64,000 nt of DNA from Micromonospora sp. NBC_01699. GTDB taxonomy: Bacteria; Actinomycetota; Actinomycetes; Mycobacteriales; Micromonosporaceae. The stretch lies in NCBI RefSeq assembly GCF_036250065.1, contig NZ_CP109199.1, forward strand, positions 6,448,001 through 6,512,000. Direction: 5' to 3'. Positions within the stretch are counted from its first letter, which is position 1; every line of letters starts with the position of its first letter. Below are positions 1 through 64,000 of the stretch, one piece after another. The position numbers were made by a program, and so were the translations under genes. The notes under the pieces were generated by a model. It saw nothing but the letters and a program-made list of their open reading frames with translations, was not told the origin of the DNA and searched no databases.

Positions 1-662
1 TCGCAGACTTCTAGGGCGCCGGTGCGGGTGTCCTGGGTCAGGCGGACGCGGAGGTTGTCGCGGCTGCCGCTGGTGTAGGTGACTCCGACGGGGACTATCA
101 GGTCGTTGGTGGCTGTTACCTCGCCGATGCGGAAGGAGTCGATTTCCGGTTCCTCGGCGACCCGCTGCTCGAACTCGCGCGGCGACTCCCGGCGCTGGGC
201 GGCGTCGCAGAGGAAGTCGTACGCCTTGTCGAACTCCTGGTTGCTGACCGCCTCGAAGTAGTCACCGGCGACCACCTGGGCCTGCTCGTTGATCGCCTCG
301 ACGCCGGAGACGGTCAGACCGACCACGGCCGCCACCCCGCCACCGCAACAGAGCAGGACGGCCAGGCCGGCGACCCCGAGCCCGAGCCACAGCCGCATGG
401 TCCGGCCCTCGGTCGGCGGGGCGGCGAACGGCGGCGTCACGCCCGGCCCCGGCGGCGGGCCGGGCACACCGTACGGCGCCGGCCCGGCCGGCACCGGGTA
501 CACCGGCGGCACGCTCCCCGACCCGTCCGAGCCCGGGTACGCAGGCGGCACGCTCCCCGACCCGTCCCAGCCCGGATAGGCCGGATAGGCCGGCGGCGGG
601 CCATCCGGTCCGGGTGTCACCGGGTACGGCATCGGCGGGCCGCCCGGCCCCGCAGTGGTCAT
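1..662 (-). CDS. Pro/Gly-rich tailed membrane protein, 3' end off window
   Basis: The frame opens at ATG 660-662 and is still open at the left edge, so about 220 N-terminal residues are visible and the C-terminus is missing. Residues 1-88 are a Pro/Gly/Tyr-rich tail, predicted cytoplasmic, with two near-identical 13-residue units encoded by a 39-bp direct repeat at about 505-582. One membrane segment follows (about residues 90-115, with a CCGGG patch). After it comes an outside domain containing YFEAVSNQEFDKAYDFLC. This layout resembles actinobacterial tailed membrane proteins with a DUF4878 or NTF2-like outer domain; that assignment is an inference. No specific function can be given. Confidence 0.7.
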   Translation of the reverse strand, partial: MTTAGPGGPPMPYPVTPGPDGPPPAYPAYPGWDGSGSVPPAYPGSDGSGSVPPVYPVPAGPAPYGVPGPPPGPGVTPPFAAPPTEGRTMRLWLGLGVAGLAVLLCCGGGVAAVVGLTVSGVEAINEQAQVVAGDYFEAVSNQEFDKAYDFLCDAAQRRESPREFEQRVAEEPEIDSFRIGEVTATNDLIVPVGVTYTSGSRDNLRVRLTQDTRTGALEVC

Positions 663-687
663 GGACGCAAGGGTAGTGCCCGCGACC

Positions 688-1029
688 TCATCGGCTCGGA
701 TCAGTGGCCCGGTCACTGACCGCCACCTCGACCTGCCCGCCCGGTTCGGCGCTGGCGAGGGCCTCGAACGCCGACGGCTCGTCCAGCGACTCGGCGAGCA
801 GCGGGGTGGCGTACACCTTGACGTCGAACGCGCCGAGCGCCCGCCGGTAGGTGCCGACCGACTCCCACTCGGTCACCAGCGACCACTGCCGGGGATCCTC
901 CAGTGCGCGGACGAGCTGCCCGCGCTGATAGCCGGGTCGGGCGGCCAGTGCCGCCAGCGCGGCATGCGCCCGTTCCGTGAAGGACGCGGCGGCGTCCTCG
1001 TCGACCACGAACCGGTTCGTCACCAGCAC
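688..1029 (-). CDS. Antibiotic biosynthesis monooxygenase (ABM) domain protein
   Basis: This is a 113-residue single-domain protein. The pattern VTNRFVVDEDAAASFTERAH, then a central RQWSLVTEWESVGTYRRAL and a C-terminal strand, fits the dimeric ferredoxin-like ABM fold. The GTG start at 1027-1029 is chosen because GAGGAGG lies about 6 bases upstream. ABM proteins range from quinol monooxygenases and heme-degrading enzymes to proteins of unknown role, and nothing here identifies a substrate. It diverges from the small membrane-protein gene at 1057, so the two may share the 27-base gap as promoter region. Confidence 0.75.
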   Translation of the reverse strand: MLVTNRFVVDEDAAASFTERAHAALAALAARPGYQRGQLVRALEDPRQWSLVTEWESVGTYRRALGAFDVKVYATPLLAESLDEPSAFEALASAEPGGQVEVAVSDRATDPSR

Positions 1030-1056
1030 CCGGTGCCTCCTCGTAGAGTCTGTGCC

Positions 1057-1314
1057 ATGCAGCGTACGCAGAGCGTCTTGCTGGCCCGGCTGGCCCGGGT
1101 GAACCCGACCGTGGTGTTCCTCGCCACGGTCGCCGTGGTGCTGGTCGGCCTCTTCGCGCCCGGAATCGTCGGCGGGGCGGTGCTGCTGGCGCTCGCCGCC
1201 GGACTGGTGGCCCTGCTGCGGCTCACCTGGCCGGTCCAGCCGCCGGCGACCCGGATCATCCGCCTGCTGATGCTGACCCTGCTGGTAGCGGTAGCCCTAG
1301 TCAAGATCCTCTGA
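1057..1314 (+). CDS. Small membrane protein (DUF6703-like)
   Basis: An 85-residue protein starting at ATG 1057. It has a basic N-terminus (MQRTQSVLLARLARVNP) and three hydrophobic stretches (about residues 19-36, 38-52 and 67-84) with a WPVQPPATR linker between the second and third. This is an inner-membrane protein with no catalytic motif. It resembles short actinobacterial proteins annotated DUF6703, but the family name is recalled and not tested. It ends about 60 bases before the Zur-box region of znuA. Confidence 0.7.
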   Translation: MQRTQSVLLARLARVNPTVVFLATVAVVLVGLFAPGIVGGAVLLALAAGLVALLRLTWPVQPPATRIIRLLMLTLLVAVALVKIL

Positions 1315-1376
1315 CCGGCCCGACCACTCTTCCTTGTTCGGAGGCGAAGCCTCCCTCACATGCAAGCATGCGTTTT

Positions 1377-1391
1377 TGACAATCATTCTCA
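1377..1391 (+). promoter_or_regulatory. Zur-box-like operator upstream of znuA
   Basis: TGACAATCATTCTCA is a 15-base imperfect palindrome fitting TGANAATNATTNTCA, the layout of actinobacterial Zur boxes. It ends 21 bases before the znuA start codon and overlaps a TTGACA-like -35 at 1376-1381. A Fur-family gene lies 3 kb downstream. The expected behaviour is repression of znuACB when zinc is sufficient; this is an inference. Confidence 0.7.
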
Positions 1392-1412
1392 TTCGCGCGG
1401 AGAGTAGATGGC

Positions 1413-2363
1413 ATGCTGATCCGCTCCGCTCCCCGTACCCTGGCCGTCGCCGCGAGCGCCGTGCTCGCACTGGGTGGCCTCGCCGCCTGTGGGCAGGACG
1501 CCGCCGGGGGTGACGCCGGCGGCCGGGTCGACGTGGTCGCCGCCTTCTACCCCCTGCAATACGTGGCCGAGCGGGTCGGCGGCGACGCCGTACGGGTGAC
1601 GAACCTGGCCAAGCCCGGTGCCGAACCGCACGACCTGGAGCTGAACCCGAGCCAGGTCGGCCAGGTCAGCGACGCCGACGTGATCATCTTCCTGAAGGGC
1701 TTCCAGCCGGCCGTCGACGACGCGGTGGAGCAGGTCGGTGGCGACCGCACCTTCGACGTCGCCGGGGTGGAGCCGCTGCGCGACGCCCCGACCGGCGGCC
1801 ACGAGCACGAGCAGGAGGGCGCCGGTGGCGGCGAACGGGCCGGGGTCAAGGACCCGCACGTCTGGCTCGACCCGACCCGGCTCGCCACCATCGCCGACAA
1901 GCTCGCCGAACGGCTGGGCAGGGCCGACCCGGCGCGGGCCGCCGACTACACCGCGCGGGCGCAGGCGCTGCGTACGGAGCTGACCGCGCTGGACCGGGAA
2001 TACAGCCAGGGCCTGCGCGACTGCCAGCGCCGGGAGCTGGTGACCGCGCACACCGCCTTCGGTTACCTGGCCGCGCGCTACCAACTCGAACAGGTCGGCA
2101 TCTCCGGCATCACCCCGGAGGACGAGCCGTCGCCGAAGCGGCTGGCCGAGGTGGCCGACGAGGCCCGCGAGCACGGCGCCACCACGATCTTCTTCGAGAC
2201 CCTGGTCAGCCCGAAGGTCGCCGAGACCATCGCCCGCGAGGTCGGGGCGACCACCGCCGTCCTCGACCCGATCGAGGGGCTGTCGGAGGGCGGGACCGCA
2301 GACTACGTTTCGGTGATGCGTACCAACCTCGGCGCCCTGAAGACCGCCCTGAACTGCTCATGA
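1413..2363 (+). CDS. znuA: Zinc ABC transporter substrate-binding lipoprotein
   Basis: 316 residues of the cluster A-1 (ZnuA/TroA) family, which capture Zn(II) (or Mn) outside the cell and deliver it to the permease. The N-terminus is a lipoprotein signal with lipobox LAAC (Cys about residue 27). The mature part has VAAFYPLQYVAERVGG, the metal-site region GAEPHDLELNP, a His/Glu-rich loop (GGHEHEQEGAGGG), DPHVWLDP, and the late ligands HTAFGYLAARY and FFETLVSPKVAETIA. Start ATG 1413 follows GCGGAGAG. It overlaps znuC by four bases (ATGA), and a Zur-box-like palindrome lies just upstream. Confidence 0.93.
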   Translation: MLIRSAPRTLAVAASAVLALGGLAACGQDAAGGDAGGRVDVVAAFYPLQYVAERVGGDAVRVTNLAKPGAEPHDLELNPSQVGQVSDADVIIFLKGFQPAVDDAVEQVGGDRTFDVAGVEPLRDAPTGGHEHEQEGAGGGERAGVKDPHVWLDPTRLATIADKLAERLGRADPARAADYTARAQALRTELTALDREYSQGLRDCQRRELVTAHTAFGYLAARYQLEQVGISGITPEDEPSPKRLAEVADEAREHGATTIFFETLVSPKVAETIAREVGATTAVLDPIEGLSEGGTADYVSVMRTNLGALKTALNCS

Positions 2364-3163
2364 GCGACGATCTAGGGATGGATGCGGGAGAGCGGCACGA
2401 GCCGGACCGGACGGTGATCACCGTCGACCGGGCGGTCGTCGCGTACGGCGAGCGGCCGATCCTGCGCGGTGTCTCGCTCCGGGTGACCGCCGGTGAGGTG
2501 GTCGCCGTACTCGGAGCGAACGGTTCGGGCAAGTCGACGCTGATCCGGGCCGTGCTCGGGCTGGTCCCGCTGAGCGGCGGGTCGGTCGAGCTGTTCGGCA
2601 CCCCGCTGCGGCGGTTCCGGCAGTGGGCCCGGCTCGGTTACGTACCGCAGCGGCTCGGTGCGGGTGGCGGCGTACCGGCGACGGTGGCGGAGGTGGTCGG
2701 CTCCGGCCGGCTGGCCCGGCGCGGTTTCCTGCGCCCGCCCGGCGCCGCCGACCGGACGGCGGTGGCCAGCGCCCTGCGCGCGGTCGGTCTCGCCGACCGG
2801 GCCGGCGACCCGGTCGCCACCCTCTCCGGCGGCCAGCAGCAACGCACCCTGATCGCCCGTGCCCTGGCCGGTCAGCCGGAGCTGCTGATCCTGGACGAGC
2901 CGACCGCGGGGGTCGACGCGGCCAGCCAGGAGGCGTTCGCCGGGGCGCTGCGCCACTTCGTCGCCGACGGTGGCACGGTGCTGCTCGTCGCCCACGAACT
3001 CGGCCCACTGGCCCCACTGATCAGCCGGGCGGTGGTCGTCGCCCAGGGGGAGATCGTGCACAACGGCGCGGTGCCGGAGCCGGCGGGTCATCACGCCGGT
3101 GCCGGGCACGACCACGTCCACCCGCACGGTCCGGAGGAACTACCGGGGTTGTGCATCGAATGA
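2360..3163 (+). CDS. znuC: Zinc ABC transporter ATP-binding protein
   Basis: 267 residues forming a single ABC ATPase that powers zinc import. Walker A is GANGSGKST (about residues 53-61), the signature is LSGGQQQR, Walker B is LLILDEPTAGVD and the switch His is in VAHEL. The C-terminus has an unusual His-rich tail (GHHAGAGHDHVHPHG), a plausible metal-sensing or metal-storing extension. Its start overlaps the znuA stop, and its stop overlaps the znuB start (ATGA), so translation of the three genes is probably coupled. Confidence 0.93.
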   Translation: MSDDLGMDAGERHEPDRTVITVDRAVVAYGERPILRGVSLRVTAGEVVAVLGANGSGKSTLIRAVLGLVPLSGGSVELFGTPLRRFRQWARLGYVPQRLGAGGGVPATVAEVVGSGRLARRGFLRPPGAADRTAVASALRAVGLADRAGDPVATLSGGQQQRTLIARALAGQPELLILDEPTAGVDAASQEAFAGALRHFVADGGTVLLVAHELGPLAPLISRAVVVAQGEIVHNGAVPEPAGHHAGAGHDHVHPHGPEELPGLCIE

Positions 3164-4065
3164 GCCTTTTCCAGTACGACTTCATGCTGCGCGCCCTGGT
3201 CGGCGCGCTGGTCATCGGGCTGGCCGCCCCGGCGCTCGGCATCTACCTGGTGCAGCGCCGGATGTCGCTGATCGGTGACGGGGTCGGACACGTCGCGCTC
3301 ACCGGGGTCGGGGTGGGCCTGCTGCTGAACACCTCCCCGGTGCTCACCGCCGTGATCGTCTCGGCGGTCGGCGCGGTGGCGATCGAGCTGGTCCGGGAAC
3401 GGGGCAGGACCTCCGGCGACCTGGCCCTGGCGCTGCTGTTCTATGGCGGTATCGCCGGTGGGGTGATGCTGGTCGGCCTGTCGGCCAACCGCAGCAACGC
3501 GAACCTGATGTCGTACCTGTTCGGCGCGCTGACCACGACGGCGCCGCAGGACCTGGTGGTGATCGTGGTGGTCGCGGCCGTGGTCCTGGTCGCCATGCTG
3601 GGCCTGCGCCCGGTGCTGTTCGCGATCTCGCACGACGAGGAGTACGCCCGGGTGTCCGGGGTGCCGGTACGCGCGCTCAACCTGCTGCTCGCCGCGACCA
3701 CGGCGGTGACCGTGACGATCGCCATGCGCACCGTCGGCCTGCTGCTGATCAGTGCCCTGATGGTGATCCCGGTCGCCACCGCGCAGCAGTTCACCAGGGG
3801 CTTCCGCGGCACCATGGCGGCGGCGATGACGCTCGGCCTGCTCGCCGCCGCGGTCGGGGTGTGGCTGGCCGGGACCGCCGACACCGCACCCGGGGCGACG
3901 ATCGTGGTGGTTTCCATCGCCGGTTTCCTGCTCGTCGCGGTGGGCGGTACGGCCTGGCGGGCGGTCCGCCGACGGGTGGTTCCGGTCAGGGCGGGCATTT
4001 CGTCGATCGAGGTGCCGGAATCGGTGCTGGATCACGCCGCCCCGTTGGTGGGACCGGGACGATAG
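3160..4065 (+). CDS. znuB: Zinc ABC transporter permease
   Basis: 301 residues with eight or nine hydrophobic helices, of the ABC-3 permease family (ZnuB/TroC). The family region GIYLVQRRMSLIGDGVGHVALTGVGVG is present, as are the cytoplasmic stretch FAISHDEEYARVSGVPVRAL and RTVGLLLISALMVIPVATA. The start is ATG 3160, inside the znuC stop (ATGA); the frame is open further upstream, but that part is a shadow of znuC. It forms the zinc channel with ZnuC and ZnuA. Confidence 0.92.
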   Translation: MSLFQYDFMLRALVGALVIGLAAPALGIYLVQRRMSLIGDGVGHVALTGVGVGLLLNTSPVLTAVIVSAVGAVAIELVRERGRTSGDLALALLFYGGIAGGVMLVGLSANRSNANLMSYLFGALTTTAPQDLVVIVVVAAVVLVAMLGLRPVLFAISHDEEYARVSGVPVRALNLLLAATTAVTVTIAMRTVGLLLISALMVIPVATAQQFTRGFRGTMAAAMTLGLLAAAVGVWLAGTADTAPGATIVVVSIAGFLLVAVGGTAWRAVRRRVVPVRAGISSIEVPESVLDHAAPLVGPGR

Positions 4066-4081
4066 TGGTTACCGTTACGGG

Positions 4082-4402
4082 ATGACGAGCGCCAGCGGAT
4101 ACGAGGTGTACGAGAGCGCGGGTGAACTGCTGCGCGCGCTCTCCGCTCCGATCCGGGTCGCGATCGTCACCGAACTGGCCGACGGCGAACGCTGTGTGCA
4201 CGAGTTGGTGGAGAAACTCGGCGCGGCCCAACCACTGGTCTCCCAGCATCTGCGGGTGCTGCGCGGCGCCGGTGTGGTGCGCGGCTCACGCCGTGGCCGG
4301 GAGATCGCGTACGCGCTGGTCGACGAGCACATCGCGCACATCGTGGCGGACGCCGTCAGCCATGCGGGCGAGGCCGCCCCGGCCCGGCTGTCGGCGAGCT
4401 GA
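4082..4402 (+). CDS. ArsR/SmtB-family metal-responsive regulator
   Basis: A 106-residue winged-helix repressor. The recognition part AQPLVSQHLRVLRGAGVV and the wing RGSRRGREIAYAL match ArsR/SmtB proteins. The C-terminal helix has DEHIAHIVADAVSHAGE, whose Asp/His residues resemble the alpha-5 zinc site of SmtB/CzrA, and there is a Cys in GERCVHE. It lies 16 bases after znuB and 17 bases before zur, in the same direction. It probably senses zinc excess while Zur senses sufficiency; the target is unknown. Confidence 0.85.
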   Translation: MTSASGYEVYESAGELLRALSAPIRVAIVTELADGERCVHELVEKLGAAQPLVSQHLRVLRGAGVVRGSRRGREIAYALVDEHIAHIVADAVSHAGEAAPARLSAS

Positions 4403-4419
4403 CCGAGCTGGAGGAAGAC

Positions 4420-4848
4420 ATGACGGACACGGAGGCGGAGACCGGCACCGCCATACGCAACACCCGGCAGCGCAGCGCGGTCAGCGCCCTGCTGGCGGAG
4501 GTGGCGGGCTTCCACAGCGCCCAGGACCTGCACGGGATGCTGCGTGACCGGGGCGAACGGGTCGGGCTGACCACCGTCTACCGGACGTTGCAGGGGCTCG
4601 CCGACGCGGGCGAGATCGACGTGATGCGACCGGCCGGCGGCGAGCACCTCTACCGGCGGTGCAGCGACGGGCACCACCATCACCTGGTCTGCCGGGGCTG
4701 CGGCCGTACGGTCGAGATCGAGGGGCCGGCGGTGGAGAACTGGGCCGACCGGGTCGCCGCCAAACACGGGTACGCCGACGTCAGCCACACCCTGGAGATC
4801 TTCGGCACCTGTCCCGACTGCACCACCTGCTCGCATTCGTTGACATAA
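4420..4848 (+). CDS. zur: Fur-family zinc uptake regulator (Zur)
   Basis: 142 residues: an N-terminal winged helix (TRQRSAVSALLAEVAGFHSA, then GLTTVYRTLQGLADAGEID) followed by a dimerisation domain. The HHHHLVCRGCG segment and the C-terminal CPDCTTC supply two CxxC pairs for the structural zinc site, and the His-rich stretch contributes to the regulatory site, as in FurB/Zur. Its place after znuACB and the ArsR gene, with a Zur-box-like site upstream of znuA, supports zinc rather than iron control. Start ATG 4420 has GGAGGAAGAC just upstream. Confidence 0.9.
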   Translation: MTDTEAETGTAIRNTRQRSAVSALLAEVAGFHSAQDLHGMLRDRGERVGLTTVYRTLQGLADAGEIDVMRPAGGEHLYRRCSDGHHHHLVCRGCGRTVEIEGPAVENWADRVAAKHGYADVSHTLEIFGTCPDCTTCSHSLT

Positions 4849-4950
4849 ATCTGAGCAACAATGGAGTGGCCACTGCGGCCGTTCCGGTCGGATACTCGGT
4901 CGACATATTTGCCGCCGCCTGAGCATCGGCCGTGAATCGGGAGGACCGCA

Positions 4951-5940
4951 GTGAGTCAAACGCGCGATCCGGACCTCATCCACATCCCATCGACGGTAGT
5001 TCCCGACTCAGTACCAACATCCACCCTGGTCAATGGGTATTTTCCCCGGCGACGAGGGCTCATCATCCTGCTCAGCGTGCTCGGCGGTTTCCTGCTGACC
5101 GTCGTCTGGTCCGCCGAGTTCGTCGACTCGACCATCGGTGACAACGTCGCGAACACGCTGCTCGGCCACGACGCCAAGCAGACCCCGATCGCCGGCATCG
5201 CCGCCGGCATCGCGTTCGCCTTCGTCTCCGGGCTGGCCGGCACGTTCACCGCCTGCAACATCGCCGCGTTCGGGGCGGTGGCACCGCTGCTCGGCGGCAC
5301 CGGCGGCCGGTGGCAGCGGCTCGGCCAGACCCTGCGGCCACTGGGCTGGCTGGCCGTCGGCATGATCAGCGTCTCCATCCCGTACGGCATCCTGGTCGGG
5401 CTCGTCGGCACCGACATGCCACAGTTCTCCACCGCACCGAACCCGGTCGGTGAACTGTCACCCCGCAGCATTCAGTCGATGATCGTGTTCGGAGTGGTCG
5501 GACTCGCCATGACCTACCTCGGGCTGGCGGCACTCGGCGTCGTGCGCGACCCGTTCGCCCGGCTCGCCCGGCGCTTCCCGAACGCGCCGATGGTCGTCAT
5601 GGGCGTACTGATCGGCGCCTTCCTGATCGGACGCCCGTTCGCGCTGTTCCGGCAGATGTTCCGGGACGCCGCCGAAAGCGGCAACCCGTTGTACGGCGCC
5701 GCCGCGTTCACCCTCCAGTCGCTCGGCAACGTCGTGGTGATGGCGCTGCTGTTCCTGCTGCTGACGTACACCGTCGGGGGGCGGTTGCAGCGGTGGATCG
5801 CGGTCAACCCGCGCCGGATCACCGTCATCACCGCGGTCGCGCTGCTGGTGGCCGGCGTCTTCACCTTCCTCTACTGGGACGTACGCCTGCTCGACCGCCG
5901 CGAGATCATCCCCTGGTACCCGACCGCCCCCTGGGCCTGA
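4951..5940 (+). CDS. Polytopic membrane protein of unknown function
   Basis: 329 residues with about seven or eight hydrophobic helices after a 35-residue polar N-terminus. GTG 4951 is chosen because GGGAGGACCGCA precedes it. The segment SGLAGTFTACNIAAFGAVAP has a small-residue helix with one Cys, faintly like CcdA/DsbD-type transporters, but the usual second Cys and Pro pair are not evident, so function is left open. It follows zur by about 100 bases in the same direction. No Zur-box-like site is visible in that gap, so it may have its own promoter. Confidence 0.75.
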   Translation: MSQTRDPDLIHIPSTVVPDSVPTSTLVNGYFPRRRGLIILLSVLGGFLLTVVWSAEFVDSTIGDNVANTLLGHDAKQTPIAGIAAGIAFAFVSGLAGTFTACNIAAFGAVAPLLGGTGGRWQRLGQTLRPLGWLAVGMISVSIPYGILVGLVGTDMPQFSTAPNPVGELSPRSIQSMIVFGVVGLAMTYLGLAALGVVRDPFARLARRFPNAPMVVMGVLIGAFLIGRPFALFRQMFRDAAESGNPLYGAAAFTLQSLGNVVVMALLFLLLTYTVGGRLQRWIAVNPRRITVITAVALLVAGVFTFLYWDVRLLDRREIIPWYPTAPWA

Positions 5941-6135
5941 CCCATCGGCGGCCTCCGGGCCCGACCCACCGGCCCCCGGGCCCGACCGGGGCCCCAACCA
6001 CGGACCCGGCGGACGCAACCGCCCACCCACCCGCTGCGGCGTCACCGGTCAACCCCGGAAACGGCGCCGGTAGTGGGCGCAGGTGCGTCCGCCGGGACCT
6101 CGTACAGTCGGCCGGGACGTGGCACCCTGTCCGGC

Positions 6136-6741
6136 GTGAAGATTTACGCTGACCGTTTTCCGAAGGCCGCCCGGCAGGTGCTCACCGACCTGCTCGTGAT
6201 CGCCTGGGTGTACCTGTCGATCAGGTTCTCGATGTGGCTGTACGACCTGGTGCAGAAACTCGCCGTACCGGGCCAGAAGCTGGAGGGCGCCGGCACCGAC
6301 CTGGCCCGGAACTTCAGCGAGGCCAGCGACAAGATCGGTCGTACGCCGATCGTCGGCGACGACCTGACCGGACCGTTCGACCGGGCCGCCGACGCCGCAC
6401 GGTCGCTCGCCGAAGCCGGCCACAACCAGCAGGAACAGGTCGCCGACCTGTCCCTCACCCTGGCCCTGCTGGCGCTGGTCTTCCCGCTGGCGCTGGTGCT
6501 GCTCGGCTGGCTGCCGCTGCGACTGCGCTGGATCCGCCGGGCCAGTGCGGCGGCCGCGTTGCGCGACGCCGCCGCCGGACGGGATCTGCTCGCCCTGCGG
6601 GCCCTGGCCAACCAGCCGCTGCGCCGGCTCACCCGGATCGACCCGGACGTGGCCCAGGCGTGGCGCCTCGGCGACGAATCCACCGTCGACGCCCTGGCCG
6701 CGCTGGAACTACGGCACCTCGGCCTGCGCGGTGGTCGATAG
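6136..6741 (+). CDS. Two-helix membrane protein
   Basis: 201 residues. One membrane segment is near the N-terminus (LTDLLVIAWVYLSIRFSMWL) and another is near residues 115-137 (LTLALLALVFPLALVLLGWL). Between them is a polar helical loop (KLEGAGTDLARNFSEASDKI), probably outside the cell, and after them a basic C-terminal region. GTG 6136 gives MKIYADRFPKAARQ, which looks like a natural membrane-protein start; the frame is open further upstream but is low in conserved character. It is followed 11 bases later by a 53-residue membrane protein. Function is unknown. Confidence 0.7.
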   Translation: MKIYADRFPKAARQVLTDLLVIAWVYLSIRFSMWLYDLVQKLAVPGQKLEGAGTDLARNFSEASDKIGRTPIVGDDLTGPFDRAADAARSLAEAGHNQQEQVADLSLTLALLALVFPLALVLLGWLPLRLRWIRRASAAAALRDAAAGRDLLALRALANQPLRRLTRIDPDVAQAWRLGDESTVDALAALELRHLGLRGGR

Positions 6742-6752
6742 AGTCGACAACT

Positions 6753-6914
6753 GTGCGCATCCTGCTGGGTCTACTGAGCGTCCTCCTGCTGCTCTACGCG
6801 GCGGCCCTGCTCTGGGCCGCCCAGCGGGGCCGGGGCATCCCCCGGATCGGTTACCTGGTCCTGATCCCGCTCAACCTGGCCGTGCTCGCCCTGGTCATCC
6901 TCGTCATCTGGTAA
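6753..6914 (+). CDS. 53-residue two-helix membrane protein
   Basis: GTG 6753 opens a frame that is almost entirely two hydrophobic helices (RILLGLLSVLLLLYAAALLW and GYLVLIPLNLAVLALVILVIW, given here in part) joined by a short basic turn (AQRGRGIPR). It lies 11 bases after the 201-residue membrane-protein gene and may be translated with it. Its last 144 bases are antisense to the C-terminal extension of the acyl-CoA dehydrogenase frame, so one of the two must tolerate the overlap. Confidence 0.5.
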   Translation: MRILLGLLSVLLLLYAAALLWAAQRGRGIPRIGYLVLIPLNLAVLALVILVIW

Positions 6915-8975
6915 CCGTCCCGAAGCGGTCCCGGGCCGGGCGGTGGTCTCCGGCGGGGCGGCGGCCGTGGACGGGTCGGGCGGGATGCGACGGCGTACGT
7001 CCGGCACGGTGGCCGGGCCCGGTTCCCAGGCGGCGACCCACTCCCGCTCGGCCGGCGGGGTGAGCACACCGTCCTCGACGAACGCGTACCGGCCGGCGAG
7101 GATGCGCCCGGCGGCCACCACGTCAACCGAGTCGGTGTTCTCCCAGAGGGTGTGGAACAGGATCTCGACCCGGGACCGGGCCTGGCGGCAGAACAGGTCG
7201 GCCAACTCCACGCCCTCGGGACGCTCGGCCGATTCGGCACGGGCCCGTACGGCAACCGCCGACATCGCGAACAGTTCCGCGCCGATATCCACGATCCGGC
7301 CGAGGAACGCCTGCTTGCGTTCGAGTTTGCCCTGCCAGCGGGACATCGCGTAGAACGTCGAGCGGGCCAGCCTGCGCGACGACCGCTCGACGTACCGCAG
7401 GTGCTGGGCCAGGGGGCCGAACTCGGCGTACGAGTGGGGTTGCTGGCCGCGACCAACCGCGAGCGTCGGCAGCCATTTGGCGTAGAAGGCGCCGGCGGTG
7501 GCGGCGGCGCGGGCCTTGCGACCGAGTCCGGCGTCGGGGTCGATGATGTCGCCGGCCACCGCGAGGTGGGCGTCGACCGCCTCGCGGGCGATCAGCAGGT
7601 GCATGATCTCGGTCGAGCCCTCGAAGATCCGGTTGATCCGCAGGTCGCGCAGGAGTTGCTCGACCGCGACGGCACGTTCGCCTCGGGCGGCGAGCGAATC
7701 GGCGGTTTCGTATCCGCGCCCGCCCCGGATCTGCACCAGTTCGTCGCCGATCCGCCAGGCCATCTCGCTGGCGTAGAGCTTGACCAGGGCAGCTTCGATC
7801 CGGATGTCGTTGCGGTCGTCGTCGGCGAGCAGGCAGCAGAGGTCGAGCATGGTCTCCAGCCCGTAGGTGCTGGCGGCGATGAAGGAGAGCTTCTTCGCCA
7901 CGGCCTCGTGCTCGCCGACCGGGCGCCCCCACTGGACCCGCTCGGCGGACCACTCGCGGGCCACGTTGAGCGACCACTTGGCGGCGCCGACGCACATCGC
8001 CGGCAGCGACAGCCGGCCGGTGTTGAGGGTGGTCAGGGCGATCTTCAGCCCCCTACCCTCGCCACCGACGACGTTCTCCTTCGGCACGAACACGTCGTGC
8101 AACCGGGTGACGCTGTTCTCCAGCCCGCGCAGGCCGAGGAAGGTGTTGCGCCGTTCGACCGTGATGCCCGGCGAGTCGCCCTCGACCACGAACGCGGTGA
8201 TCCCGCCGCGTCGTCCCTCGGTCGCCGGCACCCGGGCCATCACCACGAGCAGGGTGGCGACGGTGCCGTTGGTGGCCCAGAGCTTGATCCCGTTGAGCCG
8301 GTAGCCGGTGCCGTCCTCGGTCGGCTCGGCGGTGGTCGCCAACCGGGCCGGATCGGAGCCGGCGTCGGGTTCGGTGAGCAGGAAGGCGGAGACCTCACCG
8401 GCGGCTAGCCGGGGCAGGAACCGCTGTTTCTGCTCGTCGGAGCCGAACATCTTCAGCGGTTGCGGCACCCCGATCGACTGGTGGGCGGAGAGCAGGGCAC
8501 CGATTGCCGGGCTGGCCGAGCCAGCGAGGGTCAGCGCCCGGCAGTAGTGCAGGTTCGACAGGCCGAGGCCGCCGTACTTCTCGTCGATTTTCATGCCGAA
8601 GGCGCCGAGCCGGGCGAGCCCGTGGAACACCTCGTCGGGGATGAGCGCGTCACGTTCGATCTGGGCGCCGTCGACCTCGGTGCGGACGTAGGTGTCGAGC
8701 CGGGCGAGGAACTCCTCGGCCCTGCCGGCGCGGTCCGGGTCGGTTTTCGGCCACGGGTCGATCAGGTCGAGCCGGAACCGGCCGAGGAAGAGTTCCTTGC
8801 CGAAGCTCGGCTTGCCCCAGTCGGTTTCCCGGGCCGCCTCGGCGACTCGGCGGGCCTCCGTTTCGGAGACCTGACCGGCTTCCTTGGGCAGCGGCCCGAC
8901 GCCATCCTTCGAGCTGGTCGGCACCGGTCCGTCGGCGCCGTCCGCCGCCGGCCGGTCGTCCTTCGTGGTGGTCAT
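6771..8975 (-). CDS. Acyl-CoA dehydrogenase family protein
   Basis: 734 residues, a flavoprotein of the acyl-CoA dehydrogenase superfamily that oxidises acyl-CoA to enoyl-CoA. After a polar N-terminus (about 50 residues) come the helical domain (DEVFHGLARLGAFGMKIDEKYGG), the beta domain (FLLTEPDAGSDPA, GIKLWATNG) and the C-terminal helices, with the catalytic-base region RINRIFEGSTEIM. About 120 further helical residues resemble the long VLCAD-like class. The last 60 or so residues are low-complexity (DDEDDQGEHGQVERDQDQ) and antisense to a small membrane-protein gene; a lost stop codon could explain them. ATG 8975 follows AGGGGGTTGCC. Confidence 0.88.
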   Translation of the reverse strand: MTTTKDDRPAADGADGPVPTSSKDGVGPLPKEAGQVSETEARRVAEAARETDWGKPSFGKELFLGRFRLDLIDPWPKTDPDRAGRAEEFLARLDTYVRTEVDGAQIERDALIPDEVFHGLARLGAFGMKIDEKYGGLGLSNLHYCRALTLAGSASPAIGALLSAHQSIGVPQPLKMFGSDEQKQRFLPRLAAGEVSAFLLTEPDAGSDPARLATTAEPTEDGTGYRLNGIKLWATNGTVATLLVVMARVPATEGRRGGITAFVVEGDSPGITVERRNTFLGLRGLENSVTRLHDVFVPKENVVGGEGRGLKIALTTLNTGRLSLPAMCVGAAKWSLNVAREWSAERVQWGRPVGEHEAVAKKLSFIAASTYGLETMLDLCCLLADDDRNDIRIEAALVKLYASEMAWRIGDELVQIRGGRGYETADSLAARGERAVAVEQLLRDLRINRIFEGSTEIMHLLIAREAVDAHLAVAGDIIDPDAGLGRKARAAATAGAFYAKWLPTLAVGRGQQPHSYAEFGPLAQHLRYVERSSRRLARSTFYAMSRWQGKLERKQAFLGRIVDIGAELFAMSAVAVRARAESAERPEGVELADLFCRQARSRVEILFHTLWENTDSVDVVAAGRILAGRYAFVEDGVLTPPAEREWVAAWEPGPATVPDVRRRIPPDPSTAAAPPETTARPGTASGRLPDDEDDQGEHGQVERDQDQVTDPGDAPAPLGGPEQGRRVEQQEDAQ

Positions 8976-9099
8976 GGCAACCCCCTAGAGCGAGGTACGG
9001 CTGAAAGCCCGCGCTGCCTGCACAGACAACGCCGCTGCGCCCCTGTTACCCAGCGGTAGGTTCGTGCACTCCCCCGGATTTCCGACAGCGACGGCATTC

Positions 9100-9152
9100 C
9101 GTGCCGGTGACGACGACGACCCGTGCCGGTGACGACGACGACCTGTGCCGGT
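9100..9152. repeat. 22-bp tandem repeat, about 2.4 copies
   Basis: A unit beginning CGTGCCGGTGACGACGACGA is present at 9100-9121 and 9122-9143, followed by a partial third copy. It lies in the gap between the start of the acyl-CoA dehydrogenase gene and the end of the small MerR-like gene. No function is apparent. Confidence 0.8.
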
Positions 9153-9181
9153 ACGCCGAAGCGTCGGCGTACCGGGATCGG

Positions 9182-9490
9182 TCAGTCGCGTTCGCGCAGC
9201 TCTTCGTTGATCCGCAGGGCTTCCTGGAGCTGGTCCTCCAGGATGATGATCCGGCAGGCCGCCTCCAGGGCGGTGCCCTGGTCGACCAGTTCGCGGGCGC
9301 GGGCGGCCAGGCGCAACTGGTAGCGGGAGTAGCGGCGGTGTCCGCCGGACGAGCGTTGCGGCTCGATCAGTTTCGCCTCGCCCAGGCTGCGCAGGAATCC
9401 CGGGGTGATCCCGAGCATCTCGGCGGCTCGACCCATGGTGTAGGCCGGGTAGTGCTCGTCGTCGAACGTCGCGTTCGGGTCTTGACCCAC
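9182..9490 (-). CDS. Small MerR-family-like HTH regulator
   Basis: 102 residues: a MerR-type winged helix (YTMGRAAEMLGITPGFLRSL, GEAKLIEPQRSSGGHRRYSR) followed by a short helix that may serve for dimerisation (RIIILEDQLQEALRINEELR). There is no effector domain, so it probably acts as a dimeric DNA-binding protein like other short actinobacterial MerR proteins. GTG 9488-9490 is chosen because GGAGG lies four bases upstream. An exceptionally stable hairpin sits at 9509-9536 in its leader and a long gene-free stretch precedes it, suggesting leader-level control. Confidence 0.85.
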   Translation of the reverse strand: MGQDPNATFDDEHYPAYTMGRAAEMLGITPGFLRSLGEAKLIEPQRSSGGHRRYSRYQLRLAARARELVDQGTALEAACRIIILEDQLQEALRINEELRERD

Positions 9491-9508
9491 TGCACCTCCA
9501 CGTCACGA

Positions 9509-9536
9509 GGGCCCCGGTGCCGAAGCACCGGGGCCC
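9509..9536 (-). terminator. 12-bp hairpin with UUCG loop upstream of the MerR-like gene
   Basis: A perfect 12-base inverted repeat with a 4-base loop. Read on the minus strand the loop is TTCG closed by C-G, the extra-stable UUCG tetraloop. It ends 18 bases before the MerR-like start codon and about 8 bases before its ribosome binding site. It could terminate a transcript from the gene-free stretch upstream, attenuate the regulator gene or stabilise its mRNA. There is no U-run. Confidence 0.6.
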
Positions 9537-10080
9537 AGGGTCTTGGGTTGAACACCATTTACCGGCGCTGACGCCGATCTCTCGCGTGCGCACCGGCCGC
9601 CCGAAGCGGCTGACGGTACGCGGATCGCATAATCGTGACCGGAGACCACCTTTCTTACGATGGGACTACGGTGTCCGTCCGCGCGCAAGAGCGCAGCCGA
9701 CGGGCGATCCAACGGTGTCTTGCCCTCCCCTTTCCTCTGATTCCTCTACTTACCTACTGTCGTTACTTCACTTACCTTGCTGTGCTTCACTTCCATGTCC
9801 GTCGCTGCCGGAGCCCCTCACAACCACCTGGCCCCATGCACTTTCGACGGCACTATCGAATCGGAACCCTGGTTACCTGCCTGGCCCCGACTCCCCTGCC
9901 GGTCGCGTCCTCGCGTGCCGGTCAGCTCGTCCGCGTCTTCGTTGTTCGTGCTCTCTCGACACCAGGAACGTTACCCCGCCCGCCAGCAAATATCTACCTC
10001 ATCCGGGATAGTTTTTATAGTGAGTTCAGCTCAGCTCTGAGGCATCGGCCGGTGACGCTCCGCAACCGTGACCGAGCCGG
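9537..10080. other. Gene-free stretch of visibly lower GC
   Basis: No supportable protein-coding gene was found in these 540 bases; the open frames present have no recognisable composition or domain. By eye the DNA is less GC-rich than its surroundings, with pyrimidine-rich plus-strand runs at about 9720-9790 and an AT-rich patch at about 10007-10022 (TAGTTTTTATAG) that could be a promoter in either direction. It ends in the UUCG hairpin on the minus strand. It may be a long leader or a non-coding RNA gene. Confidence 0.5.
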
Positions 10081-10617
10081 TCAACTCCCCGGCAGCACCT
10101 TCGGCTCGTCGTCCTCCACCGCCTCGTCGTCCTCGTCGTCGTCCTCGCCCCACTTGCGGCGCAGGAACGGCAGCCCGGCCCAGAAGGTCAGGAACCAGAC
10201 GGCGGTCAACCCGCTGAGCAGGAACGCGATCGGGCGGGCCAGGACGAAGTCGGTGATCAGCAGCACCGAACTGACCATCGCGATCAGCATGAAACCCAGC
10301 CCACCGGTGGCCATGCTGTGCGCGAAGAGCACCAGTTCGGGCTTGCGCCCCTGCCGGAACAGCGCCCGGTGGAACGCCACCGGCGAGATGATCAGCGCGG
10401 TCGCGGCGGCGGCGGCGAGCAGCGCCACCACGTACACGTCCTTCTGGAACTGGCTGGTGTCCGGAAAGCCGTTACTGAAAGGGAGCGTGAGCAGGAACGC
10501 GAACAGGATCTGCACGCCGGTCTGCGCGACCCGTAACTCCTGGAGTAGATCGGCGAAGTTGCGCTGCCAGCGCTGCTTCTCGGTCTCCTTGGACACCCGG
10601 GCCCACCTCTCGTTCAT
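10081..10617 (-). CDS. DUF6328 family membrane protein
   Basis: 178 residues with four hydrophobic helices and a very acidic C-terminal tail (GEDDDEDDEAVEDDEP). The N-terminal part NFADLLQELRVAQTGVQILF and the first loop FSNGFPDTSQFQKDVYV are typical of the actinobacterial DUF6328 membrane family, whose function is unknown. ATG 10615-10617 is chosen; the frame is open further upstream, but that part crosses an inverted repeat and a truncated gene. It faces the truncated DUF5753 gene head to head. Confidence 0.8.
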   Translation of the reverse strand: MNERWARVSKETEKQRWQRNFADLLQELRVAQTGVQILFAFLLTLPFSNGFPDTSQFQKDVYVVALLAAAAATALIISPVAFHRALFRQGRKPELVLFAHSMATGGLGFMLIAMVSSVLLITDFVLARPIAFLLSGLTAVWFLTFWAGLPFLRRKWGEDDDEDDEAVEDDEPKVLPGS

Positions 10618-10664
10618 GTTTGGTTGCGGCCAGGTTTGCCCGGCAGGGGTTTGCACCAAACATG
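10615..10664. repeat. 10-bp inverted repeat at the DUF6328 start
   Basis: CATGTTTGGT at 10615-10624 and its exact complement ACCAAACATG at 10655-10664 flank a 30-base spacer. The left arm contains the DUF6328 start codon. It could be an operator or leader hairpin, or the scar of the event that removed the 5' part of the neighbouring DUF5753 gene. Confidence 0.6.
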
Positions 10665-10708
10665 AGCGCGGTTCACCGACGAGGGCCGCCGCGCCGGCCG
10701 CTGCGCGA

Positions 10709-11101
10709 ATGGAACGGCAGTCGATCCTGACCCGTGAGGAACCGGCGCAGCTCATCGCCGTCCTGGATCAGGCGACCCTCCACCGGCGGGTAGGCGATGG
10801 CAGGGTGATGGCCGAGCAACTCGACCATCTGGTCACCCTGGCCGAGCTACCGCACGTCGGCATCCACGTGGTGCCGTACGAGGTCGGCGTACACGTCGGG
10901 TTGAACGGCCCGTTCCTGCTCGCCGGATTCGACGACGGCGGCTGGGTGGCCTACCTGGATACCCAGCTCCGAGGTCAAATCGTGAGCCACCACGAGGACA
11001 TTGCGACTCTCCAGGAGACATGGGAGCGTATTCGGAGCGAGGCACTGCCCCACCGGCAGTCCGTCAACCTGATCAAGCAAGTGGCACAGACATGGAGCTG
11101 A
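10709..11101 (+). pseudogene. Truncated DUF5753 (Scr1-type) regulator, C-terminal part
   Basis: The frame from ATG 10709 (RMERQSILTREEPAQLIAVL) to the stop at 11101 matches the second half of the DUF5753 domain: WVAYLDTQ, SHHEDIATLQETWERIRSEA and related segments. The N-terminal helix-turn-helix and the first half of DUF5753 are absent. Upstream sequence in the same frame is non-homologous and runs into the 5' end of the DUF6328 gene. The 130-residue product might be made but could not bind DNA. Its stop overlaps the start of the DUF397 gene, the usual partner of this family. Confidence 0.75.
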
Positions 11102-11280
11102 CCGGCGCGACCTGGCGCACGTCCACCCGCTCGTCCAACGGTGGCGACACGTGCGTCGAGGTGGCCGACAACCTGCCCGGCATCGTCGGCGTACGCGACA
11201 GCAAAGACCGCCAGGGACCCGTACTCACCTTCGACGCCCCGGCGTGGCAGGCGTTCGTCGGCACGGTCAAGGAACGCTGA
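11092..11280 (+). CDS. DUF397 domain protein
   Basis: 62 residues matching the DUF397 family along its whole length: TWRTSTRSSNGGDTCVEVAD, then VGVRDSKDRQGPVLTFDAPA and WQAFVGTVK. These small proteins are encoded next to XRE/DUF5753 regulators in actinomycetes and can act as antagonist or toxin-like partners. ATG 11092 overlaps the stop of the truncated DUF5753 gene by ten bases. Because its partner has lost the DNA-binding half, it may be an orphan. Confidence 0.85.
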   Translation: MELTGATWRTSTRSSNGGDTCVEVADNLPGIVGVRDSKDRQGPVLTFDAPAWQAFVGTVKER

Positions 11281-11302
11281 CGGCGGTGCCCGGCCGGGCG
11301 GC

Positions 11303-11716
11303 TCAGCCCTGTGGCTGCCCGATGTTGACCATCCAGGCGACGCCGAACCGGTCCGTGCCGGCACCGTACTCGTCGCCCCACACCTGCTTCGCCAGCGGAA
11401 CCGACACGTTGCCGCCGTCGGACAGCATTTCCCAGTAGCCACGGAGTTCGTCGGCGTCGTCCCCGCTCAGGCTCACCACGACGTTGTCCCCCCGGTTGTA
11501 CGCCATTCCGGGCGGGGTGTCGGCGCCCATGATGGTGTACCCGCTAGCGGTTTCCAACTGGCCGTGCATGATCTTGTCCGCGTCCTCCGGGCCGGCGGCC
11601 CCGAACTCGCCGAACGTGGTCAGGCTCAGGTCGCCGCCGAAAACGAGGCGATAGAACTCCATCGCCTGCCGTGCGTTGCCGTCGAAGCTGATGTACGGGT
11701 TGAGACGAGAGACCAC
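11303..11716 (-). CDS. VOC family protein (PhnB-like)
   Basis: 137 residues of the PhnB/glyoxalase-like vicinal oxygen chelate fold: LNPYISFDGNARQAMEFYRL, FGGDLSLTTF, ADKIMHGQLE and FGVAWMVNIGQPQ. PhnB-like proteins of this type are usually of unknown substrate and often lack a full metal site. GTG 11716 is chosen because GGAGG lies about 5 bases upstream; a longer in-frame start at 11806 would add 30 non-homologous residues. It diverges from the kinase-like gene with about 100 bases between. Confidence 0.82.
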   Translation of the reverse strand: MVSRLNPYISFDGNARQAMEFYRLVFGGDLSLTTFGEFGAAGPEDADKIMHGQLETASGYTIMGADTPPGMAYNRGDNVVVSLSGDDADELRGYWEMLSDGGNVSVPLAKQVWGDEYGAGTDRFGVAWMVNIGQPQG

Positions 11717-11817
11717 CGGAACCTCCGTGCGGCGTGACCTGGATGACGATCGCAGGCTAACCCCCGTAGAAAATTCCGGGGACGATATCGATCGATCCGA
11801 CTCCATAAACTTCCGGC

Positions 11818-12906
11818 ATGTCCCGTACCGCGCGGCTGCGCAGTCATTCGGTGGTGTCCACCGCCCTGGCCCTCCTCAGTGACCGACAACTCGGCAGACT
11901 GGTGGACGAGGCGCCGCCCCTGGGCGCCGGCATCGGGGGCGCCGCGGTGGCGCTGGAGATAGCGGGCGTTCCGGTCTTCGCCAAGCGCGTACCCCTGACC
12001 GACCTGGAACGCCAGCCGGGCAACGTCAGGTCGACCGCCAACATGTTCGGCCTGCCCACCGCCTGCCAGTACGGCGTCGGCGGGCCGGGCTTCGGCGTGT
12101 GGCGGGAACTGGCCGCGAACGTCATGACCACCAACTGGGTGCTCGGCGGGCAGAGCGAGAGTTTCCCGCTGATGTACCACTGGCGGGTACTGCCGGGGGC
12201 GGTGCCGACACCCGAGGAACACGCCGACGTGGAGGGCGCGGTCGCGTACTGGGGTGGGCTGTCTGCCGTACGGGAAAGGATTCTGGCCGCCGCCCGGTCG
12301 ACCGCGACCGTGGTGCTCTTCCTCGAACACCTGCCGCAGACCCTGCACGAATGGCTGACCGAACAGGTCGCCCTCGGCACCGACGCGATCGAGGCCGCCT
12401 GCGTCATGGTGGAACGGCAACTGATCGCCGACGTCGCGTTCATGAACGCGAACGGGTTGACGCACTTCGACGCCCACTTCCGGAACATCCTTACCGACGG
12501 CCGGCGGCTCTACCTCGCCGACTTCGGCCTGGCGACCTCGCCCCGGTTCGACCTCTCCCCCGCCGAGCGGGACTTTCTCGCCGCCAATTCGAGCCACGAC
12601 GCCGCCTACGCCGTCACGACGCTGGTCAACTGGCTGGTCACCGCGCTGATCGGCGCGGTCGGTCCGAGGCCGTTCACCGCCCGGGAACGCAACGAGCTGG
12701 TCCGCCGGTACGCCGCTGGCGAGGAGCCGCCGAATCTGCCGCCGGCCGCCGCCGCGATCATCCGGCGGTACGCCCCGGTCGGCACCGCGCTGAACGAGTT
12801 CTACTGGCACCTGCACGGGACCAGCCGGGCCACCCCGTACCCGGCGGACGAGATCGAACGGGTCATCGGTGCGGTCGGATCCGAACTCCGACCCGTCGGC
12901 ACGTGA
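11818..12906 (+). CDS. Protein-kinase-like phosphotransferase
   Basis: 362 residues with a kinase-like fold. LTHFDAHFRNIL is an HxDxxxxN catalytic loop and ADFGLAT is the DFG segment. The N-lobe is divergent: VFAKRVPLTDLE may carry the ATP-anchoring Lys, but no clear Gly-rich loop is seen. It could phosphorylate a small molecule (aminoglycoside phosphotransferase-like) or a protein; the substrate cannot be read from the sequence. ATG 11818 is taken as start. A strong hairpin just downstream separates it from the convergent sigma-factor operon. Confidence 0.75.
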   Translation: MSRTARLRSHSVVSTALALLSDRQLGRLVDEAPPLGAGIGGAAVALEIAGVPVFAKRVPLTDLERQPGNVRSTANMFGLPTACQYGVGGPGFGVWRELAANVMTTNWVLGGQSESFPLMYHWRVLPGAVPTPEEHADVEGAVAYWGGLSAVRERILAAARSTATVVLFLEHLPQTLHEWLTEQVALGTDAIEAACVMVERQLIADVAFMNANGLTHFDAHFRNILTDGRRLYLADFGLATSPRFDLSPAERDFLAANSSHDAAYAVTTLVNWLVTALIGAVGPRPFTARERNELVRRYAAGEEPPNLPPAAAAIIRRYAPVGTALNEFYWHLHGTSRATPYPADEIERVIGAVGSELRPVGT

Positions 12907-12916
12907 CCGGACCGAG

Positions 12917-12951
12917 GGCACCGGGCCACCGGTGAGCGGTGGCCCGGTGCC
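12917..12951. terminator. 15-bp bidirectional terminator-like hairpin
   Basis: A perfect 15-base inverted repeat (12917-12931 with 12937-12951) and a 5-base loop lie between the stop of the kinase-like gene and the stop of the convergent CU044_5270 gene. The position suits termination from both sides; there is no U-run, as is common in actinomycetes. Confidence 0.75.
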
Positions 12952-12957
12952 GGAGGG

Positions 12958-13998
12958 TCAGCCGGTGGTGTGGGTCCGGCCGGTGTCGAGGATCATCGCG
13001 TATGTGCTGATCCGCAACAAAGGTTCGAGCGTCAGCACTTCGTGCGCGGCCAGCTCGCCGGTCGTCGGGTTGAAAACGAGCAGGTGCTGCTGACCGCTGG
13101 CGCGGTCATCGAAGGTGATCGCCAGGCCCGCCCGCCCGGCCCGGTCGGTCACCTCACCCCGCCAGACAAAACCGGGTACGTCGGCGAGCACCCGCAGAAT
13201 CTCCGCGCGGGTCCCACGCGGGACGACATAACGCTCGTACACCCTCGTGGTCTCCAGGCTCGCCCAACCCGCGCCGTGCCCGACCCTGAGCAGGTCGGAC
13301 AGGCCGGCGCGGTCCGACGGCAGCGGCCGGATGATCGCCGGTGGCAGTACCTCGGAGCTGGAGGACGGGAACTCCTTCGACGGGCGCGGATTGTTGGTCC
13401 AGGAGTCGCGGGACGCCTCGTCCGGGAACTCCGGATCGAAGAACGTCCGGATCTGCCGACCGGTCCCGTCGGCTGCCTGCCAGGTTTTGAGCTCGTAGGC
13501 CGGGCCTATCACGTAGGGGCCGCCGCTTCTCGGCGGACCCCCCGCTGTCGCCATCATCATCGGAATGCCCCACATCCTGGAGGAGTGGTAGGCGTACCGG
13601 CCGACGCTGTTCTCGTACGGTGCGTCCCGCAACCGCCCGGCCAGGGCCAGCAGTTCGGCGGCGGCCGGTCTGGTCCCCTCCGGGAACTGGTACGCGATCG
13701 GCACCAGCACCGGCCCGGCCGGATTCGCGCCGGGGCGGCCCATGGCGTTCGGCACTTCCAGGGGCTCGTCGCGGGAGGTGTAGACGACGGTTCCGGCGGC
13801 GGCCAGGGCGACCGCCGCGCCCGCCGCGAGCACCAGTCGCCGGGTCGGACGGGCGGGCAGGCGGGTGTCGACCGGTTCCGGCGCCGCCTCGGCGAGCACG
13901 ATCAGGTCGTGCGCCGACAGCCGGGGCGGTGCGACGGCGCCGGGCCGGGCCGGGTCCGCCGGGCCGAGCAGGGTACGGATCTGCTGTTCTCCGAACAT
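12958..13998 (-). CDS. CU044_5270 family protein, partner of ECF sigma factor
   Basis: 346 residues. A cytoplasmic N-terminus (MFGEQQIRTLLGPADPARPG) is followed by one membrane segment (about residues 52-68, LVLAAGAAVALAAAGTVVY) and a large outside domain. This is the pattern of the CU044_5270 family, encoded beside ECF sigma factors in actinomycetes; members may act like anti-sigma factors or sensors. The ATG at 13996-13998 has AGAGGAACC upstream; a GTG immediately before it is also possible. It lies 11 bases after the sigma-factor gene. Confidence 0.8.
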   Translation of the reverse strand: MFGEQQIRTLLGPADPARPGAVAPPRLSAHDLIVLAEAAPEPVDTRLPARPTRRLVLAAGAAVALAAAGTVVYTSRDEPLEVPNAMGRPGANPAGPVLVPIAYQFPEGTRPAAAELLALAGRLRDAPYENSVGRYAYHSSRMWGIPMMMATAGGPPRSGGPYVIGPAYELKTWQAADGTGRQIRTFFDPEFPDEASRDSWTNNPRPSKEFPSSSSEVLPPAIIRPLPSDRAGLSDLLRVGHGAGWASLETTRVYERYVVPRGTRAEILRVLADVPGFVWRGEVTDRAGRAGLAITFDDRASGQQHLLVFNPTTGELAAHEVLTLEPLLRISTYAMILDTGRTHTTG

Positions 13999-14009
13999 CA
14001 CGGTTCCTC

Positions 14010-14552
14010 TCAGGACCGGGCCGGCGCCGGCCGGGCCGCCGGCCGGGCCGTCCGGGCGGTGATCGCGGCGGTCAGTCGTCCACGGGCGCGGTGCAGCCGC
14101 ACCGCAGCGGTCGTACGGGTACAGCCGAGGACCCGCGCCGCCTCGGACACGGTCAGCTCCTCCCAGCCGACCAGGCGGAGAATCTCCTGGTCGAGATCGG
14201 TGAGAGTGGACAACGCGGTACGGAGATCGGTGACCGCGACGGTCGCCTCGGGCCCCGCCGAAACCGGTTCCCACAGCCGCTCCACATCCCCGATCGGCAG
14301 TACGTCCGGCGCCGCCCGACGGGCCCGCCAGTGGTTCGCCAACAGCCGCCGGGCCACCCCGTACAGCCAGGGCAGGGTGTGGTCGGGCACCTCGGCGCGG
14401 CGCCGCCAGGCGATCACGAAGACCTCCTGGGCCAACTCGGCCGACGCCTCCGGATCGCCGAGCCGGCGCTGGCCGTAGCGCACGATGTGGGGGTACTGGT
14501 CGGCGTAGATGCCGGTGAACCAGTTTTCGTCGCGTCTGCGTGGTGGACCCAT
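14010..14552 (-). CDS. ECF-type RNA polymerase sigma factor
   Basis: 180 residues with both ECF regions. Sigma-2 has YADQYPHIVRYGQRRLGD, ELAQEVFVIAWRR and PWLYGVARRLLANHWR; sigma-4 has LSTLTDLDQEILRLVGWEEL and TVSEAARVLGCTRTTAAVRL. The ATG at 14550-14552 (MGPPRRRDENWFTG) is preferred because GGGAG precedes it; an upstream GTG at 14582 would add ten residues. It is transcribed ahead of the membrane-anchored CU044_5270 gene, which may control it. Confidence 0.9.
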   Translation of the reverse strand: MGPPRRRDENWFTGIYADQYPHIVRYGQRRLGDPEASAELAQEVFVIAWRRRAEVPDHTLPWLYGVARRLLANHWRARRAAPDVLPIGDVERLWEPVSAGPEATVAVTDLRTALSTLTDLDQEILRLVGWEELTVSEAARVLGCTRTTAAVRLHRARGRLTAAITARTARPAARPAPARS

Positions 14553-14649
14553 CCGAACTCCCAACTCGTCGGCGACCTTCACCCTGTTCTGTGTCGCCGC
14601 CGACGAGATGATTACCGCGCGCTGGTGCTCGTACGACCCCGAAGAACGT

Positions 14650-14680
14650 GGACCCCGGGCGTCGGTGACGCCCGGGGTCC
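14650..14680 (-). terminator. 14-bp hairpin after the 110-residue gene
   Basis: A perfect 14-base inverted repeat (14650-14663 with 14667-14680) with a 3-base loop. It lies about 50 bases beyond the stop of the minus-strand gene ending at 14730, and upstream of the sigma-factor gene, so it can separate the two transcription units. Confidence 0.65.
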
Positions 14681-14729
14681 AGCCTGTCCGACGCGTCAGA
14701 TCAACGCCTCGGCCAACACACGATCGTCC

Positions 14730-15062
14730 TCACCCGCCGCCGAACGCTCTGTCCCACCGTTCCAACCATTCTTCGGCCGGGCCGGCGAGGGCCGGGAACC
14801 GTTCGCGTACGGAGGCGGCCAACTCCACCAGTTCGGCGCGGGAATCGGCCGGGAAGACCTCGTCCAGCCCGAGCGCCACCGCCACCCGGTACTCGTCGTC
14901 GAGGGTGAGCCACTTCCTCGCGACCGCCAGGATCTTGTCCCCCTCCGGGGCCAGGTACCACGACAGCGACATGAAGGTTCCGGAGAACGCCTGTGGCGGC
15001 AAATCGTCCGCCCTCCTGTCCACCAGGTAATTCATGACGTCTTCCATGTCCATGTCGCTCAC
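14730..15062 (-). CDS. Hypothetical protein, 110 residues
   Basis: A small acidic helical protein beginning MSDMDMEDVMNYLVDRRADD, with LTLDDEYRVAVALGLDEVFP and a C-terminal AEEWLERWDRAFGGG. It has no signal peptide and no membrane segment. ATG 15062 has GGAGGCGGGTGAGCG upstream. I do not recognise the family. The size and acidity would suit an immunity or adaptor protein, but no toxin partner lies beside it. Confidence 0.6.
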   Translation of the reverse strand: MSDMDMEDVMNYLVDRRADDLPPQAFSGTFMSLSWYLAPEGDKILAVARKWLTLDDEYRVAVALGLDEVFPADSRAELVELAASVRERFPALAGPAEEWLERWDRAFGGG

Positions 15063-15293
15063 CCGCCTCCATGCCGATCATCGCCTCCGATACACCCGTG
15101 AAAGCCATGTCCGGTGGCTCAGATCACCGGACATTTACCCGACCGATAATAGGCGTTGATCGATATTTGTACGGGGTCGTCAAGGCGACACGAAGTTCGC
15201 CTGATTAATCCCTAGATATCGATCATCAGCTATTTCTATGGTTGCGGCCGATTGGCGGGGGACGTGGTGGTGCACAACCGGCACCGACCACAC

Positions 15294-16040
15294 TCACTCG
15301 TACGGTTGCTTCGGCGCCTCAACCTGGCGCCACGACTCCACCATGAGATACGGGATGTCCTCGTCGTTGACCGGGTCCTTGCCAACCCGGTCGGAATAGC
15401 GGCCCACCACGTCGACCCAGGTGTCCGGGGCCAGGCCGGTCGGCGGGTCGCCGGTCAGCCCCAGCTTGATCGGCCGACCGTCGGCGGCACAGCAGGACAG
15501 GATCATGCGGGCCAGGATCGGCTCACCGTCGGCGCCGGTGGCGACAAAGCCGGTCAGCTGCACCCGCCGGTCACCGAGCGACGCTCCCCTGTCGAAGATC
15601 GCACGGGAGGCGTAGTCGAGCACCGGAATCCGAACCGGGTCCCCGTCGGGCAGCGGCGGATAGTCCGACAACGGCTGGCTGCCGAGCGCCGTACCGGCCT
15701 GGCCCGCCGCGTACGAGCCGAGGGCCGGCGGGGCGACCAGCAGCAGGCCGAGCACCGGCAGGATGAGCAGCCAGCCGACCCGCGGCTCATGGTGGCCCTT
15801 GCCACCGTGGTCGTGCCCGTGATCGTCGTCGTGCTCCTGCTCGCCCCCGGCCCTGCGTCGGGCCGGGCGCAGGTCGTACACCAGGGTCATCACCGCGACC
15901 GCGATCAGCAGCAACGCGGACCCGATCAGGAAGGGTTGCAGCCCCTCCTTGACATAACGCAGGTACAGGTCGGAGAGGCTGGCCTTGAGCACCGCCCCGC
16001 CGAGCAGCAGCAACACGACCGCCTGTGCCTGTCGGTTCAT
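15294..16040 (-). CDS. TIGR03943 family putative permease subunit
   Basis: 248 residues: two N-terminal membrane helices (QAVVLLLLGGAVLKASLSDL, FLIGSALLLIAVAVMTLVYD), a His/Asp-rich cytoplasmic loop (HDDDHGHDHGGKGHH), a third helix and a C-terminal extracytoplasmic domain with a CCAADGRP pair of cysteines. This matches TIGR03943 proteins, which pair with DUF318/UPF0718-type permeases. The ATG overlaps the permease stop by one base. The His-rich loop suggests a metal-related role, but no Zur-type box was seen upstream of the operon. Confidence 0.85.
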   Translation of the reverse strand: MNRQAQAVVLLLLGGAVLKASLSDLYLRYVKEGLQPFLIGSALLLIAVAVMTLVYDLRPARRRAGGEQEHDDDHGHDHGGKGHHEPRVGWLLILPVLGLLLVAPPALGSYAAGQAGTALGSQPLSDYPPLPDGDPVRIPVLDYASRAIFDRGASLGDRRVQLTGFVATGADGEPILARMILSCCAADGRPIKLGLTGDPPTGLAPDTWVDVVGRYSDRVGKDPVNDEDIPYLMVESWRQVEAPKQPYE

Positions 16041-17185
16041 CAGAGCACCACCGCTCCCACTCCCACCGCCGCCAGTACGGCAATCGCGAACGTCGCCGGA
16101 GCGAACCGGAACGCGAACCGCCGACCGAAGACACCGGCCTGCATCGAGATCAGTTTGAGGTCGACCATCGGCCCGACGACCAGGAACACCAGCCGGGAGG
16201 TGAGCGAGAACTGGGACAGCGACGCGGCCACGAAGGCATCCGCCTCCGAGCAGATCGACAGCAGCACCGCCAGGACCGCCAACGCCAGCACCGACAAAAT
16301 CGGATTGTCGGCCAGCGTCTGCAACCAGCGCTCCGGAACCAGCACGTTGATACAGGCCGCCGCCATCGCCCCGAGCACCAGGAACCCGCCCGCGTGCACC
16401 ACGTCATGCCGTACGGCCGAGAAGAACGCGCGCCCCTTCGACACCCCGTCGAGGTCGGGGCGGTGCGGCAACCGGATCCAGTCGGCCCGGCCCAGCCGCA
16501 GCCAGAGCCAACCCATCACCATCGCCACGATCAGGCTGGCCACACCCCGACCGACCACCATCTCCGGATTCTGCGGAAAGGCGACAGCGGTGGCGGTGAG
16601 CACTATCGGATTGATCGCCGGGGCGGCGAGCAGGAACGCCAGCGCGGCGGCCGGGGTGACGCCCCGGCGGATCAGCGACCCGGCGATCGGCACCGCGCCG
16701 CACTCGCAACCGGGCAGGATCACGCCCGCACAGCTCGCCACCGGCACGGCCAGCGCCGGATGCTTCGGCAACGCCTTCGCCCAGAACGACCGGGGCACGA
16801 AAACCGCGATCACCGCACTGAGCACGACACCGAAGACCAGGAACGGCACCGCCTGCACCAACACCGAGACGAAGACCGTCGTCCAGGTCTGCAACCGGGG
16901 ACCGGAGATCGCGTCGGCGACCGGGTCACGGAAGACGACCAGCAGGATGAGCAGCACGGCGAGCACCTCGACCGAGCCGATCCTGTCCCCGAACAGGCGC
17001 CGCCGGGGCGGGTTGTCGCGAGCTGTGGGCGTACCGCCGGGGGTGGTGGACCCACGGCCGGGACCGGTGGACGAACCGTGCTGGTGCGGACCCGCCGGGT
17101 CGCTGCCGGTGGCGGGCGGGATCGTCCAGTCGATCTCGTCGCCGGGTCCGGCGCGACGCTCGGTCGCGCGGTCGGAGGCGGTCAC
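16040..17185 (-). CDS. UPF0718/DUF318-type permease
   Basis: 381 residues with about eight membrane helices after a ~75-residue Pro/Gly-rich cytoplasmic start. The motif AGVILPGCECGAVPIAGSLI holds the paired cysteines typical of these permeases, followed by AFLLAAPAINPIVL and SICSEADAFVAASL. Family members sit with TIGR03943 subunits and are thought to move metal or metal-linked solutes; the substrate is not known. GTG 17185 (VTASDRATERR) is preferred over an upstream ATG whose extra residues overlap the promoter region of the opposite riboswitch operon. Confidence 0.85.
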   Translation of the reverse strand: MTASDRATERRAGPGDEIDWTIPPATGSDPAGPHQHGSSTGPGRGSTTPGGTPTARDNPPRRRLFGDRIGSVEVLAVLLILLVVFRDPVADAISGPRLQTWTTVFVSVLVQAVPFLVFGVVLSAVIAVFVPRSFWAKALPKHPALAVPVASCAGVILPGCECGAVPIAGSLIRRGVTPAAALAFLLAAPAINPIVLTATAVAFPQNPEMVVGRGVASLIVAMVMGWLWLRLGRADWIRLPHRPDLDGVSKGRAFFSAVRHDVVHAGGFLVLGAMAAACINVLVPERWLQTLADNPILSVLALAVLAVLLSICSEADAFVAASLSQFSLTSRLVFLVVGPMVDLKLISMQAGVFGRRFAFRFAPATFAIAVLAAVGVGAVVL

Positions 17186-17323
17186 GGCGTCTCTGCTCTC
17201 CTCGCTCGGCCTGGTCCGATGGCAGCTCACCCTAACCCGAGTCCCGGTGTCGACCGCCACACCCGATCGATACGGCACTGTGCCGCGCCGCCGGTCGGTG
17301 CTAGCGTCGCCGAAACAACTTCA

Positions 17324-17412
<89 letters not shown>

Positions 17413-17506
17413 TCGGTCATGCTCCGGCCCGCGCCGGAGTCCGGCATTCTGCCGGCCGAGGCGTGCGACTTCTCCTGGTTCACTTCGAGAACTGGGAGGC
17501 AACACC

Positions 17507-18091
17507 ATGGAAGGCTCCACCAACAACCGCTGGCGTACCGTCGACATCGTCATCGCGTCGACCCTCGGCGTGGCGTTCGGCGTCATCTTCTGGGCCTGGG
17601 GCCTGCTCTGGAACGGCCCGGCGGACGCCATTCCGCTGCCCGGTCGAGCCGTCATCTACGGGGTGTGGCTGGTGCCGGCCGTCCTGGGCGCACTGGTGAT
17701 CCGCAAGCCGGGCGCCGCCTTCTACACCCTGACCCTGGCCGCACTGGTCTCGGTGGCCCTCGGCACCAGCTGGGGTTGGACACTCGTGGTGCAGGGGCCA
17801 CTCGAAGCGGCCGCCGCGGAGCTGGCCTTCGCGCTCTTCGCCTACCGGGTGTACCGGCTGCCGGTGTCACTGCTGGCCGCCGCGCTGGCCGGGCTCGCCG
17901 CCGCGATCTACGACATCGTCGTCTGGTACCCCGGAACCGCGTGGGGCAGCTTCCGCCTGCCGTACCTCGCCCTGACCACGGTCAGCTCCCTGGTCGTCGC
18001 CGGCCTCGGCAGCATCGCCCTCACCCGAGCCCTGGCCAACACCGGCGCCCTGGACCGCTTCCCCGCCGGCCGCACCCGCACCCCCATCTAA
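17507..18091 (+). CDS. ykoE: ECF transporter S component YkoE (thiamine precursor uptake)
   Basis: 194 residues with about six hydrophobic helices: TVDIVIASTLGVAFGVIFWA, then WGLLWNGPADAIPLP, LVPAVLGALVIRKPGAAF and WYPGTAWGSFRLPYLAL. This matches the YkoE substrate-binding subunit of the YkoEDC energy-coupling-factor transporter for thiamine or its HMP moiety. The TPP riboswitch upstream confirms the pathway. ATG 17507 follows GGGAGGCAACACC. A 62-base palindrome separates it from ykoD. Confidence 0.93.
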   Translation: MEGSTNNRWRTVDIVIASTLGVAFGVIFWAWGLLWNGPADAIPLPGRAVIYGVWLVPAVLGALVIRKPGAAFYTLTLAALVSVALGTSWGWTLVVQGPLEAAAAELAFALFAYRVYRLPVSLLAAALAGLAAAIYDIVVWYPGTAWGSFRLPYLALTTVSSLVVAGLGSIALTRALANTGALDRFPAGRTRTPI

Positions 18092-18128
18092 CCCCCACCC
18101 CACCCCCACCCGGCCCGCCGGCCCACAT

Positions 18129-18190
18129 CGTTGATCATGAAGTTAGCGCAAGTTTGATCTCTATTTCGGTCGCTAACTTCATGATCAACG
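18129..18190. repeat. Palindrome A: 20-bp perfect arms between ykoE and ykoD
   Basis: CGTTGATCATGAAGTTAGCG at 18129-18148 is followed by a 22-base loop and its exact complement at 18171-18190. The loop contains TTGATCTC. A C-rich tract (18092-18115) lies left and a G-rich tract (18210-18246) right, the latter overlapping the ykoD start. It is AT-rich compared with its surroundings. Although terminator-like, it sits within an operon, so it may attenuate, process or protect the transcript. Confidence 0.9.
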
Positions 18191-18213
18191 CGCACAAAGG
18201 AGAGTGAGAGGGG

Positions 18214-19701
18214 GTGGGGGCGGTTAGGGGGGTTGAGGTTCGGGGGTTTGGGTGGCGGCATGCGGGGCGGAAGCGGTGGGCGGTGCGGGGGGTCGATCTG
18301 CGGGTTGAGCGCGGGGAGCGGGTGTTGTTGCTCGGGGCCTCGGGGGCGGGAAAGAGCACGTTGCTGGCCGCGCTCGCCGGGCTGTTGGCCGAGGACTCCG
18401 GGGAGCAGGAGGGGCGGATCGAGGTCGACGGCAGCGATCCGCGTACGGCGCGGGAGCGGGTCGGGATCCTCTTCCAGGACCCGGAGAGTCAACTGGTGAT
18501 GGCGCGGGCCGGGGACGACGTCGCGTTCGGGTTGGAGAACCGGGGGGTGGCGGCCGGCGAGATCTGGGCGCGGGTCGACCAGGCGCTGCACCGGGTCGGC
18601 TTCCCCTACGGGCGGGACCGGTCCACCGCCGCCCTCTCCGGCGGTGAGCAGCAACGACTCGCCCTGGCCGGCGTACTCGCGCTCCGGCCCGGACTGCTCC
18701 TGCTCGACGAGCCCACCGCCAACCTCGACCCGGCCGGCGCCAACCTGGTCCGGGCCGCCATCGGTGCGGCGGTCGACCGGGACACCACCCTGATCCTGGT
18801 CGAACACCGGATCGCCGAGGCACTGCCGCTGGTCGACCGGGTGGTGGTGCTGGAACCGGGCGGCGGCGTGCGTGCCGACGGCACCCCGGACGAGGTCTTC
18901 GCGGCACACGGTGACAGCCTCGCCGACGCCGGGGTCTGGGTGCCCGGCCGGTCGGTGCGCGCCCGACCGGCGGCCACCGCCGCGGGCGAGGGGTTGCTCA
19001 CCGCCGACCGGCTCGGCCTACCACCCCGGCTGGCCCCGACCGATCTGACCGTACGCTCCGGCGAGGCGGTTGCCGTACTCGGGCGCAACGGGGTCGGCAA
19101 GACCACCCTGGCGCTGCAACTCGGCGGGCTGATGAAACCGGGTACGGGTCGACTCACCGCCACTGCCGCCCTGGCCGGAGCCGACGCCGCCACACCACCG
19201 CACCGCTGGCGGGCCACGGCGCTCGTACGCCGGATCGGCTCGGTCTTCCAGTCCCCCGAACACCAGTTCCTCACCGGTACGGTCTTCGACGAACTGGCCC
19301 TCGGGCCACGCCGGACCGGCCACCCCGAAGCCGCCGTGCGCTCCACAGTGGATGAGTTGCTGACCCGGCTGCGACTGGACCGGCTCGCACGCGCGAACCC
19401 GTACACCCTGTCCGGTGGCGAGGCGCGGCGGCTGAGCGTGGCGACCGCGCTGGCCACGGCGCCCCGGCTGCTCGTACTGGACGAGCCGACCTTCGGCCAG
19501 GACCGGCGTACCTGGATCGAACTGGTCGACCTGCTCGCCGATCTGCGCGACGCCGGCCACGGCGTCGTCACCGTCACCCACGACGCCGACTTCGTCGCCG
19601 CGATCGCCGACCGGACCGTGACCCTGGCCGGCGCCACCGACCCGGCGGCCGGCCCCGTGCGCCGGGGAGCCGACGGTGTGCACCGGAAAGGGTCGGCGTG
19701 A
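18214..19701 (+). CDS. ykoD: ECF transporter double ATPase YkoD
   Basis: 495 residues containing two ABC ATPase domains. Domain 1 has Walker A GASGAGKST, signature LSGGEQQRLAL and Walker B LLLLDEPTANLD. Domain 2 has GRNGVGKTT, LSGGEARRLSV and LLVLDEPTFGQD. The Q-loops FQDPESQLV and FQSPEHQFL are typical of ECF ATPases. It energises YkoE with YkoC. The GTG at 18214 lies about 10 bases after AAAGGAG, directly beyond palindrome A; the start itself is in a G-run and could be slightly downstream. It overlaps ykoC by four bases (GTGA). Confidence 0.92.
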   Translation: MGAVRGVEVRGFGWRHAGRKRWAVRGVDLRVERGERVLLLGASGAGKSTLLAALAGLLAEDSGEQEGRIEVDGSDPRTARERVGILFQDPESQLVMARAGDDVAFGLENRGVAAGEIWARVDQALHRVGFPYGRDRSTAALSGGEQQRLALAGVLALRPGLLLLDEPTANLDPAGANLVRAAIGAAVDRDTTLILVEHRIAEALPLVDRVVVLEPGGGVRADGTPDEVFAAHGDSLADAGVWVPGRSVRARPAATAAGEGLLTADRLGLPPRLAPTDLTVRSGEAVAVLGRNGVGKTTLALQLGGLMKPGTGRLTATAALAGADAATPPHRWRATALVRRIGSVFQSPEHQFLTGTVFDELALGPRRTGHPEAAVRSTVDELLTRLRLDRLARANPYTLSGGEARRLSVATALATAPRLLVLDEPTFGQDRRTWIELVDLLADLRDAGHGVVTVTHDADFVAAIADRTVTLAGATDPAAGPVRRGADGVHRKGSA

Positions 19702-20498
19702 TCGTCACCGGGCCGGTCGGTACGGCGACGGCGCCGCTGGCCCGGCGCAACCCGGTCGCGAAACTCGCCGCCGCGCTGGTCTTCTCGTTCACGCTGGTCG
19801 CCACGATCGACCCGGTAGCGCCCGCCGTGGCCATCGCGATCGAACTCGCCGTGCTGCCGCTGTTCGGCGTCCGCTACGCCACCCTGGCCCGACGGGCCTG
19901 GCCGCTGCTGCTCAGCGCGCTCGGCGTCGTGTTCACGATGGTGCTGTTCGCCGCCGACCGGACCGGAACCCTGCTGCTCGACGCCGGCCCGGTCACGGTC
20001 ACCACCGGGGTCCTCGCCTCGGCGTCGGGACTCGCGTTGCGCCTGGTGGCGGTGGCCCTGCCCGGCGTACTGGTGTTCGCGACCACCGACCCGACCGACC
20101 TGGCCGACGCGCTGATCCAGAACGCCAAGGCGCCGCCCCGGTTCGCGCTCGGCGCGCTGGCCGCGTTCCGGATGCTGCCGCTGCTCGCCGCCGAGTGGCA
20201 ACTGCTGGGCATGGCGCGGCGGGCCCGGGGCGTGGACGCCGGGCGCAACCCGGTGGCTCGACTGCGGCTCTTCGCCGCCACCGCGTTCGCGCTGCTCGTC
20301 GGGGCGATCCGCCGGGGCACCCGGTTGGCCACCGCGATGGACGCCCGCGGTTTCGACGCCGGCACCCCGCGTACGGTCGCCCGACGGCAGCGGTTCACCG
20401 TCGCCGACACCGCACTGATCCTGGGTGCCGCCGTACTGGCCGGGGCGGCGCTGACGGTCAGCATCCTGCTCGGTACCTTCCAACCGCTGCTCGGCTGA
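19698..20498 (+). CDS. ykoC: ECF transporter transmembrane component YkoC
   Basis: 266 residues, a CbiQ-type T component with four to six helices. The cytoplasmic coupling segments RMLPLLAAEWQLLGMARRAR and RRGTRLATAMDARGFDAG carry the characteristic Ala-Arg-Gly motifs (ARRARG, MDARGF) that contact the ATPases. GTG 19698 overlaps the ykoD stop. It completes the riboswitch-controlled thiamine/HMP importer. Confidence 0.92.
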   Translation: MIVTGPVGTATAPLARRNPVAKLAAALVFSFTLVATIDPVAPAVAIAIELAVLPLFGVRYATLARRAWPLLLSALGVVFTMVLFAADRTGTLLLDAGPVTVTTGVLASASGLALRLVAVALPGVLVFATTDPTDLADALIQNAKAPPRFALGALAAFRMLPLLAAEWQLLGMARRARGVDAGRNPVARLRLFAATAFALLVGAIRRGTRLATAMDARGFDAGTPRTVARRQRFTVADTALILGAAVLAGAALTVSILLGTFQPLLG

Positions 20499-20541
20499 TC
20501 ATCACCGGTCGGTGTCGCACCGCGGCTCGGGGAGGATTCCG

Positions 20542-21237
20542 ATGACTTTCGTGTTGCGGGTACGGGCCACGGCGTCCACGCCCGCGCTGCTGCTGCGGCC
20601 CTGGATCGAGGCTGACGCCGAGGGGTTGGTCGAGGCGTACCGCGATCCGGTCCTGCGCCGGTGGACCCGGATGCCGGTGGCGCACGCCGGGGACGCGGCG
20701 CGCTGGCTGGCCCTACAGAGCGAGGGTTGGCGGAGCGGAAAGCGGCACAGCTTCGCCGTGCTGGCGGACGGGCCGGTGCAGGATGGGCCGGTGCAGGATG
20801 GGCCGGTGCAGGATGGGCCGGTGCAGGATGGGCCGGTGCAGGATGGGCCGGTGCAGGATGGGCCGGGGCGGGAGGAGCGGCCGGGGCGGTTGCTGGGGAA
20901 TGTCGCGCTGAAGACGGTCGAGCCGGGCTCCGGGTCCGCCGAGGTCGGCTACTGGACGGCGGTCTACGCCCGTGGTCGGGGGATCGCACCGCTGGCGCTG
21001 ACGGCGTTGACCGGCTGGGCCTTCGAGACCTTCGCACCGGCGGGCCTGACCCGCCTGGACCTGCTGCACCAGGTGGACAATGCCGCCTCGTGCCGGGTGG
21101 CGGAGAAGGCCGGGTACCGGTTCGAGCAGGTCCTGCCGGCCCGGCCGCCGTTCCCCAACGACGGTCACGTGCACGTCCGGCACCACGCCCCAGCCGATGC
21201 CGGACCGGTGGCACCGGTCACTTCGACTGCGCGGTGA
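20542..21237 (+). CDS. GNAT family N-acetyltransferase with internal pentapeptide repeat
   Basis: 231 residues of the RimJ/RimL-like GNAT group: LLLRPWIEADAEGLVEAYRD, then GNVALKTVEPGSGSAEVGYW, RGRGIAPLALTALTGWAFE (acetyl-CoA loop) and LHQVDNAASCRVAEKAGYRF. Such enzymes acetylate amines on proteins or small molecules; the substrate is unknown. A surface loop after FAVLADGP is expanded by six copies of DGPVQ from a 15-bp minisatellite. ATG 20542 follows GGGGAGGATTCCG. The 3' end overlaps the convergent gene by 20 bases. Confidence 0.88.
   Translation: MTFVLRVRATASTPALLLRPWIEADAEGLVEAYRDPVLRRWTRMPVAHAGDAARWLALQSEGWRSGKRHSFAVLADGPVQDGPVQDGPVQDGPVQDGPVQDGPVQDGPGREERPGRLLGNVALKTVEPGSGSAEVGYWTAVYARGRGIAPLALTALTGWAFETFAPAGLTRLDLLHQVDNAASCRVAEKAGYRFEQVLPARPPFPNDGHVHVRHHAPADAGPVAPVTSTAR
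20770..20859 (+). repeat. 15-bp tandem repeat, 6 copies, inside the GNAT gene
   Basis: Unit GGGCCGGTGCAGGAT is repeated six times without a mismatch, followed by a degenerate partial copy. Each unit encodes DGPVQ, so copy-number change keeps the frame. Perfect identity suggests recent expansion by slippage or unequal exchange. Confidence 0.95.
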
Positions 21238-21859
21238 CCCTGGTGGCGGTGACCGTGCCGGCGGAGTTCGGTCCGTCGACGGTGACGGTGTCACCGGCCC
21301 GGAGGTCGCTGAGCGAACCGGACCGGGCGATCGCCACGGCGGTGTCGGCGCCGGTCCGTACCGTGATCACGGTGCCGTCGGCGGTCTGTAGGTAGACGGT
21401 GGTGCCGTCGACGAGTTTCACGGTGCCGGTGGTGCTCTGCGCCGTACCGGTCTCGGTGTCGGCACCAGCGGCGGTTCCCGTAGCGCCGGGGCGGCCGGCG
21501 GCGCCGGGGAAACCGGGGAAGCCGGCCGCGCCGCGCTGGGCACCCCGGCCGGTCGCGGCCGCCGGACCGGTTCCGGCCGGATTACCGTACGACTTCTGCA
21601 CCTGCACGCCACCGGCGAAGCCGCCGATCAGCAGCACCGCCGCACCGAGGTAAAGCGTTGCCCGGTTCCACCAGCGGCGACCCGCCACGGCGGCCAGCTC
21701 ACCGGCGAGGTCGTCGTCGGGTCCCGCCCCGGCCGGCGGGGCACCCGGTCCGGCGGCCACGGGCGGCGGACCGACCACGGTCGGGGCGTCCGCCGACAGG
21801 TCGCGGTGCACACCGGGTACGTCCGGCGACCGGCGGCCCCACCGCGCTGCTCTCGTCAT
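21218..21859 (-). CDS. Single-pass membrane protein with C-terminal beta domain (DUF5666-like)
   Basis: 213 residues: a cytoplasmic Pro/Ala-rich start, one membrane segment (about residues 67-84, ATLYLGAAVLLIGGFAGGV), a Gly/Ala-rich linker with collagen-like GFPGFPGAAGRPG triplets, then a small beta domain (TTGTVKLVDGTTVYLQTADG, DLRAGDTVTVDGPN). The domain resembles DUF5666/OB-like stability domains found with MacAB-type exporters. It lies 58 bases after the permease gene and is probably the last gene of that operon. Confidence 0.7.
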   Translation of the reverse strand: MTRAARWGRRSPDVPGVHRDLSADAPTVVGPPPVAAGPGAPPAGAGPDDDLAGELAAVAGRRWWNRATLYLGAAVLLIGGFAGGVQVQKSYGNPAGTGPAAATGRGAQRGAAGFPGFPGAAGRPGATGTAAGADTETGTAQSTTGTVKLVDGTTVYLQTADGTVITVRTGADTAVAIARSGSLSDLRAGDTVTVDGPNSAGTVTATRVTAQSK

Positions 21860-21917
21860 GGCTGCTCCCCCGGAGGTCTCGTCCTGGCTGGGCCCGCCCG
21901 CCCCGAATCACTCGTCA

Positions 21918-23134
21918 TCACTCGTAGCGGAGGGCGTCGATGGGCCGCAGGCCGGCCGCCCGGCTCGCCGGTACGCTGCCGAAGAAGAGTCCGATCGCGA
22001 CCGAGACGCCCAGCGCCAGGGCAATCGAACCGGGCACCACCACCGGCTTGACGCCGACGATGGTGAACTGGCTGCCGACCAGGGCCGCCAGCACGCCCAG
22101 TCCCCCGCCGACCAGGCTGAGCATGGTCGCCTCGGCCAGGAACTGGGTCAGGATCACCCGGCGGGGCGCACCGAGCGCCTTGCGGATGCCGATCTCGCGG
22201 GTCCGCTCGGTCACCGTGACCAGCATGATGTTGGTGATCCCGATCCCGCCGACCAGCAGGCTGATCCCGGCCACCGCGCCGAGCAGGACGGTGAAGGTGT
22301 CCGCGGTCTCGGTCTGGGTCTGGGTCTGGAGCAGCTGGGCCGCGTTCTGAATCCGGTACGGTGCGCTCTGCGCCCGCCCGGCGGCGGCCGGGGTGATCCT
22401 GAGGCGCTGGTCGAGGATCGTGGCGATCTGCGCCTGGGCGTCGTCCACCCGGTCCGGTCCGGTCGCCTCGACCAGCACCGAGTTGACCGGTCCGTAGCCG
22501 GTGAGGGTCTGCTGGACCGCGGTCAGCGGCGCGATCGCCACGTCGTTGGCATCCTGGAACCCGGTCGCGGAACCCTTCTCCGCCAGTACGCCGACCACCG
22601 TGTAGAGCGCTCCGCCGACGGTGACCTGCGCGCCGATCGGGTCGGTGCCGGGAAACAGCTCGGCTGCCACGGTCTGCCCGATCAGCAGCACCCGCCGGCC
22701 CTGTGCAAGATCGGAGTCGCCGAACGCGGCGCCGGTCGCGACCGAGGTGTTCGACGCCCCCAGATAACTCGGGTACGTGCCGACGAACTGCGCCACCTGG
22801 TGGTCGGCGCCCTGGTGGGTGATGGTCGCCGACGCGTTCACCACCGGGGAGACCGACCGCACGTCCGGGGCCAGGACCGGGTCCCGCAACGCCAACGCCG
22901 TCGGTACGGTGATCGCGTCACCGCCGCTGCCGCCGCGCGCTGTGCTCTGCACGGTGAGCGTGCTGCTGCCCAGCGCGGCGATCCGGTCGGTGATCTGTTT
23001 CGCCGAGCCGTTGCCGACGGCGACCAGCAGGATCACCGCGCCGACCCCGATCAGGACACCGAGCATGGTCAGCGCCGAGCGGAGCTTGTTGACGGTGATG
23101 CCGCGTACGGCGAACCGCAGGATCTCGAAGAGAC

Positions 23135-23138
<4 letters not shown>
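21918..23138 (-). CDS. MacB-like ABC transporter permease
   Basis: 406 residues with the MacB/FtsX plan. One N-terminal helix (ALTMLGVLIGVGAVILLVAV) is followed by a large extracytoplasmic MacB-PCD domain and three C-terminal helices (ISLLVGGIGITNIMLVTVTE, LSLVGGGLGVLAALVG and the last near the end). The conserved cytoplasmic TREIGIRKALGAPRRVILTQ is present. It overlaps the ATPase gene by four bases and would form a tripartite exporter of peptides, lipids or drugs with the adaptor upstream. Confidence 0.9.
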
Positions 23139-23904
<766 letters not shown>

Positions 23905-23908
<4 letters not shown>

Positions 23909-25278
23909 CGCCCACCGCGCGGGGCCCCGGCGCCCCGGGGAAAGCCGCCGCCACCGGTGAAACCGCCGCCCGTCCGGCCGGCACCGGTCGATCCGGTCCC
24001 GGCCGTCGCGGCGGTCCTGAGTACGACCAGCTCACCCACGCTCAGCCCGGAGGTGACCTGTACGGTCTGGTCGCCGGTCAGCCCGACCTCGACCGGGCGG
24101 GTCACCGGCTGCCCGTTCTCCAGCACGGTCGCGGTGTGCCGGTTGCCGACGGTGGTGAGCGCCGCCGAGTTGACGTAGATCGCGTCCTGCGCCTGGCCGA
24201 CGATTACGGTCGCCTGGACGGTCTGGCCGGGACGGACACCGGGCGGGAGCTGGTCCAGCCCGAACACCACGCCGTAGGTGACCACGTTGTTGCTGGTGCT
24301 GGCGTTGGGGTCGATCGAGGTGAGCTTGCCGGTCGCGGTGGCACCGGCGAGCGCGTTCCAGGCGATCGTGGCCGCCTGCCCCACCCTGAGCTTGGTCGCG
24401 TCGGCCTCGGCAACCGAGGCGGACACCTCCAGTTTGCCCAGATCCGCGAGCTGAACAAACCCGCCCGACGCGCTGCCACCCGATGCATTGCCGGACGACG
24501 CGCTGCCACCCGATGCATTGCCGGACGACGCGCTGCCACCCGATGCATTGCCGGACGATGAGCCGGACGCGTTGCCCGACGACGAGCCGGACGCGTTGCC
24601 CGACGACGAGCCGCCCGACGACAACGCACCGGACGAGCCCACGCCGGACGAACCGTTCGACTGGCCGGCGGCGGAGCCGCTACCGCTCGGGCCAGCGCCG
24701 TTGCCGGCGGAACCACCAACGGCGCCGTTGACGGAACCACCGACGGTTCCGTTTACGGCGATCACGGTGCCGGCCATCGGCGCCCTGAGCACCGTGCCGT
24801 CGACCGCGTCCCGGGCGGTGTCGACGGCCAACTGGGCGGTGGTGACCTGGCTCCGGGCGTCGGTGGTGTCGGCGCCGGCCGCCTCGGCTCGGTCCCGGGC
24901 CGCCTTCGCCGCGTCCAGGTTGGCCCGCGCGGCGGTGAGCTGCCGGTTCGCGGCGGTCGGGTTCACCTTTGCCAGCACCGTGCCCGGTGTGACCAGGTCA
25001 CCGACCCTGACCAGGATCTCGCTGACCGTACCGCCGGTGCCGAAGGTGGCGGTCGCGGTGGCGGCGCTGCGCAACGTACCGGGCGCGGAGACGGTGGCGG
25101 TCACCGTGCCCTGCCCGACCGGGAGCGTACGGGTCGTACCCCCGGTCGCCGCCGCGCTCGACTCGGGCTCGACAAACGAGGCGTAGACCCAGACACCACC
25201 GCCGATGATCGCCAGGCCGAGTACGGCGTTGACGAGCACCGACGGGCGGCGTAGCAGACCCAGACGTCGCACCGGCAT
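23905..25278 (-). CDS. HlyD/MacA-like efflux adaptor protein
   Basis: 457 residues anchored by an N-terminal helix (VLVNAVLGLAIIGGGVWVYA). A lipoyl/biotinyl-like half (VRVGDLVTPGTVLAKVNPTA), a helical hairpin (ANLDAAKAARDRAEAAGADT) and the second half (LRAPMAGTVIAVNG) are split by a Ser/Gly/Asn-rich insert of about 100 residues made by DNA repeats. The barrel part YVNSAALTTVGNRHTATVLE closes the protein. It links the ABC permease to the outer envelope or substrate. ATG 25278 (MPVRRLGLL) is preferred over 25347, with moderate certainty. Confidence 0.87.
24466..24610 (-). repeat. 30-bp and 24-bp tandem repeats inside the adaptor gene
   Basis: Three 30-base copies (24466-24555) are followed by two 24-base copies of a related unit. 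They encode SSGNASGGSA and SSGNASGS-type peptides. All units are multiples of three, so copy number can vary without frameshift. The result is a flexible insert in the middle of the adaptor. Confidence 0.9.
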
Positions 25279-25381
25279 GCGGTCCAGCCTGGATCCCCCA
25301 ACTCGAAACAACCCCAACGCCACCTCGAAGCCCCCTGAAAACCCCACCCCCTCCCCTCCCCCTCCCCCCGAACCACCCCGA

Positions 25382-25445
25382 CGTCGATCTAGGGCAAATA
25401 CGTGTGATTAGAGATCAACTAACACGTATTTGCCCTAGATCGACG
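25382..25445. repeat. Palindrome B: 24-bp perfect arms upstream of the adaptor gene
   Basis: A 24-base arm beginning CGTCGATCTAGGGCAAAT (25382-25405) pairs exactly with 25422-25445 around a 16-base loop. On the minus strand the loop reads TAGTTGATCTCTAATC, with the same TTGATCTC as palindromes A and C; its first 18 bases equal the arm of palindrome C. It is flanked by a C-rich tract (25327-25378) on the left and a G-rich tract (25448-25500) on the right, and lies between the histidine kinase stop and the adaptor start. Confidence 0.93.
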
Positions 25446-25510
25446 ACGAGGAGGAGGGGGAGGGGGAGGGGGAGGAGGAGGGGGAGGAGGAGGGGGCGGC
25501 GGGCTTGGGG

Positions 25511-27145
25511 TCAGTGGGGGTGGGGTGGGGTGGGTAGCAGCAGGCGGAAGGTTGCGCCGGTGCCGGTTGAGTCGATCAGGTCGACGCGACCGCCGTGGGC
25601 CTGCACTATTGCGGCCACGATGGCCAGGCCCAGCCCGGAACCGACACCGGGCGTACGGGTGCGACTCTGGTCGATCCGGTAGAGCCGCTCGAAGATCCGG
25701 CCGGCGTGCTCGGGCGGGATGCCGGGACCGGTGTCGGACACCTCCAGCACCGCGTACCCGGGAATCGGGTCGGTGGTGGACCGGGCCGGGACCGGGGCGG
25801 ACCAGCGGCCGACCCGGACGGTGATCCGGGCGTCCGGCGGGGTGTGTTGCAGGGCGTTCGTGACCAGGTTCGTCGCCACCTGGCGCAACTGGTGCTCGTC
25901 ACCGAGCACGGTGACCGGCTCCAGGCCACCACCGGGGGTGTCCGCGTCGGCGCCGCCCTCGAACGGGACCAGCCGGATCGGCCGGTCGGGGCGGCGGGCG
26001 TACGCGTCCCGGATGGTGTCGGCGGCGATCGCCAACAGGTCCACCGGGGCCCGGTCCATCGGCCGGCGCAGATCCAGCCGGGCCAGGTGCAACAGGTCCT
26101 CGACGAGCAGGCCCATCCGGGCCGCCTCGCCCTCGATCCGGCTCATCGTCTCGTCCAGTGCCGCTCCGGGTGGTGCCCCGCCGCGCCGGTACAGCTCGGC
26201 GAAGCCGCGGATCGAGGTGAGCGGCGTACGCAACTCGTGCGAGGCGTCCGCGACGAACTGCCGAAGCCGCTGCTCGGAGGCGGTACGGGCGGCCATCTCG
26301 GCGCCGATCCGGTCGAGCATGACGTTGAGCGCGATGCCCAGCCGCCCCGGCTCGGTGTGCGGGTCGGCGTCCTCCACCCGCCGGGCCAGGTTACCGGCGG
26401 TGATCTCGCTGGAGATGTTCTCCATCCGGGTCAGCGGGCGCAACCCGATCCGTACCACCAGCGCGGCGACCAGCCCGAGCACGAGCAGGACCAGCACCAT
26501 CACCGTGCCGTCGATCAGCAGCAGCCCTTCGGCGGTGGCGTCGACGTCGCGCAGCGACACCGCCACCACGGCCAGCCCGCCGCTCGCGGTCGGTGCGGAC
26601 AGCGCCCGCCACCCGCTGCCGGAGTCGACCGCGTCCACGGTGAACGGCCTACCGCCGTCGGCCCGACCGGCGAGGTCGGCGAAGCCGGTCAGGTCGGGCG
26701 GGGAAAGTTCCTCGTGGGAGAGGACGGCGACCAGCACCGAGCCACCCGGGTCGTAGATCACCACCGCCTGGCCCGGCCCGCCGGCCGGGGTGGATCGGCC
26801 GCCGTGGGCCGGCGCGGGGCCGAGCTCCGGCACCAAACCCGCGATGTACGGGCGGATCGACCGCTGCAACTGCTCGTCCACCCGATCGGTGAGGTACGAC
26901 CGGAGCAGCACCAGCCCGGCCGCGTTCGCCACGACCAGCGCGATGGCGGTCAGTACGGCGATCACCACCACCAGCCGGGCGCGCAGCGTCCAGTGGCTCC
27001 ACCTGCGTACCCGGGCCAGTCGCCGCCGCCACCGCCCGACCGGGGGTGCCGCCGTCCAGTCGGGCGGTGGCGGGGGCGGCCAGCCGGGTGCGGCGGCCGG
27101 ACCGGGTGGTCCGGAACCGCCGGGCTGGCCGAGCCGGCCGGTCAC
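25511..27145 (-). CDS. Sensor histidine kinase
   Basis: 544 residues: a Pro-rich cytoplasmic start, helix 1 (LVVVIAVLTAIALVVANAAG), an outside sensor region of about 170 residues, helix 2 (GTVMVLVLLVLGLVAALVV), HAMP, then HisKA with phospho-acceptor FVADASHELRTPLTSIRGFA, and HATPase_c with N box NLVTNALQH, G1 DTGPGIP and G2 GSGLGLAIV. GTG 27143-27145 overlaps the response-regulator stop (GTGA). It probably controls the efflux genes around it; the signal is unknown. Confidence 0.93.
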   Translation of the reverse strand: MTGRLGQPGGSGPPGPAAAPGWPPPPPPDWTAAPPVGRWRRRLARVRRWSHWTLRARLVVVIAVLTAIALVVANAAGLVLLRSYLTDRVDEQLQRSIRPYIAGLVPELGPAPAHGGRSTPAGGPGQAVVIYDPGGSVLVAVLSHEELSPPDLTGFADLAGRADGGRPFTVDAVDSGSGWRALSAPTASGGLAVVAVSLRDVDATAEGLLLIDGTVMVLVLLVLGLVAALVVRIGLRPLTRMENISSEITAGNLARRVEDADPHTEPGRLGIALNVMLDRIGAEMAARTASEQRLRQFVADASHELRTPLTSIRGFAELYRRGGAPPGAALDETMSRIEGEAARMGLLVEDLLHLARLDLRRPMDRAPVDLLAIAADTIRDAYARRPDRPIRLVPFEGGADADTPGGGLEPVTVLGDEHQLRQVATNLVTNALQHTPPDARITVRVGRWSAPVPARSTTDPIPGYAVLEVSDTGPGIPPEHAGRIFERLYRIDQSRTRTPGVGSGLGLAIVAAIVQAHGGRVDLIDSTGTGATFRLLLPTPPHPH

Positions 27146-27903
27146 TCGCCGACCGGTCGAGGCAGCCGGAGCGCATACCCCACGCCCCGTACCGTCTGGA
27201 TCAGTGGCGGATCCCAGCGGTCGATCTTCTTCCGCAGGTAGTAGACATACGACTCGACGATCCGGCCGTCGCCGCCGAAGTCGTAACTCCAGACCCGGTC
27301 CAGGATCTGCGCCTTGCTGACCACCCGACCGGCGTTGACCATGAGGTAGCGCAGCAGGTTGAACTCGGTCGGCGACAGCTCGACCAGCCGGCCGGCGCGG
27401 CGTACCTCGTGCGCGTCCTCGTTCAGCTCCAGATCGGCGTAGTGGATCACACCCGGCTCGGGCTCGACCCGGCTGCGCCGCAGGATGGCCCGGATCCGCA
27501 GCACCACCTCCTCCAGGCTGAACGGCTTGGTGACGTAGTCGTCGGCACCGACGGTCAGCCCGGAGATCCGGTCCTCCACCGCGTCGCGCGCGGTGAGGAA
27601 GAGCACCGGTACGCCCCGGCCGTCGCTCGCCGTGCGCAACCGTCGCGCCACCTGGAAGCCGTCCAGGTCCGGCATCATCACGTCGAGCACCACCAGGTCC
27701 GGCTCGAACTCGGCGGCGGCGACCAGCGCCTCGTGCCCGCCGTACGCGATCCGCACCTCGAAGTCGATCAGCCGCAGGGTCGCCGAGAGCAACGCGCAGA
27801 TGTTCGGCTCGTCGTCCACGACGAGCACCCTGGTCGACCGTCGGGTCGACTCTCCCGCCGATGGGCGCACCCTCGGCCTCCTCCCCCTCGAACTCCGGGT
27901 CAT
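27142..27903 (-). CDS. OmpR-type response regulator
   Basis: 253 residues. The receiver domain has VLVVDDEPN, the phospho-acceptor Asp in DLVVLDVMMPDLDGF, Thr in VLFLTARD and Lys in DYVTKPFS. The DNA-binding winged helix has VELSPTEFNLLRYLMVNAGR and VRGVGYALR. ATG 27903 leaves a short basic leader; a GTG at 27945 would add 14 residues and cannot be excluded, because neither start has a strong ribosome binding site. It pairs with the overlapping kinase gene and lies between two efflux adaptor genes. Confidence 0.92.
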   Translation of the reverse strand: MTRSSRGRRPRVRPSAGESTRRSTRVLVVDDEPNICALLSATLRLIDFEVRIAYGGHEALVAAAEFEPDLVVLDVMMPDLDGFQVARRLRTASDGRGVPVLFLTARDAVEDRISGLTVGADDYVTKPFSLEEVVLRIRAILRRSRVEPEPGVIHYADLELNEDAHEVRRAGRLVELSPTEFNLLRYLMVNAGRVVSKAQILDRVWSYDFGGDGRIVESYVYYLRKKIDRWDPPLIQTVRGVGYALRLPRPVGE

Positions 27904-27960
27904 CTCTAGCCCAGTCCGCTGGGAGCGACCTGGGAACCGGGTCACGGTGAGCTGGCGCTA

Positions 27961-29340
27961 TCACCAGTCGAGTACGACTTCGTCCCCTTCGGCGAGGCCA
28001 CCGACGATCTCGACGTACCGGTCCCCCCGTACGCCGACGGTGACCCGGCGGCGTTCGGTGCCGCCGGCCGGGGTCCGGAGCCGCACCTGTCCGGTGCCGT
28101 CCGTCGTGCTCGGGGCGGCCGGGTCGGTCGGGTGCACCGCGCCGGCGGGCACCCGCAGCACACTCGACACCGAGTCGATCGTCACCCGCACGTCGGCGGT
28201 CTGTCCGACCAGCGCGTCGGCGGGCACCCGATCGAAACCGAGTACGGCGCCATAGCGGACGAGTTGCCCGACCGTGGTGCCGACCGGGTCGACCTGCGCC
28301 ACGTGCGCCGGGAACTGCTCACCGGGCCGGTTCGCCAGGGTCACGGTGGCAACCAGGCCGACGGCCAGCCGTCCGACGTCCGCCTCGGGGAAACTCGCCT
28401 CGACCTCCATCGCGGCCACGTCGCCGAGGGTGACGAAGGAGCTGCCGCCGCCCACCACCGCGCCGACCCCGGCGGCCACGGAGAGCACCCTGCCGGCGAT
28501 CGGCACGGTGATCCTGGTCCCGGCGAGCGCGTCCGTCGCCGTGTCCAGGTTCAGCTGGGCGTCGGTCACCTGCTGCTGCGCCCGCAGTACGGGATCCGGC
28601 CCGCCCACCGACGCGGATCCGCTCCGGCCGCCGCAGTCCGCCCCGCCAGCCGGTTGCCCGGTACCGGCGGACGCTCCCGGCCGTCCGGACGGCCCGGTGC
28701 TGGCCGACGGTCCGGACGGCCCCGTCGTGGCCGACGAGCCGGGCGTGCCGGACGTGCTCGGCGAGCTCGGAGCGGCCAACCGACTCGGAGCGGCCAACCG
28801 ACTCGGAGCGGCCAACGTGCTCGGAGCGGCCAACCGGCTCGGCATCGGTGTCCCGCCGCCACCGGTCCCGCCGCTGGCACCCGTTGCGCCACCACCCGCG
28901 CCCGAGCCCCAGGCCGTGCCGGGTGGGGTGGCCTGGCGTTGCTCGGCGGCGTCGAGCGCGGCTCGCGCCTCGGTCAACGCCTCCCTGGCCGAGTCGACCC
29001 GCTGCTGGGCGTCGGCGGGATCGAGCCGGGCCAGCAACTGACCGGCGGTGACCTGGTCGCCGGCCCGTACTCCGACCTCGGTGACCGTACCGGCGCCGCT
29101 GAATCCGAGACTGCGGGTCCGGCCGGGGCGCAGTACGCCGGTGGTGGCGATGGCGAGCGTGACGTCGCCACGATCCACCCGGACGGTCGCCGCCGGGCGG
29201 GACGGCTCGGCATCGTCGCCGGTCAACGCGTACGCCGCCACCGAGCCGGACAGTACGAGCACCACGGTCACGCCACCGGACAACCACCACACCCGCCGGC
29301 CGCGTCCGGCATGCCCAGCGGCGTTCAGGCCGATACCCAT
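27961..29340 (-). CDS. Second HlyD/MacA-like adaptor protein
   Basis: 459 residues with an N-terminal anchor (WWLSGGVTVVLVLSGSVAAY), a first lipoyl half (VGVRAGDQVTAGQLLARLDP), a hairpin (RVDSAREALTEARAALDAAE), a long Ser/Pro/Gly-rich insert (about residues 145-235) and a second half (TRITVPIAGRVLSVAAGVGA), then the barrel and a C-terminal EIVGGLAEGDEVVLDW. The insert contains a four-copy 18-bp repeat. No transporter gene follows directly; the two-component system does, so it may share the downstream ABC pump. Confidence 0.85.
   Translation of the reverse strand: MGIGLNAAGHAGRGRRVWWLSGGVTVVLVLSGSVAAYALTGDDAEPSRPAATVRVDRGDVTLAIATTGVLRPGRTRSLGFSGAGTVTEVGVRAGDQVTAGQLLARLDPADAQQRVDSAREALTEARAALDAAEQRQATPPGTAWGSGAGGGATGASGGTGGGGTPMPSRLAAPSTLAAPSRLAAPSRLAAPSSPSTSGTPGSSATTGPSGPSASTGPSGRPGASAGTGQPAGGADCGGRSGSASVGGPDPVLRAQQQVTDAQLNLDTATDALAGTRITVPIAGRVLSVAAGVGAVVGGGSSFVTLGDVAAMEVEASFPEADVGRLAVGLVATVTLANRPGEQFPAHVAQVDPVGTTVGQLVRYGAVLGFDRVPADALVGQTADVRVTIDSVSSVLRVPAGAVHPTDPAAPSTTDGTGQVRLRTPAGGTERRRVTVGVRGDRYVEIVGGLAEGDEVVLDW
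28766..28837 (-). repeat. 18-bp tandem repeat, 4 copies, inside the second adaptor gene
   Basis: Unit CTCGGAGCGGCCAACCGA occurs four times with few changes. On the coding strand it gives SRLAAP-type hexapeptides in the flexible insert. The unit is in frame. Confidence 0.9.
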
Positions 29341-29576
29341 GACGGGCGAGTGTCATCGCCCCGGCTCGGGGCCGCCTCGGCCGCACCTCGGAATCGGCTG
29401 AGAGTCCTTCGCAGGCGCGCGGCGGCACGAGGGCGCGGGCATCGGCACGGATTCCCAGCCGGCGTCGAGCCTGATCCGATCTTGCCCGGAGGTGGTCGCG
29501 GTTACCTGTGTACGCGCCCCGGGGAACCCCTCTCACCCTCTCCGGCCCCGGTGGCGTCAACCCGAGGGAGGTACCG

Positions 29577-30215
29577 GTGGCGGTGTTGAGCTGGTGGGTG
29601 CGCTGGACGTTGGCCGCGGCGGCGGGGTCGGCGGCCCTGATCCTCGCGACGGCATGCGGGGGCGCCGACACCAGCGGTCAGGATGCGGCCGAGCCGACGT
29701 CGGGTGGTCGACCCGACGCCTTCGCCGCGTACGTCGACTGTCTGAGGAAGCAGGGCATCGACGTACCTGACAACCTGCCCACCGGGCGGCCGTCCGCGCG
29801 ACCCCGGCCCGACGGTTCCGGTCGACCGTCCGGCTTTCCGTCCGGACGCCCGTCCCGCTTTCCCTCCGGGCGGCCGTCCGGCCAGCCGTCGCCGGGTGCG
29901 TCCGGCTGGCCGGGCGGCTATCGGGGGCCCGGCGGTGGGTTCTCCGGGTTCCGGCCGTCCGACGTGGACGACGCCACCTGGCAGCGGGCTCAGCAGGCGT
30001 GTGCCTCCGTGCTGCCCAGCGGTGGACCCGGCCGGGGCCAGGGCCACAGCGGCCGACCCGGTGGCGGCGCCGCACCCGACAGCGCGTACGCGAACTGCCT
30101 CAGCGACCACGGCGTGCCGCTCGCCGCGGGTCTGGACAGTACCGACCCGAAGGTCGGCGCCGCCCTGGACGCGTGCCGGGTGCTCAGCCCGAGCCCGTCC
30201 CCGGCGCCGAACTGA
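29577..30215 (+). CDS. Secreted lipoprotein with two Y-x-x-C-L motifs
   Basis: 212 residues. The signal peptide ends in lipobox LATAC (Cys about residue 28). The mature protein has two related motifs, AYVDCLRKQGIDVP near the N-terminus and AYANCLSDHGVPLA near the C-terminus, joined by a Pro/Ser/Gly/Arg-rich linker with FPSGRPS repeats. A third Cys pair is in QQACAS and LDACRV. GTG 29577 follows GGGAGGTACCG. It is divergent from the adaptor gene and probably belongs to the same efflux locus. Function is unknown. Confidence 0.8.
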   Translation: MAVLSWWVRWTLAAAAGSAALILATACGGADTSGQDAAEPTSGGRPDAFAAYVDCLRKQGIDVPDNLPTGRPSARPRPDGSGRPSGFPSGRPSRFPSGRPSGQPSPGASGWPGGYRGPGGGFSGFRPSDVDDATWQRAQQACASVLPSGGPGRGQGHSGRPGGGAAPDSAYANCLSDHGVPLAAGLDSTDPKVGAALDACRVLSPSPSPAPN

Positions 30216-30230
30216 CACCGGTCGGGGCGA

Positions 30231-30758
30231 TCAGGCCACCAACACCGGCGGTACGGCCACACCGAGGTGTTCCAGCAGTCGGGCGACCTTGTGGTCGAGT
30301 TCGATCCCGACCGAGGTGATCTCCGGACGGCCGTACGAGCGGAGGGTGCTGCTCGGCTGGTCGATGGAGAACCAGGTGCCGGTGCTGCCGTCGTCGGTGA
30401 TGGTGACCGCCAGCGGCACGTACAGGAACACGGTCGAATCGTGCCGGAACATCCGCTCGGCGACGACGTGGTTGCCCATCTGGTACTGGGCGCAGCGGGC
30501 CTGGTCCCCGGCCGCCCCCATGATCCACTGCGTGTCGATGTGCCAGTAGATGAGAAACTCGTACGGCGCCGCCCTGTTCGTCACCTCGACCCACTCCGAC
30601 CAGTCTGCCTTCCGGTCGGCCAGCGGCTTGAACGTCGCGGGGTCGAACACCGGTACGGCCTGCTCGTACCGCCGCTGGAAGTCGTCGAACGACGCGTCCA
30701 CCGGGATCGTGAGCCGGCGCGCCGAGTAGTCGGTCCGTACGACCTCACGGGCGACCAC
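30231..30758 (-). CDS. DUF302 domain protein
   Basis: 175 residues matching the long actinobacterial DUF302 form: SFDDFQRRYEQAVPVFDPAT, ADWSEWVEVTNRAAPYEFLI, QYQMGNHVVAERMFRHD and SIDQPSSTLRSYGRPEITSV. The family is structurally known but without a settled function. GTG 30758 is chosen because GAGGAGGTGGGACC precedes it; the frame is open further upstream but runs into 16-bp tandem repeats. It converges with the lipoprotein gene, with 15 bases between. Confidence 0.82.
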   Translation of the reverse strand: MVAREVVRTDYSARRLTIPVDASFDDFQRRYEQAVPVFDPATFKPLADRKADWSEWVEVTNRAAPYEFLIYWHIDTQWIMGAAGDQARCAQYQMGNHVVAERMFRHDSTVFLYVPLAVTITDDGSTGTWFSIDQPSSTLRSYGRPEITSVGIELDHKVARLLEHLGVAVPPVLVA

Positions 30759-30784
30759 GGTCCCACCTCCTCGATTGCCACCAG

Positions 30785-30896
30785 ACCGACCAGCCGGTGG
30801 GCCGACCAGCCAACGGGCCGACCAGCCGGTGGGCCGACCAGCCAACGGGCCGACCAGCCGGTGGGTCCACCAGCCGCTAGGCCGACCAGGCGGCGG
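30785..30896. repeat. 16-bp tandem repeat, 7 copies, alternating two variants
   Basis: Units GCCGACCAGCCGGTGG and GCCGACCAGCCAACGG alternate, giving a 32-base higher-order period, and the last two copies are diverged. The array lies directly upstream of the ribosome binding site of the DUF302 gene. The rest of the gap (30897-31127) shows no gene. Confidence 0.95.
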
Positions 30897-31127
30897 GTCG
30901 GGGCGTGTGTCGGGCCACCGGCGTCGTGTCCGGCGACAGCGGGCGGCGCCGGCCCCCTCCTGGGCACGGTAGCCCGGCCCGGCGACCGACCGCGCCGGAA
31001 ACACCGGTTTCGTCCCCGCACCCCGCCGCCCACCCGAACCGCGCTACATCGAGCGTCATCCAACGCCGCGAGCAGCCCGACCCGACGCCTGTTGCGTCCA
31101 CCAAAGAGGGCCGCTTGCGGCCGGAAA

Positions 31128-31166
31128 AGGGCCCCTTCCGGCCGGAGAACGACAGGAAGGGGCCCT
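31128..31166. repeat. Inverted repeat AGGGCCCCTTCC, 12-bp arms
   Basis: AGGGCCCCTTCC (31128-31139) and its exact complement (31155-31166) flank a 15-base loop. It lies between the divergent or upstream end of the DUF302 gene and the 3' end of the small basic gene. It may terminate the transcript of the latter (minus strand) or be another dispersed palindrome. Confidence 0.75.
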
Positions 31167-31190
31167 CTACGCCGCCGGCCCGCCGCGACC

Positions 31191-31266
31191 GGGCGGATCA
31201 GCTACGGCTGGGCGGATCAGCTACGGCCGGGCGGATCAGCCGTCGCCGGGTCGATCAGCTGCGACG
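31191..31266. repeat. 19-bp tandem repeat, 4 copies
   Basis: Two nearly identical copies of GGGCGGATCAGCTACGGCT at 31191-31228 are followed by two diverged copies. The last copy contains the stop codon of the small basic protein gene (31255-31257). Confidence 0.85.
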
Positions 31267-31512
31267 GAAGGCGTACTGGCGGGTCGGGCGGGTGCCCTGC
31301 GAGCGGCCGACGCCGCCCGAGCGCCCGCCCCGGACCGGCGGACCGGCCTTCGGCGCGGCCGGCGGAAGCGACACCGGTTCGCCGGTCTCCGGGACCTCGA
31401 TCGGTCCGAGCACCCCGGTCACGTCGCCGTGCTCCCGCTCCTGCGCCGGTACGACGAACGCGACGCCCTGCTTGCGCTGACCGTTGGTTCGAGAGTGTGA
31501 CTTACCAGGCAT
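31255..31512 (-). CDS. Small Arg/Pro/Gly-rich protein, 85 residues
   Basis: ATG 31512 has a very strong ribosome binding site (GAGGAGGCCAGA), which is the main reason to call this gene. The product begins MPGKSHSRTNGQRKQGVAFV, has an acidic middle (GVLGPIEVPETGEPVSL) and ends in a basic tail (TRPTRQYAFRRS). It has no signal peptide and no membrane helix. I do not recognise the family; nucleic-acid binding is possible from the charge. The stop lies in a 19-bp repeat. Confidence 0.6.
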   Translation of the reverse strand: MPGKSHSRTNGQRKQGVAFVVPAQEREHGDVTGVLGPIEVPETGEPVSLPPAAPKAGPPVRGGRSGGVGRSQGTRPTRQYAFRRS

Positions 31513-31862
31513 TCTGGCCTCCTCTGGAAGATCTCCACCCCGCTCGCGTCGGGGCGGTCAGGTGAGAAACGAGTGCCCGGAGCGTCCGAAGACAACGGCT
31601 CCGCGACGGTCACGACGACCGGATGTCACGACAATCGACGGCGAGGATGTTCAACGCTCGGGATCATCGCGGCAGGCGCGGAGAGAGCGTGGACGCCCGG
31701 CACGGGCCCACGGCGAAAAGGCGGCGGGCCGGCACGGTGCACAGGGGCATCAGTAACGCATGGGCAGAGACTAACCACGCCGTCCTCCCCGACGCATCCG
31801 ATTTATCTCGGCCGGACCCGTCATGGTGGTCCGGGCCGGCCAGCGGTGCGACCATCAACGAC
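31513..31862. other. Gap between divergent genes, no gene seen
   Basis: This 350-base gap lies between the starts of the small basic gene (minus) and the MTH1187 gene (plus). It holds a short GC hairpin near 31540-31556 (CCCCGCTCGCGTCGGGGCGG) and an imperfect one near 31812-31842 around GGTCCGGGCCGGCC, close to the MTH1187 start. No coding frame of convincing composition was found. Confidence 0.5.
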
Positions 31863-32159
31863 ATGCTGATCGCGTTTTCGGTGAGTCCGCTCGGCGGTGG
31901 CGAGTCCGTGGGTGACGCCGTGGCCGAGGCCGTACGGGTGGTCCGGGAGTCCGGACTGCGCAACGAGACCAACGCCATGTTCACCCTGGTCGAGGGCGAG
32001 TGGGACGAGGTGATGGCGGTGGTGAAGCGGGCGGTCGACGTACTCGCCGAGCAGTCGCCACGGGTCAGCCTGGTCCTCAAGGCGGACATCCGGGCCGGTG
32101 TCACCGACGCGTTGACGGCGAAGGTGGCGCACATCGAGGCCCGGCTGGCCGACGGATGA
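31863..32159 (+). CDS. MTH1187 family thiamine-binding protein
   Basis: 98 residues of the DUF77/MTH1187 family: [40 protein letters not shown] and a closing helix [12 protein letters not shown]. Family members are ferredoxin-like oligomers that bind thiamine or its HMP part and are linked with thiamine uptake or salvage. The true start is ATG 31863 and the upstream open frame is not coding. It overlaps the HAD gene (ATGA). No THI-box lies upstream, unlike ykoEDC. Confidence 0.88.
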
Positions 32160-32920
32160 GCGCGCCGGCACCACCCACCGGTCCGCTGACGCCGGCACCA
32201 CGGCTGCTGATGTGGGACATCGACGGCACGCTGGTGCAGACCGGAGGGGTCGCGAAGCTCGCGTACGCGGAGGCTTTCACCGCCCTGACCGGGGTGGCCT
32301 GGCAGCGGATGCCGCACTCGGCCGGCCGGACCGACCGGGACCTGGCCGCCGAGGCGTTCACCACGCACGGCGTCGCCGACTACGAGCCGTTGCTGGAGCA
32401 GTTCTTCCTCCGCTACGCCGCCGCGCTCGCCGCCCGCCGGCATCTGATCACCGAGCAGGGGCGGGTACTACCCGGCGTCGCCGCGGTGCTCGCCGGGCTG
32501 GGCGCCCATCCCCACGTCGTCCAGACCCTGGTGACCGGCAACATCCCCGCCGTCGCCGAGGACAAGCTCACCGCCCTCGGTCTCGGTGCCGGCCTGGATC
32601 TCGACATCGGCGGCTACGGCCGGCACGACACCGTACGCGCGGCCCTGGTCCGCCAGTGCCGTGACCGGGCCGAGGCCAAGTACGGACACCGCTTCGCCCC
32701 CGCCGACATCCTGGTCATCGGCGACACCGTGCACGACGTAGCCGGTGCGCTGGCCAACGGAGTAACCGCCGTAGCCGTGGCCACCGGCACCACCCCCGCC
32801 GCCGTCCTCACCGCAGCCGGCGCCCACACGGTCCTAACCGACCTGACCGACACCCCCGAGGTAATCAGAACCCTCGCCACCCGCCGCCTCGTCGATCTAG
32901 GGCAAATCGTTGTGAGTTGA
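32156..32920 (+). CDS. HAD family phosphatase
   Basis: 254 residues. Motif I is MWDIDGTLV, motif II lies in VTGNIPA, motif III in [13 protein letters not shown] and motif IV in [16 protein letters not shown]. The cap contains [13 protein letters not shown]. It is phosphoglycolate-phosphatase-like, and since the gene overlaps a thiamine-binding protein gene, a phosphorylated thiamine or HMP intermediate is a possible substrate (inference). The last residues VDLGQIVVS and the stop are encoded inside palindrome C. Confidence 0.87.
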
Positions 32921-32953
32921 TCTCCGATCACCCCCATTTGCCCTAGATCGACG
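32890..32953. repeat. Palindrome C: 18-bp perfect arms across two convergent stops
   Basis: CGTCGATCTAGGGCAAAT (32890-32907) pairs exactly with 32936-32953 around a 28-base loop that includes AGTTGATCTC. The arm equals the outer 18 bases of palindrome B. It holds the last codons and stop of the HAD gene and the stop of uppS (TAG in CTAG), and could act as a bidirectional terminator. G-rich repeats follow on the right. Confidence 0.93.
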
Positions 32954-33827
32954 GCGAGAGGGGGCTCGGGGGCGAGAGGGGGCTCGGGGGCGAGAGGGGG
33001 CTCGGGGGCGAGAGGGGGCTCGGGGGGACGGGGTTGGGGAGGGCGCCGCCGAAGCGGCGGTCGCGTTGGGCGTACAGCTCGCAGGCGTACCAGAGGTGGC
33101 GGCGGTCGAAGTCGGGCCAGAGCACGTCGAGGTAGACGAGTTCGGCGTACGCGCTCTGCCAGAGCAGGAAGTTGGAGGTCCGCTGCTCGCCGGAGGGGCG
33201 CAGGAAGAGGTCGACCTCGGGCACCTCGGGGTGGTAGAGGTACCGGGCGACCGTCTTCTCGTTGACCTTCGCCGGGTCGAGCCGGCCGGCCGCGACGTCA
33301 CGGGCGATGGCAGCCGCCGCGTCGGCGATCTCGGCCTGGCCGCCGTAGTTGACGCAGAACTGGAGCGTCAGCGCGGTGTTGTCGCGGGACATCTCCTCGG
33401 CGGTCTGTAACTCGGAGATCACGCTCTTCCAGAGCCGTCCGGCCCGCCCGGACCAGACCACCCGTACGCCGAGGTCGACCAGTTGGTCGCGGCGCCGCCG
33501 GATCACGTCCCGGTTGAAGCCCATCAGGAAGCGCACCTCGTCCGGCGAGCGCCGCCAGTTCTCGGTGGAGAACGCGTACGCGGACAGGTAGGGAATGCCC
33601 AGCTCGATGGCGCCCTCGATCGTGTCGAACAGGGAGAACTCGCCGGCCTCGTGGCCCTTGGTCCGGGGCAGGCCCCGGTCCTTGGCCCACCGTCCGTTGC
33701 CGTCCATCACCACCGCGACATGCTTGGGCAGGGCGTCCGCGGGCAGAGCCGGCGGGCGGGCGCCGGTGGGGTGCGGGGTCGGCGGGGTCGGTTGCCGACG
33801 TGCTCCGCGGGTCATGGATCGGATCAC
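32943..33827 (-). CDS. uppS: Isoprenyl (undecaprenyl-type) diphosphate synthase
   Basis: 294 residues of the cis-prenyltransferase family, which makes the polyprenyl phosphate carrier for cell-wall synthesis. Motifs are [20 protein letters not shown] (catalytic Asp, substrate loop), [32 protein letters not shown], and [20 protein letters not shown] with [16 protein letters not shown]-terminal tail of SPLSPP repeats is added by an 18-bp minisatellite and ends in PSI from palindrome C. GTG 33827 overlaps the recO stop (GTGA) and has GGAG upstream. Confidence 0.94.
32955..33026 (-). repeat. 18-bp tandem repeat, 4 copies, 3' end of uppS
   Basis: Unit CGAGAGGGGGCTCGGGGG is repeated four times exactly, next to palindrome C. 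On the coding strand it encodes SPLSPP. The G-runs on the plus strand could form a G-quadruplex. Confidence 0.95.
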
Positions 33828-34666
33828 TGCGTTGTCTCCCCTTGCTCCGGCCCGTACTCCGATGTTCCGGCCGGGTCGTTCCGATCGGCCCGGACGGGCC
33901 GGTCGTCTCGGTCAACCAACGGCAGCGAGCGTAGCGCGCGTTCGAGGTGCCATTGCAGGTGTGCGGCGACCAGGCCGCTGCATTCGCGCCGGTGGCTGAC
34001 CTCGGTCGCGTCGGCCACCCGCCAGTCGCCGGTGGTGAGGGCGGACATCAGGTCGATGGTGGCCGGGGCCGGGTGGGCGGCGCCGGGTGGGCGGCAGTCC
34101 GGGCAGACACAACCCCCCGCCGGTACGGAGAACGCCCGGTGCGCTCCGGGGGTGCCGCAGACGGCACAGGCGACCAGGGCCGGCGCCCAGCCGGCGAGCG
34201 CCATCCCGCGCAGCAGGTACGCGTCGAGCACCAGGCTGCTGGCGTGGCTCCCCTCGGCCAGCGCGCGCAGCGCCCCGAGGGTGAGTTGGAACAGCCGCAG
34301 CGAGGGTTCGCGTTCCACCGGGGTGAGTCGTTCGGCGGTTTCGGCGATGGCGCTGGCGGTGGTGTAGCGCGGGTAGTCCTCAAGGAACCGGCGACCGTAC
34401 AGGTCGATTCCCTCGACCTGGCTGACCGTGTGCAGCGGGCTGCCGATGTTGCCCTGCGGGTCGCCGGCGAGTTGCAGGTCGACGTGGCCGAACGGTTCGA
34501 GCCGGGCGCCGAAGCGGGAGCTGGTTCGGCGTACGCCTCGGGCGACCGCCCGCAGTCGGCCGTGCTTGCGGGTCAGCAGGGTGATGATCCGGTCGGATTC
34601 GCCAAGCTTCTGTACGCGCAGCACCACGGCGTCGTCGCGGTAGAGCTGTCTGCGGTACCCGGCCAT
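33824..34666 (-). CDS. recO: DNA repair protein RecO
   Basis: 280 residues. An N-terminal OB fold ([40 protein letters not shown]) is followed by a helical domain with a Cys4 zinc site (CAVCGTPG with CVCPDC). RecO loads RecA on SSB-coated single strands with RecR. The ATG at 34664-34666 (MAGYRRQLY) has GGGGAGAATGGTCGG before it; the upstream frame is not conserved. It lies in the usual order era, recO, uppS, although an acyltransferase, a lipoprotein and an epimerase gene intervene. Confidence 0.94.
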
Positions 34667-34812
34667 CCGACCATTCTCCCCTGCCCCGGGTCGGCCCCGG
34701 TGCACCCGGGTCGGGACGGTGACCCTGAGGGCGTTCTCAGGGTCTTCTCCGGGGCGGATGCGTGGCTCCTCCCTGATGTCCGGGGGGCCCGCCGGCTCAT
34801 AGCCTGATCTGT

Positions 34813-35595
34813 ATGACCATGTTCCGGATCGTCACCGCCGTCACGGCGGGCGCGCTCACCCTGGGCATCCTGGCCGGTTGCGACGACCTGACGGTCGGGC
34901 AGCGGCGACTCGACTTCGACCAGACCGAAAAGGTCAAGATCGCCAAGATAGTGGTGGCGCCGGGTTCCGGTGACGTGGTGGTGTCGACGGCGGCGGTGTC
35001 CGACGTACGGATCAAGCGGGTGGTCCGTTACCGCGGCTCGGAGCCCGGTTCCACGTACGTGATCGAGGGCAGCGAGCTGCGGATCGACACCGACTGCGGC
35101 TCGCGGTGCGGTGTCTCGTACGAGATCGTCGCCCCGACCGGGGTGTCGGTCAGCGGCGAGAACGGTTCCGGTGACGTGGAGTTGTCCGACGTCGGCGACG
35201 TCGACGTGAAGGTCGGCTCGGGTGACATCACCCTGATCGGCGCGACCGGCACGGTCCGGGCACAGACCGGCTCCGGCGACATCGACCTCGGCCGGATCGG
35301 CACCGCGGCGACCGTACGCACCGGTTCGGGCTCGGTGAACGGCCACGGGCTCGGCGGTACGGTCGACGCCACCACCGGCTCCGGGGACATCATCCTGGCG
35401 CTGGACACGGCGGGTTCGGTGAACGCGCGTGCGTCGAGCGGCTCGATCGAGCTGACGGTGCCCGACGGGGCGTACCGGATCCGGTCGGCGACCTCGTCCG
35501 GCACGGCCCGTTCCCGACTGGCCGACGACCCGAGCGCGGTCAACCGGCTGGACCTGGAGACCGGCAGCGGCGACATCACGATCACTCCCCGCTGA
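34813..35595 (+). CDS. DUF4097 family beta-repeat lipoprotein
   Basis: 260 residues. The signal peptide ends in lipobox LAGC (about residue 20). The rest is a beta-helix-like repeat in which GSGDV/GSGDI turns recur (VAPGSGDVVVS, NGSGDVELSDV, VGSGDITLIG, TGSGDIDLG, TGSGDIILAL), the hallmark of DUF4097. It is exported and membrane-anchored; its role is unknown, though such proteins are linked to envelope stress sensing. It is divergent from recO and convergent with the acyltransferase gene. Confidence 0.85.
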   Translation: MTMFRIVTAVTAGALTLGILAGCDDLTVGQRRLDFDQTEKVKIAKIVVAPGSGDVVVSTAAVSDVRIKRVVRYRGSEPGSTYVIEGSELRIDTDCGSRCGVSYEIVAPTGVSVSGENGSGDVELSDVGDVDVKVGSGDITLIGATGTVRAQTGSGDIDLGRIGTAATVRTGSGSVNGHGLGGTVDATTGSGDIILALDTAGSVNARASSGSIELTVPDGAYRIRSATSSGTARSRLADDPSAVNRLDLETGSGDITITPR

Positions 35596-35601
35596 GTCGG
35601 T

Positions 35602-36894
35602 TCACCGCCGGATCCGGTCGCGGTCCACGGTTTCCTGCGGGCGGGCCGGTCCACCCCGGTCGGCGGAGCCGCGCCCGTTCGCGGGCCCGGTCCGCTGGAT
35701 CGGGATCGCCGGGCGGGTGGGGCGAACCGGGCGTACCGGACCGGCCGCCGGGGCGGGCGACGCCGCCGGCTCGGGGGCCGGGGCGATCGGCTGCTCGGCA
35801 CCGGGCGCGGCGGGATCGGCACCACCGGTCCGGTCCGGCCGCGATCGGCCGTCCCCACCACCTGGTACGGCTGTCCCGTCGCGCGGTCGGGCGGCGGTTT
35901 CGCCACCGGGCAGCAGAACCGTACGGCGGCGCGCGGCCAGGTCCTCCATCCAGCCGAACAGGCCGGTGGCCAACGCGACCAGGGTGGCGACCACGACGAG
36001 CCGGACGGTGACTCCGGTGAGGTCGGTCTGCTTCCAACCGGCCCATGCCATCAGCGCGGTCAGGCCGATCACGATCGGCATGTGCCAGAGGTAGACGGTC
36101 AGTGCCCGCCGGTTGAGCACCGTCACCGCCCGGCCCAGGATCTCGTTGCGGTCCACCCAGGCGGCACCGGCCGGGGCGAGTCCGAGCAGTAGCAGGGTGA
36201 ATCCGGCCGACCAGAGGCCGTTGCCGAGCCGGATGTCGTTCAGGTCGAAGCCGCGCGGTCCCGGGTGGGTGAGGAACCACGCGGCGCCGAGCGCGGCGAG
36301 CGTGCCGGCGACCGGGATCAGCACCCGGCGGGGGATCCGCCGCAGCAGGCCGTCGTGGTGCGCGAAGCCGATCAGCCACGCTCCGAAGTAGAGCCCGAAG
36401 TCGCGGACCACGATCGGCGCGGTCGGGAACCAGAGTTCCACCACGACCAGCAGCACGTACGGCGCGGCCAGGGTGGGCAGCGGGAACCGCCGGAACAGCC
36501 ACAGGGCGAGTGGTGAGGCGAGCACGAACCAGAGGTAGTCGCGCAGGTACCAGATGGCACTCAGCGCGAGCGCGCCCCAGCCGTTGCTGGGCGGGTCGGC
36601 GATCGGCGCGGCCCAGAACAGCAGCCGCCAGCTCACCGGCAGTCCGGTGAGCAGCATGGCCGGTACGAAGAACGCGGCGAGCAGCCAGAGCGACGGGAGC
36701 AGGCGGCGCAACCGTCGGCCCACCGCCCCGGCTCCGGAGCGGTCGAGGGAGGCCGCCATCAGCGATCCGCCGAGTGCGAACATGACCGACATCGCGGGGA
36801 AGGCGATGGTCAGGAACGCCCAGCCGGTGGTGTGGTAGACGACAACTCGGATGATTGCCAGAAAACGGAGCAGATCTACGTATCTGTTTCGCAT
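35602..36894 (-). CDS. Acyltransferase family membrane protein (acyltransferase 3)
   Basis: 430 residues: about ten hydrophobic helices of the acyltransferase-3 family, then a 100-residue Pro/Arg/Gly-rich cytoplasmic tail. The N-terminus RNRYVDLLRFLAIIRVVVYH holds the conserved Arg and His of the family, and LTVYLWHMPIVIGLTALMAW the late conserved helix. Members acetylate or acylate sugars, peptidoglycan or antibiotics. ATG 36894 is chosen; the longer frame passes through palindrome D. It ends 6 bases from the DUF4097 stop. Confidence 0.87.
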   Translation of the reverse strand: MRNRYVDLLRFLAIIRVVVYHTTGWAFLTIAFPAMSVMFALGGSLMAASLDRSGAGAVGRRLRRLLPSLWLLAAFFVPAMLLTGLPVSWRLLFWAAPIADPPSNGWGALALSAIWYLRDYLWFVLASPLALWLFRRFPLPTLAAPYVLLVVVELWFPTAPIVVRDFGLYFGAWLIGFAHHDGLLRRIPRRVLIPVAGTLAALGAAWFLTHPGPRGFDLNDIRLGNGLWSAGFTLLLLGLAPAGAAWVDRNEILGRAVTVLNRRALTVYLWHMPIVIGLTALMAWAGWKQTDLTGVTVRLVVVATLVALATGLFGWMEDLAARRRTVLLPGGETAARPRDGTAVPGGGDGRSRPDRTGGADPAAPGAEQPIAPAPEPAASPAPAAGPVRPVRPTRPAIPIQRTGPANGRGSADRGGPARPQETVDRDRIRR

Positions 36895-37030
36895 CAGCCT
36901 GCATCTAAACCGGGGCGACAGGGGGTCGTACGTTTTCCTACCCTGCCGCTCCACCGTTCGAACGATGCACTGGGTGCCCCACAGGTGAACAACCCCACAG
37001 GATCCGCCTATATCCCCCCGAACCAATCCA

Positions 37031-37042
37031 GTGTATATACAC
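37031..37042. promoter_or_regulatory. AT-rich palindrome GTGTATATACAC
   Basis: A perfect 12-base palindrome in a GC-rich genome, about 137 bases upstream of the acyltransferase start. It is a plausible operator for a small dimeric repressor; no regulator gene is adjacent. Confidence 0.45.
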
Positions 37043-37061
37043 CACACTCTCAAACACCGCG

Positions 37062-37132
37062 CGATCTTGCACTTGTGGTCGTCCACAAATCCGGATGAGT
37101 GCCCTAAATCAGGCACCACAAGTGCAAGATCG
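37062..37132. repeat. Palindrome D: 18-bp perfect arms
   Basis: CGATCTTGCACTTGTGGT (37062-37079) and its exact complement (37115-37132) flank a 35-base loop. The outer CGATCTTGC resembles the CGATCTAGGG outer arms of B and C, but the loop lacks TTGATCTC. It lies between the acyltransferase start and the epimerase stop, so it could end the epimerase transcript. A modest G-rich stretch follows on the right. Confidence 0.88.
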
Positions 37133-37162
37133 TCGACGAGAGCGGGGAGAGGCGGGGAGGCG

Positions 37163-38020
37163 TTAGTTGTCGTAGTGCGGGATGGTGCCGAGTGGGTAGG
37201 TGCAGAAGGCGGCGCCGATCAGGCCGGCCGTCTCTCGTTCTCCGGCGCGCTCACGTACGGTCGCGGCGTACGGTTCGGCGTCGTCGCGGGGCTCGTACCC
37301 GATCTCCCGGCCCTCGGCCAGTGACCACCAGCGGCGGGTGTTGCGGCTGACTCCCCAGAGCACCCGGAAGCCGGTCACCCCGGTCTCCAGGCAGGCCGAG
37401 ACGAGTCGACCGCAGTCGTCCGGTGACAGCCACATGTCCAGGCCCCGTACGCCCGGCGGCTCGGGGAAGCAGGCGCCGATCCGCAGCGCGAAGACGGTCA
37501 TCCCGTACCGGTCGGCGTAGAGGCTGCCGAGCCCCTCGACCGCGGCCTTGGTCCAGCCGTAGTAGGTGTCCGGCCGGGGCGGGACGTCGGCCGGCACCCC
37601 GTCCGGGCCGGTCGGGGCGGGCACCCCGGCCGGTTCGGGGGTGCTGCCGGCCTGGCGGTAGAAACCCGCGGCGTGCACCGACGAGGCCAGCACCACCCGC
37701 GACACACCCGCCGCCCGCGCCGCCTCCAGCACCGTACGGGTGCCGTCCACATTGGTCCGGAGCAGGTTTTCCCAGCTGTCCTCGCCGGCCAGCGCGGCCA
37801 GGTGCACTATCGCGTCGGCTCCGGCACAGGCCGCTTCGAGTGCCGCCGGATCGGTCAGGTCGGCCCGGATCAGGCGGACCGCCTCGCCGGGCGCGGGCGG
37901 GTCCTGGTCGGCCCGGTCCAGCAGGCGCAGCGTACGGCCGGGCGCGGCGAGCCGGGGCCGGAGCAGCCGACCGATCCGGCCGGCCGACCCGGTGACGAGA
38001 AGCTCCCGCGCCACGTCCAT
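37163..38020 (-). CDS. NAD-dependent epimerase/dehydratase family protein
   Basis: 285 residues, an extended SDR. The nucleotide site is LLVTGSAGRIGRLLRPRLA, followed by LIRADLTDPAALEAACAGAD, VVLASSVHAAGF and the active-site YYGWTKAAVE (YxxxK). FRVLWGVSRNTRRWWSLAEG and RDDAEPYAA resemble uronate dehydrogenases, so a sugar acid is a possible substrate. It lies 10 bases after era in the same direction and may be co-transcribed with it. Confidence 0.88.
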   Translation of the reverse strand: MDVARELLVTGSAGRIGRLLRPRLAAPGRTLRLLDRADQDPPAPGEAVRLIRADLTDPAALEAACAGADAIVHLAALAGEDSWENLLRTNVDGTRTVLEAARAAGVSRVVLASSVHAAGFYRQAGSTPEPAGVPAPTGPDGVPADVPPRPDTYYGWTKAAVEGLGSLYADRYGMTVFALRIGACFPEPPGVRGLDMWLSPDDCGRLVSACLETGVTGFRVLWGVSRNTRRWWSLAEGREIGYEPRDDAEPYAATVRERAGERETAGLIGAAFCTYPLGTIPHYDN

Positions 38021-38030
38021 CTCCCCCGTG

Positions 38031-38963
38031 TCAGAAGCCGAGTTTGCGCAACTGCCTCGGGTCCCGCTGCCAGTCCTTCGCGACCCGTACGTGCAGGTCG
38101 AGGTAGACCCGGCTGCCGAGCAGTTCCTCGATCTGCTGCCGGGCGCGGGTGCCGACGTCCTTGAGCCGGCTGGCCTGGTGACCGATGACGATCGCCTTCT
38201 GGCTGGACCGTTCCACGTACACGTCGGCGTAGATCCGGATCAGCTTGTCCTCGGGGACCATCTCCTCGACCACCACCGCTATCGAGTGCGGCAGTTCGTC
38301 ACGGACCCCTTCCAGCGCCGCCTCCCGGATCAGCTCGGCGACCAGCACCTGCTCGGGCTCGTCGGTGAGCATGTCGTCGGGGTAGAGCTGCGGCGACGGC
38401 GGCAGGTAGCCGGTCATCACGTCGACCAGGACGTCGACCTGGTGTCCGGAGACCGCGCTGACCGGCACCACGGCCGCGAATTCGCCCATGTCGTTGACCG
38501 CGAGCAACTGCTCGGCCAGCCGCTTCTTGTCGACCAGGTCGGTCTTGGTGACCACGGCGATGACGCTGGCCTTCAGCTCGGCCAGCTCGCCGGTGATGAA
38601 CCGGTCGCCGCGTCCGACCGGCTCGTTCGCCGGCACGCAGAGGCCGATCACGTCGACCTCGCTCCAGGTGGAGCGGACCAGGTCGTTGAGGCGTTCGCCG
38701 AGCAGCGTCCGGGGCCGGTGCAGGCCGGGGGTGTCGACCAGGACGAGCTGGGCCTCCGGGCGGTGCAGGACGGCCCGGATCACGTGCCGGGTGGTCTGCG
38801 GTTTGCTGGAGGTGATGGCGATCTTCTGGCCAACGATCGCGTTGGTCAGGGTGGATTTGCCGGCGTTCGGCCGTCCGACGAAACAGGCAAAACCCGCACG
38901 GTACGGCGCTGCCCCCGTCCCGTCCGTCCGCAGCCCGCGCGGGGTGGCCGTCCGGCCGCTCAC
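38031..38963 (-). CDS. era: Ribosome-assembly GTPase Era
   Basis: 310 residues. GTPase motifs are G1 GRPNAGKST, G2 region SSKPQTTRHVIRAVL, G3 DTPGLHRPR, G4 TKTD and G5 SAVSG. The C-terminal KH domain has IVIGHQASRLKDVGTRARQQ and ends VAKDWQRDPRQLRKLGF. Era binds the 3' end of 16S rRNA during 30S assembly. GTG 38963 overlaps the upstream gene (GTGA). Genomic order with ybeY and the CorC gene is the conserved one. Confidence 0.96.
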   Translation of the reverse strand: MSGRTATPRGLRTDGTGAAPYRAGFACFVGRPNAGKSTLTNAIVGQKIAITSSKPQTTRHVIRAVLHRPEAQLVLVDTPGLHRPRTLLGERLNDLVRSTWSEVDVIGLCVPANEPVGRGDRFITGELAELKASVIAVVTKTDLVDKKRLAEQLLAVNDMGEFAAVVPVSAVSGHQVDVLVDVMTGYLPPSPQLYPDDMLTDEPEQVLVAELIREAALEGVRDELPHSIAVVVEEMVPEDKLIRIYADVYVERSSQKAIVIGHQASRLKDVGTRARQQIEELLGSRVYLDLHVRVAKDWQRDPRQLRKLGF

Positions 38964-39361
38964 GCGAGCACCGTGCCGAGCAGGGTGCCGTTCGGGGCGG
39001 CCACGTGGATCGGCGCGTCGGCCGCCAGGTCGCGTACGGCGGCGTGTCCGGCACCGTCGAGCGTCGACGCCTCGGTGACGACCGCGGCCGCCTCCAGTCG
39101 GTTGGCTCCGGCGGCTGCCGCCGAGGCGACCGCCAACTGGAGGGCGGTGATGGTCAACGAGGGCAGGGCGACGCTGGCCGCGGCGTACGTCCTGCCGTCC
39201 TGGTCGCGCACGGCCGCTCCCTCCACCGCGCCGATCCGGGCGCGGGCGCCCCGGGCCAGGACAACCAGCTTGGCGTCCTCGGCGCTCAACTCGGCGGGCG
39301 CGTCGGCGGAGCCGATCGGCCCTGCCGGTGCGGCGGCGGATACGGCGGGCGACTCAGGCAT
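38960..39361 (-). CDS. Cytidine-deaminase-like protein lacking zinc ligands
   Basis: 133 residues with the general outline of a CDA-fold protein (LVVLARGARARIGAVEGAAV, RTYAAASVALPSLTITALQL, LEAAAVVTEAS). There is no Cys anywhere and neither the C/H-A-E nor the P-C-x-x-C motif is present, so it cannot bind the catalytic zinc. Actinomycetes carry a similar gene at this place between CorC and era. It is probably a structural or regulatory relic. ATG 39361 overlaps the CorC stop. Confidence 0.75.
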   Translation of the reverse strand: MPESPAVSAAAPAGPIGSADAPAELSAEDAKLVVLARGARARIGAVEGAAVRDQDGRTYAAASVALPSLTITALQLAVASAAAAGANRLEAAAVVTEASTLDGAGHAAVRDLAADAPIHVAAPNGTLLGTVLA

Positions 39362-40802
39362 CAGCGGGTTGCCTCTCCTCGGTTCGGTCCTGGTTCTGCT
39401 TCTGGCTCTTGCCTTGGTCGGAATTCTTGCGCGGCTCGGCATTCTTGCGCGGCTCGGCGGCCCGGTGCGACTCGGTGCCCTCCGGCTCGTCCCGGCCGCC
39501 GATGCCGAGCCGGCTGACCAGCACCGAGTCGATCCGGTTGCGTCGGCCGGTGGTGCCCTCGGCGATCAGCCGCAGGCCGCCGAGTTCGGCGGCGGCACCG
39601 GGGATGGGCACCCGGCCGAGCGCCTGGGCGAGCAGGCCGCCGACGGTTTCCACCTCGTCGGCGGGAAGTTCGACGTCGAACAGTTCACCGAGGTCCTCGA
39701 CCGGCAGCCGGGCGGTGACCCGTACGTCGCCGTCGTCGAGGCGCTGCACGGGTGGGCGTTCGACGTCGTACTCGTCGGTTATCTCGCCGACGATTTCCTC
39801 CAGGATGTCCTCGATGGTGACCAGGCCACCGGTGCCGCCGTACTCGTCCACCACGATCACCAGGTGGGTACGCGCGGCCTGCATCTCGGAGAGCAGGTCG
39901 TCCACCGGCTTGGACTCCGGTACGAAGATCGCCTCGCGCATCAGGTCGGAGACCGGCAGTTCCTCAGCGGCCGGGTCGCCGCCCTGGGTGCGCCGGATCA
40001 GGTCCTTGAGGTAGAGCACGCCGAGCACGTCGTCGACGCTCTCGCCGATCACCGGGATCCGGGAGAATCCGGAGCGCAGGAACAGCAGCATCGCCTGCGG
40101 CGGCTTCTTGTGCGCCTCGATCCACACCATCTCGGTGCGCGGCACCATCACCTCGCGGGCGATCGTCTCACCGAGGGCGAAGACCGAGTGGATCATCTGC
40201 CGTTCGCCGTGCTCGACCACGCCCCGCTGCTCGGCCAGGTCGACCAGCTCGCGCAACTCCACCTGGGTGGCGAACGGGCCCTCGCGGAAACCCCGTCCGG
40301 GGGTGACCGCGTTGCCGATCAGGATCAGCAGCGAGGCGAGCGGGTTCAGCGCCCGGCCCAGCCAGCGGACCAGCGGCGCGCTGGCCCGGCCGACCGCGTA
40401 CGCGTGTTGCCGGCCGATGGTGCGCGGCGCGACGCCGACGACCACGAAGCTGACCACGGTCATCGCGCCGGCGGTGACCAGGGCCGCCCGCCAGCCGGCA
40501 CCGAAGGTGTCGACCGCGACCAGGGCTACCAGGGTGGTCGCGGTCAGTTCGCAGAGCAGTCGCAGCAACAGCAGCAGGTTCAGGTGCCGGACCGCGTCGG
40601 CGGCGACGATCTGGAGCGTACGGGCGCCGCGTGCCCCGTCGCGGGCCAGTTCGCCGGCGCGGGCCGGGGAGATCGCGGCGAGCGCGGCCTCGGTCATCGC
40701 GAACAGGCCGGCGAGCACCACCAGGGCGGCGCCGAAGAACAGGAGTTGCAGATCGGGCAGGCCGGCGGCGGTGGCACCGGCGGCGGCTAAGTGGTCGGGC
40801 AT
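39354..40802 (-). CDS. HlyC/CorC family (CNNM plus CBS) membrane protein
   Basis: 482 residues: a CNNM/DUF21 membrane domain of four helices (LFFGAALVVLAGLFAMTEAA, and MTVVSFVVVGVAPRTIGRQH), a linker EVMVPRTEMVWIEAHKKPPQ, two CBS motifs (SRIPVIGESVDDVLGVLYLK and HLVIVVDEYGGTGGLVTIED) and a CorC_HlyC domain. The family is connected with magnesium or cobalt homeostasis. ATG 40802 overlaps the ybeY stop (TGATG). A charged C-terminal tail (EPRKNAEPRKNSDQGKSQ) is present. Confidence 0.9.
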   Translation of the reverse strand: MPDHLAAAGATAAGLPDLQLLFFGAALVVLAGLFAMTEAALAAISPARAGELARDGARGARTLQIVAADAVRHLNLLLLLRLLCELTATTLVALVAVDTFGAGWRAALVTAGAMTVVSFVVVGVAPRTIGRQHAYAVGRASAPLVRWLGRALNPLASLLILIGNAVTPGRGFREGPFATQVELRELVDLAEQRGVVEHGERQMIHSVFALGETIAREVMVPRTEMVWIEAHKKPPQAMLLFLRSGFSRIPVIGESVDDVLGVLYLKDLIRRTQGGDPAAEELPVSDLMREAIFVPESKPVDDLLSEMQAARTHLVIVVDEYGGTGGLVTIEDILEEIVGEITDEYDVERPPVQRLDDGDVRVTARLPVEDLGELFDVELPADEVETVGGLLAQALGRVPIPGAAAELGGLRLIAEGTTGRRNRIDSVLVSRLGIGGRDEPEGTESHRAAEPRKNAEPRKNSDQGKSQKQNQDRTEERQPADA

Positions 40803-41269
40803 CAATGGGCTCGCGCTGCTCGCCAACCGGAGAGGAGTTTGGCCTGCAACGCGAACATCTCGCGCTCCTCCTCCGGCTCCGCGTGGTCGTAACCGAGCAG
40901 GTGCAGGACCCCGTGCACGGTGAGCAGGTGCAGTTCGTCGCCGGACGAGTGGCCGGCGGTGGCCGCCTGCTTGGCCGCCACCTCGGGGCAGAGCACTATG
41001 TCGCCGAGCAGCGCCGGCTCACCGCCGCTGACCTCGCCGGGGCCGTGGTCGACGCTGCCCTCGTCCATCGGGAAGGCGAGTACGTCGGTCGGCCCGTCCC
41101 CACCCATCCAGCGGTGGTTCAGCTCGGCCATGTACTCGATGTCGACGAGCAGCACGGACAGCTCGGCGAGGGGGTTGACCCCCATCTCGTCCAGGGCGTA
41201 GCGGGCGACGGCGAGCACCGCGTCGGTATCGACCTCGGCGCCCGACTCGTTGGCGATCTCGATGGACAA
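40802..41269 (-). CDS. ybeY: Endoribonuclease YbeY (16S rRNA maturation)
   Basis: 155 residues. The zinc motif [11 protein letters not shown] (HGxLHLxGYDH) is intact, as are [20 protein letters not shown] and [10 protein letters not shown]. The start is TTG 41269 ([13 protein letters not shown]) with AGGGGAAACAG upstream; the longer in-frame extension is Arg/Pro-rich and antisense-like. YbeY processes the 16S 3' end and works with Era, encoded two genes on. It lies 34 bases after phoH. Confidence 0.93.
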
Positions 41270-41303
41270 CTGTTTCCCCTGCTGCTTGATAGTTGCGGCT
41301 GGT

Positions 41304-42362
<1,059 letters not shown>

Positions 42363-42539
42363 AGGTCGGGCCCGGCGGGCCCCACGCCACCTGCTCTCGA
42401 TCTCATGGCCGCGCCCTGATGGCGCAGCGTACGGACGACTTTCCCATCGTATCTGCTCAACACCGGCGGGGCGCCGCCCATTTCCGCTCCTGGCGCCACA
42501 CCCGTCGGTCGTTTCGGGCGCCGCCCGCGCACCGCCCCG

Positions 42540-43943
42540 CTACCGCCCGTCGACGGCCCGGAAGTCGAACCCGTCGAAGCCCTCCTGGGCACGGGTGAAC
42601 CGGTACGTCGCCCAGTGCATCCGGACCACCGTGCCCCGCTCGTCACGGGTCAGCCGGAGCAGCTCACCCGCCTCCCGCCCGGAGACGGTACGCAGCACGT
42701 CCGGCCGGTCCGGCAGCGGTGTGAAGATCGCCGGCGGTCGCCCCGCCGGGTCGTCCGCGCCGCGCGCCTGAAGCGTCCCGTCCCGCCAGGAGAAGACGTA
42801 CTCGTACCCCTCGCCCCACCAGCGGCCGAGCAGGCCCCGGTAGCGCTCGGGGGCCGGTTCGCCGGGAGTCCAGGCGACGATGTCGGCCGGGTCGTCGGCG
42901 ACCGCGGCTTCGAGCAGCCGGTGCGGCAGGTCCAGGATCGCACTCGCGGTGCCGGACGAGGCGAGCACGGCGGCGCCCATCGCGCCCGGCGTACCGGGGC
43001 CACCCCGGCGGCCGTAGACGCCGGCCAGGAAGCCGGGCATGGCGCCGTCGTGCCCGACGTGCACCACCCGGCGCGGCCCACCGGTCACCGGGTCCGGCTG
43101 CGGGACCATGATCAGCCCGAGGCCGAAGGTACGGCCCCAGAGCGTCTCGTCGGTGACCGTCAGCGGCCAGCGCATCTCATCCAGGGTGGCGGGCGCGAGC
43201 ACCGCCCCGGCCGGGTCGACCGCCGCCGGGTCGGCCAGGAAGGCGGCCCACCGGGCCATGTCCGGCGCGGTGCTCCAGAGCTGCGCGGCCGGGGCGACCG
43301 CACCGAAGTCGGTGGGCGGCTCCGGGTGGGCGTGGTCGGAGTAGGTGTCGACCAGGAACCCGGTCGCGGCGGTCGGGGCCGGGGTGATCGTGGTGGCGGA
43401 CAGGCCGAGCGGGCGCAGCACCCGGTCGACCAACACCTCGGCCCAGGTGCCGCCGCGCAGCCGGCCGACCGCGTGCCCGAGCAGCGCCAGCCCGAGGTTG
43501 GAATAGTGGTAGCGGCGGGCCGGCGGCAGCACCCGCTCGGCCCGGTCCAGCTCGGCCAGGAGCCCGTCCACCGAGGGTGCGCTCAGGGTGTCCCAGACGT
43601 CGCCGTACGGCTCGCGTTGCAGCCCGGCGGTGTGCGAGAGCAGCCGGCGTACGGTCAGCTCGCCGTGTGCCGGCAGGTCCAGGTGCGCGCCGATCGGGTC
43701 GTCCAGGTCGAGCAGCCCCTCGTCACGGGCCTGCAACACCAGTACGGCGGTGAAGGTCTTGGTCACCGAGCCGATCCGGAACGGGGTCTGCGGCCCGAGC
43801 GGGTTGTCGTTGCCGGTCCCGCCGACCGCGAGCGCCCAGAGCGGCCGGTCGGCCCGGTGCAGCGCCACCGAGAGGGCGGGCACCCGCTCCTGCGCCTGGA
43901 CCTCACGGGTCATCCGTGCCAGTTGCCGGCCCACCTCGGTCAT
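42540..43943 (-). CDS. Serine hydrolase, beta-lactamase class C/penicillin-binding-like
   Basis: 467 residues with no evident signal peptide. SxxK is SVTK (in FRIGSVTKTFTAVLVLQ), YxN is YSN (in RRYHYSNLGLALLG) and the third motif is HVGHDGAMPG. A C-terminal lipocalin-like part follows (RYRGLLGRWWGEGYEYVFSW). Such enzymes are esterases or D-amino-acid peptidases. ATG 43943 has GGAGGGTTGGGCCG upstream; the longer frame upstream is not homologous. It lies between phoH and the HIT gene. Confidence 0.88.
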   Translation of the reverse strand: MTEVGRQLARMTREVQAQERVPALSVALHRADRPLWALAVGGTGNDNPLGPQTPFRIGSVTKTFTAVLVLQARDEGLLDLDDPIGAHLDLPAHGELTVRRLLSHTAGLQREPYGDVWDTLSAPSVDGLLAELDRAERVLPPARRYHYSNLGLALLGHAVGRLRGGTWAEVLVDRVLRPLGLSATTITPAPTAATGFLVDTYSDHAHPEPPTDFGAVAPAAQLWSTAPDMARWAAFLADPAAVDPAGAVLAPATLDEMRWPLTVTDETLWGRTFGLGLIMVPQPDPVTGGPRRVVHVGHDGAMPGFLAGVYGRRGGPGTPGAMGAAVLASSGTASAILDLPHRLLEAAVADDPADIVAWTPGEPAPERYRGLLGRWWGEGYEYVFSWRDGTLQARGADDPAGRPPAIFTPLPDRPDVLRTVSGREAGELLRLTRDERGTVVRMHWATYRFTRAQEGFDGFDFRAVDGR

Positions 43944-44043
43944 CGGCCCAACCCTCCACCGCCACGTTCCCGCCACCGTCAAGATCACGCTGATGATATC
44001 GGCGGCGCCACCCCGTACGCCGAGGACGGTTGCCCGGCAGCGG

Positions 44044-44403
44044 TCAGCCGGCGAGCATCGGCCCGAGCGGGGCGCCACCGAGCAGGTGCGCGTGGGCGTG
44101 GAAGACCTCCTGGCCGCCCCACGGCCCGGTGTTGAAGATCAGCCGGAAGCCGTCCAGGGTCAGCCCCTCCTGCTCGGCCACGGTCGCCGCCGTTTCCAGC
44201 ACTGCACCCGCCAGCGCCGGATCCGCCTCGGCCAGCGTCGCCACATCCACGAAGTGCTCCTTCGGGATCACCAGGATGTGCACCGGTGCCTTCGGCGAGA
44301 TGTCGCGGAACGCGAGCGTCGTTTCGGTCTCCCGGACCACGGTCGCCGGAATCTCGCCGGCCACGATCCGGCAGAACAAGCAGTCAGTCTCCACGCCCGG
44401 CAT
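44044..44403 (-). CDS. HIT family (histidine triad) protein
   Basis: 119 residues. CLFCRIVAGEIPATVVRETE is the HINT-type N-terminus and VFHAHAHLLGG carries the HxHxH triad (the last His is also in the motif). Members hydrolyse nucleoside phosphoramidates and AMP-lysine. ATG 44403 is chosen; the remaining open frame upstream is antisense to the SDR gene. HIT genes occur at this place next to rsmE and phoH in relatives, so the accessory insert lies to its right. Confidence 0.9.
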   Translation of the reverse strand: MPGVETDCLFCRIVAGEIPATVVRETETTLAFRDISPKAPVHILVIPKEHFVDVATLAEADPALAGAVLETAATVAEQEGLTLDGFRLIFNTGPWGGQEVFHAHAHLLGGAPLGPMLAG

Positions 44404-44425
44404 GCTATGCCTCCGGGGGATGATG

Positions 44426-45181
44426 ATGCGCGTGACAGGACGAGCGGTGCTGGTGACCGGGGCCTCCCGGGGAGTCGGACGGGCGGTGGCGACCGCGTTC
44501 GCGCAGAGCGGCGACCGGGTGGCGGTCCACCACCGGGAGTCCGCCGAGCTGGCCGAACAACTCGCGGCGGCGCTGCCCGGCACCGGACACGTCGTGGTCC
44601 GAGCCGATCTGACCGACCCCGAAGCCGTACGCCGGATGGTGGACGACGCGGCCGCCCGGCTCGGCGGGCTGGACGTACTGGTGAACAACGCCGGGCAGTC
44701 GACGCCGCACCCGATCACCGAAACCACGTACGAGCAGTGGCAGCAGCACTGGCGCCGGACGATCGACCTGAACCTGGTCGGTGCCGCCAACGTCACCTGG
44801 TGCACTGTCGCGCACATGCGGGAGCGGGGCGGCCGGATCGTCAACGTCTCCTCGCGGGGCGCCTTCCGGGGCGAGCCGAACCACCCCGCGTACGGCGCCA
44901 GCAAGGCCGGGCTGAACGCGCTCGGCCAGTCGCTGGCGGTGGCGTTGGCCCCGTACGGCATCGCGGTCGCCACCGTCGCACCCGGCTTCGTCGAACCGGA
45001 CCTGACCAACGAGCACATCAAGGCGCCGCGCACCGCGGCGATGCGGGCACAGAGCCCGTTCGACCGGGTCGCCCGCCCGGAGGAGATCGCCGCCGCCGTG
45101 CACTGGCTCGCCTCACCGGCCGCCGAGTGGGCCTCCGGCACCATCCTCGACCTCAACGGTGCCTCGTACCTGCGCAGCTGA
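44426..45181 (+). CDS. Short-chain dehydrogenase/reductase
   Basis: 251 residues, a classical SDR. The cofactor loop is LVTGASRGVGRAVATAFAQ, with DVLVNNAG, the active-site Ser in RIVNVSSRG and Tyr/Lys in YGASKAGL, and the C-terminus is EWASGTILDLNGASYLRS. It is FabG-like and probably NADP-dependent (no acidic residue after the second strand, VAVHHRES). Three ATGs in a row (44420, 44423, 44426) follow GGGGG; the third has the best spacing. It diverges from the HIT gene. Confidence 0.88.
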   Translation: MRVTGRAVLVTGASRGVGRAVATAFAQSGDRVAVHHRESAELAEQLAAALPGTGHVVVRADLTDPEAVRRMVDDAAARLGGLDVLVNNAGQSTPHPITETTYEQWQQHWRRTIDLNLVGAANVTWCTVAHMRERGGRIVNVSSRGAFRGEPNHPAYGASKAGLNALGQSLAVALAPYGIAVATVAPGFVEPDLTNEHIKAPRTAAMRAQSPFDRVARPEEIAAAVHWLASPAAEWASGTILDLNGASYLRS

Positions 45182-45256
45182 CCGGAAGCCCCGGGCTCAA
45201 CATCAAGAGACGCGTTGGGCCCTGCCGCATCCGGTCCCGCAATTAGGCTCCGAGAT

Positions 45257-45652
45257 ATGGGCGACGGGGCGCAGACACGGCTCGAACGGATTCTCGACAT
45301 GCCGCTGGCGGACGACGCCGTACGGCAGTGGCCGCAATCCGGTGAACTGATTCGGGGCCGGAAAACGATTGCCGAGGTGGAGTCGCACTTCGTCGGACTA
45401 CGGCTCGCGGTAGGGCAGCGTACGGATGCCGGCGACGCCCGGATCGTGGAGTGGAGCAACGACTACGGCGACGGTCGGATCTACCGGAACGTGACGATAG
45501 CCAAGGTACGGGACGGCAAGGCGGTCCAGGTCACCGACTACTGGGGCGAGCCGTTCCCGACGCCGGAATGGCGCGAATCCCTGCACGAGAATCTGGACAT
45601 GCCGGCGGGTGGCAGATGGCCGGTAGCCGATGACCTCGTGGGCGACGACTGA
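45257..45652 (+). CDS. NTF2-like (SnoaL-type) protein
   Basis: 131 residues. QWPQSGELIRGRKTIAEVES, then DYGDGRIYRNVTIAKVRDGK and VTDYWGEPFPTPEWRESL are the core of SnoaL-like nuclear transport factor 2 family proteins. The N-terminal helix seems short compared with the family, and the usual D-A-L-x-A-L-Y-A-D-D lead into the first strand is compressed (DMPLADDAVRQWP), so part of it may have been deleted. No substrate can be named. The 3' end overlaps an alternative start of the VOC gene. Confidence 0.72.
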   Translation: MGDGAQTRLERILDMPLADDAVRQWPQSGELIRGRKTIAEVESHFVGLRLAVGQRTDAGDARIVEWSNDYGDGRIYRNVTIAKVRDGKAVQVTDYWGEPFPTPEWRESLHENLDMPAGGRWPVADDLVGDD

Positions 45653-45665
45653 CCGGGCCACGCAC

Positions 45666-46151
45666 ATGACCAGCACTCCCGGCGACTCGACGTCGGCGCC
45701 GATCGGCCTGACCGCGACCGCTCACGTGGGGATCACGGTCGCCGACCTGGACCGGTCGATCGCCTTCTACCGACTGCTCACGGGCATCGACCCCAGTGTC
45801 GGAAACGAACGGACCGAGGGGCCCGAGTCCCCCGACCAGCCCGGTTCACCGCCGGCCCGGCTGAGGTACGCCATCTTTCAGCTTCGGGACGTACGCATCA
45901 ACCTGGTGGAATTCGACAGACCATCAGCCGACCGGGCTGTGGTGGCCGGCGACCGACCAGGCAGCATGCACCTTTGCTTCCGGGTCGACAACCTGGACGA
46001 TGTCCGGGAACGCATGACGGCGGCCGGCATCGAATTCCTCGGTCTGCCCTTTCGGTACGTGGACGCGGACGCTCCCACCGGCGCCCCCGGCACCGAGGTC
46101 GTCTACTTCGACGACCCAGACGGCACGACCCTGGAACTGAACGCGGCATAG
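45666..46151 (+). CDS. VOC family protein (glyoxalase-like)
   Basis: 161 residues with the two beta-alpha-beta-beta-beta modules of the VOC fold: AHVGITVADLDRSIAFYRLL in the first, MHLCFRVDNLDDVRERMTAA in the second, ending in VVYFDDPDGTTLELNAA. The His, His and Glu positions fit a metal-binding VOC enzyme. ATG 45666 is chosen; ATG 45630 would overlap the NTF2-like gene. Substrate unknown. Confidence 0.82.
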   Translation: MTSTPGDSTSAPIGLTATAHVGITVADLDRSIAFYRLLTGIDPSVGNERTEGPESPDQPGSPPARLRYAIFQLRDVRINLVEFDRPSADRAVVAGDRPGSMHLCFRVDNLDDVRERMTAAGIEFLGLPFRYVDADAPTGAPGTEVVYFDDPDGTTLELNAA

Positions 46152-46221
46152 TCCCGCCCCCGATCGCCGGGAAAGGCCGTCCCGGCACCGTCCAGCCGCA
46201 AAAGCGGGCGACCCACCACCG

Positions 46222-46666
46222 ACCTACCGCCAGTACATCGGCCTGGAATCCGCCGCCGACGAGCTACAGAACTTCGAGACCATCGTGGTAACGGGTCATC
46301 TTCAGACCGAGGAGTACGCCCGCGCGATCGCGAGCGGCGGGGCGACCCAGCCCGCACCCGAAGCCATCGAGCAACGCGTCGCGGCTCGGTTGGACCCGGA
46401 GTGTCTACATCGAGGGCCTGACCGGCGACCTCTGCGCCGAAGGCGAGGATGTCCGGCGCTGTACCGTCGTCTTCAACAGCCTGCGCGCCTCGGCGTTGTC
46501 CGCGAGGGCGTCGACTGCGATGATCAAGAAGATCCGGGACGGCGAGTACCAAGATCGAGACGGCCAGCGCGTCGAAGCTCGGTACGTCGACCGCACCGCC
46601 CAGATACGTGACAGCCGGGACAAGTCCGGCCCGGTGCTGGCGTTTCGGCCTCAGCCGAGGACTTGA
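46222..46666 (+). pseudogene. Decayed DUF5753/DUF397 remnant
   Basis: Two pieces in different frames remain. The first (to about 46398) reads TYRQYIGLESAADELQNFE and VVTGHLQTEEYARAIASGG, then EAIEQRVAARLDPE, the N-terminal half of DUF5753. The second (46403-46666) reads VYIEGLTGDLCAEGEDVRRC, the end of DUF5753, and runs into RDSRDKSGPVLAF, the tail of a DUF397 protein. The middle of DUF5753, the HTH and most of DUF397 are gone. It abuts the convergent restriction gene, overlapping its last bases. Confidence 0.75.
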
Positions 46667-47361
46667 CGAACATAATCGACCCGGCCTTGCACAGCCGCCC
46701 GGAACGCCTTTCCAGTTGCCGTCGCGAGGGGTTCGTCGTAGTAGACAGCACCGTGGTCGTCGATCCAAGTCGTGATAAACCAGCCGAGCTGGTACACGTT
46801 GTCACTCATCAAGCGACGGATCATCTCCTGGTAGCGCTGACTGTAAGACATGCCATGGAAAGCAGGGTCCACCGGAAACAGGGCGGACATATGACGACCA
46901 GCCTTTTCGGTCTCTGAGCTTTCCTCCAGGACGAAGACGTAGCCGAGCCAGGGCGGGATATCCCCGAACGCTTCGAACTTACGCTGCGCCTCCTTCGCGT
47001 CAGTTCCCGCTCCTAGAGCCTCTTCGAGACGGTTGCTGATATTCTTGCCGACACTACCGACCTGACTCTTGAATTCGAACGCAGCAACCAGCGCTCCTCT
47101 GTACCGTACCGCCAGGTCCCAATTTTTGCGGGCTCGGTAGTAGCCGGGCAGGTACGGCTCCCTGACAATCGCCTCTTCGGGCATTCCAGCCTCGACGAAT
47201 ATCGACGCCACAAGCTCACGGATTCCGTTCATGTGCTTACCGGCGCGGGCGCCACCACCGGCGGCACCCCGGTCAGGCAAGGCAGCCAACTGAGCAGTGC
47301 GCTTATCCCAGAACAGGGAAACTGCGTCGCTGGTGGGATCGGGGATGGTGTCGTCAGACAA
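46651..47361 (-). CDS. PaeR7I/XhoI-type restriction endonuclease
   Basis: 236 residues of the PaeR7I family (Type II, known members cut CTCGAG). DAVSLFWDKRTAQ, GKHMNGIRELVASIFVEAGM, YYRARKNWDLAVRYRGALVA and AFEFKSQVGSVGKNISNRLE carry the D...ExK-like catalytic centre (D in NWDLAVR, E and K in FEFKSQ). The TTG at 47361 is preferred, with AAGGACTACGAAC upstream, and overlaps the methyltransferase stop by eight bases. The base composition looks less GC-rich than its neighbours. Specificity for CTCGAG is an inference from the family. Confidence 0.88.
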   Translation of the reverse strand: MSDDTIPDPTSDAVSLFWDKRTAQLAALPDRGAAGGGARAGKHMNGIRELVASIFVEAGMPEEAIVREPYLPGYYRARKNWDLAVRYRGALVAAFEFKSQVGSVGKNISNRLEEALGAGTDAKEAQRKFEAFGDIPPWLGYVFVLEESSETEKAGRHMSALFPVDPAFHGMSYSQRYQEMIRRLMSDNVYQLGWFITTWIDDHGAVYYDEPLATATGKAFRAAVQGRVDYVRQVLG

Positions 47362-49027
47362 GTTCGTAGTCCTTGAGGTCGATTCCGTACGCCTCGGCGG
47401 CAGCCACGGTTGCCGCGTCGACGTCACGATCGCGAAATGCCCGCGCGAGCCGGGCGCGGGTACCGGCGTGTACGGCATCGGGGCGAGGTACCCGGATCTT
47501 CTTCAGATACTGAGCCTGAAAGCGCAGCGTATTGCCATTCATGCGTACGCAGTAGGCTTCGATGAACGCCTGCGCGATCCGGGACAGCAGCAATCCCCCG
47601 AGAACGTTCAGGTCCCACTTGTCGGAAACCACGTAGTACAGGTTGTGGTGTGGATAGTGCCCGCCCGATTCCAGCACAGGATGAATGGTGGACTTCATAT
47701 CCTGTAGCAGTAACTTATCCCGCCCGGTCAGATTGGGATCGACCTTGTCGATGGTCCGGTACCAGGCCGCCGGGGTCTTCGTCGCCACGTATCGGCCGCG
47801 CAACTTCAGCCTGTGCGCCCTGAAGTAAGCATTCAACCTCGGGTAGTGGTCGAGGTCAACCAGTGATCCGTCCTCGTGCCAGGGGTTGACCAGGTAGGTG
47901 CCCGACCAGGCGAAGGTCCCCGACGTCAGGTCCCGGACCATCGCCAATGGGATCAGCCGCTCGGACTCGACGCAGTGCGGGTCCGTCGTCATGAAGACCC
48001 CGTCGGCCCCGGTTGCCACGCCGATACTGACCTTTGTCCCCGTCTCCGCGTCGTGCAGCGGACGGAACTTGTCGTTGAGTTTCTCGATCAGCCTCAGCCG
48101 GGCCGGGCTTCCCGTCGGCCATGACTCGTCGCCGCCGAACCAGTGGGGCAACCTGTATGCCTCGACACCGCGCCCGCTGAACCCCGACGCCCGAGCGGTG
48201 GCGCTCCAGGCCACCAGCCGCGCCGCCGTGTGCTCGTCGAATCGGGCGGTGGTGTCAGCGACGATCACACCGCCCTGCTCGCCCTGACGGATTACCGTGA
48301 TGGCCGGGTAGGCGCACACCTGCTGCTCGAAGGCGTCGACATCATGCATGACCCAGACATGGTCGAGGGCGTAGCCGTCGGCGACCATCTTGCGTAGGCC
48401 CCTGCCGTACTGGTTGCGCATCCATCTGTCCGCGCAGATGAACGCCACCCGTCCCCCCGGACGCAGAATCGACAGAGATCGTTCGATGAAACCGACGTAG
48501 GCATCGGCCCGCCCGCCCATCGCTGGCCAACGCTTGCGGTACTGCCCCGCCAGCTCGTCCGGGATGTCCTCCAGCCGGATGTAGGGCGGGTTGCCGATCA
48601 CGATGTCGGCCCGATGGTCCGGCGATATCCACCGCACGTTTCCACTCAACAGGTAGTCACCGCTCACCACCCACAAGCGGGCCAGCCGCTGGGCATCGTC
48701 CGGGTCAACTCCAGAGGTGACCAGCGTGGCGGCGATCCGCGCGCGCAGGTCCGAGGCAAGCTGCGGCTGAACCTCCCACGCCCGGATGCAGTCGGCAAGC
48801 TCGTCGATCGCGTGGCCGTGGGCTCGGGCACTGGTCAGCAGCCGCTCGATCGCCGGCAGTAGAAACGCCCCCGCCCCCGCCGAGGGCTCGACCAGCCTCA
48901 GCAGGGCCAGATCGCGGTCGACAAGGTAGCCGGACAGGTCGAGTAGTACGTCCACCACCCACCGGCGCGTGAAGACGTCACCAAACGTACGTTCCTGCTG
49001 ACCCTGATCCATTACAACTGCCGACAC
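47354..49027 (-). CDS. N6-adenine DNA methyltransferase of the PaeR7I-type system
   Basis: 557 residues. Motif I is EPSAGAGAFLLP (about residues 45-56) and motif IV is NPPYIRLEDI, typical of gamma-class N6-adenine methyltransferases such as M.PaeR7I and M.XhoI. A C-terminal target-recognition region follows (YHPRLNAY-like stretch, LQDMKSTIHPVLESGGHYPH, MNGNTLRFQAQYLKKIRVP). GTG 49027 follows AGGGTGGCTGAC; ATG 49012 is an alternative. It is transcribed first, so protection precedes cleavage. No control protein is visible. Confidence 0.88.
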   Translation of the reverse strand: MSAVVMDQGQQERTFGDVFTRRWVVDVLLDLSGYLVDRDLALLRLVEPSAGAGAFLLPAIERLLTSARAHGHAIDELADCIRAWEVQPQLASDLRARIAATLVTSGVDPDDAQRLARLWVVSGDYLLSGNVRWISPDHRADIVIGNPPYIRLEDIPDELAGQYRKRWPAMGGRADAYVGFIERSLSILRPGGRVAFICADRWMRNQYGRGLRKMVADGYALDHVWVMHDVDAFEQQVCAYPAITVIRQGEQGGVIVADTTARFDEHTAARLVAWSATARASGFSGRGVEAYRLPHWFGGDESWPTGSPARLRLIEKLNDKFRPLHDAETGTKVSIGVATGADGVFMTTDPHCVESERLIPLAMVRDLTSGTFAWSGTYLVNPWHEDGSLVDLDHYPRLNAYFRAHRLKLRGRYVATKTPAAWYRTIDKVDPNLTGRDKLLLQDMKSTIHPVLESGGHYPHHNLYYVVSDKWDLNVLGGLLLSRIAQAFIEAYCVRMNGNTLRFQAQYLKKIRVPRPDAVHAGTRARLARAFRDRDVDAATVAAAEAYGIDLKDYELV

Positions 49028-49167
49028 GTCAGCCACCCTAGGCGGAGCCCTCGCCGACACGCGAGGCGACCTGCGGACGACCACGGGTATCGGGGTGTGG
49101 ATGGGCATGCGGGGGCGGCTTTCGGCTGGCAGGATCGAGCGGAATCGACCTTTCAGGGGGCGGCGGG

Positions 49168-51606
49168 ATGACGGCAGCGGCGACAGCTTCGGCAACCGAG
49201 ACGGCGATCGAGCGGGCGCTGACCGCGCTCGACCTGGAAACCAAGGCCCGGCTCCTGTCCGGCCAGGACTGGTGGACCCTGCCCGCACTGCCCGAGATCG
49301 GGCTCCGCTCCCTGGTGATGTCCGACGGGCCGATCGGCGTACGCGGAATCGGCTGGACCCCCGACGACCCGTCGGTGGCGCTGCCCAGCCCGACCGCGCT
49401 CGCCGCCACCTGGGATCCGGAGCTGGCCAGGACAGCCGGCCGGCTGCTCGGCCAGGAGGCCCGGCGCAAGGGTGTGCACGTGCTGCTCGCTCCCACGGTC
49501 AACCTGCACCGCAGCCCGCTCGGTGGCCGGCACTTCGAGTGCTACTCCGAGGATCCGCTGCTCACCGGCGAGATCGGCGCCGGCTATGTCACCGGCGTGC
49601 AGGACCAGGGCGTCGGCACCACGGTCAAGCACTTCGTCGCCAACGACTCCGAAACCGAACGGTTCACCGTCGACGTACGGGTGTCCGACCGGGCGCTGCA
49701 CGAGCTGTACCTGGCCCCGTTCGAGCGGATAGTGGCTGCCGGAGCATGGGGCGTGATGGCCGCGTACAACGGGGTCAACGGCGTCACCATGACCGAACAC
49801 GCCGACCTCCAACACGGGCTCCTGAAAGAACGCTGGGGCTTCGACGGGTTCATCGTCTCCGACTGGACCGCCGCCCGGTCTGCGGTGGGCACCGCCAACG
49901 GCGGGCTCGACGTGGTGATGCCCGCCCACGGTGACCCGTGGGGGCCACAACTGGTCGCCGCCGTACGCGCCGGCCGGGTCGCCGAGGACATGGTGGACGA
50001 CAAGGTACGGCGGGTTCTGCGCCTCGCCGCACGGGTGGGCCTGCTGGACGGCGTACCCCCGGCGGTGGAACCCGACGATCGGCCGGCGCCGCTGCACGGA
50101 CCCGACGTGGCGCGTTACATCGCGACCCGCTCCTTCGTGCTCGCCCGGAACGTCGCCGACCTGCTGCCGCTGGACTCGACCGCGCTGCGCCGAGTAGCGG
50201 TCTGCGGCGCGCTCGCCACCGACGCGAGGATCCTCGGCGGCGGCAGCGCCCAGGTCGTCCCGGAGCGGGTCGTCTCCCCGCTCGCCGGGCTCACCCTCGC
50301 GCTACCCAACGCCGAGGTCACGTACGCGATCGGCGCCGACCCCCGGCCGAGGCTCGCCGCCGCCGGCGGCGAACAGTGGTCCTCGATCACCGCGACCCTG
50401 CGCGACGCCGACGGCGAAGCGCTCTACCGGGCCGAGTTGAGCACCGCCGTCGCCCGCTGGTTGGGCGCCCTGCCCGCCGGCGTCGACCCGACCGAACTGG
50501 CCTCGGTCGAACTGTCCGCCCGCTGCACCCCGCACACCAGCGGTGAACACCAGCTCTCGATCGACGGGTTCGGGCTGTTCAGGCTCACCGTCGCCGGCAC
50601 CGAGATCTTCGACGGCCCGCTCTTCGACGGGGAGCAGGACCCGGCGGAGACATTCCTCGCCCCGGTGGAGCGACGCTTCGCGATCACCCTGCTCGAAGGC
50701 GAACCGGTGCAGGTGACCCTGACCCAGCAGGTGGTCGAGGGAATGGCCGGCGCCGTGCACTTCGCCCTCGGCCACGCCGCACCGACCGCCAGCCCCGACG
50801 AGTTGATCGACGCGGCCGCCCGCGCCGCCGCCGAGGCGGACGTGGCCGTCGTCGTGGTCGGCACCACCGAACAGGTCGAGTCCGAAGGCTTCGACCGGAC
50901 CAGCCTCGCCCTGCCCGGCCGCCAGGACGAACTGGTCAGCCGGGTCGCCGCGGCCAACCCGCGTACGGTCGTCGTGGTCAACGCCGGCTCCCCGGTCCTG
51001 ATGCCCTGGGCCGACGAGGTGGCGGCGATCCTGCTCACCTGGTTTCCGGGACAGGAGGCCGGTGCCGCGCTCGCCGACGTACTGCTCGGCGTGGCCGAGC
51101 CCGGCGGGCGGCTGCCCACCACCTGGCCCCGACACGCCGACGACGCACCCGTCCTCTCCACCGCCCCGACCGACCGCACCCTCAGCTACGACGAGGGCGT
51201 TTTCATCGGCTACCGGGGCTGGCGGGCCGAACCCCTCTTCCCGTTCGGCCACGGCCTCGGCTACACCACCTGGGCGTACGAGTCACTGACGGTCGACACC
51301 ACCGCCGACAACCCGGTCGCGGTGGTGACGCTGCGCAACGCCGGCAGCCGTACCGGCCGTGAGGTGGTACAGCTCTACGTCGGCCCGGCCGAGCCCGACC
51401 CCGAGCGCCCGACCCGGCAACTCGCCGGCTTCGCCACGGTCACCGCCGCACCCGACGAGACGATCACCGTACGCGTCCCGCTGGCCGCCCGCTCCACCCA
51501 GATCTGGGCCGGTCAATGGCGTACGGTCCCCGGCCCCTACACCGTAGAAGCCGCCCGAGGCGTCGCCGACATCCGCCTGACCACCACCCTGGAAGTCACC
51601 GACTGA
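49168..51606 (+). CDS. Glycoside hydrolase family 3 beta-glucosidase-like
   Basis: 812 residues without a signal peptide. The GH3 TIM barrel has GPIGVRG, HRSPLGGRHFECYSEDP, TVKHFVANDSETERF and the nucleophile in FIVSDWTAARS (Asp at about residue 232). The second sandwich domain starts VARYIATRSFVLARNVADLL. A PA14-like insert (ELSARCTPHTSGEHQLSIDG) lies in the middle and a fibronectin-III-like domain ends the protein. It likely removes terminal beta-glucose, xylose or related units inside the cell. It is divergent from the methyltransferase gene. Confidence 0.92.
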   Translation: MTAAATASATETAIERALTALDLETKARLLSGQDWWTLPALPEIGLRSLVMSDGPIGVRGIGWTPDDPSVALPSPTALAATWDPELARTAGRLLGQEARRKGVHVLLAPTVNLHRSPLGGRHFECYSEDPLLTGEIGAGYVTGVQDQGVGTTVKHFVANDSETERFTVDVRVSDRALHELYLAPFERIVAAGAWGVMAAYNGVNGVTMTEHADLQHGLLKERWGFDGFIVSDWTAARSAVGTANGGLDVVMPAHGDPWGPQLVAAVRAGRVAEDMVDDKVRRVLRLAARVGLLDGVPPAVEPDDRPAPLHGPDVARYIATRSFVLARNVADLLPLDSTALRRVAVCGALATDARILGGGSAQVVPERVVSPLAGLTLALPNAEVTYAIGADPRPRLAAAGGEQWSSITATLRDADGEALYRAELSTAVARWLGALPAGVDPTELASVELSARCTPHTSGEHQLSIDGFGLFRLTVAGTEIFDGPLFDGEQDPAETFLAPVERRFAITLLEGEPVQVTLTQQVVEGMAGAVHFALGHAAPTASPDELIDAAARAAAEADVAVVVVGTTEQVESEGFDRTSLALPGRQDELVSRVAAANPRTVVVVNAGSPVLMPWADEVAAILLTWFPGQEAGAALADVLLGVAEPGGRLPTTWPRHADDAPVLSTAPTDRTLSYDEGVFIGYRGWRAEPLFPFGHGLGYTTWAYESLTVDTTADNPVAVVTLRNAGSRTGREVVQLYVGPAEPDPERPTRQLAGFATVTAAPDETITVRVPLAARSTQIWAGQWRTVPGPYTVEAARGVADIRLTTTLEVTD

Positions 51607-51635
51607 CCGTCGGCCCCCGGCCCGATCGATCCGGC

Positions 51636-52370
51636 CTACCAGCGCCCAAGCCTCGCCGACAACACAGCCAGCGCCGCCACGCCCGCGGTCGACGTACGCA
51701 GCACCGCCGGACCCAGGCGCACCGTCCGCGCACCGACCGCCTCGAATGCGGCCACCTCGGCCGGGGTTATGCCGCCCTCCGGCCCCACCACCAGCACTAT
51801 CTCCCCGCTCGCCGGCAGCTCCACGGTGGAAAGCCCCACCGTCGCCTCCTCGTGCAGCACGAAGCCCGCCGCCGCCCCGGCGATCCGGTCCACCACCCGC
51901 CCGGTCGACTCGTCCGGGGGCCCGGCCACCACCGGCAACCACGACCGGCGGGACTGCTTCGCCGCCTCCCGCGCGGTCGCCACCCACTTCTCCCGCGCCC
52001 GGCCACCCCGCTCACCGCGCCACTGCACCACCGAACGGGACGCCGCCCAGGGCACGATCTCGTCCACCCCGACCTCGGTCATCGCCTGTACGGCCAACTC
52101 GCCCCGGTCCCCCTTGGCGATCCCCTGCACGACCACCAGACGCGGGTCGCACGCATCGTCGTACGCCAACGAGCTGATCCGAAGCTCCAACGTCCCCCGG
52201 CCGACGGCCGTCACCACCGCGCTGGCCGTGCCACCCCGCCCATCCGCGAGCAGCAACCCCTCCCCCACCCGCAACCGCTGCACCGTAGCCGCATGATGCC
52301 CCTCAACTCCCCCCAGCGTGAACACTTCCCCCACCGGCAGGTCCTCCACCAAAAACAACGCCACAGACAC
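51636..52370 (-). CDS. rsmE: 16S rRNA (uracil1498-N3)-methyltransferase RsmE
   Basis: 244 residues. An N-terminal PUA-like part (LFLVEDLPVGEVFTLGGVEG) leads to the SPOUT domain, with ELAVQAMTEVGVDEIVPWAA, ATAREAAKQSRRSWLP and the SAM-binding knot LVVGPEGGITPAEVAAF. It methylates U1498 of 16S rRNA. It stands downstream of dnaJ in the same direction, as in relatives, but palindromes E and F separate the two. ATG 52370 is the first codon. Confidence 0.93.
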   Translation of the reverse strand: MSVALFLVEDLPVGEVFTLGGVEGHHAATVQRLRVGEGLLLADGRGGTASAVVTAVGRGTLELRISSLAYDDACDPRLVVVQGIAKGDRGELAVQAMTEVGVDEIVPWAASRSVVQWRGERGGRAREKWVATAREAAKQSRRSWLPVVAGPPDESTGRVVDRIAGAAAGFVLHEEATVGLSTVELPASGEIVLVVGPEGGITPAEVAAFEAVGARTVRLGPAVLRTSTAGVAALAVLSARLGRW

Positions 52371-52426
52371 GAAGAAAGGCTAACCGCTCCCCCACCCCCA
52401 CCCCCACCCCCAATAAGGCCCCTCAC

Positions 52427-52474
52427 GTAGAAAAAGAGTGGCTACCCCCAAAGGAATAACCACTCTTTCTCTAC
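52427..52474. repeat. Palindrome E: 15-bp arms, one mismatch
   Basis: GTAGAAAAAGAGTGG (52427-52441) pairs with 52460-52474 (one mismatch) around an 18-base loop with CCCCC and GGAATAA. It is markedly AT-rich. A C-rich tract (52388-52412) precedes it, so the layout resembles palindromes A and B. It lies upstream of rsmE and may belong to the leader of that gene. Confidence 0.85.
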
Positions 52475-52537
52475 AACTTGCCAATCACCCCGCCAGCTTT
52501 GACCGCAACCAACGTCGCGAGTCGACCGAGCGCCGCC

Positions 52538-52600
52538 GCGGTGACTTCGTCCGAGGACGACGAGGCGAAGCCTTCGTCGCCCGCAGGACGAAGTCACCGC
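52538..52600. repeat. Palindrome F: 15-bp perfect arms around a GAAGCCTTC core
   Basis: GCGGTGACTTCGTCC (52538-52552) pairs exactly with 52586-52600. The 33-base interior contains a second small palindromic part (GGCGAAGCCTTCG). It lies between the dnaJ stop and palindrome E, and could end the dnaJ transcript. Confidence 0.8.
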
Positions 52601-52629
52601 ACCTGGGCGGCGCGAAGCGGAGCGAGCCG

Positions 52630-52646
52630 CCCCGGCGGAGCCGGGG
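52630..52646. terminator. 7-bp GC hairpin next to the dnaJ stop
   Basis: CCCCGGC and GCCGGGG pair around GGA, nine bases beyond the dnaJ stop codon. Read on the minus strand a run of T precedes rather than follows the stem, so it is not a classical intrinsic terminator; read on the plus strand A bases follow. Confidence 0.5.
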
Positions 52647-52654
52647 CCAAAAAA

Positions 52655-53806
52655 CTAGTGCCCGTTGAACGCGTCTCGCATGCGGGAGAAGAAGCCGCCC
52701 TGTTTGCTCAGCTCGGCCACCTCCTCGCCCCTGGTCTTGGCGAAGTCGCGGAGCATGCGCTCCTGGTCGGCGTCGAGCTTGGTCGGGGTACGGACGTCCA
52801 GGTGGACGAAGAGGTCACCCCGTCCGGTGCCGCGCAGGTGCGGTACGCCACGGGCGCGCAGCCGCAGGGTGCTGCCCGGTTGGGTGCCCGGCTTGACGTC
52901 GACGGGTTCGTCGCTGTCCAGCGTCTTGATGGTGAGCCGGGTGCCCAGCGCGGCGGCGGTCATCGGCACGGTGACCCGGCAGTGCAGGTCGTCGCCCTTG
53001 CGGGAGTAGACGTCGTGGGTGCGTTCGTGGATCTCGACGTAGAGGTCGCCCGCGGTGCCGCCACCGGGGCCGACCTCGCCCTGCTGGGCGAGCCGGATCC
53101 GCATGCCGTCCTCGACCCCGGCCGGGATCTTGACGGTCAGCGACCGGCGGGTACGGACCCGGCCGTCACCGGCACAGGTCGGGCAGGGTTGCGGGATGAC
53201 GGTGCCGTAGCCCTGGCAGACCGTGCACGGCCGGGACGAGACGACCTGGCCGAGGAAGGTCCGCTGCACCGACTGGACCTCGCCGCGCCCACCGCACGCC
53301 TCACAGGTGGCGAGATGGGTGCCGGCGGCGGTGCCCGCACCGGCGCAGGTGGTGCAGAGTACGGCGGTGTCGACGGTGATCGGCGCCTCGACGCCGAAGG
53401 CCGTCTCGTTCAGGTCCAGTTCGAGGCGCAGGATGGCGTCGGCGCCCGGCCGGGTACGTGGCCGGGGCCCCCTGCTCCCACCCGCGGCACCGAAGAAGGC
53501 GTCCATGATGTCCTGGAAGCCGACGAACGGGCCGGCTCCGCCGGGTCCGGCACCACCGCCGCCACCGCCGGGGGCCAGGGGGTCCCCGCCAAGGTCGACG
53601 ATCTGGCGCTTCTGGTCGTCGGAGAGGACCTCGTAGGCGGCGTTGATGTCCTTGAACTTCTCGTGCGCCTCCGGATCCGGATTGACGTCCGGATGGAACT
53701 GCCGCGCCAGCTTGCGGTAGGCGCGCTTGATCTCGTCGTCGGAGGCCCCCCGGCTGACGCCGAGAATCCCGTAGTAGTCCTTGGCCACTGTGTTCCGTGT
53801 CCCCAT
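52655..53806 (-). CDS. dnaJ: Chaperone DnaJ
   Basis: 383 residues. The J domain ([20 protein letters not shown]) has a bona fide HPD in [11 protein letters not shown], followed by a Gly-rich linker. Four zinc-finger CxxCxGxG repeats follow ([32 protein letters not shown]), then the two C-terminal beta domains with [20 protein letters not shown]. It delivers clients to DnaK. It lies 81 bases after hrcA, in the conserved hrcA-dnaJ order, and is probably under the same CIRCE element. Confidence 0.95.
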
Positions 53807-53887
53807 GTCAGTCGTGCCGTCCGCCGATGTTGTCGGGTCAGCTTGTCGGTCGGTTCCGCGCCGGTGCTGCCCGCTGCCCCGGCGCCA

Positions 53888-54910
53888 TCAGTTCTGTGCC
53901 AGTAGGTCGCCCACGTAACGGGCGACCGCGCGTACGGTCGCGATGGTGCCGGGGTAGTCCATTCGGGTCGGCCCGAGCACCCCGAGCCCGCCGAGGATGT
54001 TGCTGCCGGTGCCGTACCCGGTGCTCACCACCGAGGTGGCCCGCAGGTTGTCGATCTCATTTTCGTCGCCGATCCGAATTCGCAGCGTACTGGGTTCGAC
54101 CTCGCCGAAGAGCTTGAGCAGGATGACCTCCTCCTCCAGCGCTTCGAGGATCGGGCGCAGCGAGCCCTGGAAGTCGAGCAGCCCGCCACGGGTCAGGTTG
54201 GCCGTGCCGGCCAGGGCGATGCGTTCCTCGTTTCGTTCGACGAGGGTTTCGAGCAGGACCGTCGCCAGGGTCACCATCGCCGGGCGCAGGTCGGGTGTGA
54301 CCTCGTCGACGAGTGCCTGGACCAGCGGCGGGGTGTCGGAGAGCCGGCTGCCGACGAGTTTCTCGTTGACCAGTCGGCGCAGGTCGGTGACGTCGTCGGC
54401 GAGCAGTGGTGCGGGCATCTCGACCAGGCGCTGTTCGACCCGACCGGTGTCGGCGATCATGACGAACATGAGCCGGGTGGTGGAGATCGGCACGAGTTCC
54501 AGGTGACGTACGGACGAGCGGGCCAGGCTGGGGTACTGCACCACGGCGACCTGCCGGGTGAGCTGGGCGAGCAGCCGGACCGTACGGTGCACCACGTCGT
54601 CGAGGTCGACGGCGCCGACCAGGAAACGTTCGATGGCCCGGCGTTCGGCCGGGGTGAGCGGCTTGACCCGGGAGAGACGGTCGACGAAGAGGCGGTAGCC
54701 CCGGTCGGTGGGCACCCGGCCGGCGCTGGTGTGCGGCTGCCGGATGTAGCCCTCTTCTTCGAGTACGGCCATGTCGTTGCGGACAGTGGCCGGCGACACA
54801 CCGAGTTGGTGCCGTTCGACCAGGGCCTTGCTGCCGACCGGCTCCTGGGTGGATACGTAGTCCTCCACGATCGCGCGCAGCACGTCGAGCTTGCGGTCGT
54901 CGAGACCCAT
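53888..54910 (-). CDS. hrcA: Heat-inducible transcriptional repressor HrcA
   Basis: 340 residues: an N-terminal winged helix ([59 protein letters not shown]), a GAF-like domain and a dimerisation part ending [20 protein letters not shown]. It represses dnaJ-class heat-shock genes by binding CIRCE. ATG 54910 is chosen because GGGAGGTGAGG lies directly upstream. A CIRCE-like palindrome lies 48 bases upstream, so autorepression is expected. Confidence 0.95.
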
Positions 54911-54957
54911 CCTCACCTCCCTGCGACCGGGTCGGTGCGAGCACCCGGGCCACCAGT

Positions 54958-54984
54958 CTGGCACTCGACTGTAACGAGTGCCAG
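54958..54984. promoter_or_regulatory. CIRCE operator upstream of hrcA
   Basis: CTGGCACTC, nine bases, then GAGTGCCAG. The GCACTC-N9-GAGTGC core is the HrcA-binding CIRCE layout (TTAGCACTC-N9-GAGTGCTAA), with the outer TTA/TAA replaced by CTG/CAG so the arms still pair over nine bases. It lies 48 bases upstream of the hrcA start. Confidence 0.92.
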
Positions 54985-55186
54985 TCTACGACGCGGGCCC
55001 ACCCGGTTGCGATGATCGACCTCGCGCCGCCAGGAGAACCTGGTTGACCCGGTGGCGGAGATCATGGGTGATCTGGTGGACCGTAACCGACCCGATGTCG
55101 GCACAACAGCTTCAGTCGGCAATTGTCCACCGGTCGTCACCCGTGGTAGGTGGCGTCGCTTGATCGATACCCCTACCGTGACCACC

Positions 55187-55861
55187 ATGACTGAACCACC
55201 CCGCCCTCCCGGAGAGGGCGGCAACGGCGGTCACCCGCCGGAACCGCCGACCGCTCCGTTCACGTCGCCGGGCTCGTACCCGAGTCCCGGTGAGGCTCCG
55301 CCGCCCGGGTACGGCCCGCCGCCGGCCGCCCCGCAGTACGGCTCCCCTCCGCCAGCCCCGCAGTACGGCGCACCGGACGCGCCCGGCGGCGGCTATCCCC
55401 CGCCCGGTGGCTACCCGCCACCGGGTGGTTATCCCCCGCCCGGTGGCTACCCCCCGCCGGGTGGTTACCCGCCCGCCGGCGGTGGCTACCCGCCGCCCGG
55501 CGGCTACCCGGGCGGCCCGGTCCCGCACGGGTACGCGAACAGCGACGAGAAGACCTTTGCCCTGATCGCGCACTTCGGCGGCATCGTCGTGGGTTTCATC
55601 GCCCCGTTGATCTCGCTGTTGGCGAAGGGCAAGGAGTCGCCGACCGTACGGGTGCACGCGGTCGAGGCGCTCAACTTCCAGATCACCTGGGCCGTCGCCA
55701 CGTTGGTCGCGGTGATCCTCGGGGTCTGCTCGTTCGGGCTCCTCGCCTTCCTTCCCTTGATCACCTGGGCCGTGGTGGTCGTCTTCTCGATCATCGGCGG
55801 TCTCAAGGCGAACGAGGGTGCCGTCTACCGGTACCCGATGACGTACCGCCTGGTGAAGTAG
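55187..55861 (+). CDS. DUF4870 domain membrane protein with GYPPPG repeats
   Basis: 224 residues. About 120 N-terminal residues are a Pro/Gly/Tyr-rich tail with PPPGGY-like repeats. The rest is a DUF4870 domain (TFALIAHFGGIVVGFIAPLI, then ALNFQITWAVATLVAVILGV) with three hydrophobic helices. The function of DUF4870 is unknown; the tail probably lies in the cytoplasm. ATG 55187 is chosen, since the frame further upstream is not conserved-looking. The repeat DNA (about 55390-55515) uses 18- and 21-base units. Confidence 0.85.
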   Translation: MTEPPRPPGEGGNGGHPPEPPTAPFTSPGSYPSPGEAPPPGYGPPPAAPQYGSPPPAPQYGAPDAPGGGYPPPGGYPPPGGYPPPGGYPPPGGYPPAGGGYPPPGGYPGGPVPHGYANSDEKTFALIAHFGGIVVGFIAPLISLLAKGKESPTVRVHAVEALNFQITWAVATLVAVILGVCSFGLLAFLPLITWAVVVVFSIIGGLKANEGAVYRYPMTYRLVK

Positions 55862-55870
55862 CTGTCGTGC

Positions 55871-55906
55871 GCTGGCTCGGGTCGGTCCGAACCGGCCCGA
55901 GCCAGC
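55871..55906. terminator. 11-bp bidirectional terminator-like hairpin
   Basis: GCTGGCTCGGG (55871-55881) pairs exactly with 55896-55906, with a further CGGT/ACCG pairing inside the loop. It lies between the convergent DUF4870 and hemW genes, whose stops are at 55861 and 55923. Confidence 0.75.
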
Positions 55907-55922
55907 ACGGGGGGCCGCCGGC

Positions 55923-57146
55923 TCAGGGCAGCAGGTCGCGTACCACGGCGTCGGCGAGCAGTCGGCCGCGCAGGGTCAGCACCGCCCGGCCGGCCGCGTA
56001 CTCGGGCCGGCTGAGCAGACCGTCGGCCAGGGCCCGGTCCGCTCCGAGTCGGCCGGCGTCGTCGAGCCCGGCCAACGGCAGACCGGAGTCCAGCCGCAGC
56101 CGCAGCATCACGTCCTCCATGTGCCGATCGTCACCGGTGAGCAGTTCCCGCGCCTGACCGGGAGACGCACCGGCGGCGAGGCGGTCCGCGTACGCCGTGG
56201 GGTGTTTGACGTTCCACCACCGCACGCCGCCGACGTGGCTGTGTGCCCCCGGACCGAGGCCCCACCAGTCCCCGCCGGTCCAGTAGAGCAGGTTGTGCCG
56301 GCACCGGGCGTCGGCGGTGCGGGCCCAGTTGGAAACCTCGTACCAGGAGAAACCGGCCGCGCCGAGGGCGGCCTCCGCGGCCAGGTAGCGGTCCGCCGCC
56401 ACGTCGTCACTCGGGTACGGCAGCTCGCCGCGCCGCATCCGACCGGCCAGCCGGGTGCCGTCCTCCACGATCAGGGCGTACGCGCTGACGTGGTCGACGC
56501 CCGCCCGAGTGACCGCGGCCAGCGAGGCGGCGAAGTCGTCGGCGGTCTCGCCCGGCGTGCCGTAGATCAGGTCCAGGTTCACGTGGTCGAACCCGGCGTC
56601 ACGCGCCTCCAGCGCGGCCTGGACCGCCCGTCCCGGGGTGTGCTTGCGGTCGAGCAGGGCGAGCACCCCGGCGGCGGCGGACTGCATACCCAGCGAGATC
56701 CGGGTGTAGCCGGCGGCCCGCAGCGTCTTGAGCGACTCCGGGGTCACCGATTCCGGGTTCGCCTCCGTGGTGACCTCGGCGTCGGCGGCCAGCCCCCAGG
56801 TCCGGTCGATCCCGTCCAGGATCCGGGCCAGCTCGTCGGCGGGCAGCAGGGTCGGGGTGCCGCCGCCGACAAAGACGGTGTCCACCCGCCCCGGCGGGGC
56901 CTCGCCCAGCACCCGCCCGGCCAGCGCCAGCTCGGCCAGCACCGAGTCGGCGTAGCCGTCCCGGCCACCACCGCCGCCGAGTTCGGTGGCGGTGTACGTG
57001 TTGAAGTCGCAGTATCCGCACCGGCTGGCGCAGAAGGGCACGTGCACGTAGACCCCGAACCCCCGGGCGCCGACGGCGGCCAGGGCGGTACGGGGCAGCG
57101 AACCGTCAGCGGGTACGGGTTCACCTTCGGGGAGGACGCCGGGCAT
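55923..57146 (-). CDS. hemW: Radical SAM heme chaperone HemW-like
   Basis: 407 residues. The radical SAM cluster is VHVPFCASRCGYCDFNTYT (CxxxCxxC), followed by VDTVFVGGGTPTLLP, EVTTEANPESVTPESL, RISLGMQSA, VNLDLIYGTPGET and a C-terminal HemN-like domain (RHNLLYWTGGDWWGLGPGAH). HemW proteins handle heme rather than acting as coproporphyrinogen oxidases. ATG 57146 is the first codon. It lies in the hrcA-dnaJ neighbourhood, as in relatives. Confidence 0.92.
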   Translation of the reverse strand: MPGVLPEGEPVPADGSLPRTALAAVGARGFGVYVHVPFCASRCGYCDFNTYTATELGGGGGRDGYADSVLAELALAGRVLGEAPPGRVDTVFVGGGTPTLLPADELARILDGIDRTWGLAADAEVTTEANPESVTPESLKTLRAAGYTRISLGMQSAAAGVLALLDRKHTPGRAVQAALEARDAGFDHVNLDLIYGTPGETADDFAASLAAVTRAGVDHVSAYALIVEDGTRLAGRMRRGELPYPSDDVAADRYLAAEAALGAAGFSWYEVSNWARTADARCRHNLLYWTGGDWWGLGPGAHSHVGGVRWWNVKHPTAYADRLAAGASPGQARELLTGDDRHMEDVMLRLRLDSGLPLAGLDDAGRLGADRALADGLLSRPEYAAGRAVLTLRGRLLADAVVRDLLP

Positions 57147-57163
57147 GCGACTAGTGTGCCGGC

Positions 57164-57949
57164 ATGACCGCAGCCGCTGACACTCTCGTCCGGGTGTCGA
57201 CCGCCGCCGGGGTGACCACGCTCACCCTGGACAGCCCGCGCAACCGCAACGCGCTCTCCACCCCGCTGATGACCCAGCTGCTCGCCGCCCTGGCCGACGC
57301 TGTGACCGACGACACCGTACGGGTGGTGGTGCTGTCGCATAACGGGCCGGTGTTCTGCTCCGGTGCCGACCTGAAGGAGACCGCGGCGGCGTTCGACAGC
57401 GGCTCGGTGCCGGCCGGGATGCTCGGCGACGTACTCGCCGCCGTTGCGGAGTGCCCGAAGCCGGTCCTCGCCCGGATCGCCGGACCGGCCCGCGCGGGCG
57501 GCCTGGGCCTGATCGCCGCCGCCGACATAGCGCTCTGTGCCCGGGAGGCGACGTTCGCCTTCACCGAGGTACGGATCGGGGTGATCCCGGCGGTGATCTC
57601 GGCGACCGTATTGCCCCGGTTGCAGCCGCGCGCCGCCGCCGAGCTGTACCTGACCGGCGAGACCTTCGACGGGGAGCGGGCCGAGCGGATCGGGCTGGTC
57701 AGCCGGGCGGTGCCGGCCGACGAGCTGGACGCGGCCGTGGCCGACTACTGCGCCGCCCTGGTCCGGGGTGCGCCCGGCGCCCTGGCCGGGACCAAGGAGC
57801 TGCTGTCCCGACCGGCCGGTGCCGACCTGCGGGCCGAACTCGCCCGGCTCGGCGCCCTGTCGACCGGCTACTTCCGGTCCGAGGAGGGGCGGGAGGGAAT
57901 CCTCGCGTTCCGCGAGAAACGGCCGGCTCGTTGGGTACCCGGGGCCTGA
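57164..57949 (+). CDS. Enoyl-CoA hydratase/isomerase family protein
   Basis: 261 residues, a crotonase fold: NRNALSTPLMTQLLAALADA, VLSHNGPVFCSGADLKETAA, IAGPARAGGLGLIAAADIAL and FAFTEVRIGVIPAVISATVL. The first catalytic Glu of typical hydratases (GGxxE region) is replaced here by GGLGL, while the Glu in FTEVR is retained, so the activity may be different (hydratase with altered mechanism, isomerase or lyase). It is divergent from hemW, with 17 bases between starts. Confidence 0.86.
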   Translation: MTAAADTLVRVSTAAGVTTLTLDSPRNRNALSTPLMTQLLAALADAVTDDTVRVVVLSHNGPVFCSGADLKETAAAFDSGSVPAGMLGDVLAAVAECPKPVLARIAGPARAGGLGLIAAADIALCAREATFAFTEVRIGVIPAVISATVLPRLQPRAAAELYLTGETFDGERAERIGLVSRAVPADELDAAVADYCAALVRGAPGALAGTKELLSRPAGADLRAELARLGALSTGYFRSEEGREGILAFREKRPARWVPGA

Positions 57950-58139
57950 ACAGCGGCGGACGGGGTTGGTCACCGGTATGGAACCGATGAAGATCGAATG
58001 AGCACAGGTCTGCCGGGAAAACAAGGCTGGCCGAGAGTATGGCGACGGGACGTACGCTAGGCGCTGTTCGACGATCATCGCCGGCCCGGACGGGCCGGGG
58101 ATCGACGCGGACGGGTCGGGCCGACCGGACGAGCAGGGG

Positions 58140-59003
58140 GTGCGGGTGCGGACGAGAGCGATGGTTGCCGCCGGTGTGGCGCTCGCGGCGGTTGCCGCCT
58201 TCGGGGTCTATCTCGGTTCGCGCGAGATCGTCGGCAAGCTGCCGCTGCCCACGGCCGTGCGGGGCTGCACCGTCGAGGCCGACGGTCGGGTCAACCTGAA
58301 CCCGGAGCAGATGGCGAACGCCGCCACGATCGCCGCGATCGGCACCCAGCGCAAGATGCCCGAGCAGGCCGTGATCGTCGCCCTCGCCACGGCGTTCCAG
58401 GAGTCCAGGTTGGAGAACCTGGCCGGCGGCGACCGCGACTCGATCGGTCTGTTCCAGCAGCGCCCGAGCCAGGGCTGGGGCACCCCGGAGCAGATCCGGG
58501 ACCCGCGCTACGCGGCAAACAAGTTCTACGCCGCGCTGAAGAAGGTCAAGGGCTGGGAACAGATGCGGGTCACCGACGCCGCCCAGAAGGTGCAGCGGTC
58601 GGCGTTCCCCGAGGCGTACGAGAAGTGGTCCGACGAGTCGGCCGTACTCACCAGGGCGCTGCTCGGCAACGCGACCGGGGCCGTCTCCTGCACCGTCGGC
58701 AGCAAGCCGCTGCTGCGTGGCGACGCCGCCGCGACCGCGCTCACCACCGGGCTCAACCTGGACTGGGGCAGGTTGCAGACGACGGCGCCGGCCGAGCTGA
58801 CCGGTCTGGCGGTGCCCGCGGCCAGCGTCCAGACCGGCTGGCGCTACGCCCACTGGCTCGTCTCGCACGCGGGCGACAACGGCGTGAAGCGGGTCAGCTT
58901 CGAGAATCTGGAATGGACGGCCGACGAGGGTTCGTGGGCGCCGATCACCGACGGGTCGGCCAACTCGACGCTGGTCGTGGCCGAGGTCTACGCCGAGGGA
59001 TAG
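58140..59003 (+). CDS. Secreted or anchored protein, lysozyme-fold-like
   Basis: 287 residues with an N-terminal hydrophobic segment (AMVAAGVALAAVAAFGVYLG) acting as signal or anchor. The core VIVALATAFQESRLENLAGG, DSIGLFQQRPSQGWGTPEQI and ARYAANKFYAALKKVKGWE-like stretches recall a lysozyme/SLT-type fold, with Glu in FQESR at the catalytic position. Homologous proteins are widespread in actinomycetes but are mostly uncharacterised. GTG 58140 is chosen. Converges with the MOSC gene. Confidence 0.75.
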   Translation: MRVRTRAMVAAGVALAAVAAFGVYLGSREIVGKLPLPTAVRGCTVEADGRVNLNPEQMANAATIAAIGTQRKMPEQAVIVALATAFQESRLENLAGGDRDSIGLFQQRPSQGWGTPEQIRDPRYAANKFYAALKKVKGWEQMRVTDAAQKVQRSAFPEAYEKWSDESAVLTRALLGNATGAVSCTVGSKPLLRGDAAATALTTGLNLDWGRLQTTAPAELTGLAVPAASVQTGWRYAHWLVSHAGDNGVKRVSFENLEWTADEGSWAPITDGSANSTLVVAEVYAEG

Positions 59004-59019
59004 GACACCGGCGGTTCCG

Positions 59020-59673
59020 CTAGCCCGGCCGGCCGGCGGTCCGCCGCTCGGCGCGCTCCCGCAGGTGGGCCGGGAGTTCCGGTACGTCGAGCAGGCGCGG
59101 CAGCAGTTCCGGGCTGATGTTGAGGGCGCGGAACGTCTCCCCGATGGTGATTCCGTGTGCCGGTCGGTGCACCACCGTCACCGAGTCGCCGACCGTCACC
59201 TCGCCCTCACGGAGCACCCGCAGGTACGCCCCCGGCAGCGCCCGCGCGACGAACCGCTTGATCAGGTCCCGTACGTCCCAGAAGCCGGCGAACGTCCGGC
59301 ACGGCGTACGCGGCTGGCTCACCTGTAGCAGCGCCGAACCGACCTGCCACTGCTCGCCGATGACCGCCCCGGTCAGGTCGACTCCCTCGGTGGAGAGGTT
59401 CTCGCCGAAGCCGCCCGGCGGGATCTCCCGCCCCAGTTCCCGCGACCACCAGTCGGCGTCCTCGCGGGCGTACGAGTAGACCGCCTTGTCCGGCCCGCCG
59501 TGGACCGAGAGTTCGCCGACGAAGTCGCCGGCCACCCCGCCGGTGCGCAACGCCACCGGTTCCGTCGTCGGCCGCTTGTCGATGCCGGTGCGTCCGCTCG
59601 GGTCGCCGGCCCAGGCCGCCCGCGTCACCAGGCCCAGGTTGACCGAAACAACTCTGCCCGTCATGTTCCACAC
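59020..59673 (-). CDS. MOSC domain protein
   Basis: 217 residues. VVSVNLGLVTRAAWAGDPSG, GDFVGELSVHGGPDKAVYSY, PPGGFGENLSTEGVDLTGAV and the Cys in PRTPCRTFAGFWDV match MOSC proteins of the YiiM type, which use the Moco-linked Cys to reduce N-hydroxylated bases or carry sulfur. A C-terminal helical part (LLPRLLDVPELPAHLRERAE) is present. ATG 59673 is the first codon. Confidence 0.88.
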   Translation of the reverse strand: MWNMTGRVVSVNLGLVTRAAWAGDPSGRTGIDKRPTTEPVALRTGGVAGDFVGELSVHGGPDKAVYSYAREDADWWSRELGREIPPGGFGENLSTEGVDLTGAVIGEQWQVGSALLQVSQPRTPCRTFAGFWDVRDLIKRFVARALPGAYLRVLREGEVTVGDSVTVVHRPAHGITIGETFRALNISPELLPRLLDVPELPAHLRERAERRTAGRPG

Positions 59674-59696
59674 CCTACGACGCCCCCGAGACGTAC

Positions 59697-59736
59697 GGCA
59701 GGGGCGCCGGACCGGGTTCGGTCGGACGCCCCTGCC
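59697..59736 (-). terminator. Terminator-like hairpin after the GlsB-type gene
   Basis: GGCAGGGGCG (59697-59706) and CGCCCCTGCC (59727-59736) form a 10-base stem beyond the stop of the stress membrane protein gene (minus strand) and just upstream of the MOSC gene. Confidence 0.65.
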
Positions 59737-59767
59737 ATGTCGTACGGGGAGGTGCTGTTACCGGGGG

Positions 59768-60049
59768 TCAGTAGCGGCTGACGCTGCGGCGCCCACCGAC
59801 ACCGGCCACGATGGCCACCGCGATCGCCGCGACGACAACCTGTACCAGCAGCTCGCGCCAGTCGATGCCGGCGGTCTCGGTGGCGATGCCGGCGGCCCGT
59901 GCGATCACGGTGCCGAGCAGCGCGGCGCCGACGCCGATCAGCATGTGCAGCCAGATCGGCATGTTCTGCTTGCCGGGCACGACCAGGCGGCCGAGGGCGC
60001 CGACGATCAGGCCAACAATGAGTGCGGTGATGATGCCAACAACAGTCAT
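59768..60049 (-). CDS. GlsB/YeaQ/YmgE family stress membrane protein
   Basis: 93 residues. VGIITALIVGLIVGALGRLV, then the Gly-rich LHMLIGVGAALLGTVIARAA and a third helix form the small 'transglycosylase-associated' membrane protein family, found under acid, osmotic or envelope stress; no enzymatic activity is known. ATG 60049 is preferred because AGGAGACGACCG precedes it. Confidence 0.9.
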   Translation of the reverse strand: MTVVGIITALIVGLIVGALGRLVVPGKQNMPIWLHMLIGVGAALLGTVIARAAGIATETAGIDWRELLVQVVVAAIAVAIVAGVGGRRSVSRY

Positions 60050-60130
60050 CGGTCGTCTCCTACTCGGGTCATTCACACCCTGTCGTGTGCTGACCGGTTA
60101 GTGCCCGACCCGTCGAAATCTCAAACCGAC

Positions 60131-60654
60131 TCAGAGTCCCAGTTGTCGCGCGGCTGCCCGAACGGCCTCGTTCATGGTCTCGAAGGCCAGTTTGGGAGGG
60201 TCGGCCAACTCGAACCACGCCATCTCGGACGCCTCCGCCGGGTCGAGCCGGATCTCACCGGCGTCGATCGCGGCAAAATAGAACACATCCAGTACGGGCA
60301 GCGTCTCGCCCTGGTACTCGTAGCTGCCGAGGTACATGCCAACACAGTCGCCGAGGGTGACCTCGACGCCGAGTTCCTCCCGTCCCTCCCGGACGGCGGC
60401 GGCGCTCGGGTGTTCCCAGCCGTTGCAGAAGCCGCCCGGCGTCGCCCACTGCCCGGAGCAGGGCTCGGCGGCGCGCAGCAGGCCCAGGAAGCGGGGCGTG
60501 ACCGGGTCGCCGTCGAGCACGATCAGGCAGGCGGTCGGGCGGGGGTTGACGAACAGGTTGTAGCCACAGCGACCGCAGGCGATGGGCGGGGCGCCGGCCA
60601 GCGGCGCCCCGCAGCGCGGGCAGAACGAGGCGTCCGGCCCGTACGCCCGCAGGG

Positions 60655-60658
<4 letters not shown>
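60131..60658 (-). CDS. NUDIX hydrolase with zinc ribbon (NudC-like)
   Basis: 175 residues. A zinc ribbon ([10 protein letters not shown] and CGRCGYN) is followed by a NUDIX domain with box [20 protein letters not shown] ending LGV. It resembles NADH pyrophosphatase/NudC-type proteins, but the longer NudC N-terminus is absent, so the substrate may be another nucleoside diphosphate. GTG 60658 overlaps the lepA stop (GTGA), suggesting it is made from the lepA transcript. Confidence 0.9.
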
Positions 60659-62547
<1,889 letters not shown>

Positions 62548-62802
62548 GGCGGTCCGTTCTAGTCGGGCTGGCAAGAGCGGGTCTAGTCGAGCGGGTCTGG
62601 TCGGGTCGGCAGCCGTCCGGCTGCCCGACGCTGGGGCGGGCGCGCCGGCCCGGTGGGCGCGGCGCGACGGCCGACGCTCGCGCCGACCACTCTCTATGAT
62701 CCCATGCCCCCGGGACTCCCCGGCGCAGCCCGTCTGCTCAGCCGGCAACCGACCGGCGGCCGACCCGCAGCCGACGCTGCTTCAGCCGGCGGCCGACCCC
62801 GG

Positions 62803-63387
62803 TCAGAGCCGGGCGGGTGACAGCGGGAACAGCTCGGCCAACCGTGGGTAGCGGGCCACGGCCTGGGCCCGGTCGCGCGGGTCGAAGTCGTCGTCGGTCG
62901 GCTCGGGGCTGAGCAGCAGGTCGTGCCCGTCCCGCTCCAGCACCGCGTCGAGCCCGTCCGGCCCGCCGGTCACCCGCTCGTACGCCGCGTCCGCCACGTA
63001 GTCGAGCCCCTCCCAGTCCGGCCACTCGTCGTCGTCCCAGTCCCCCGACGACCGCCCGGCCAGCCGACGTACCGCCGGCACCTCGACCAGCTCGTCCGGA
63101 TCACGCACCACCCGCTCGAACACCTCCCGACCGAGCCCGACCAGCCAGGCCTGGAAGTAGAAGAACCCGTCGTCGGAGCAGAGTCCGCCACAGATCCGGT
63201 ACGCGGCACCCCACAGGTGATGGGTGTCGGCCCGGCGGCGCAGTTCGTCCAGCCGTACCGAAAAGTCCGTGATCTCGGCGGCCGGCAGCTCCGCGAGCCG
63301 GTCGGTCAGCCACTCCAGCCGGTCGTCGGGTGCGTCGGCGAGGACCGCCGACCGTTCGATCAGCGCCCAGAATCCGTCGATGTCCAC
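62803..63387 (-). CDS. DUF4240 domain protein
   Basis: 194 residues. DIDGFWALIERSAVLADAPD, then LHTLWGAAYRICGGLCSDDG-like core (HHLWGAAYRICGGLCSDDGF) and FFYFQAWLVGLGREVFERVV match the DUF4240 family, whose function is unknown. A C-terminal acidic part (RDRAQAVARYPRLAELFPLS) is typical. GTG 63387 is preferred; the longer frame upstream is low-complexity. It is followed on the right by a second gene of the same family. Confidence 0.86.
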   Translation of the reverse strand: MDIDGFWALIERSAVLADAPDDRLEWLTDRLAELPAAEITDFSVRLDELRRRADTHHLWGAAYRICGGLCSDDGFFYFQAWLVGLGREVFERVVRDPDELVEVPAVRRLAGRSSGDWDDDEWPDWEGLDYVADAAYERVTGGPDGLDAVLERDGHDLLLSPEPTDDDFDPRDRAQAVARYPRLAELFPLSPARL

Positions 63388-63436
63388 GGCCCGGCAGCGT
63401 GCCACCCCGGTACGACAGCACCCCGGCCCCGCCGTG

Positions 63437-63495
63437 CAGAACGACAATGACCGCCGCCGCTGGCAGCAGAACGACGATGACCGCCGCCGCTGGCA
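63437..63495. repeat. 30-bp direct repeat, 2 copies
   Basis: Two copies of a unit beginning CAGAACGACAATGACCGCCG (second with CGATG) lie side by side at 63437-63466 and 63467-63495, in the gap between the two DUF4240 genes. Confidence 0.85.
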
Positions 63496-63515
63496 CCGGC
63501 CGGGTGCGTAGATGT

Positions 63516-64000
63516 TCAGTCCGGCGGCTCCACGAAGAGCGCCGCGAGCCGGGGCAGCTGCTGGCGGGCGCTCGCCTCGTCGTCGAAGTCCCAGAACTCG
63601 TCCAGCTCCGGGTAGGTGGCGTGCTGCTGGTCCGGCAACTCGGACGCGGTGGCCTTCCGGTACGCGTCGTGGGCGATCTGCAACACGTCCTCGGCCTCGA
63701 ACTCCTCGCCGGTGACCGCCGCCTGTGCAACCGCCGGCAGGACGGCCAGCGAGTCGGGGTCCTTGACCGCCTGGGCGAAGGTCGCCCGCCCCTGTAGCAC
63801 CAGCCAGCAGCGGAAATACTCGAAGCCGTCGTCGGAGCAGCCACCGTTGATCAGGTACGCCGCGCCCCAGAGATCGGCCCGGTAGGAGGCGGCCAGCACC
63901 CGCCACAGGTGCTGGTCGAAGCCGGCGATCTCGGTCACGTCCCGAGCCGCCAGCAGGGCCACCGCCCGCGCCGTGATCGCCTCGGTGCTGCCGTCGGCAC
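63516..64000 (-). CDS. Second DUF4240 domain protein, N-terminus off window
   Basis: About 160 residues are visible, open to the right edge (ADGSTEAITARAVALLAARD). RADLWGAAYLINGGCSDDGF and EYFRCWLVLQGRATFAQAVK align with the neighbour's DUF4240 core, and the ends ELDEFWDFDDEASARQQLPR and LAALFVEPPD are similar. The first residues (FWxLI region) lie outside the window. Probably a tandem duplicate of the gene at 62803. Confidence 0.83.
   Translation of the reverse strand, partial: ADGSTEAITARAVALLAARDVTEIAGFDQHLWRVLAASYRADLWGAAYLINGGCSDDGFEYFRCWLVLQGRATFAQAVKDPDSLAVLPAVAQAAVTGEEFEAEDVLQIAHDAYRKATASELPDQQHATYPELDEFWDFDDEASARQQLPRLAALFVEPPD

What the first reader, a model, noticed from the sequence alone, without database searches (positions are those of the whole stretch)
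18129..52474. A family of long intergenic palindromes with shared arms and a shared TTGATCTC loop motif
Five elements (A 18129-18190, B 25382-25445, C 32890-32953, D 37062-37132, E 52427-52474) have near-perfect arms of 15-24 bases and loops of 16-35 bases. B and C share an 18-base arm exactly (CGTCGATCTAGGGCAAAT) though they are 7.5 kb apart. A, B (minus strand) and C all carry TTGATCTC in the loop. Ordinary terminators do not conserve their loops, so these look like a dispersed element: a REP or MITE-like family, or a protein or RNA recognition site built into a hairpin.
Basis: partly seen in the sequence, partly recalled or inferred. Interest (0 to 1): 0.8.

Follow-up and report, generated by a model that had tools for sequence, protein, structure and literature searches.

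The report
DNA palindromes paired with dedicated nucleases
The palindromes in this stretch of an actinobacterial genome belong to four scattered families, and each family also brackets its own gene for a nuclease-like protein, which points to an undescribed kind of repeat-and-enzyme partnership.

Summary
The five palindromes are real but form four families, not one. B and C (F1) belong to a 93-copy family of fixed length with near-invariant arms GATCTAGGGC and a conserved centre, TTGATCTC. A belongs to a second family (F2) with variable loops; its TTGATCTC is chance. D and E are families F3 and F4. F1 copies sit about 57 bp behind stop codons, strongly enriched at convergent gene ends. No RAYT-type (Y1) transposase was found in this genome or two congeners.

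Four matches of one protein family were found in this genome, and each gene is bracketed by one of the four palindrome families. The protein joins an AbiEi-like DNA-binding half to a Vsr/EDxHD-type nuclease half. The layout recurs in other genera, Pseudonocardia and mycobacteria, and arm type follows the nuclease tree. Matched flanking palindromes occur at 33 of 98 nuclease genes fetched, 0 of 157 neighbour genes.

Best reading: REP-like elements whose partner is a Vsr-type nuclease instead of a Y1 transposase. The pairing is shown by sequence; that the nuclease binds, cuts and spreads the palindromes is inferred. Many copies are old and inherited, and some genomes with many copies showed no matching nuclease.

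The parts
18129..18190 (.). Element A: palindrome of family F2 (arms CGTTGATCATGAAGTTAGCG, 62 bp, free loop), behind the + strand ORF that ends at 18091
   Evidence: at the same place with the same arms and another loop in two sister species
25382..25445 (-). Element B: palindrome of family F1 (64 bp), behind the - strand ORF that ends at 25511
   Evidence: absent at this place in two sister species
25342..25381 (+). C-rich tract left of B
   Evidence: sequence; composition of F1 flanks
25446..25495 (+). G-rich tract right of B
   Evidence: sequence; composition of F1 flanks
32890..32953 (+). Element C: palindrome of family F1 (64 bp) between convergent ORFs; both ORFs end inside it (32920 and 32943)
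   Evidence: not among the F1 matches of the sister species at this place
37062..37132 (.). Element D: palindrome of family F3 (arms CGATCTTGCACTTGTGGT, 71 bp)
   Evidence: 59 F3 copies in this genome
52427..52474 (.). Element E: palindrome of family F4 (arms near GTAGAGAAAGAGTGG, 48 bp)
   Evidence: two F4 copies bracket a nuclease gene elsewhere in this genome

Best explanation
The palindromes are four families of REP-like, non-coding elements. Each family is paired with one gene, outside the window, that its own palindrome brackets on both sides. The protein has an AbiEi-like DNA-binding half, which most likely reads the conserved arms, and a Vsr/EDxHD-type nuclease half. Shown by sequence: the families, the bracketing of one protein family by matching palindromes, the clustering of arm type on the nuclease tree, and the placement behind stop codons. 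Inferred: the nuclease binds and cuts its palindrome (as duplex, cruciform or single-strand hairpin) and so seeds or renews copies; the copies that persist sit behind stop codons, where they do little harm and may act as two-way terminators or 3'-end protectors.
For: Four palindrome families and four listed nuclease matches in this genome, each gene bracketed by one family: F1 at chromosome 22986-23921, F2 at 7848204-7849106, F3 at 961789-962619, F4 at 2279468-2280265. Palindromes with shared arm words on both sides: 33 of 98 nuclease genes against 0 of 157 neighbour genes and 0 of 58 window genes (Fisher p 4e-16). Arm labels cluster on the nuclease tree: 22 changes against 47.4 shuffled, 0 of 200 as low. 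In 20 of 38 nuclease genes (score 200 or more, with a downstream GATC palindrome) the gene runs into the palindrome; mycobacterial homologues show a like layout with arms GAGCAGACG. In 6 of 7 F1-type loci with both copies these stand in inverted orientation. Within the genus, F1-type nuclease present/present/not listed in G000/G001/G002 with 93/24/13 copies, F3-type present/not listed/present with 59/0/57. Fold of a homologue (pLDDT 91): AbiEi antitoxin 6y8q (E 4.9e-6) and homing endonuclease I-Bth0305I 3r3p (TM 0.70-0.71 on the target, E 0.006-0.007). F1 stem: 205 cells changed on both sides against 96.0 shuffled, covariation 0.236 against 0.124 shuffled and at most 0.072 slid. F1 context: 39 of 90 convergent against 7.0 expected, median 57 bp behind the stop against 124 at random.
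Against: Recent movement is not shown: 11 of 13 G002 copies and 12 of 22 examined G001 copies of F1 sit where G000 has one, and no clean empty site or target duplication was found. Some genomes with many copies showed no matching nuclease: G039 (36 F1 copies; best match weak, its locus at a contig edge without palindromes, draft of 780 contigs), G025 (50 F3 copies; best match E 2e-39, no palindrome found), and no F3-type pair was seen at the fetched loci of G010, G038 and G046. One search scored only 76 of the first-look candidates in most genomes (76 of 105 in G000). G001 keeps its F1 nuclease with only 24 copies. Pfam: MTES_1575 and AbiEi_4 stay below their cut-offs in the four own proteins, DUF559 passes in three. 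Of 50 homologues scoring 200 or more, 13 had a GATC palindrome on one side only and 8 on none; below 200, 35 of 48 had none by that test. In the pair count, the number of pairs with changes on both sides (14 against 12.2, reached in 43 of 500 shuffles) is not distinct.
Confidence: 0.6

Rival explanations
1. The palindromes are operators. The AbiEi-like protein represses its own gene through the upstream copy, as AbiEi antitoxins do, and the dispersed copies are binding sites of the same protein as a global regulator or nucleoid protein; the nuclease half is secondary.
For: AbiEi and Rv2827c bind inverted repeats in their own promoters (PMC7319586, passages). An upstream copy lies roughly 100-200 bp before the aligned start of many nuclease genes.
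Against: Dispersed F1 copies lie behind stop codons and at convergent ends, where operators are not expected. A second copy sits at the 3' end, often holding the stop codon. Pairing is kept by changes on both sides while the stem sequence drifts between genera.
Confidence: 0.15
2. The palindromes are host terminators or 3'-end hairpins with conserved stems, spread by ordinary recombination, and the nuclease genes happen to use them as landing sites.
For: Median 57 bp behind stop codons, 39 of 90 convergent; very stable as RNA; C-rich, G-poor leader before the hairpin in both directions, which could load Rho.
Against: No T-rich tail; arms are conserved in sequence far beyond what folding needs; families are patchy among related genomes; the C/G tracts are equally strong on sides that carry no gene end (tandem and divergent places); does not explain one nuclease gene per family with inverted flanking copies.
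Confidence: 0.13
3. Each nuclease gene with its two palindromes is, or was, an insertion sequence, and the dispersed palindromes are MITEs moved by a DDE or other transposase that I did not recognise.
For: Inverted flanking copies with the gene filling the space between them; patchy distribution.
Against: The bracketed gene is the nuclease-like gene in every family examined, with no second gene seen between the copies at the F1 locus; no target duplication seen; only Y1 transposases were searched for.
Confidence: 0.07
4. Classical REP elements moved by a RAYT (Y1) transposase.
For: Dispersed intergenic palindromes.
Against: No PF01797 match in G000, G001 or G002; size and tag differ.
Confidence: 0.02

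Closest known systems
REP elements with RAYT transposases, REPtrons (PMC3733652: passages and first part of the discussion; PMC2817692 and PMC3116915: search listing only)
   Same: Dispersed intergenic palindromes; a partner gene flanked by copies; several families per genome.
   Different: Partner is an AbiEi-like/Vsr-type nuclease-like protein, not a Y1 (HUH) transposase; elements are 48-71 bp; no GTAG tag.
CGTC-tagged REPs without a known transposase (PMC3733652, passages)
   Same: F1 outer ends often read CGTC; palindromes without a RAYT partner.
   Different: Those have 8-9 bp stems and 4-5 base loops; the words actinobacteria, Streptomyces, Micromonospora and Frankia do not occur in that paper's text.
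AbiEi antitoxins of type IV toxin-antitoxin pairs (PMC7319586, passages)
   Same: Fold of the N-terminal part; known to bind inverted repeats near their own gene.
   Different: Fused to a nuclease-like half; no AbiEii toxin recognised by eye beside the F1 gene.
EDxHD/Vsr-type nucleases: homing endonuclease I-Bth0305I, E. coli Vsr, MTES_1575 REase (PMC3710099, passages)
   Same: Fold of the C-terminal part; acidic residues and His conserved in the four own proteins.
   Different: Bracketed by palindromes of a dispersed family; activity untested. The name EDxHD is recalled, not from a call.
Terminator hairpins built from DNA uptake sequences (mentioned in PMC2267715, passages)
   Same: Inverted pairs of a conserved short sequence behind genes.
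   Different: Here arms come mostly as pairs of fixed spacing and have a nuclease partner.

Membership tests
REP/RAYT | Y1 transposase (PF01797) in the genome | tested here: not met
   0 matches in G000, G001, G002; 9 of 61 genomes searched match
REP/RAYT | Short palindrome (20-40 bp) with GTAG-type tag | tested here: not met
   elements are 48-71 bp without such a tag
REP/RAYT | Many dispersed intergenic copies | tested here: met
   93 F1, 39 F2 and 59 F3 copies by the patterns used; context checked for 90 F1 copies only
REP/RAYT | Partner gene flanked by copies in opposite orientation | tested here: met
   by a nuclease-like gene of another class; 6 of 7 F1-type loci inverted, by small score margins
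CGTC REP | 8-9 bp stem, 4-5 base loop | tested here: not met
   arms of 15-24 bases; features as tabulated in PMC3733652
MITE | Target-site duplication | tested here: inconclusive
   no clean empty site among the few places compared
MITE | A coding element with the same ends | tested here: met
   nuclease-like genes bracketed by each family
Intrinsic terminator | Hairpin behind a stop codon | tested here: met
   F1: median 57 bp behind the stop, n=116 gene ends (own gene finder)
Intrinsic terminator | T-rich tail | tested here: not met
   right flank 68% G over 60 bases, n=90
Intrinsic terminator | Stops transcription | not testable with these tools
   needs RNA data
Type IV toxin-antitoxin (AbiE) | AbiEi-like protein | tested here: met
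   PADLOC AbiEi E 3.5e-20 to 1.4e-10 for the four own proteins; fold 6y8q; Pfam AbiEi_4 below cut-off in three and absent in one
Type IV toxin-antitoxin (AbiE) | AbiEii toxin next door | tested here: inconclusive
   none recognised by eye at the F1 locus; other loci not checked
Vsr/EDxHD nuclease | PD-(D/E)XK core of Vsr type | tested here: met
   3r3p TM 0.70-0.71 on the target; conserved D, E, H; PDB profile hits weak (E 0.002-0.3)
Vsr/EDxHD nuclease | Cuts DNA | not testable with these tools
   needs biochemistry

The most novel reading that the evidence does not exclude
A previously undescribed class of selfish or domesticated bacterial element: short palindromes seeded and renewed by a dedicated protein that reads them with an AbiEi-like domain and cuts them with a homing-type Vsr nuclease, one cognate protein per palindrome family, several families per genome, across several actinobacterial families. 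The C- and G-rich tracts around the copies would then be scars of break and repair at the palindrome.
Probability: 0.42. Interest if true: 0.93.

Novelty: new variant of a known kind. Interest (0 to 1): 0.83.

Why it matters
REP-like palindromes are widespread bacterial repeats, and some families have no known partner enzyme. A second, unrelated protein class paired family by family with palindromes would show that this way of life arose more than once, and would give a function to proteins now annotated only as DUF559-, MTES_1575- or AbiEi-like. It is directly testable: four proteins and four palindromes from one genome form a ready cross-specificity matrix.

Tried and rejected
One family for A, B and C: rejected. 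REP/RAYT: rejected for this genus. Rfam at gathering thresholds: only a TPP riboswitch in the window. Phage spread: exact patterns of F1, F2 and F3 gave 0 hits in viral contigs; the F1 nuclease gave no match in the phage records and two partial, weak matches on Tsukamurella plasmids. RNA-only function of F1: changes at pairs 28-37 (TA 97, TG 36, CA 0) and 30-35 (GC 126, GT 18, AC 3) favour a structure on the TTGATCTC strand, but orientation to the upstream gene in tandem places is only 23 sense to 13 antisense; not decided. The first fold (L294 first) had a poor C-terminal third and was replaced by one with L272 first. F1 orientation was mis-scored and corrected. One spurious F1 match (L058 at 5530) was dropped from the context counts. 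Gene context rests on a simple codon-usage gene finder of my own, which missed the G001 F1 nuclease in the control.

Searches for a prior description. Nothing in the listings describes palindromes paired with DUF559/MTES_1575/AbiEi proteins; most listings were capped (for example 15 of 116 papers, 20 of 317), and the library holds open-licence papers only.
Full report
1. What is there. The window is G000:C1:6448001-6512000 of an 8.28-Mb genome in one contig. All five palindromes exist at the stated coordinates and fold much better than shuffles. They fall into four families, not one.

2. Families. F1 (B, C): 64 bp; arms GATCTAGGGC invariant or nearly so in 148 copies from six genomes, a near-invariant G-C pair at columns 23-42, and a conserved centre around GTTGATCTC. 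With up to 2 mismatches in the arms it has 93 copies in G000, 24 in G001 and 13 in G002 (same genus) and occurs in 11 of 161 genomes searched, among them G028 87, G113 64, G048 48 and G039 36; the control is 0 throughout, and the hits in G105 and G133 (2 and 1) listed are at the two-mismatch limit. F2 (A): arms GATCATGARGTT, free loops; 39, 25 and 46 exact-pattern copies in G000, G001 and G002, present in 14 of 201 genomes. F3 (D): arms GATCTTGCASTT; 59, 0 and 57 copies, present in 22 of 201 genomes, up to 139 copies. F4 (E): arms near GTAGAGAAAGAGTGG, 48-49 bp; seven distinct copies in the loci held, not counted genome-wide.

3. Structure of F1. On 83 aligned copies from six genomes a 26-pair hairpin has 86.3% standard pairs, 205 cells changed on both sides against 96.0 shuffled, and a covariation score of 0.236 against 0.124 shuffled and at most 0.072 with slid partners; the number of pairs with changes on both sides, 14 against 12.2 shuffled, is not distinct. 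The stem between arm and centre differs between genera but mostly stays paired, so palindromy itself seems constrained. In G000 many copies combine two half-types (ACGTG and GGTGG) that do not pair with each other.

4. Place. Of 90 F1 copies in G000 (of 93) with fetched flanks, 39 lie between convergent genes, 38 between tandem and 13 between divergent genes; 7.0 convergent would be expected from element-free intergenic space (p 5e-20). Median distance to the upstream stop is 57 bp against 124 for random places. These gene calls are my own and crude. Sixty bases to the left are 66% C and sixty to the right 68% G (n=90), against 37-38% C behind 173 element-free gene ends. The pattern is alike in convergent, tandem and divergent places, and is absent where the element is absent in a sister species in the two cases looked at (B; L197/L104). 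In other genera it is weaker: 43-53% C and 41-56% G (n=10, 4 and 8).

5. Age. Element A is at the same place in both sister species with the same arms and another loop; B is absent there, and no F1 match lies at the place of C. Of the F1 copies, 11 of 13 in G002 and 12 of 22 examined in G001 lie where G000 has one; one is shared by all three. Most copies in hand are therefore inherited. Of the 12 places shared by G000 and G001, 11 have no counterpart among the 13 G002 copies.

6. The partner gene. In G000 two F1 copies 1.3 kb apart bracket one gene, and likewise in G001. Its product matches MTES_1575, DUF559 and AbiEi_4 in Pfam; of the four own proteins DUF559 passes its cut-off in three, while MTES_1575 and AbiEi_4 do not reach theirs. 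PADLOC calls the four AbiEi. Profile hits in the PDB are an endonuclease-like protein (E 0.002), I-Bth0305I (0.005) and Vsr (0.3). A confident model of a homologue (L272, pLDDT 91) resembles the AbiEi antitoxin 6y8q over its N-terminal part and 3r3p over its C-terminal part. AbiEi and Rv2827c bind inverted repeats (PMC7319586, passages). MTES_1575 is described as a Vsr-fold REase (PMC3710099, passages).

7. The pairing. One search lists four matches in G000 at E up to 0.001 (76 of 105 first-look candidates were scored). Each is bracketed by one of the four palindrome families: F1 22986-23921, F2 7848204-7849106, F3 961789-962619, F4 2279468-2280265. Palindromes with outer GATC stand on both sides in 33, on one side in 22 and on none in 43; for homologues scoring 200 or more, 29, 13 and 8 of 50. 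A test for shared arm words finds matching pairs at 33 of 98 nuclease genes, 0 of 157 neighbour genes in the same loci and 0 of 58 window genes (p 4e-16). A looser control on 390 genes near F1 copies of G000 gives 6 with some GATC palindrome on both sides, of which only the nuclease gene has the same arms on both. In 20 of 38 genes scoring 200 or more with a downstream GATC palindrome, the gene runs into it. In 6 of 7 F1-type loci with both copies these are inverted to each other, by score margins of 1 to 5; L250, whose centre is not F1-like, was left out. Of the 28 named loci, 14 hold GAGCAGACG palindromes: 5 on both sides of the gene, 7 downstream only, 1 upstream only, 1 inside a long ORF call; 3 hold a further copy elsewhere, two of these being near-identical loci.

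8. Co-evolution. On a tree of 86 nuclease proteins the labels (arm types, other, none) need 22 changes against 47.4 shuffled, 0 of 200 as low; relatedness alone can cluster labels. F1-like, F3-like and F2/AAGAGGTTTG arms sit largely in separate clades, with exceptions such as L250, L265 and L310. Within the genus, F3 elements are missing where no F3-type nuclease is listed (G001) and F1 elements are fewest where no F1-type nuclease is listed (G002; its region matching the F1 gene locus holds other sequence); one weak match each in G001 and G002 was cut from the listing. Against this, G039 and G025 have 36 F1 and 50 F3 copies without a matching nuclease found, and at the fetched loci of G010, G038 and G046 I saw no F3-type pair. 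These may be gaps in drafts, in the capped search or in my sampling, or real losses of the gene.

9. Mechanism. Most likely the AbiEi-like half reads the arms and the Vsr-type half cuts at or near the palindrome, giving new or renewed copies through repair; only copies in harmless places persist, and behind genes they may serve as two-way 3'-end hairpins. The flanks fit loosely: reading towards the element both 3'-ending strands are C-rich, as if breaks had been tailed, but Rho loading is an alternative. No biochemical step is shown here.

10. Novelty. The organisation resembles REPtrons, but the protein is unrelated and the defining Y1 transposase was tested and not found. The searches of the open library found no description of such pairs (capped listings, no subscription papers). 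The genome is probably of the Micromonosporaceae: an inference from named homologues such as L294, Micromonospora phytophila, which carries F2-like palindromes on both sides.

Noticed in passing
window 17322-17428: TPP riboswitch (65.9 bits) shortly before the + strand ORF whose 3' end carries element A.
   Followed up: no
window 25342-25495 and flanks of fetched F1 copies: C-rich left and G-rich right tracts of about 60 nt around F1 copies in all gene contexts; absent with the element in two sister-species comparisons.
   Followed up: partly
window 32897-32953: Both convergent ORFs end inside element C (32920 and 32943).
   Followed up: partly
L272-L291: Homologous nuclease genes in mycobacteria, Nocardia, Skermania and Pseudonocardia stand next to palindromes with other arms (GAGCAGACG, GAGCAGAGTT, GATCATGAGC, GATCAAGG).
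   Followed up: partly
L270, L330-L333, L338, L339: Weaker nuclease homologues have nearby palindromes without outer GATC, perhaps further cognate pairs.
   Followed up: no
L239 2497-2710: Two F1 copies 150 bp apart in the same orientation.
   Followed up: no
F1 copies of G000: Middle parts are mosaics of two half-types (ACGTG and GGTGG) in several combinations, which suggests exchange between copies or halves.
   Followed up: partly
L210 1412-1473 and L061 1076-1502: An F1-like element in G001 whose counterpart in G000 looks decayed, in conserved surroundings.
   Followed up: no
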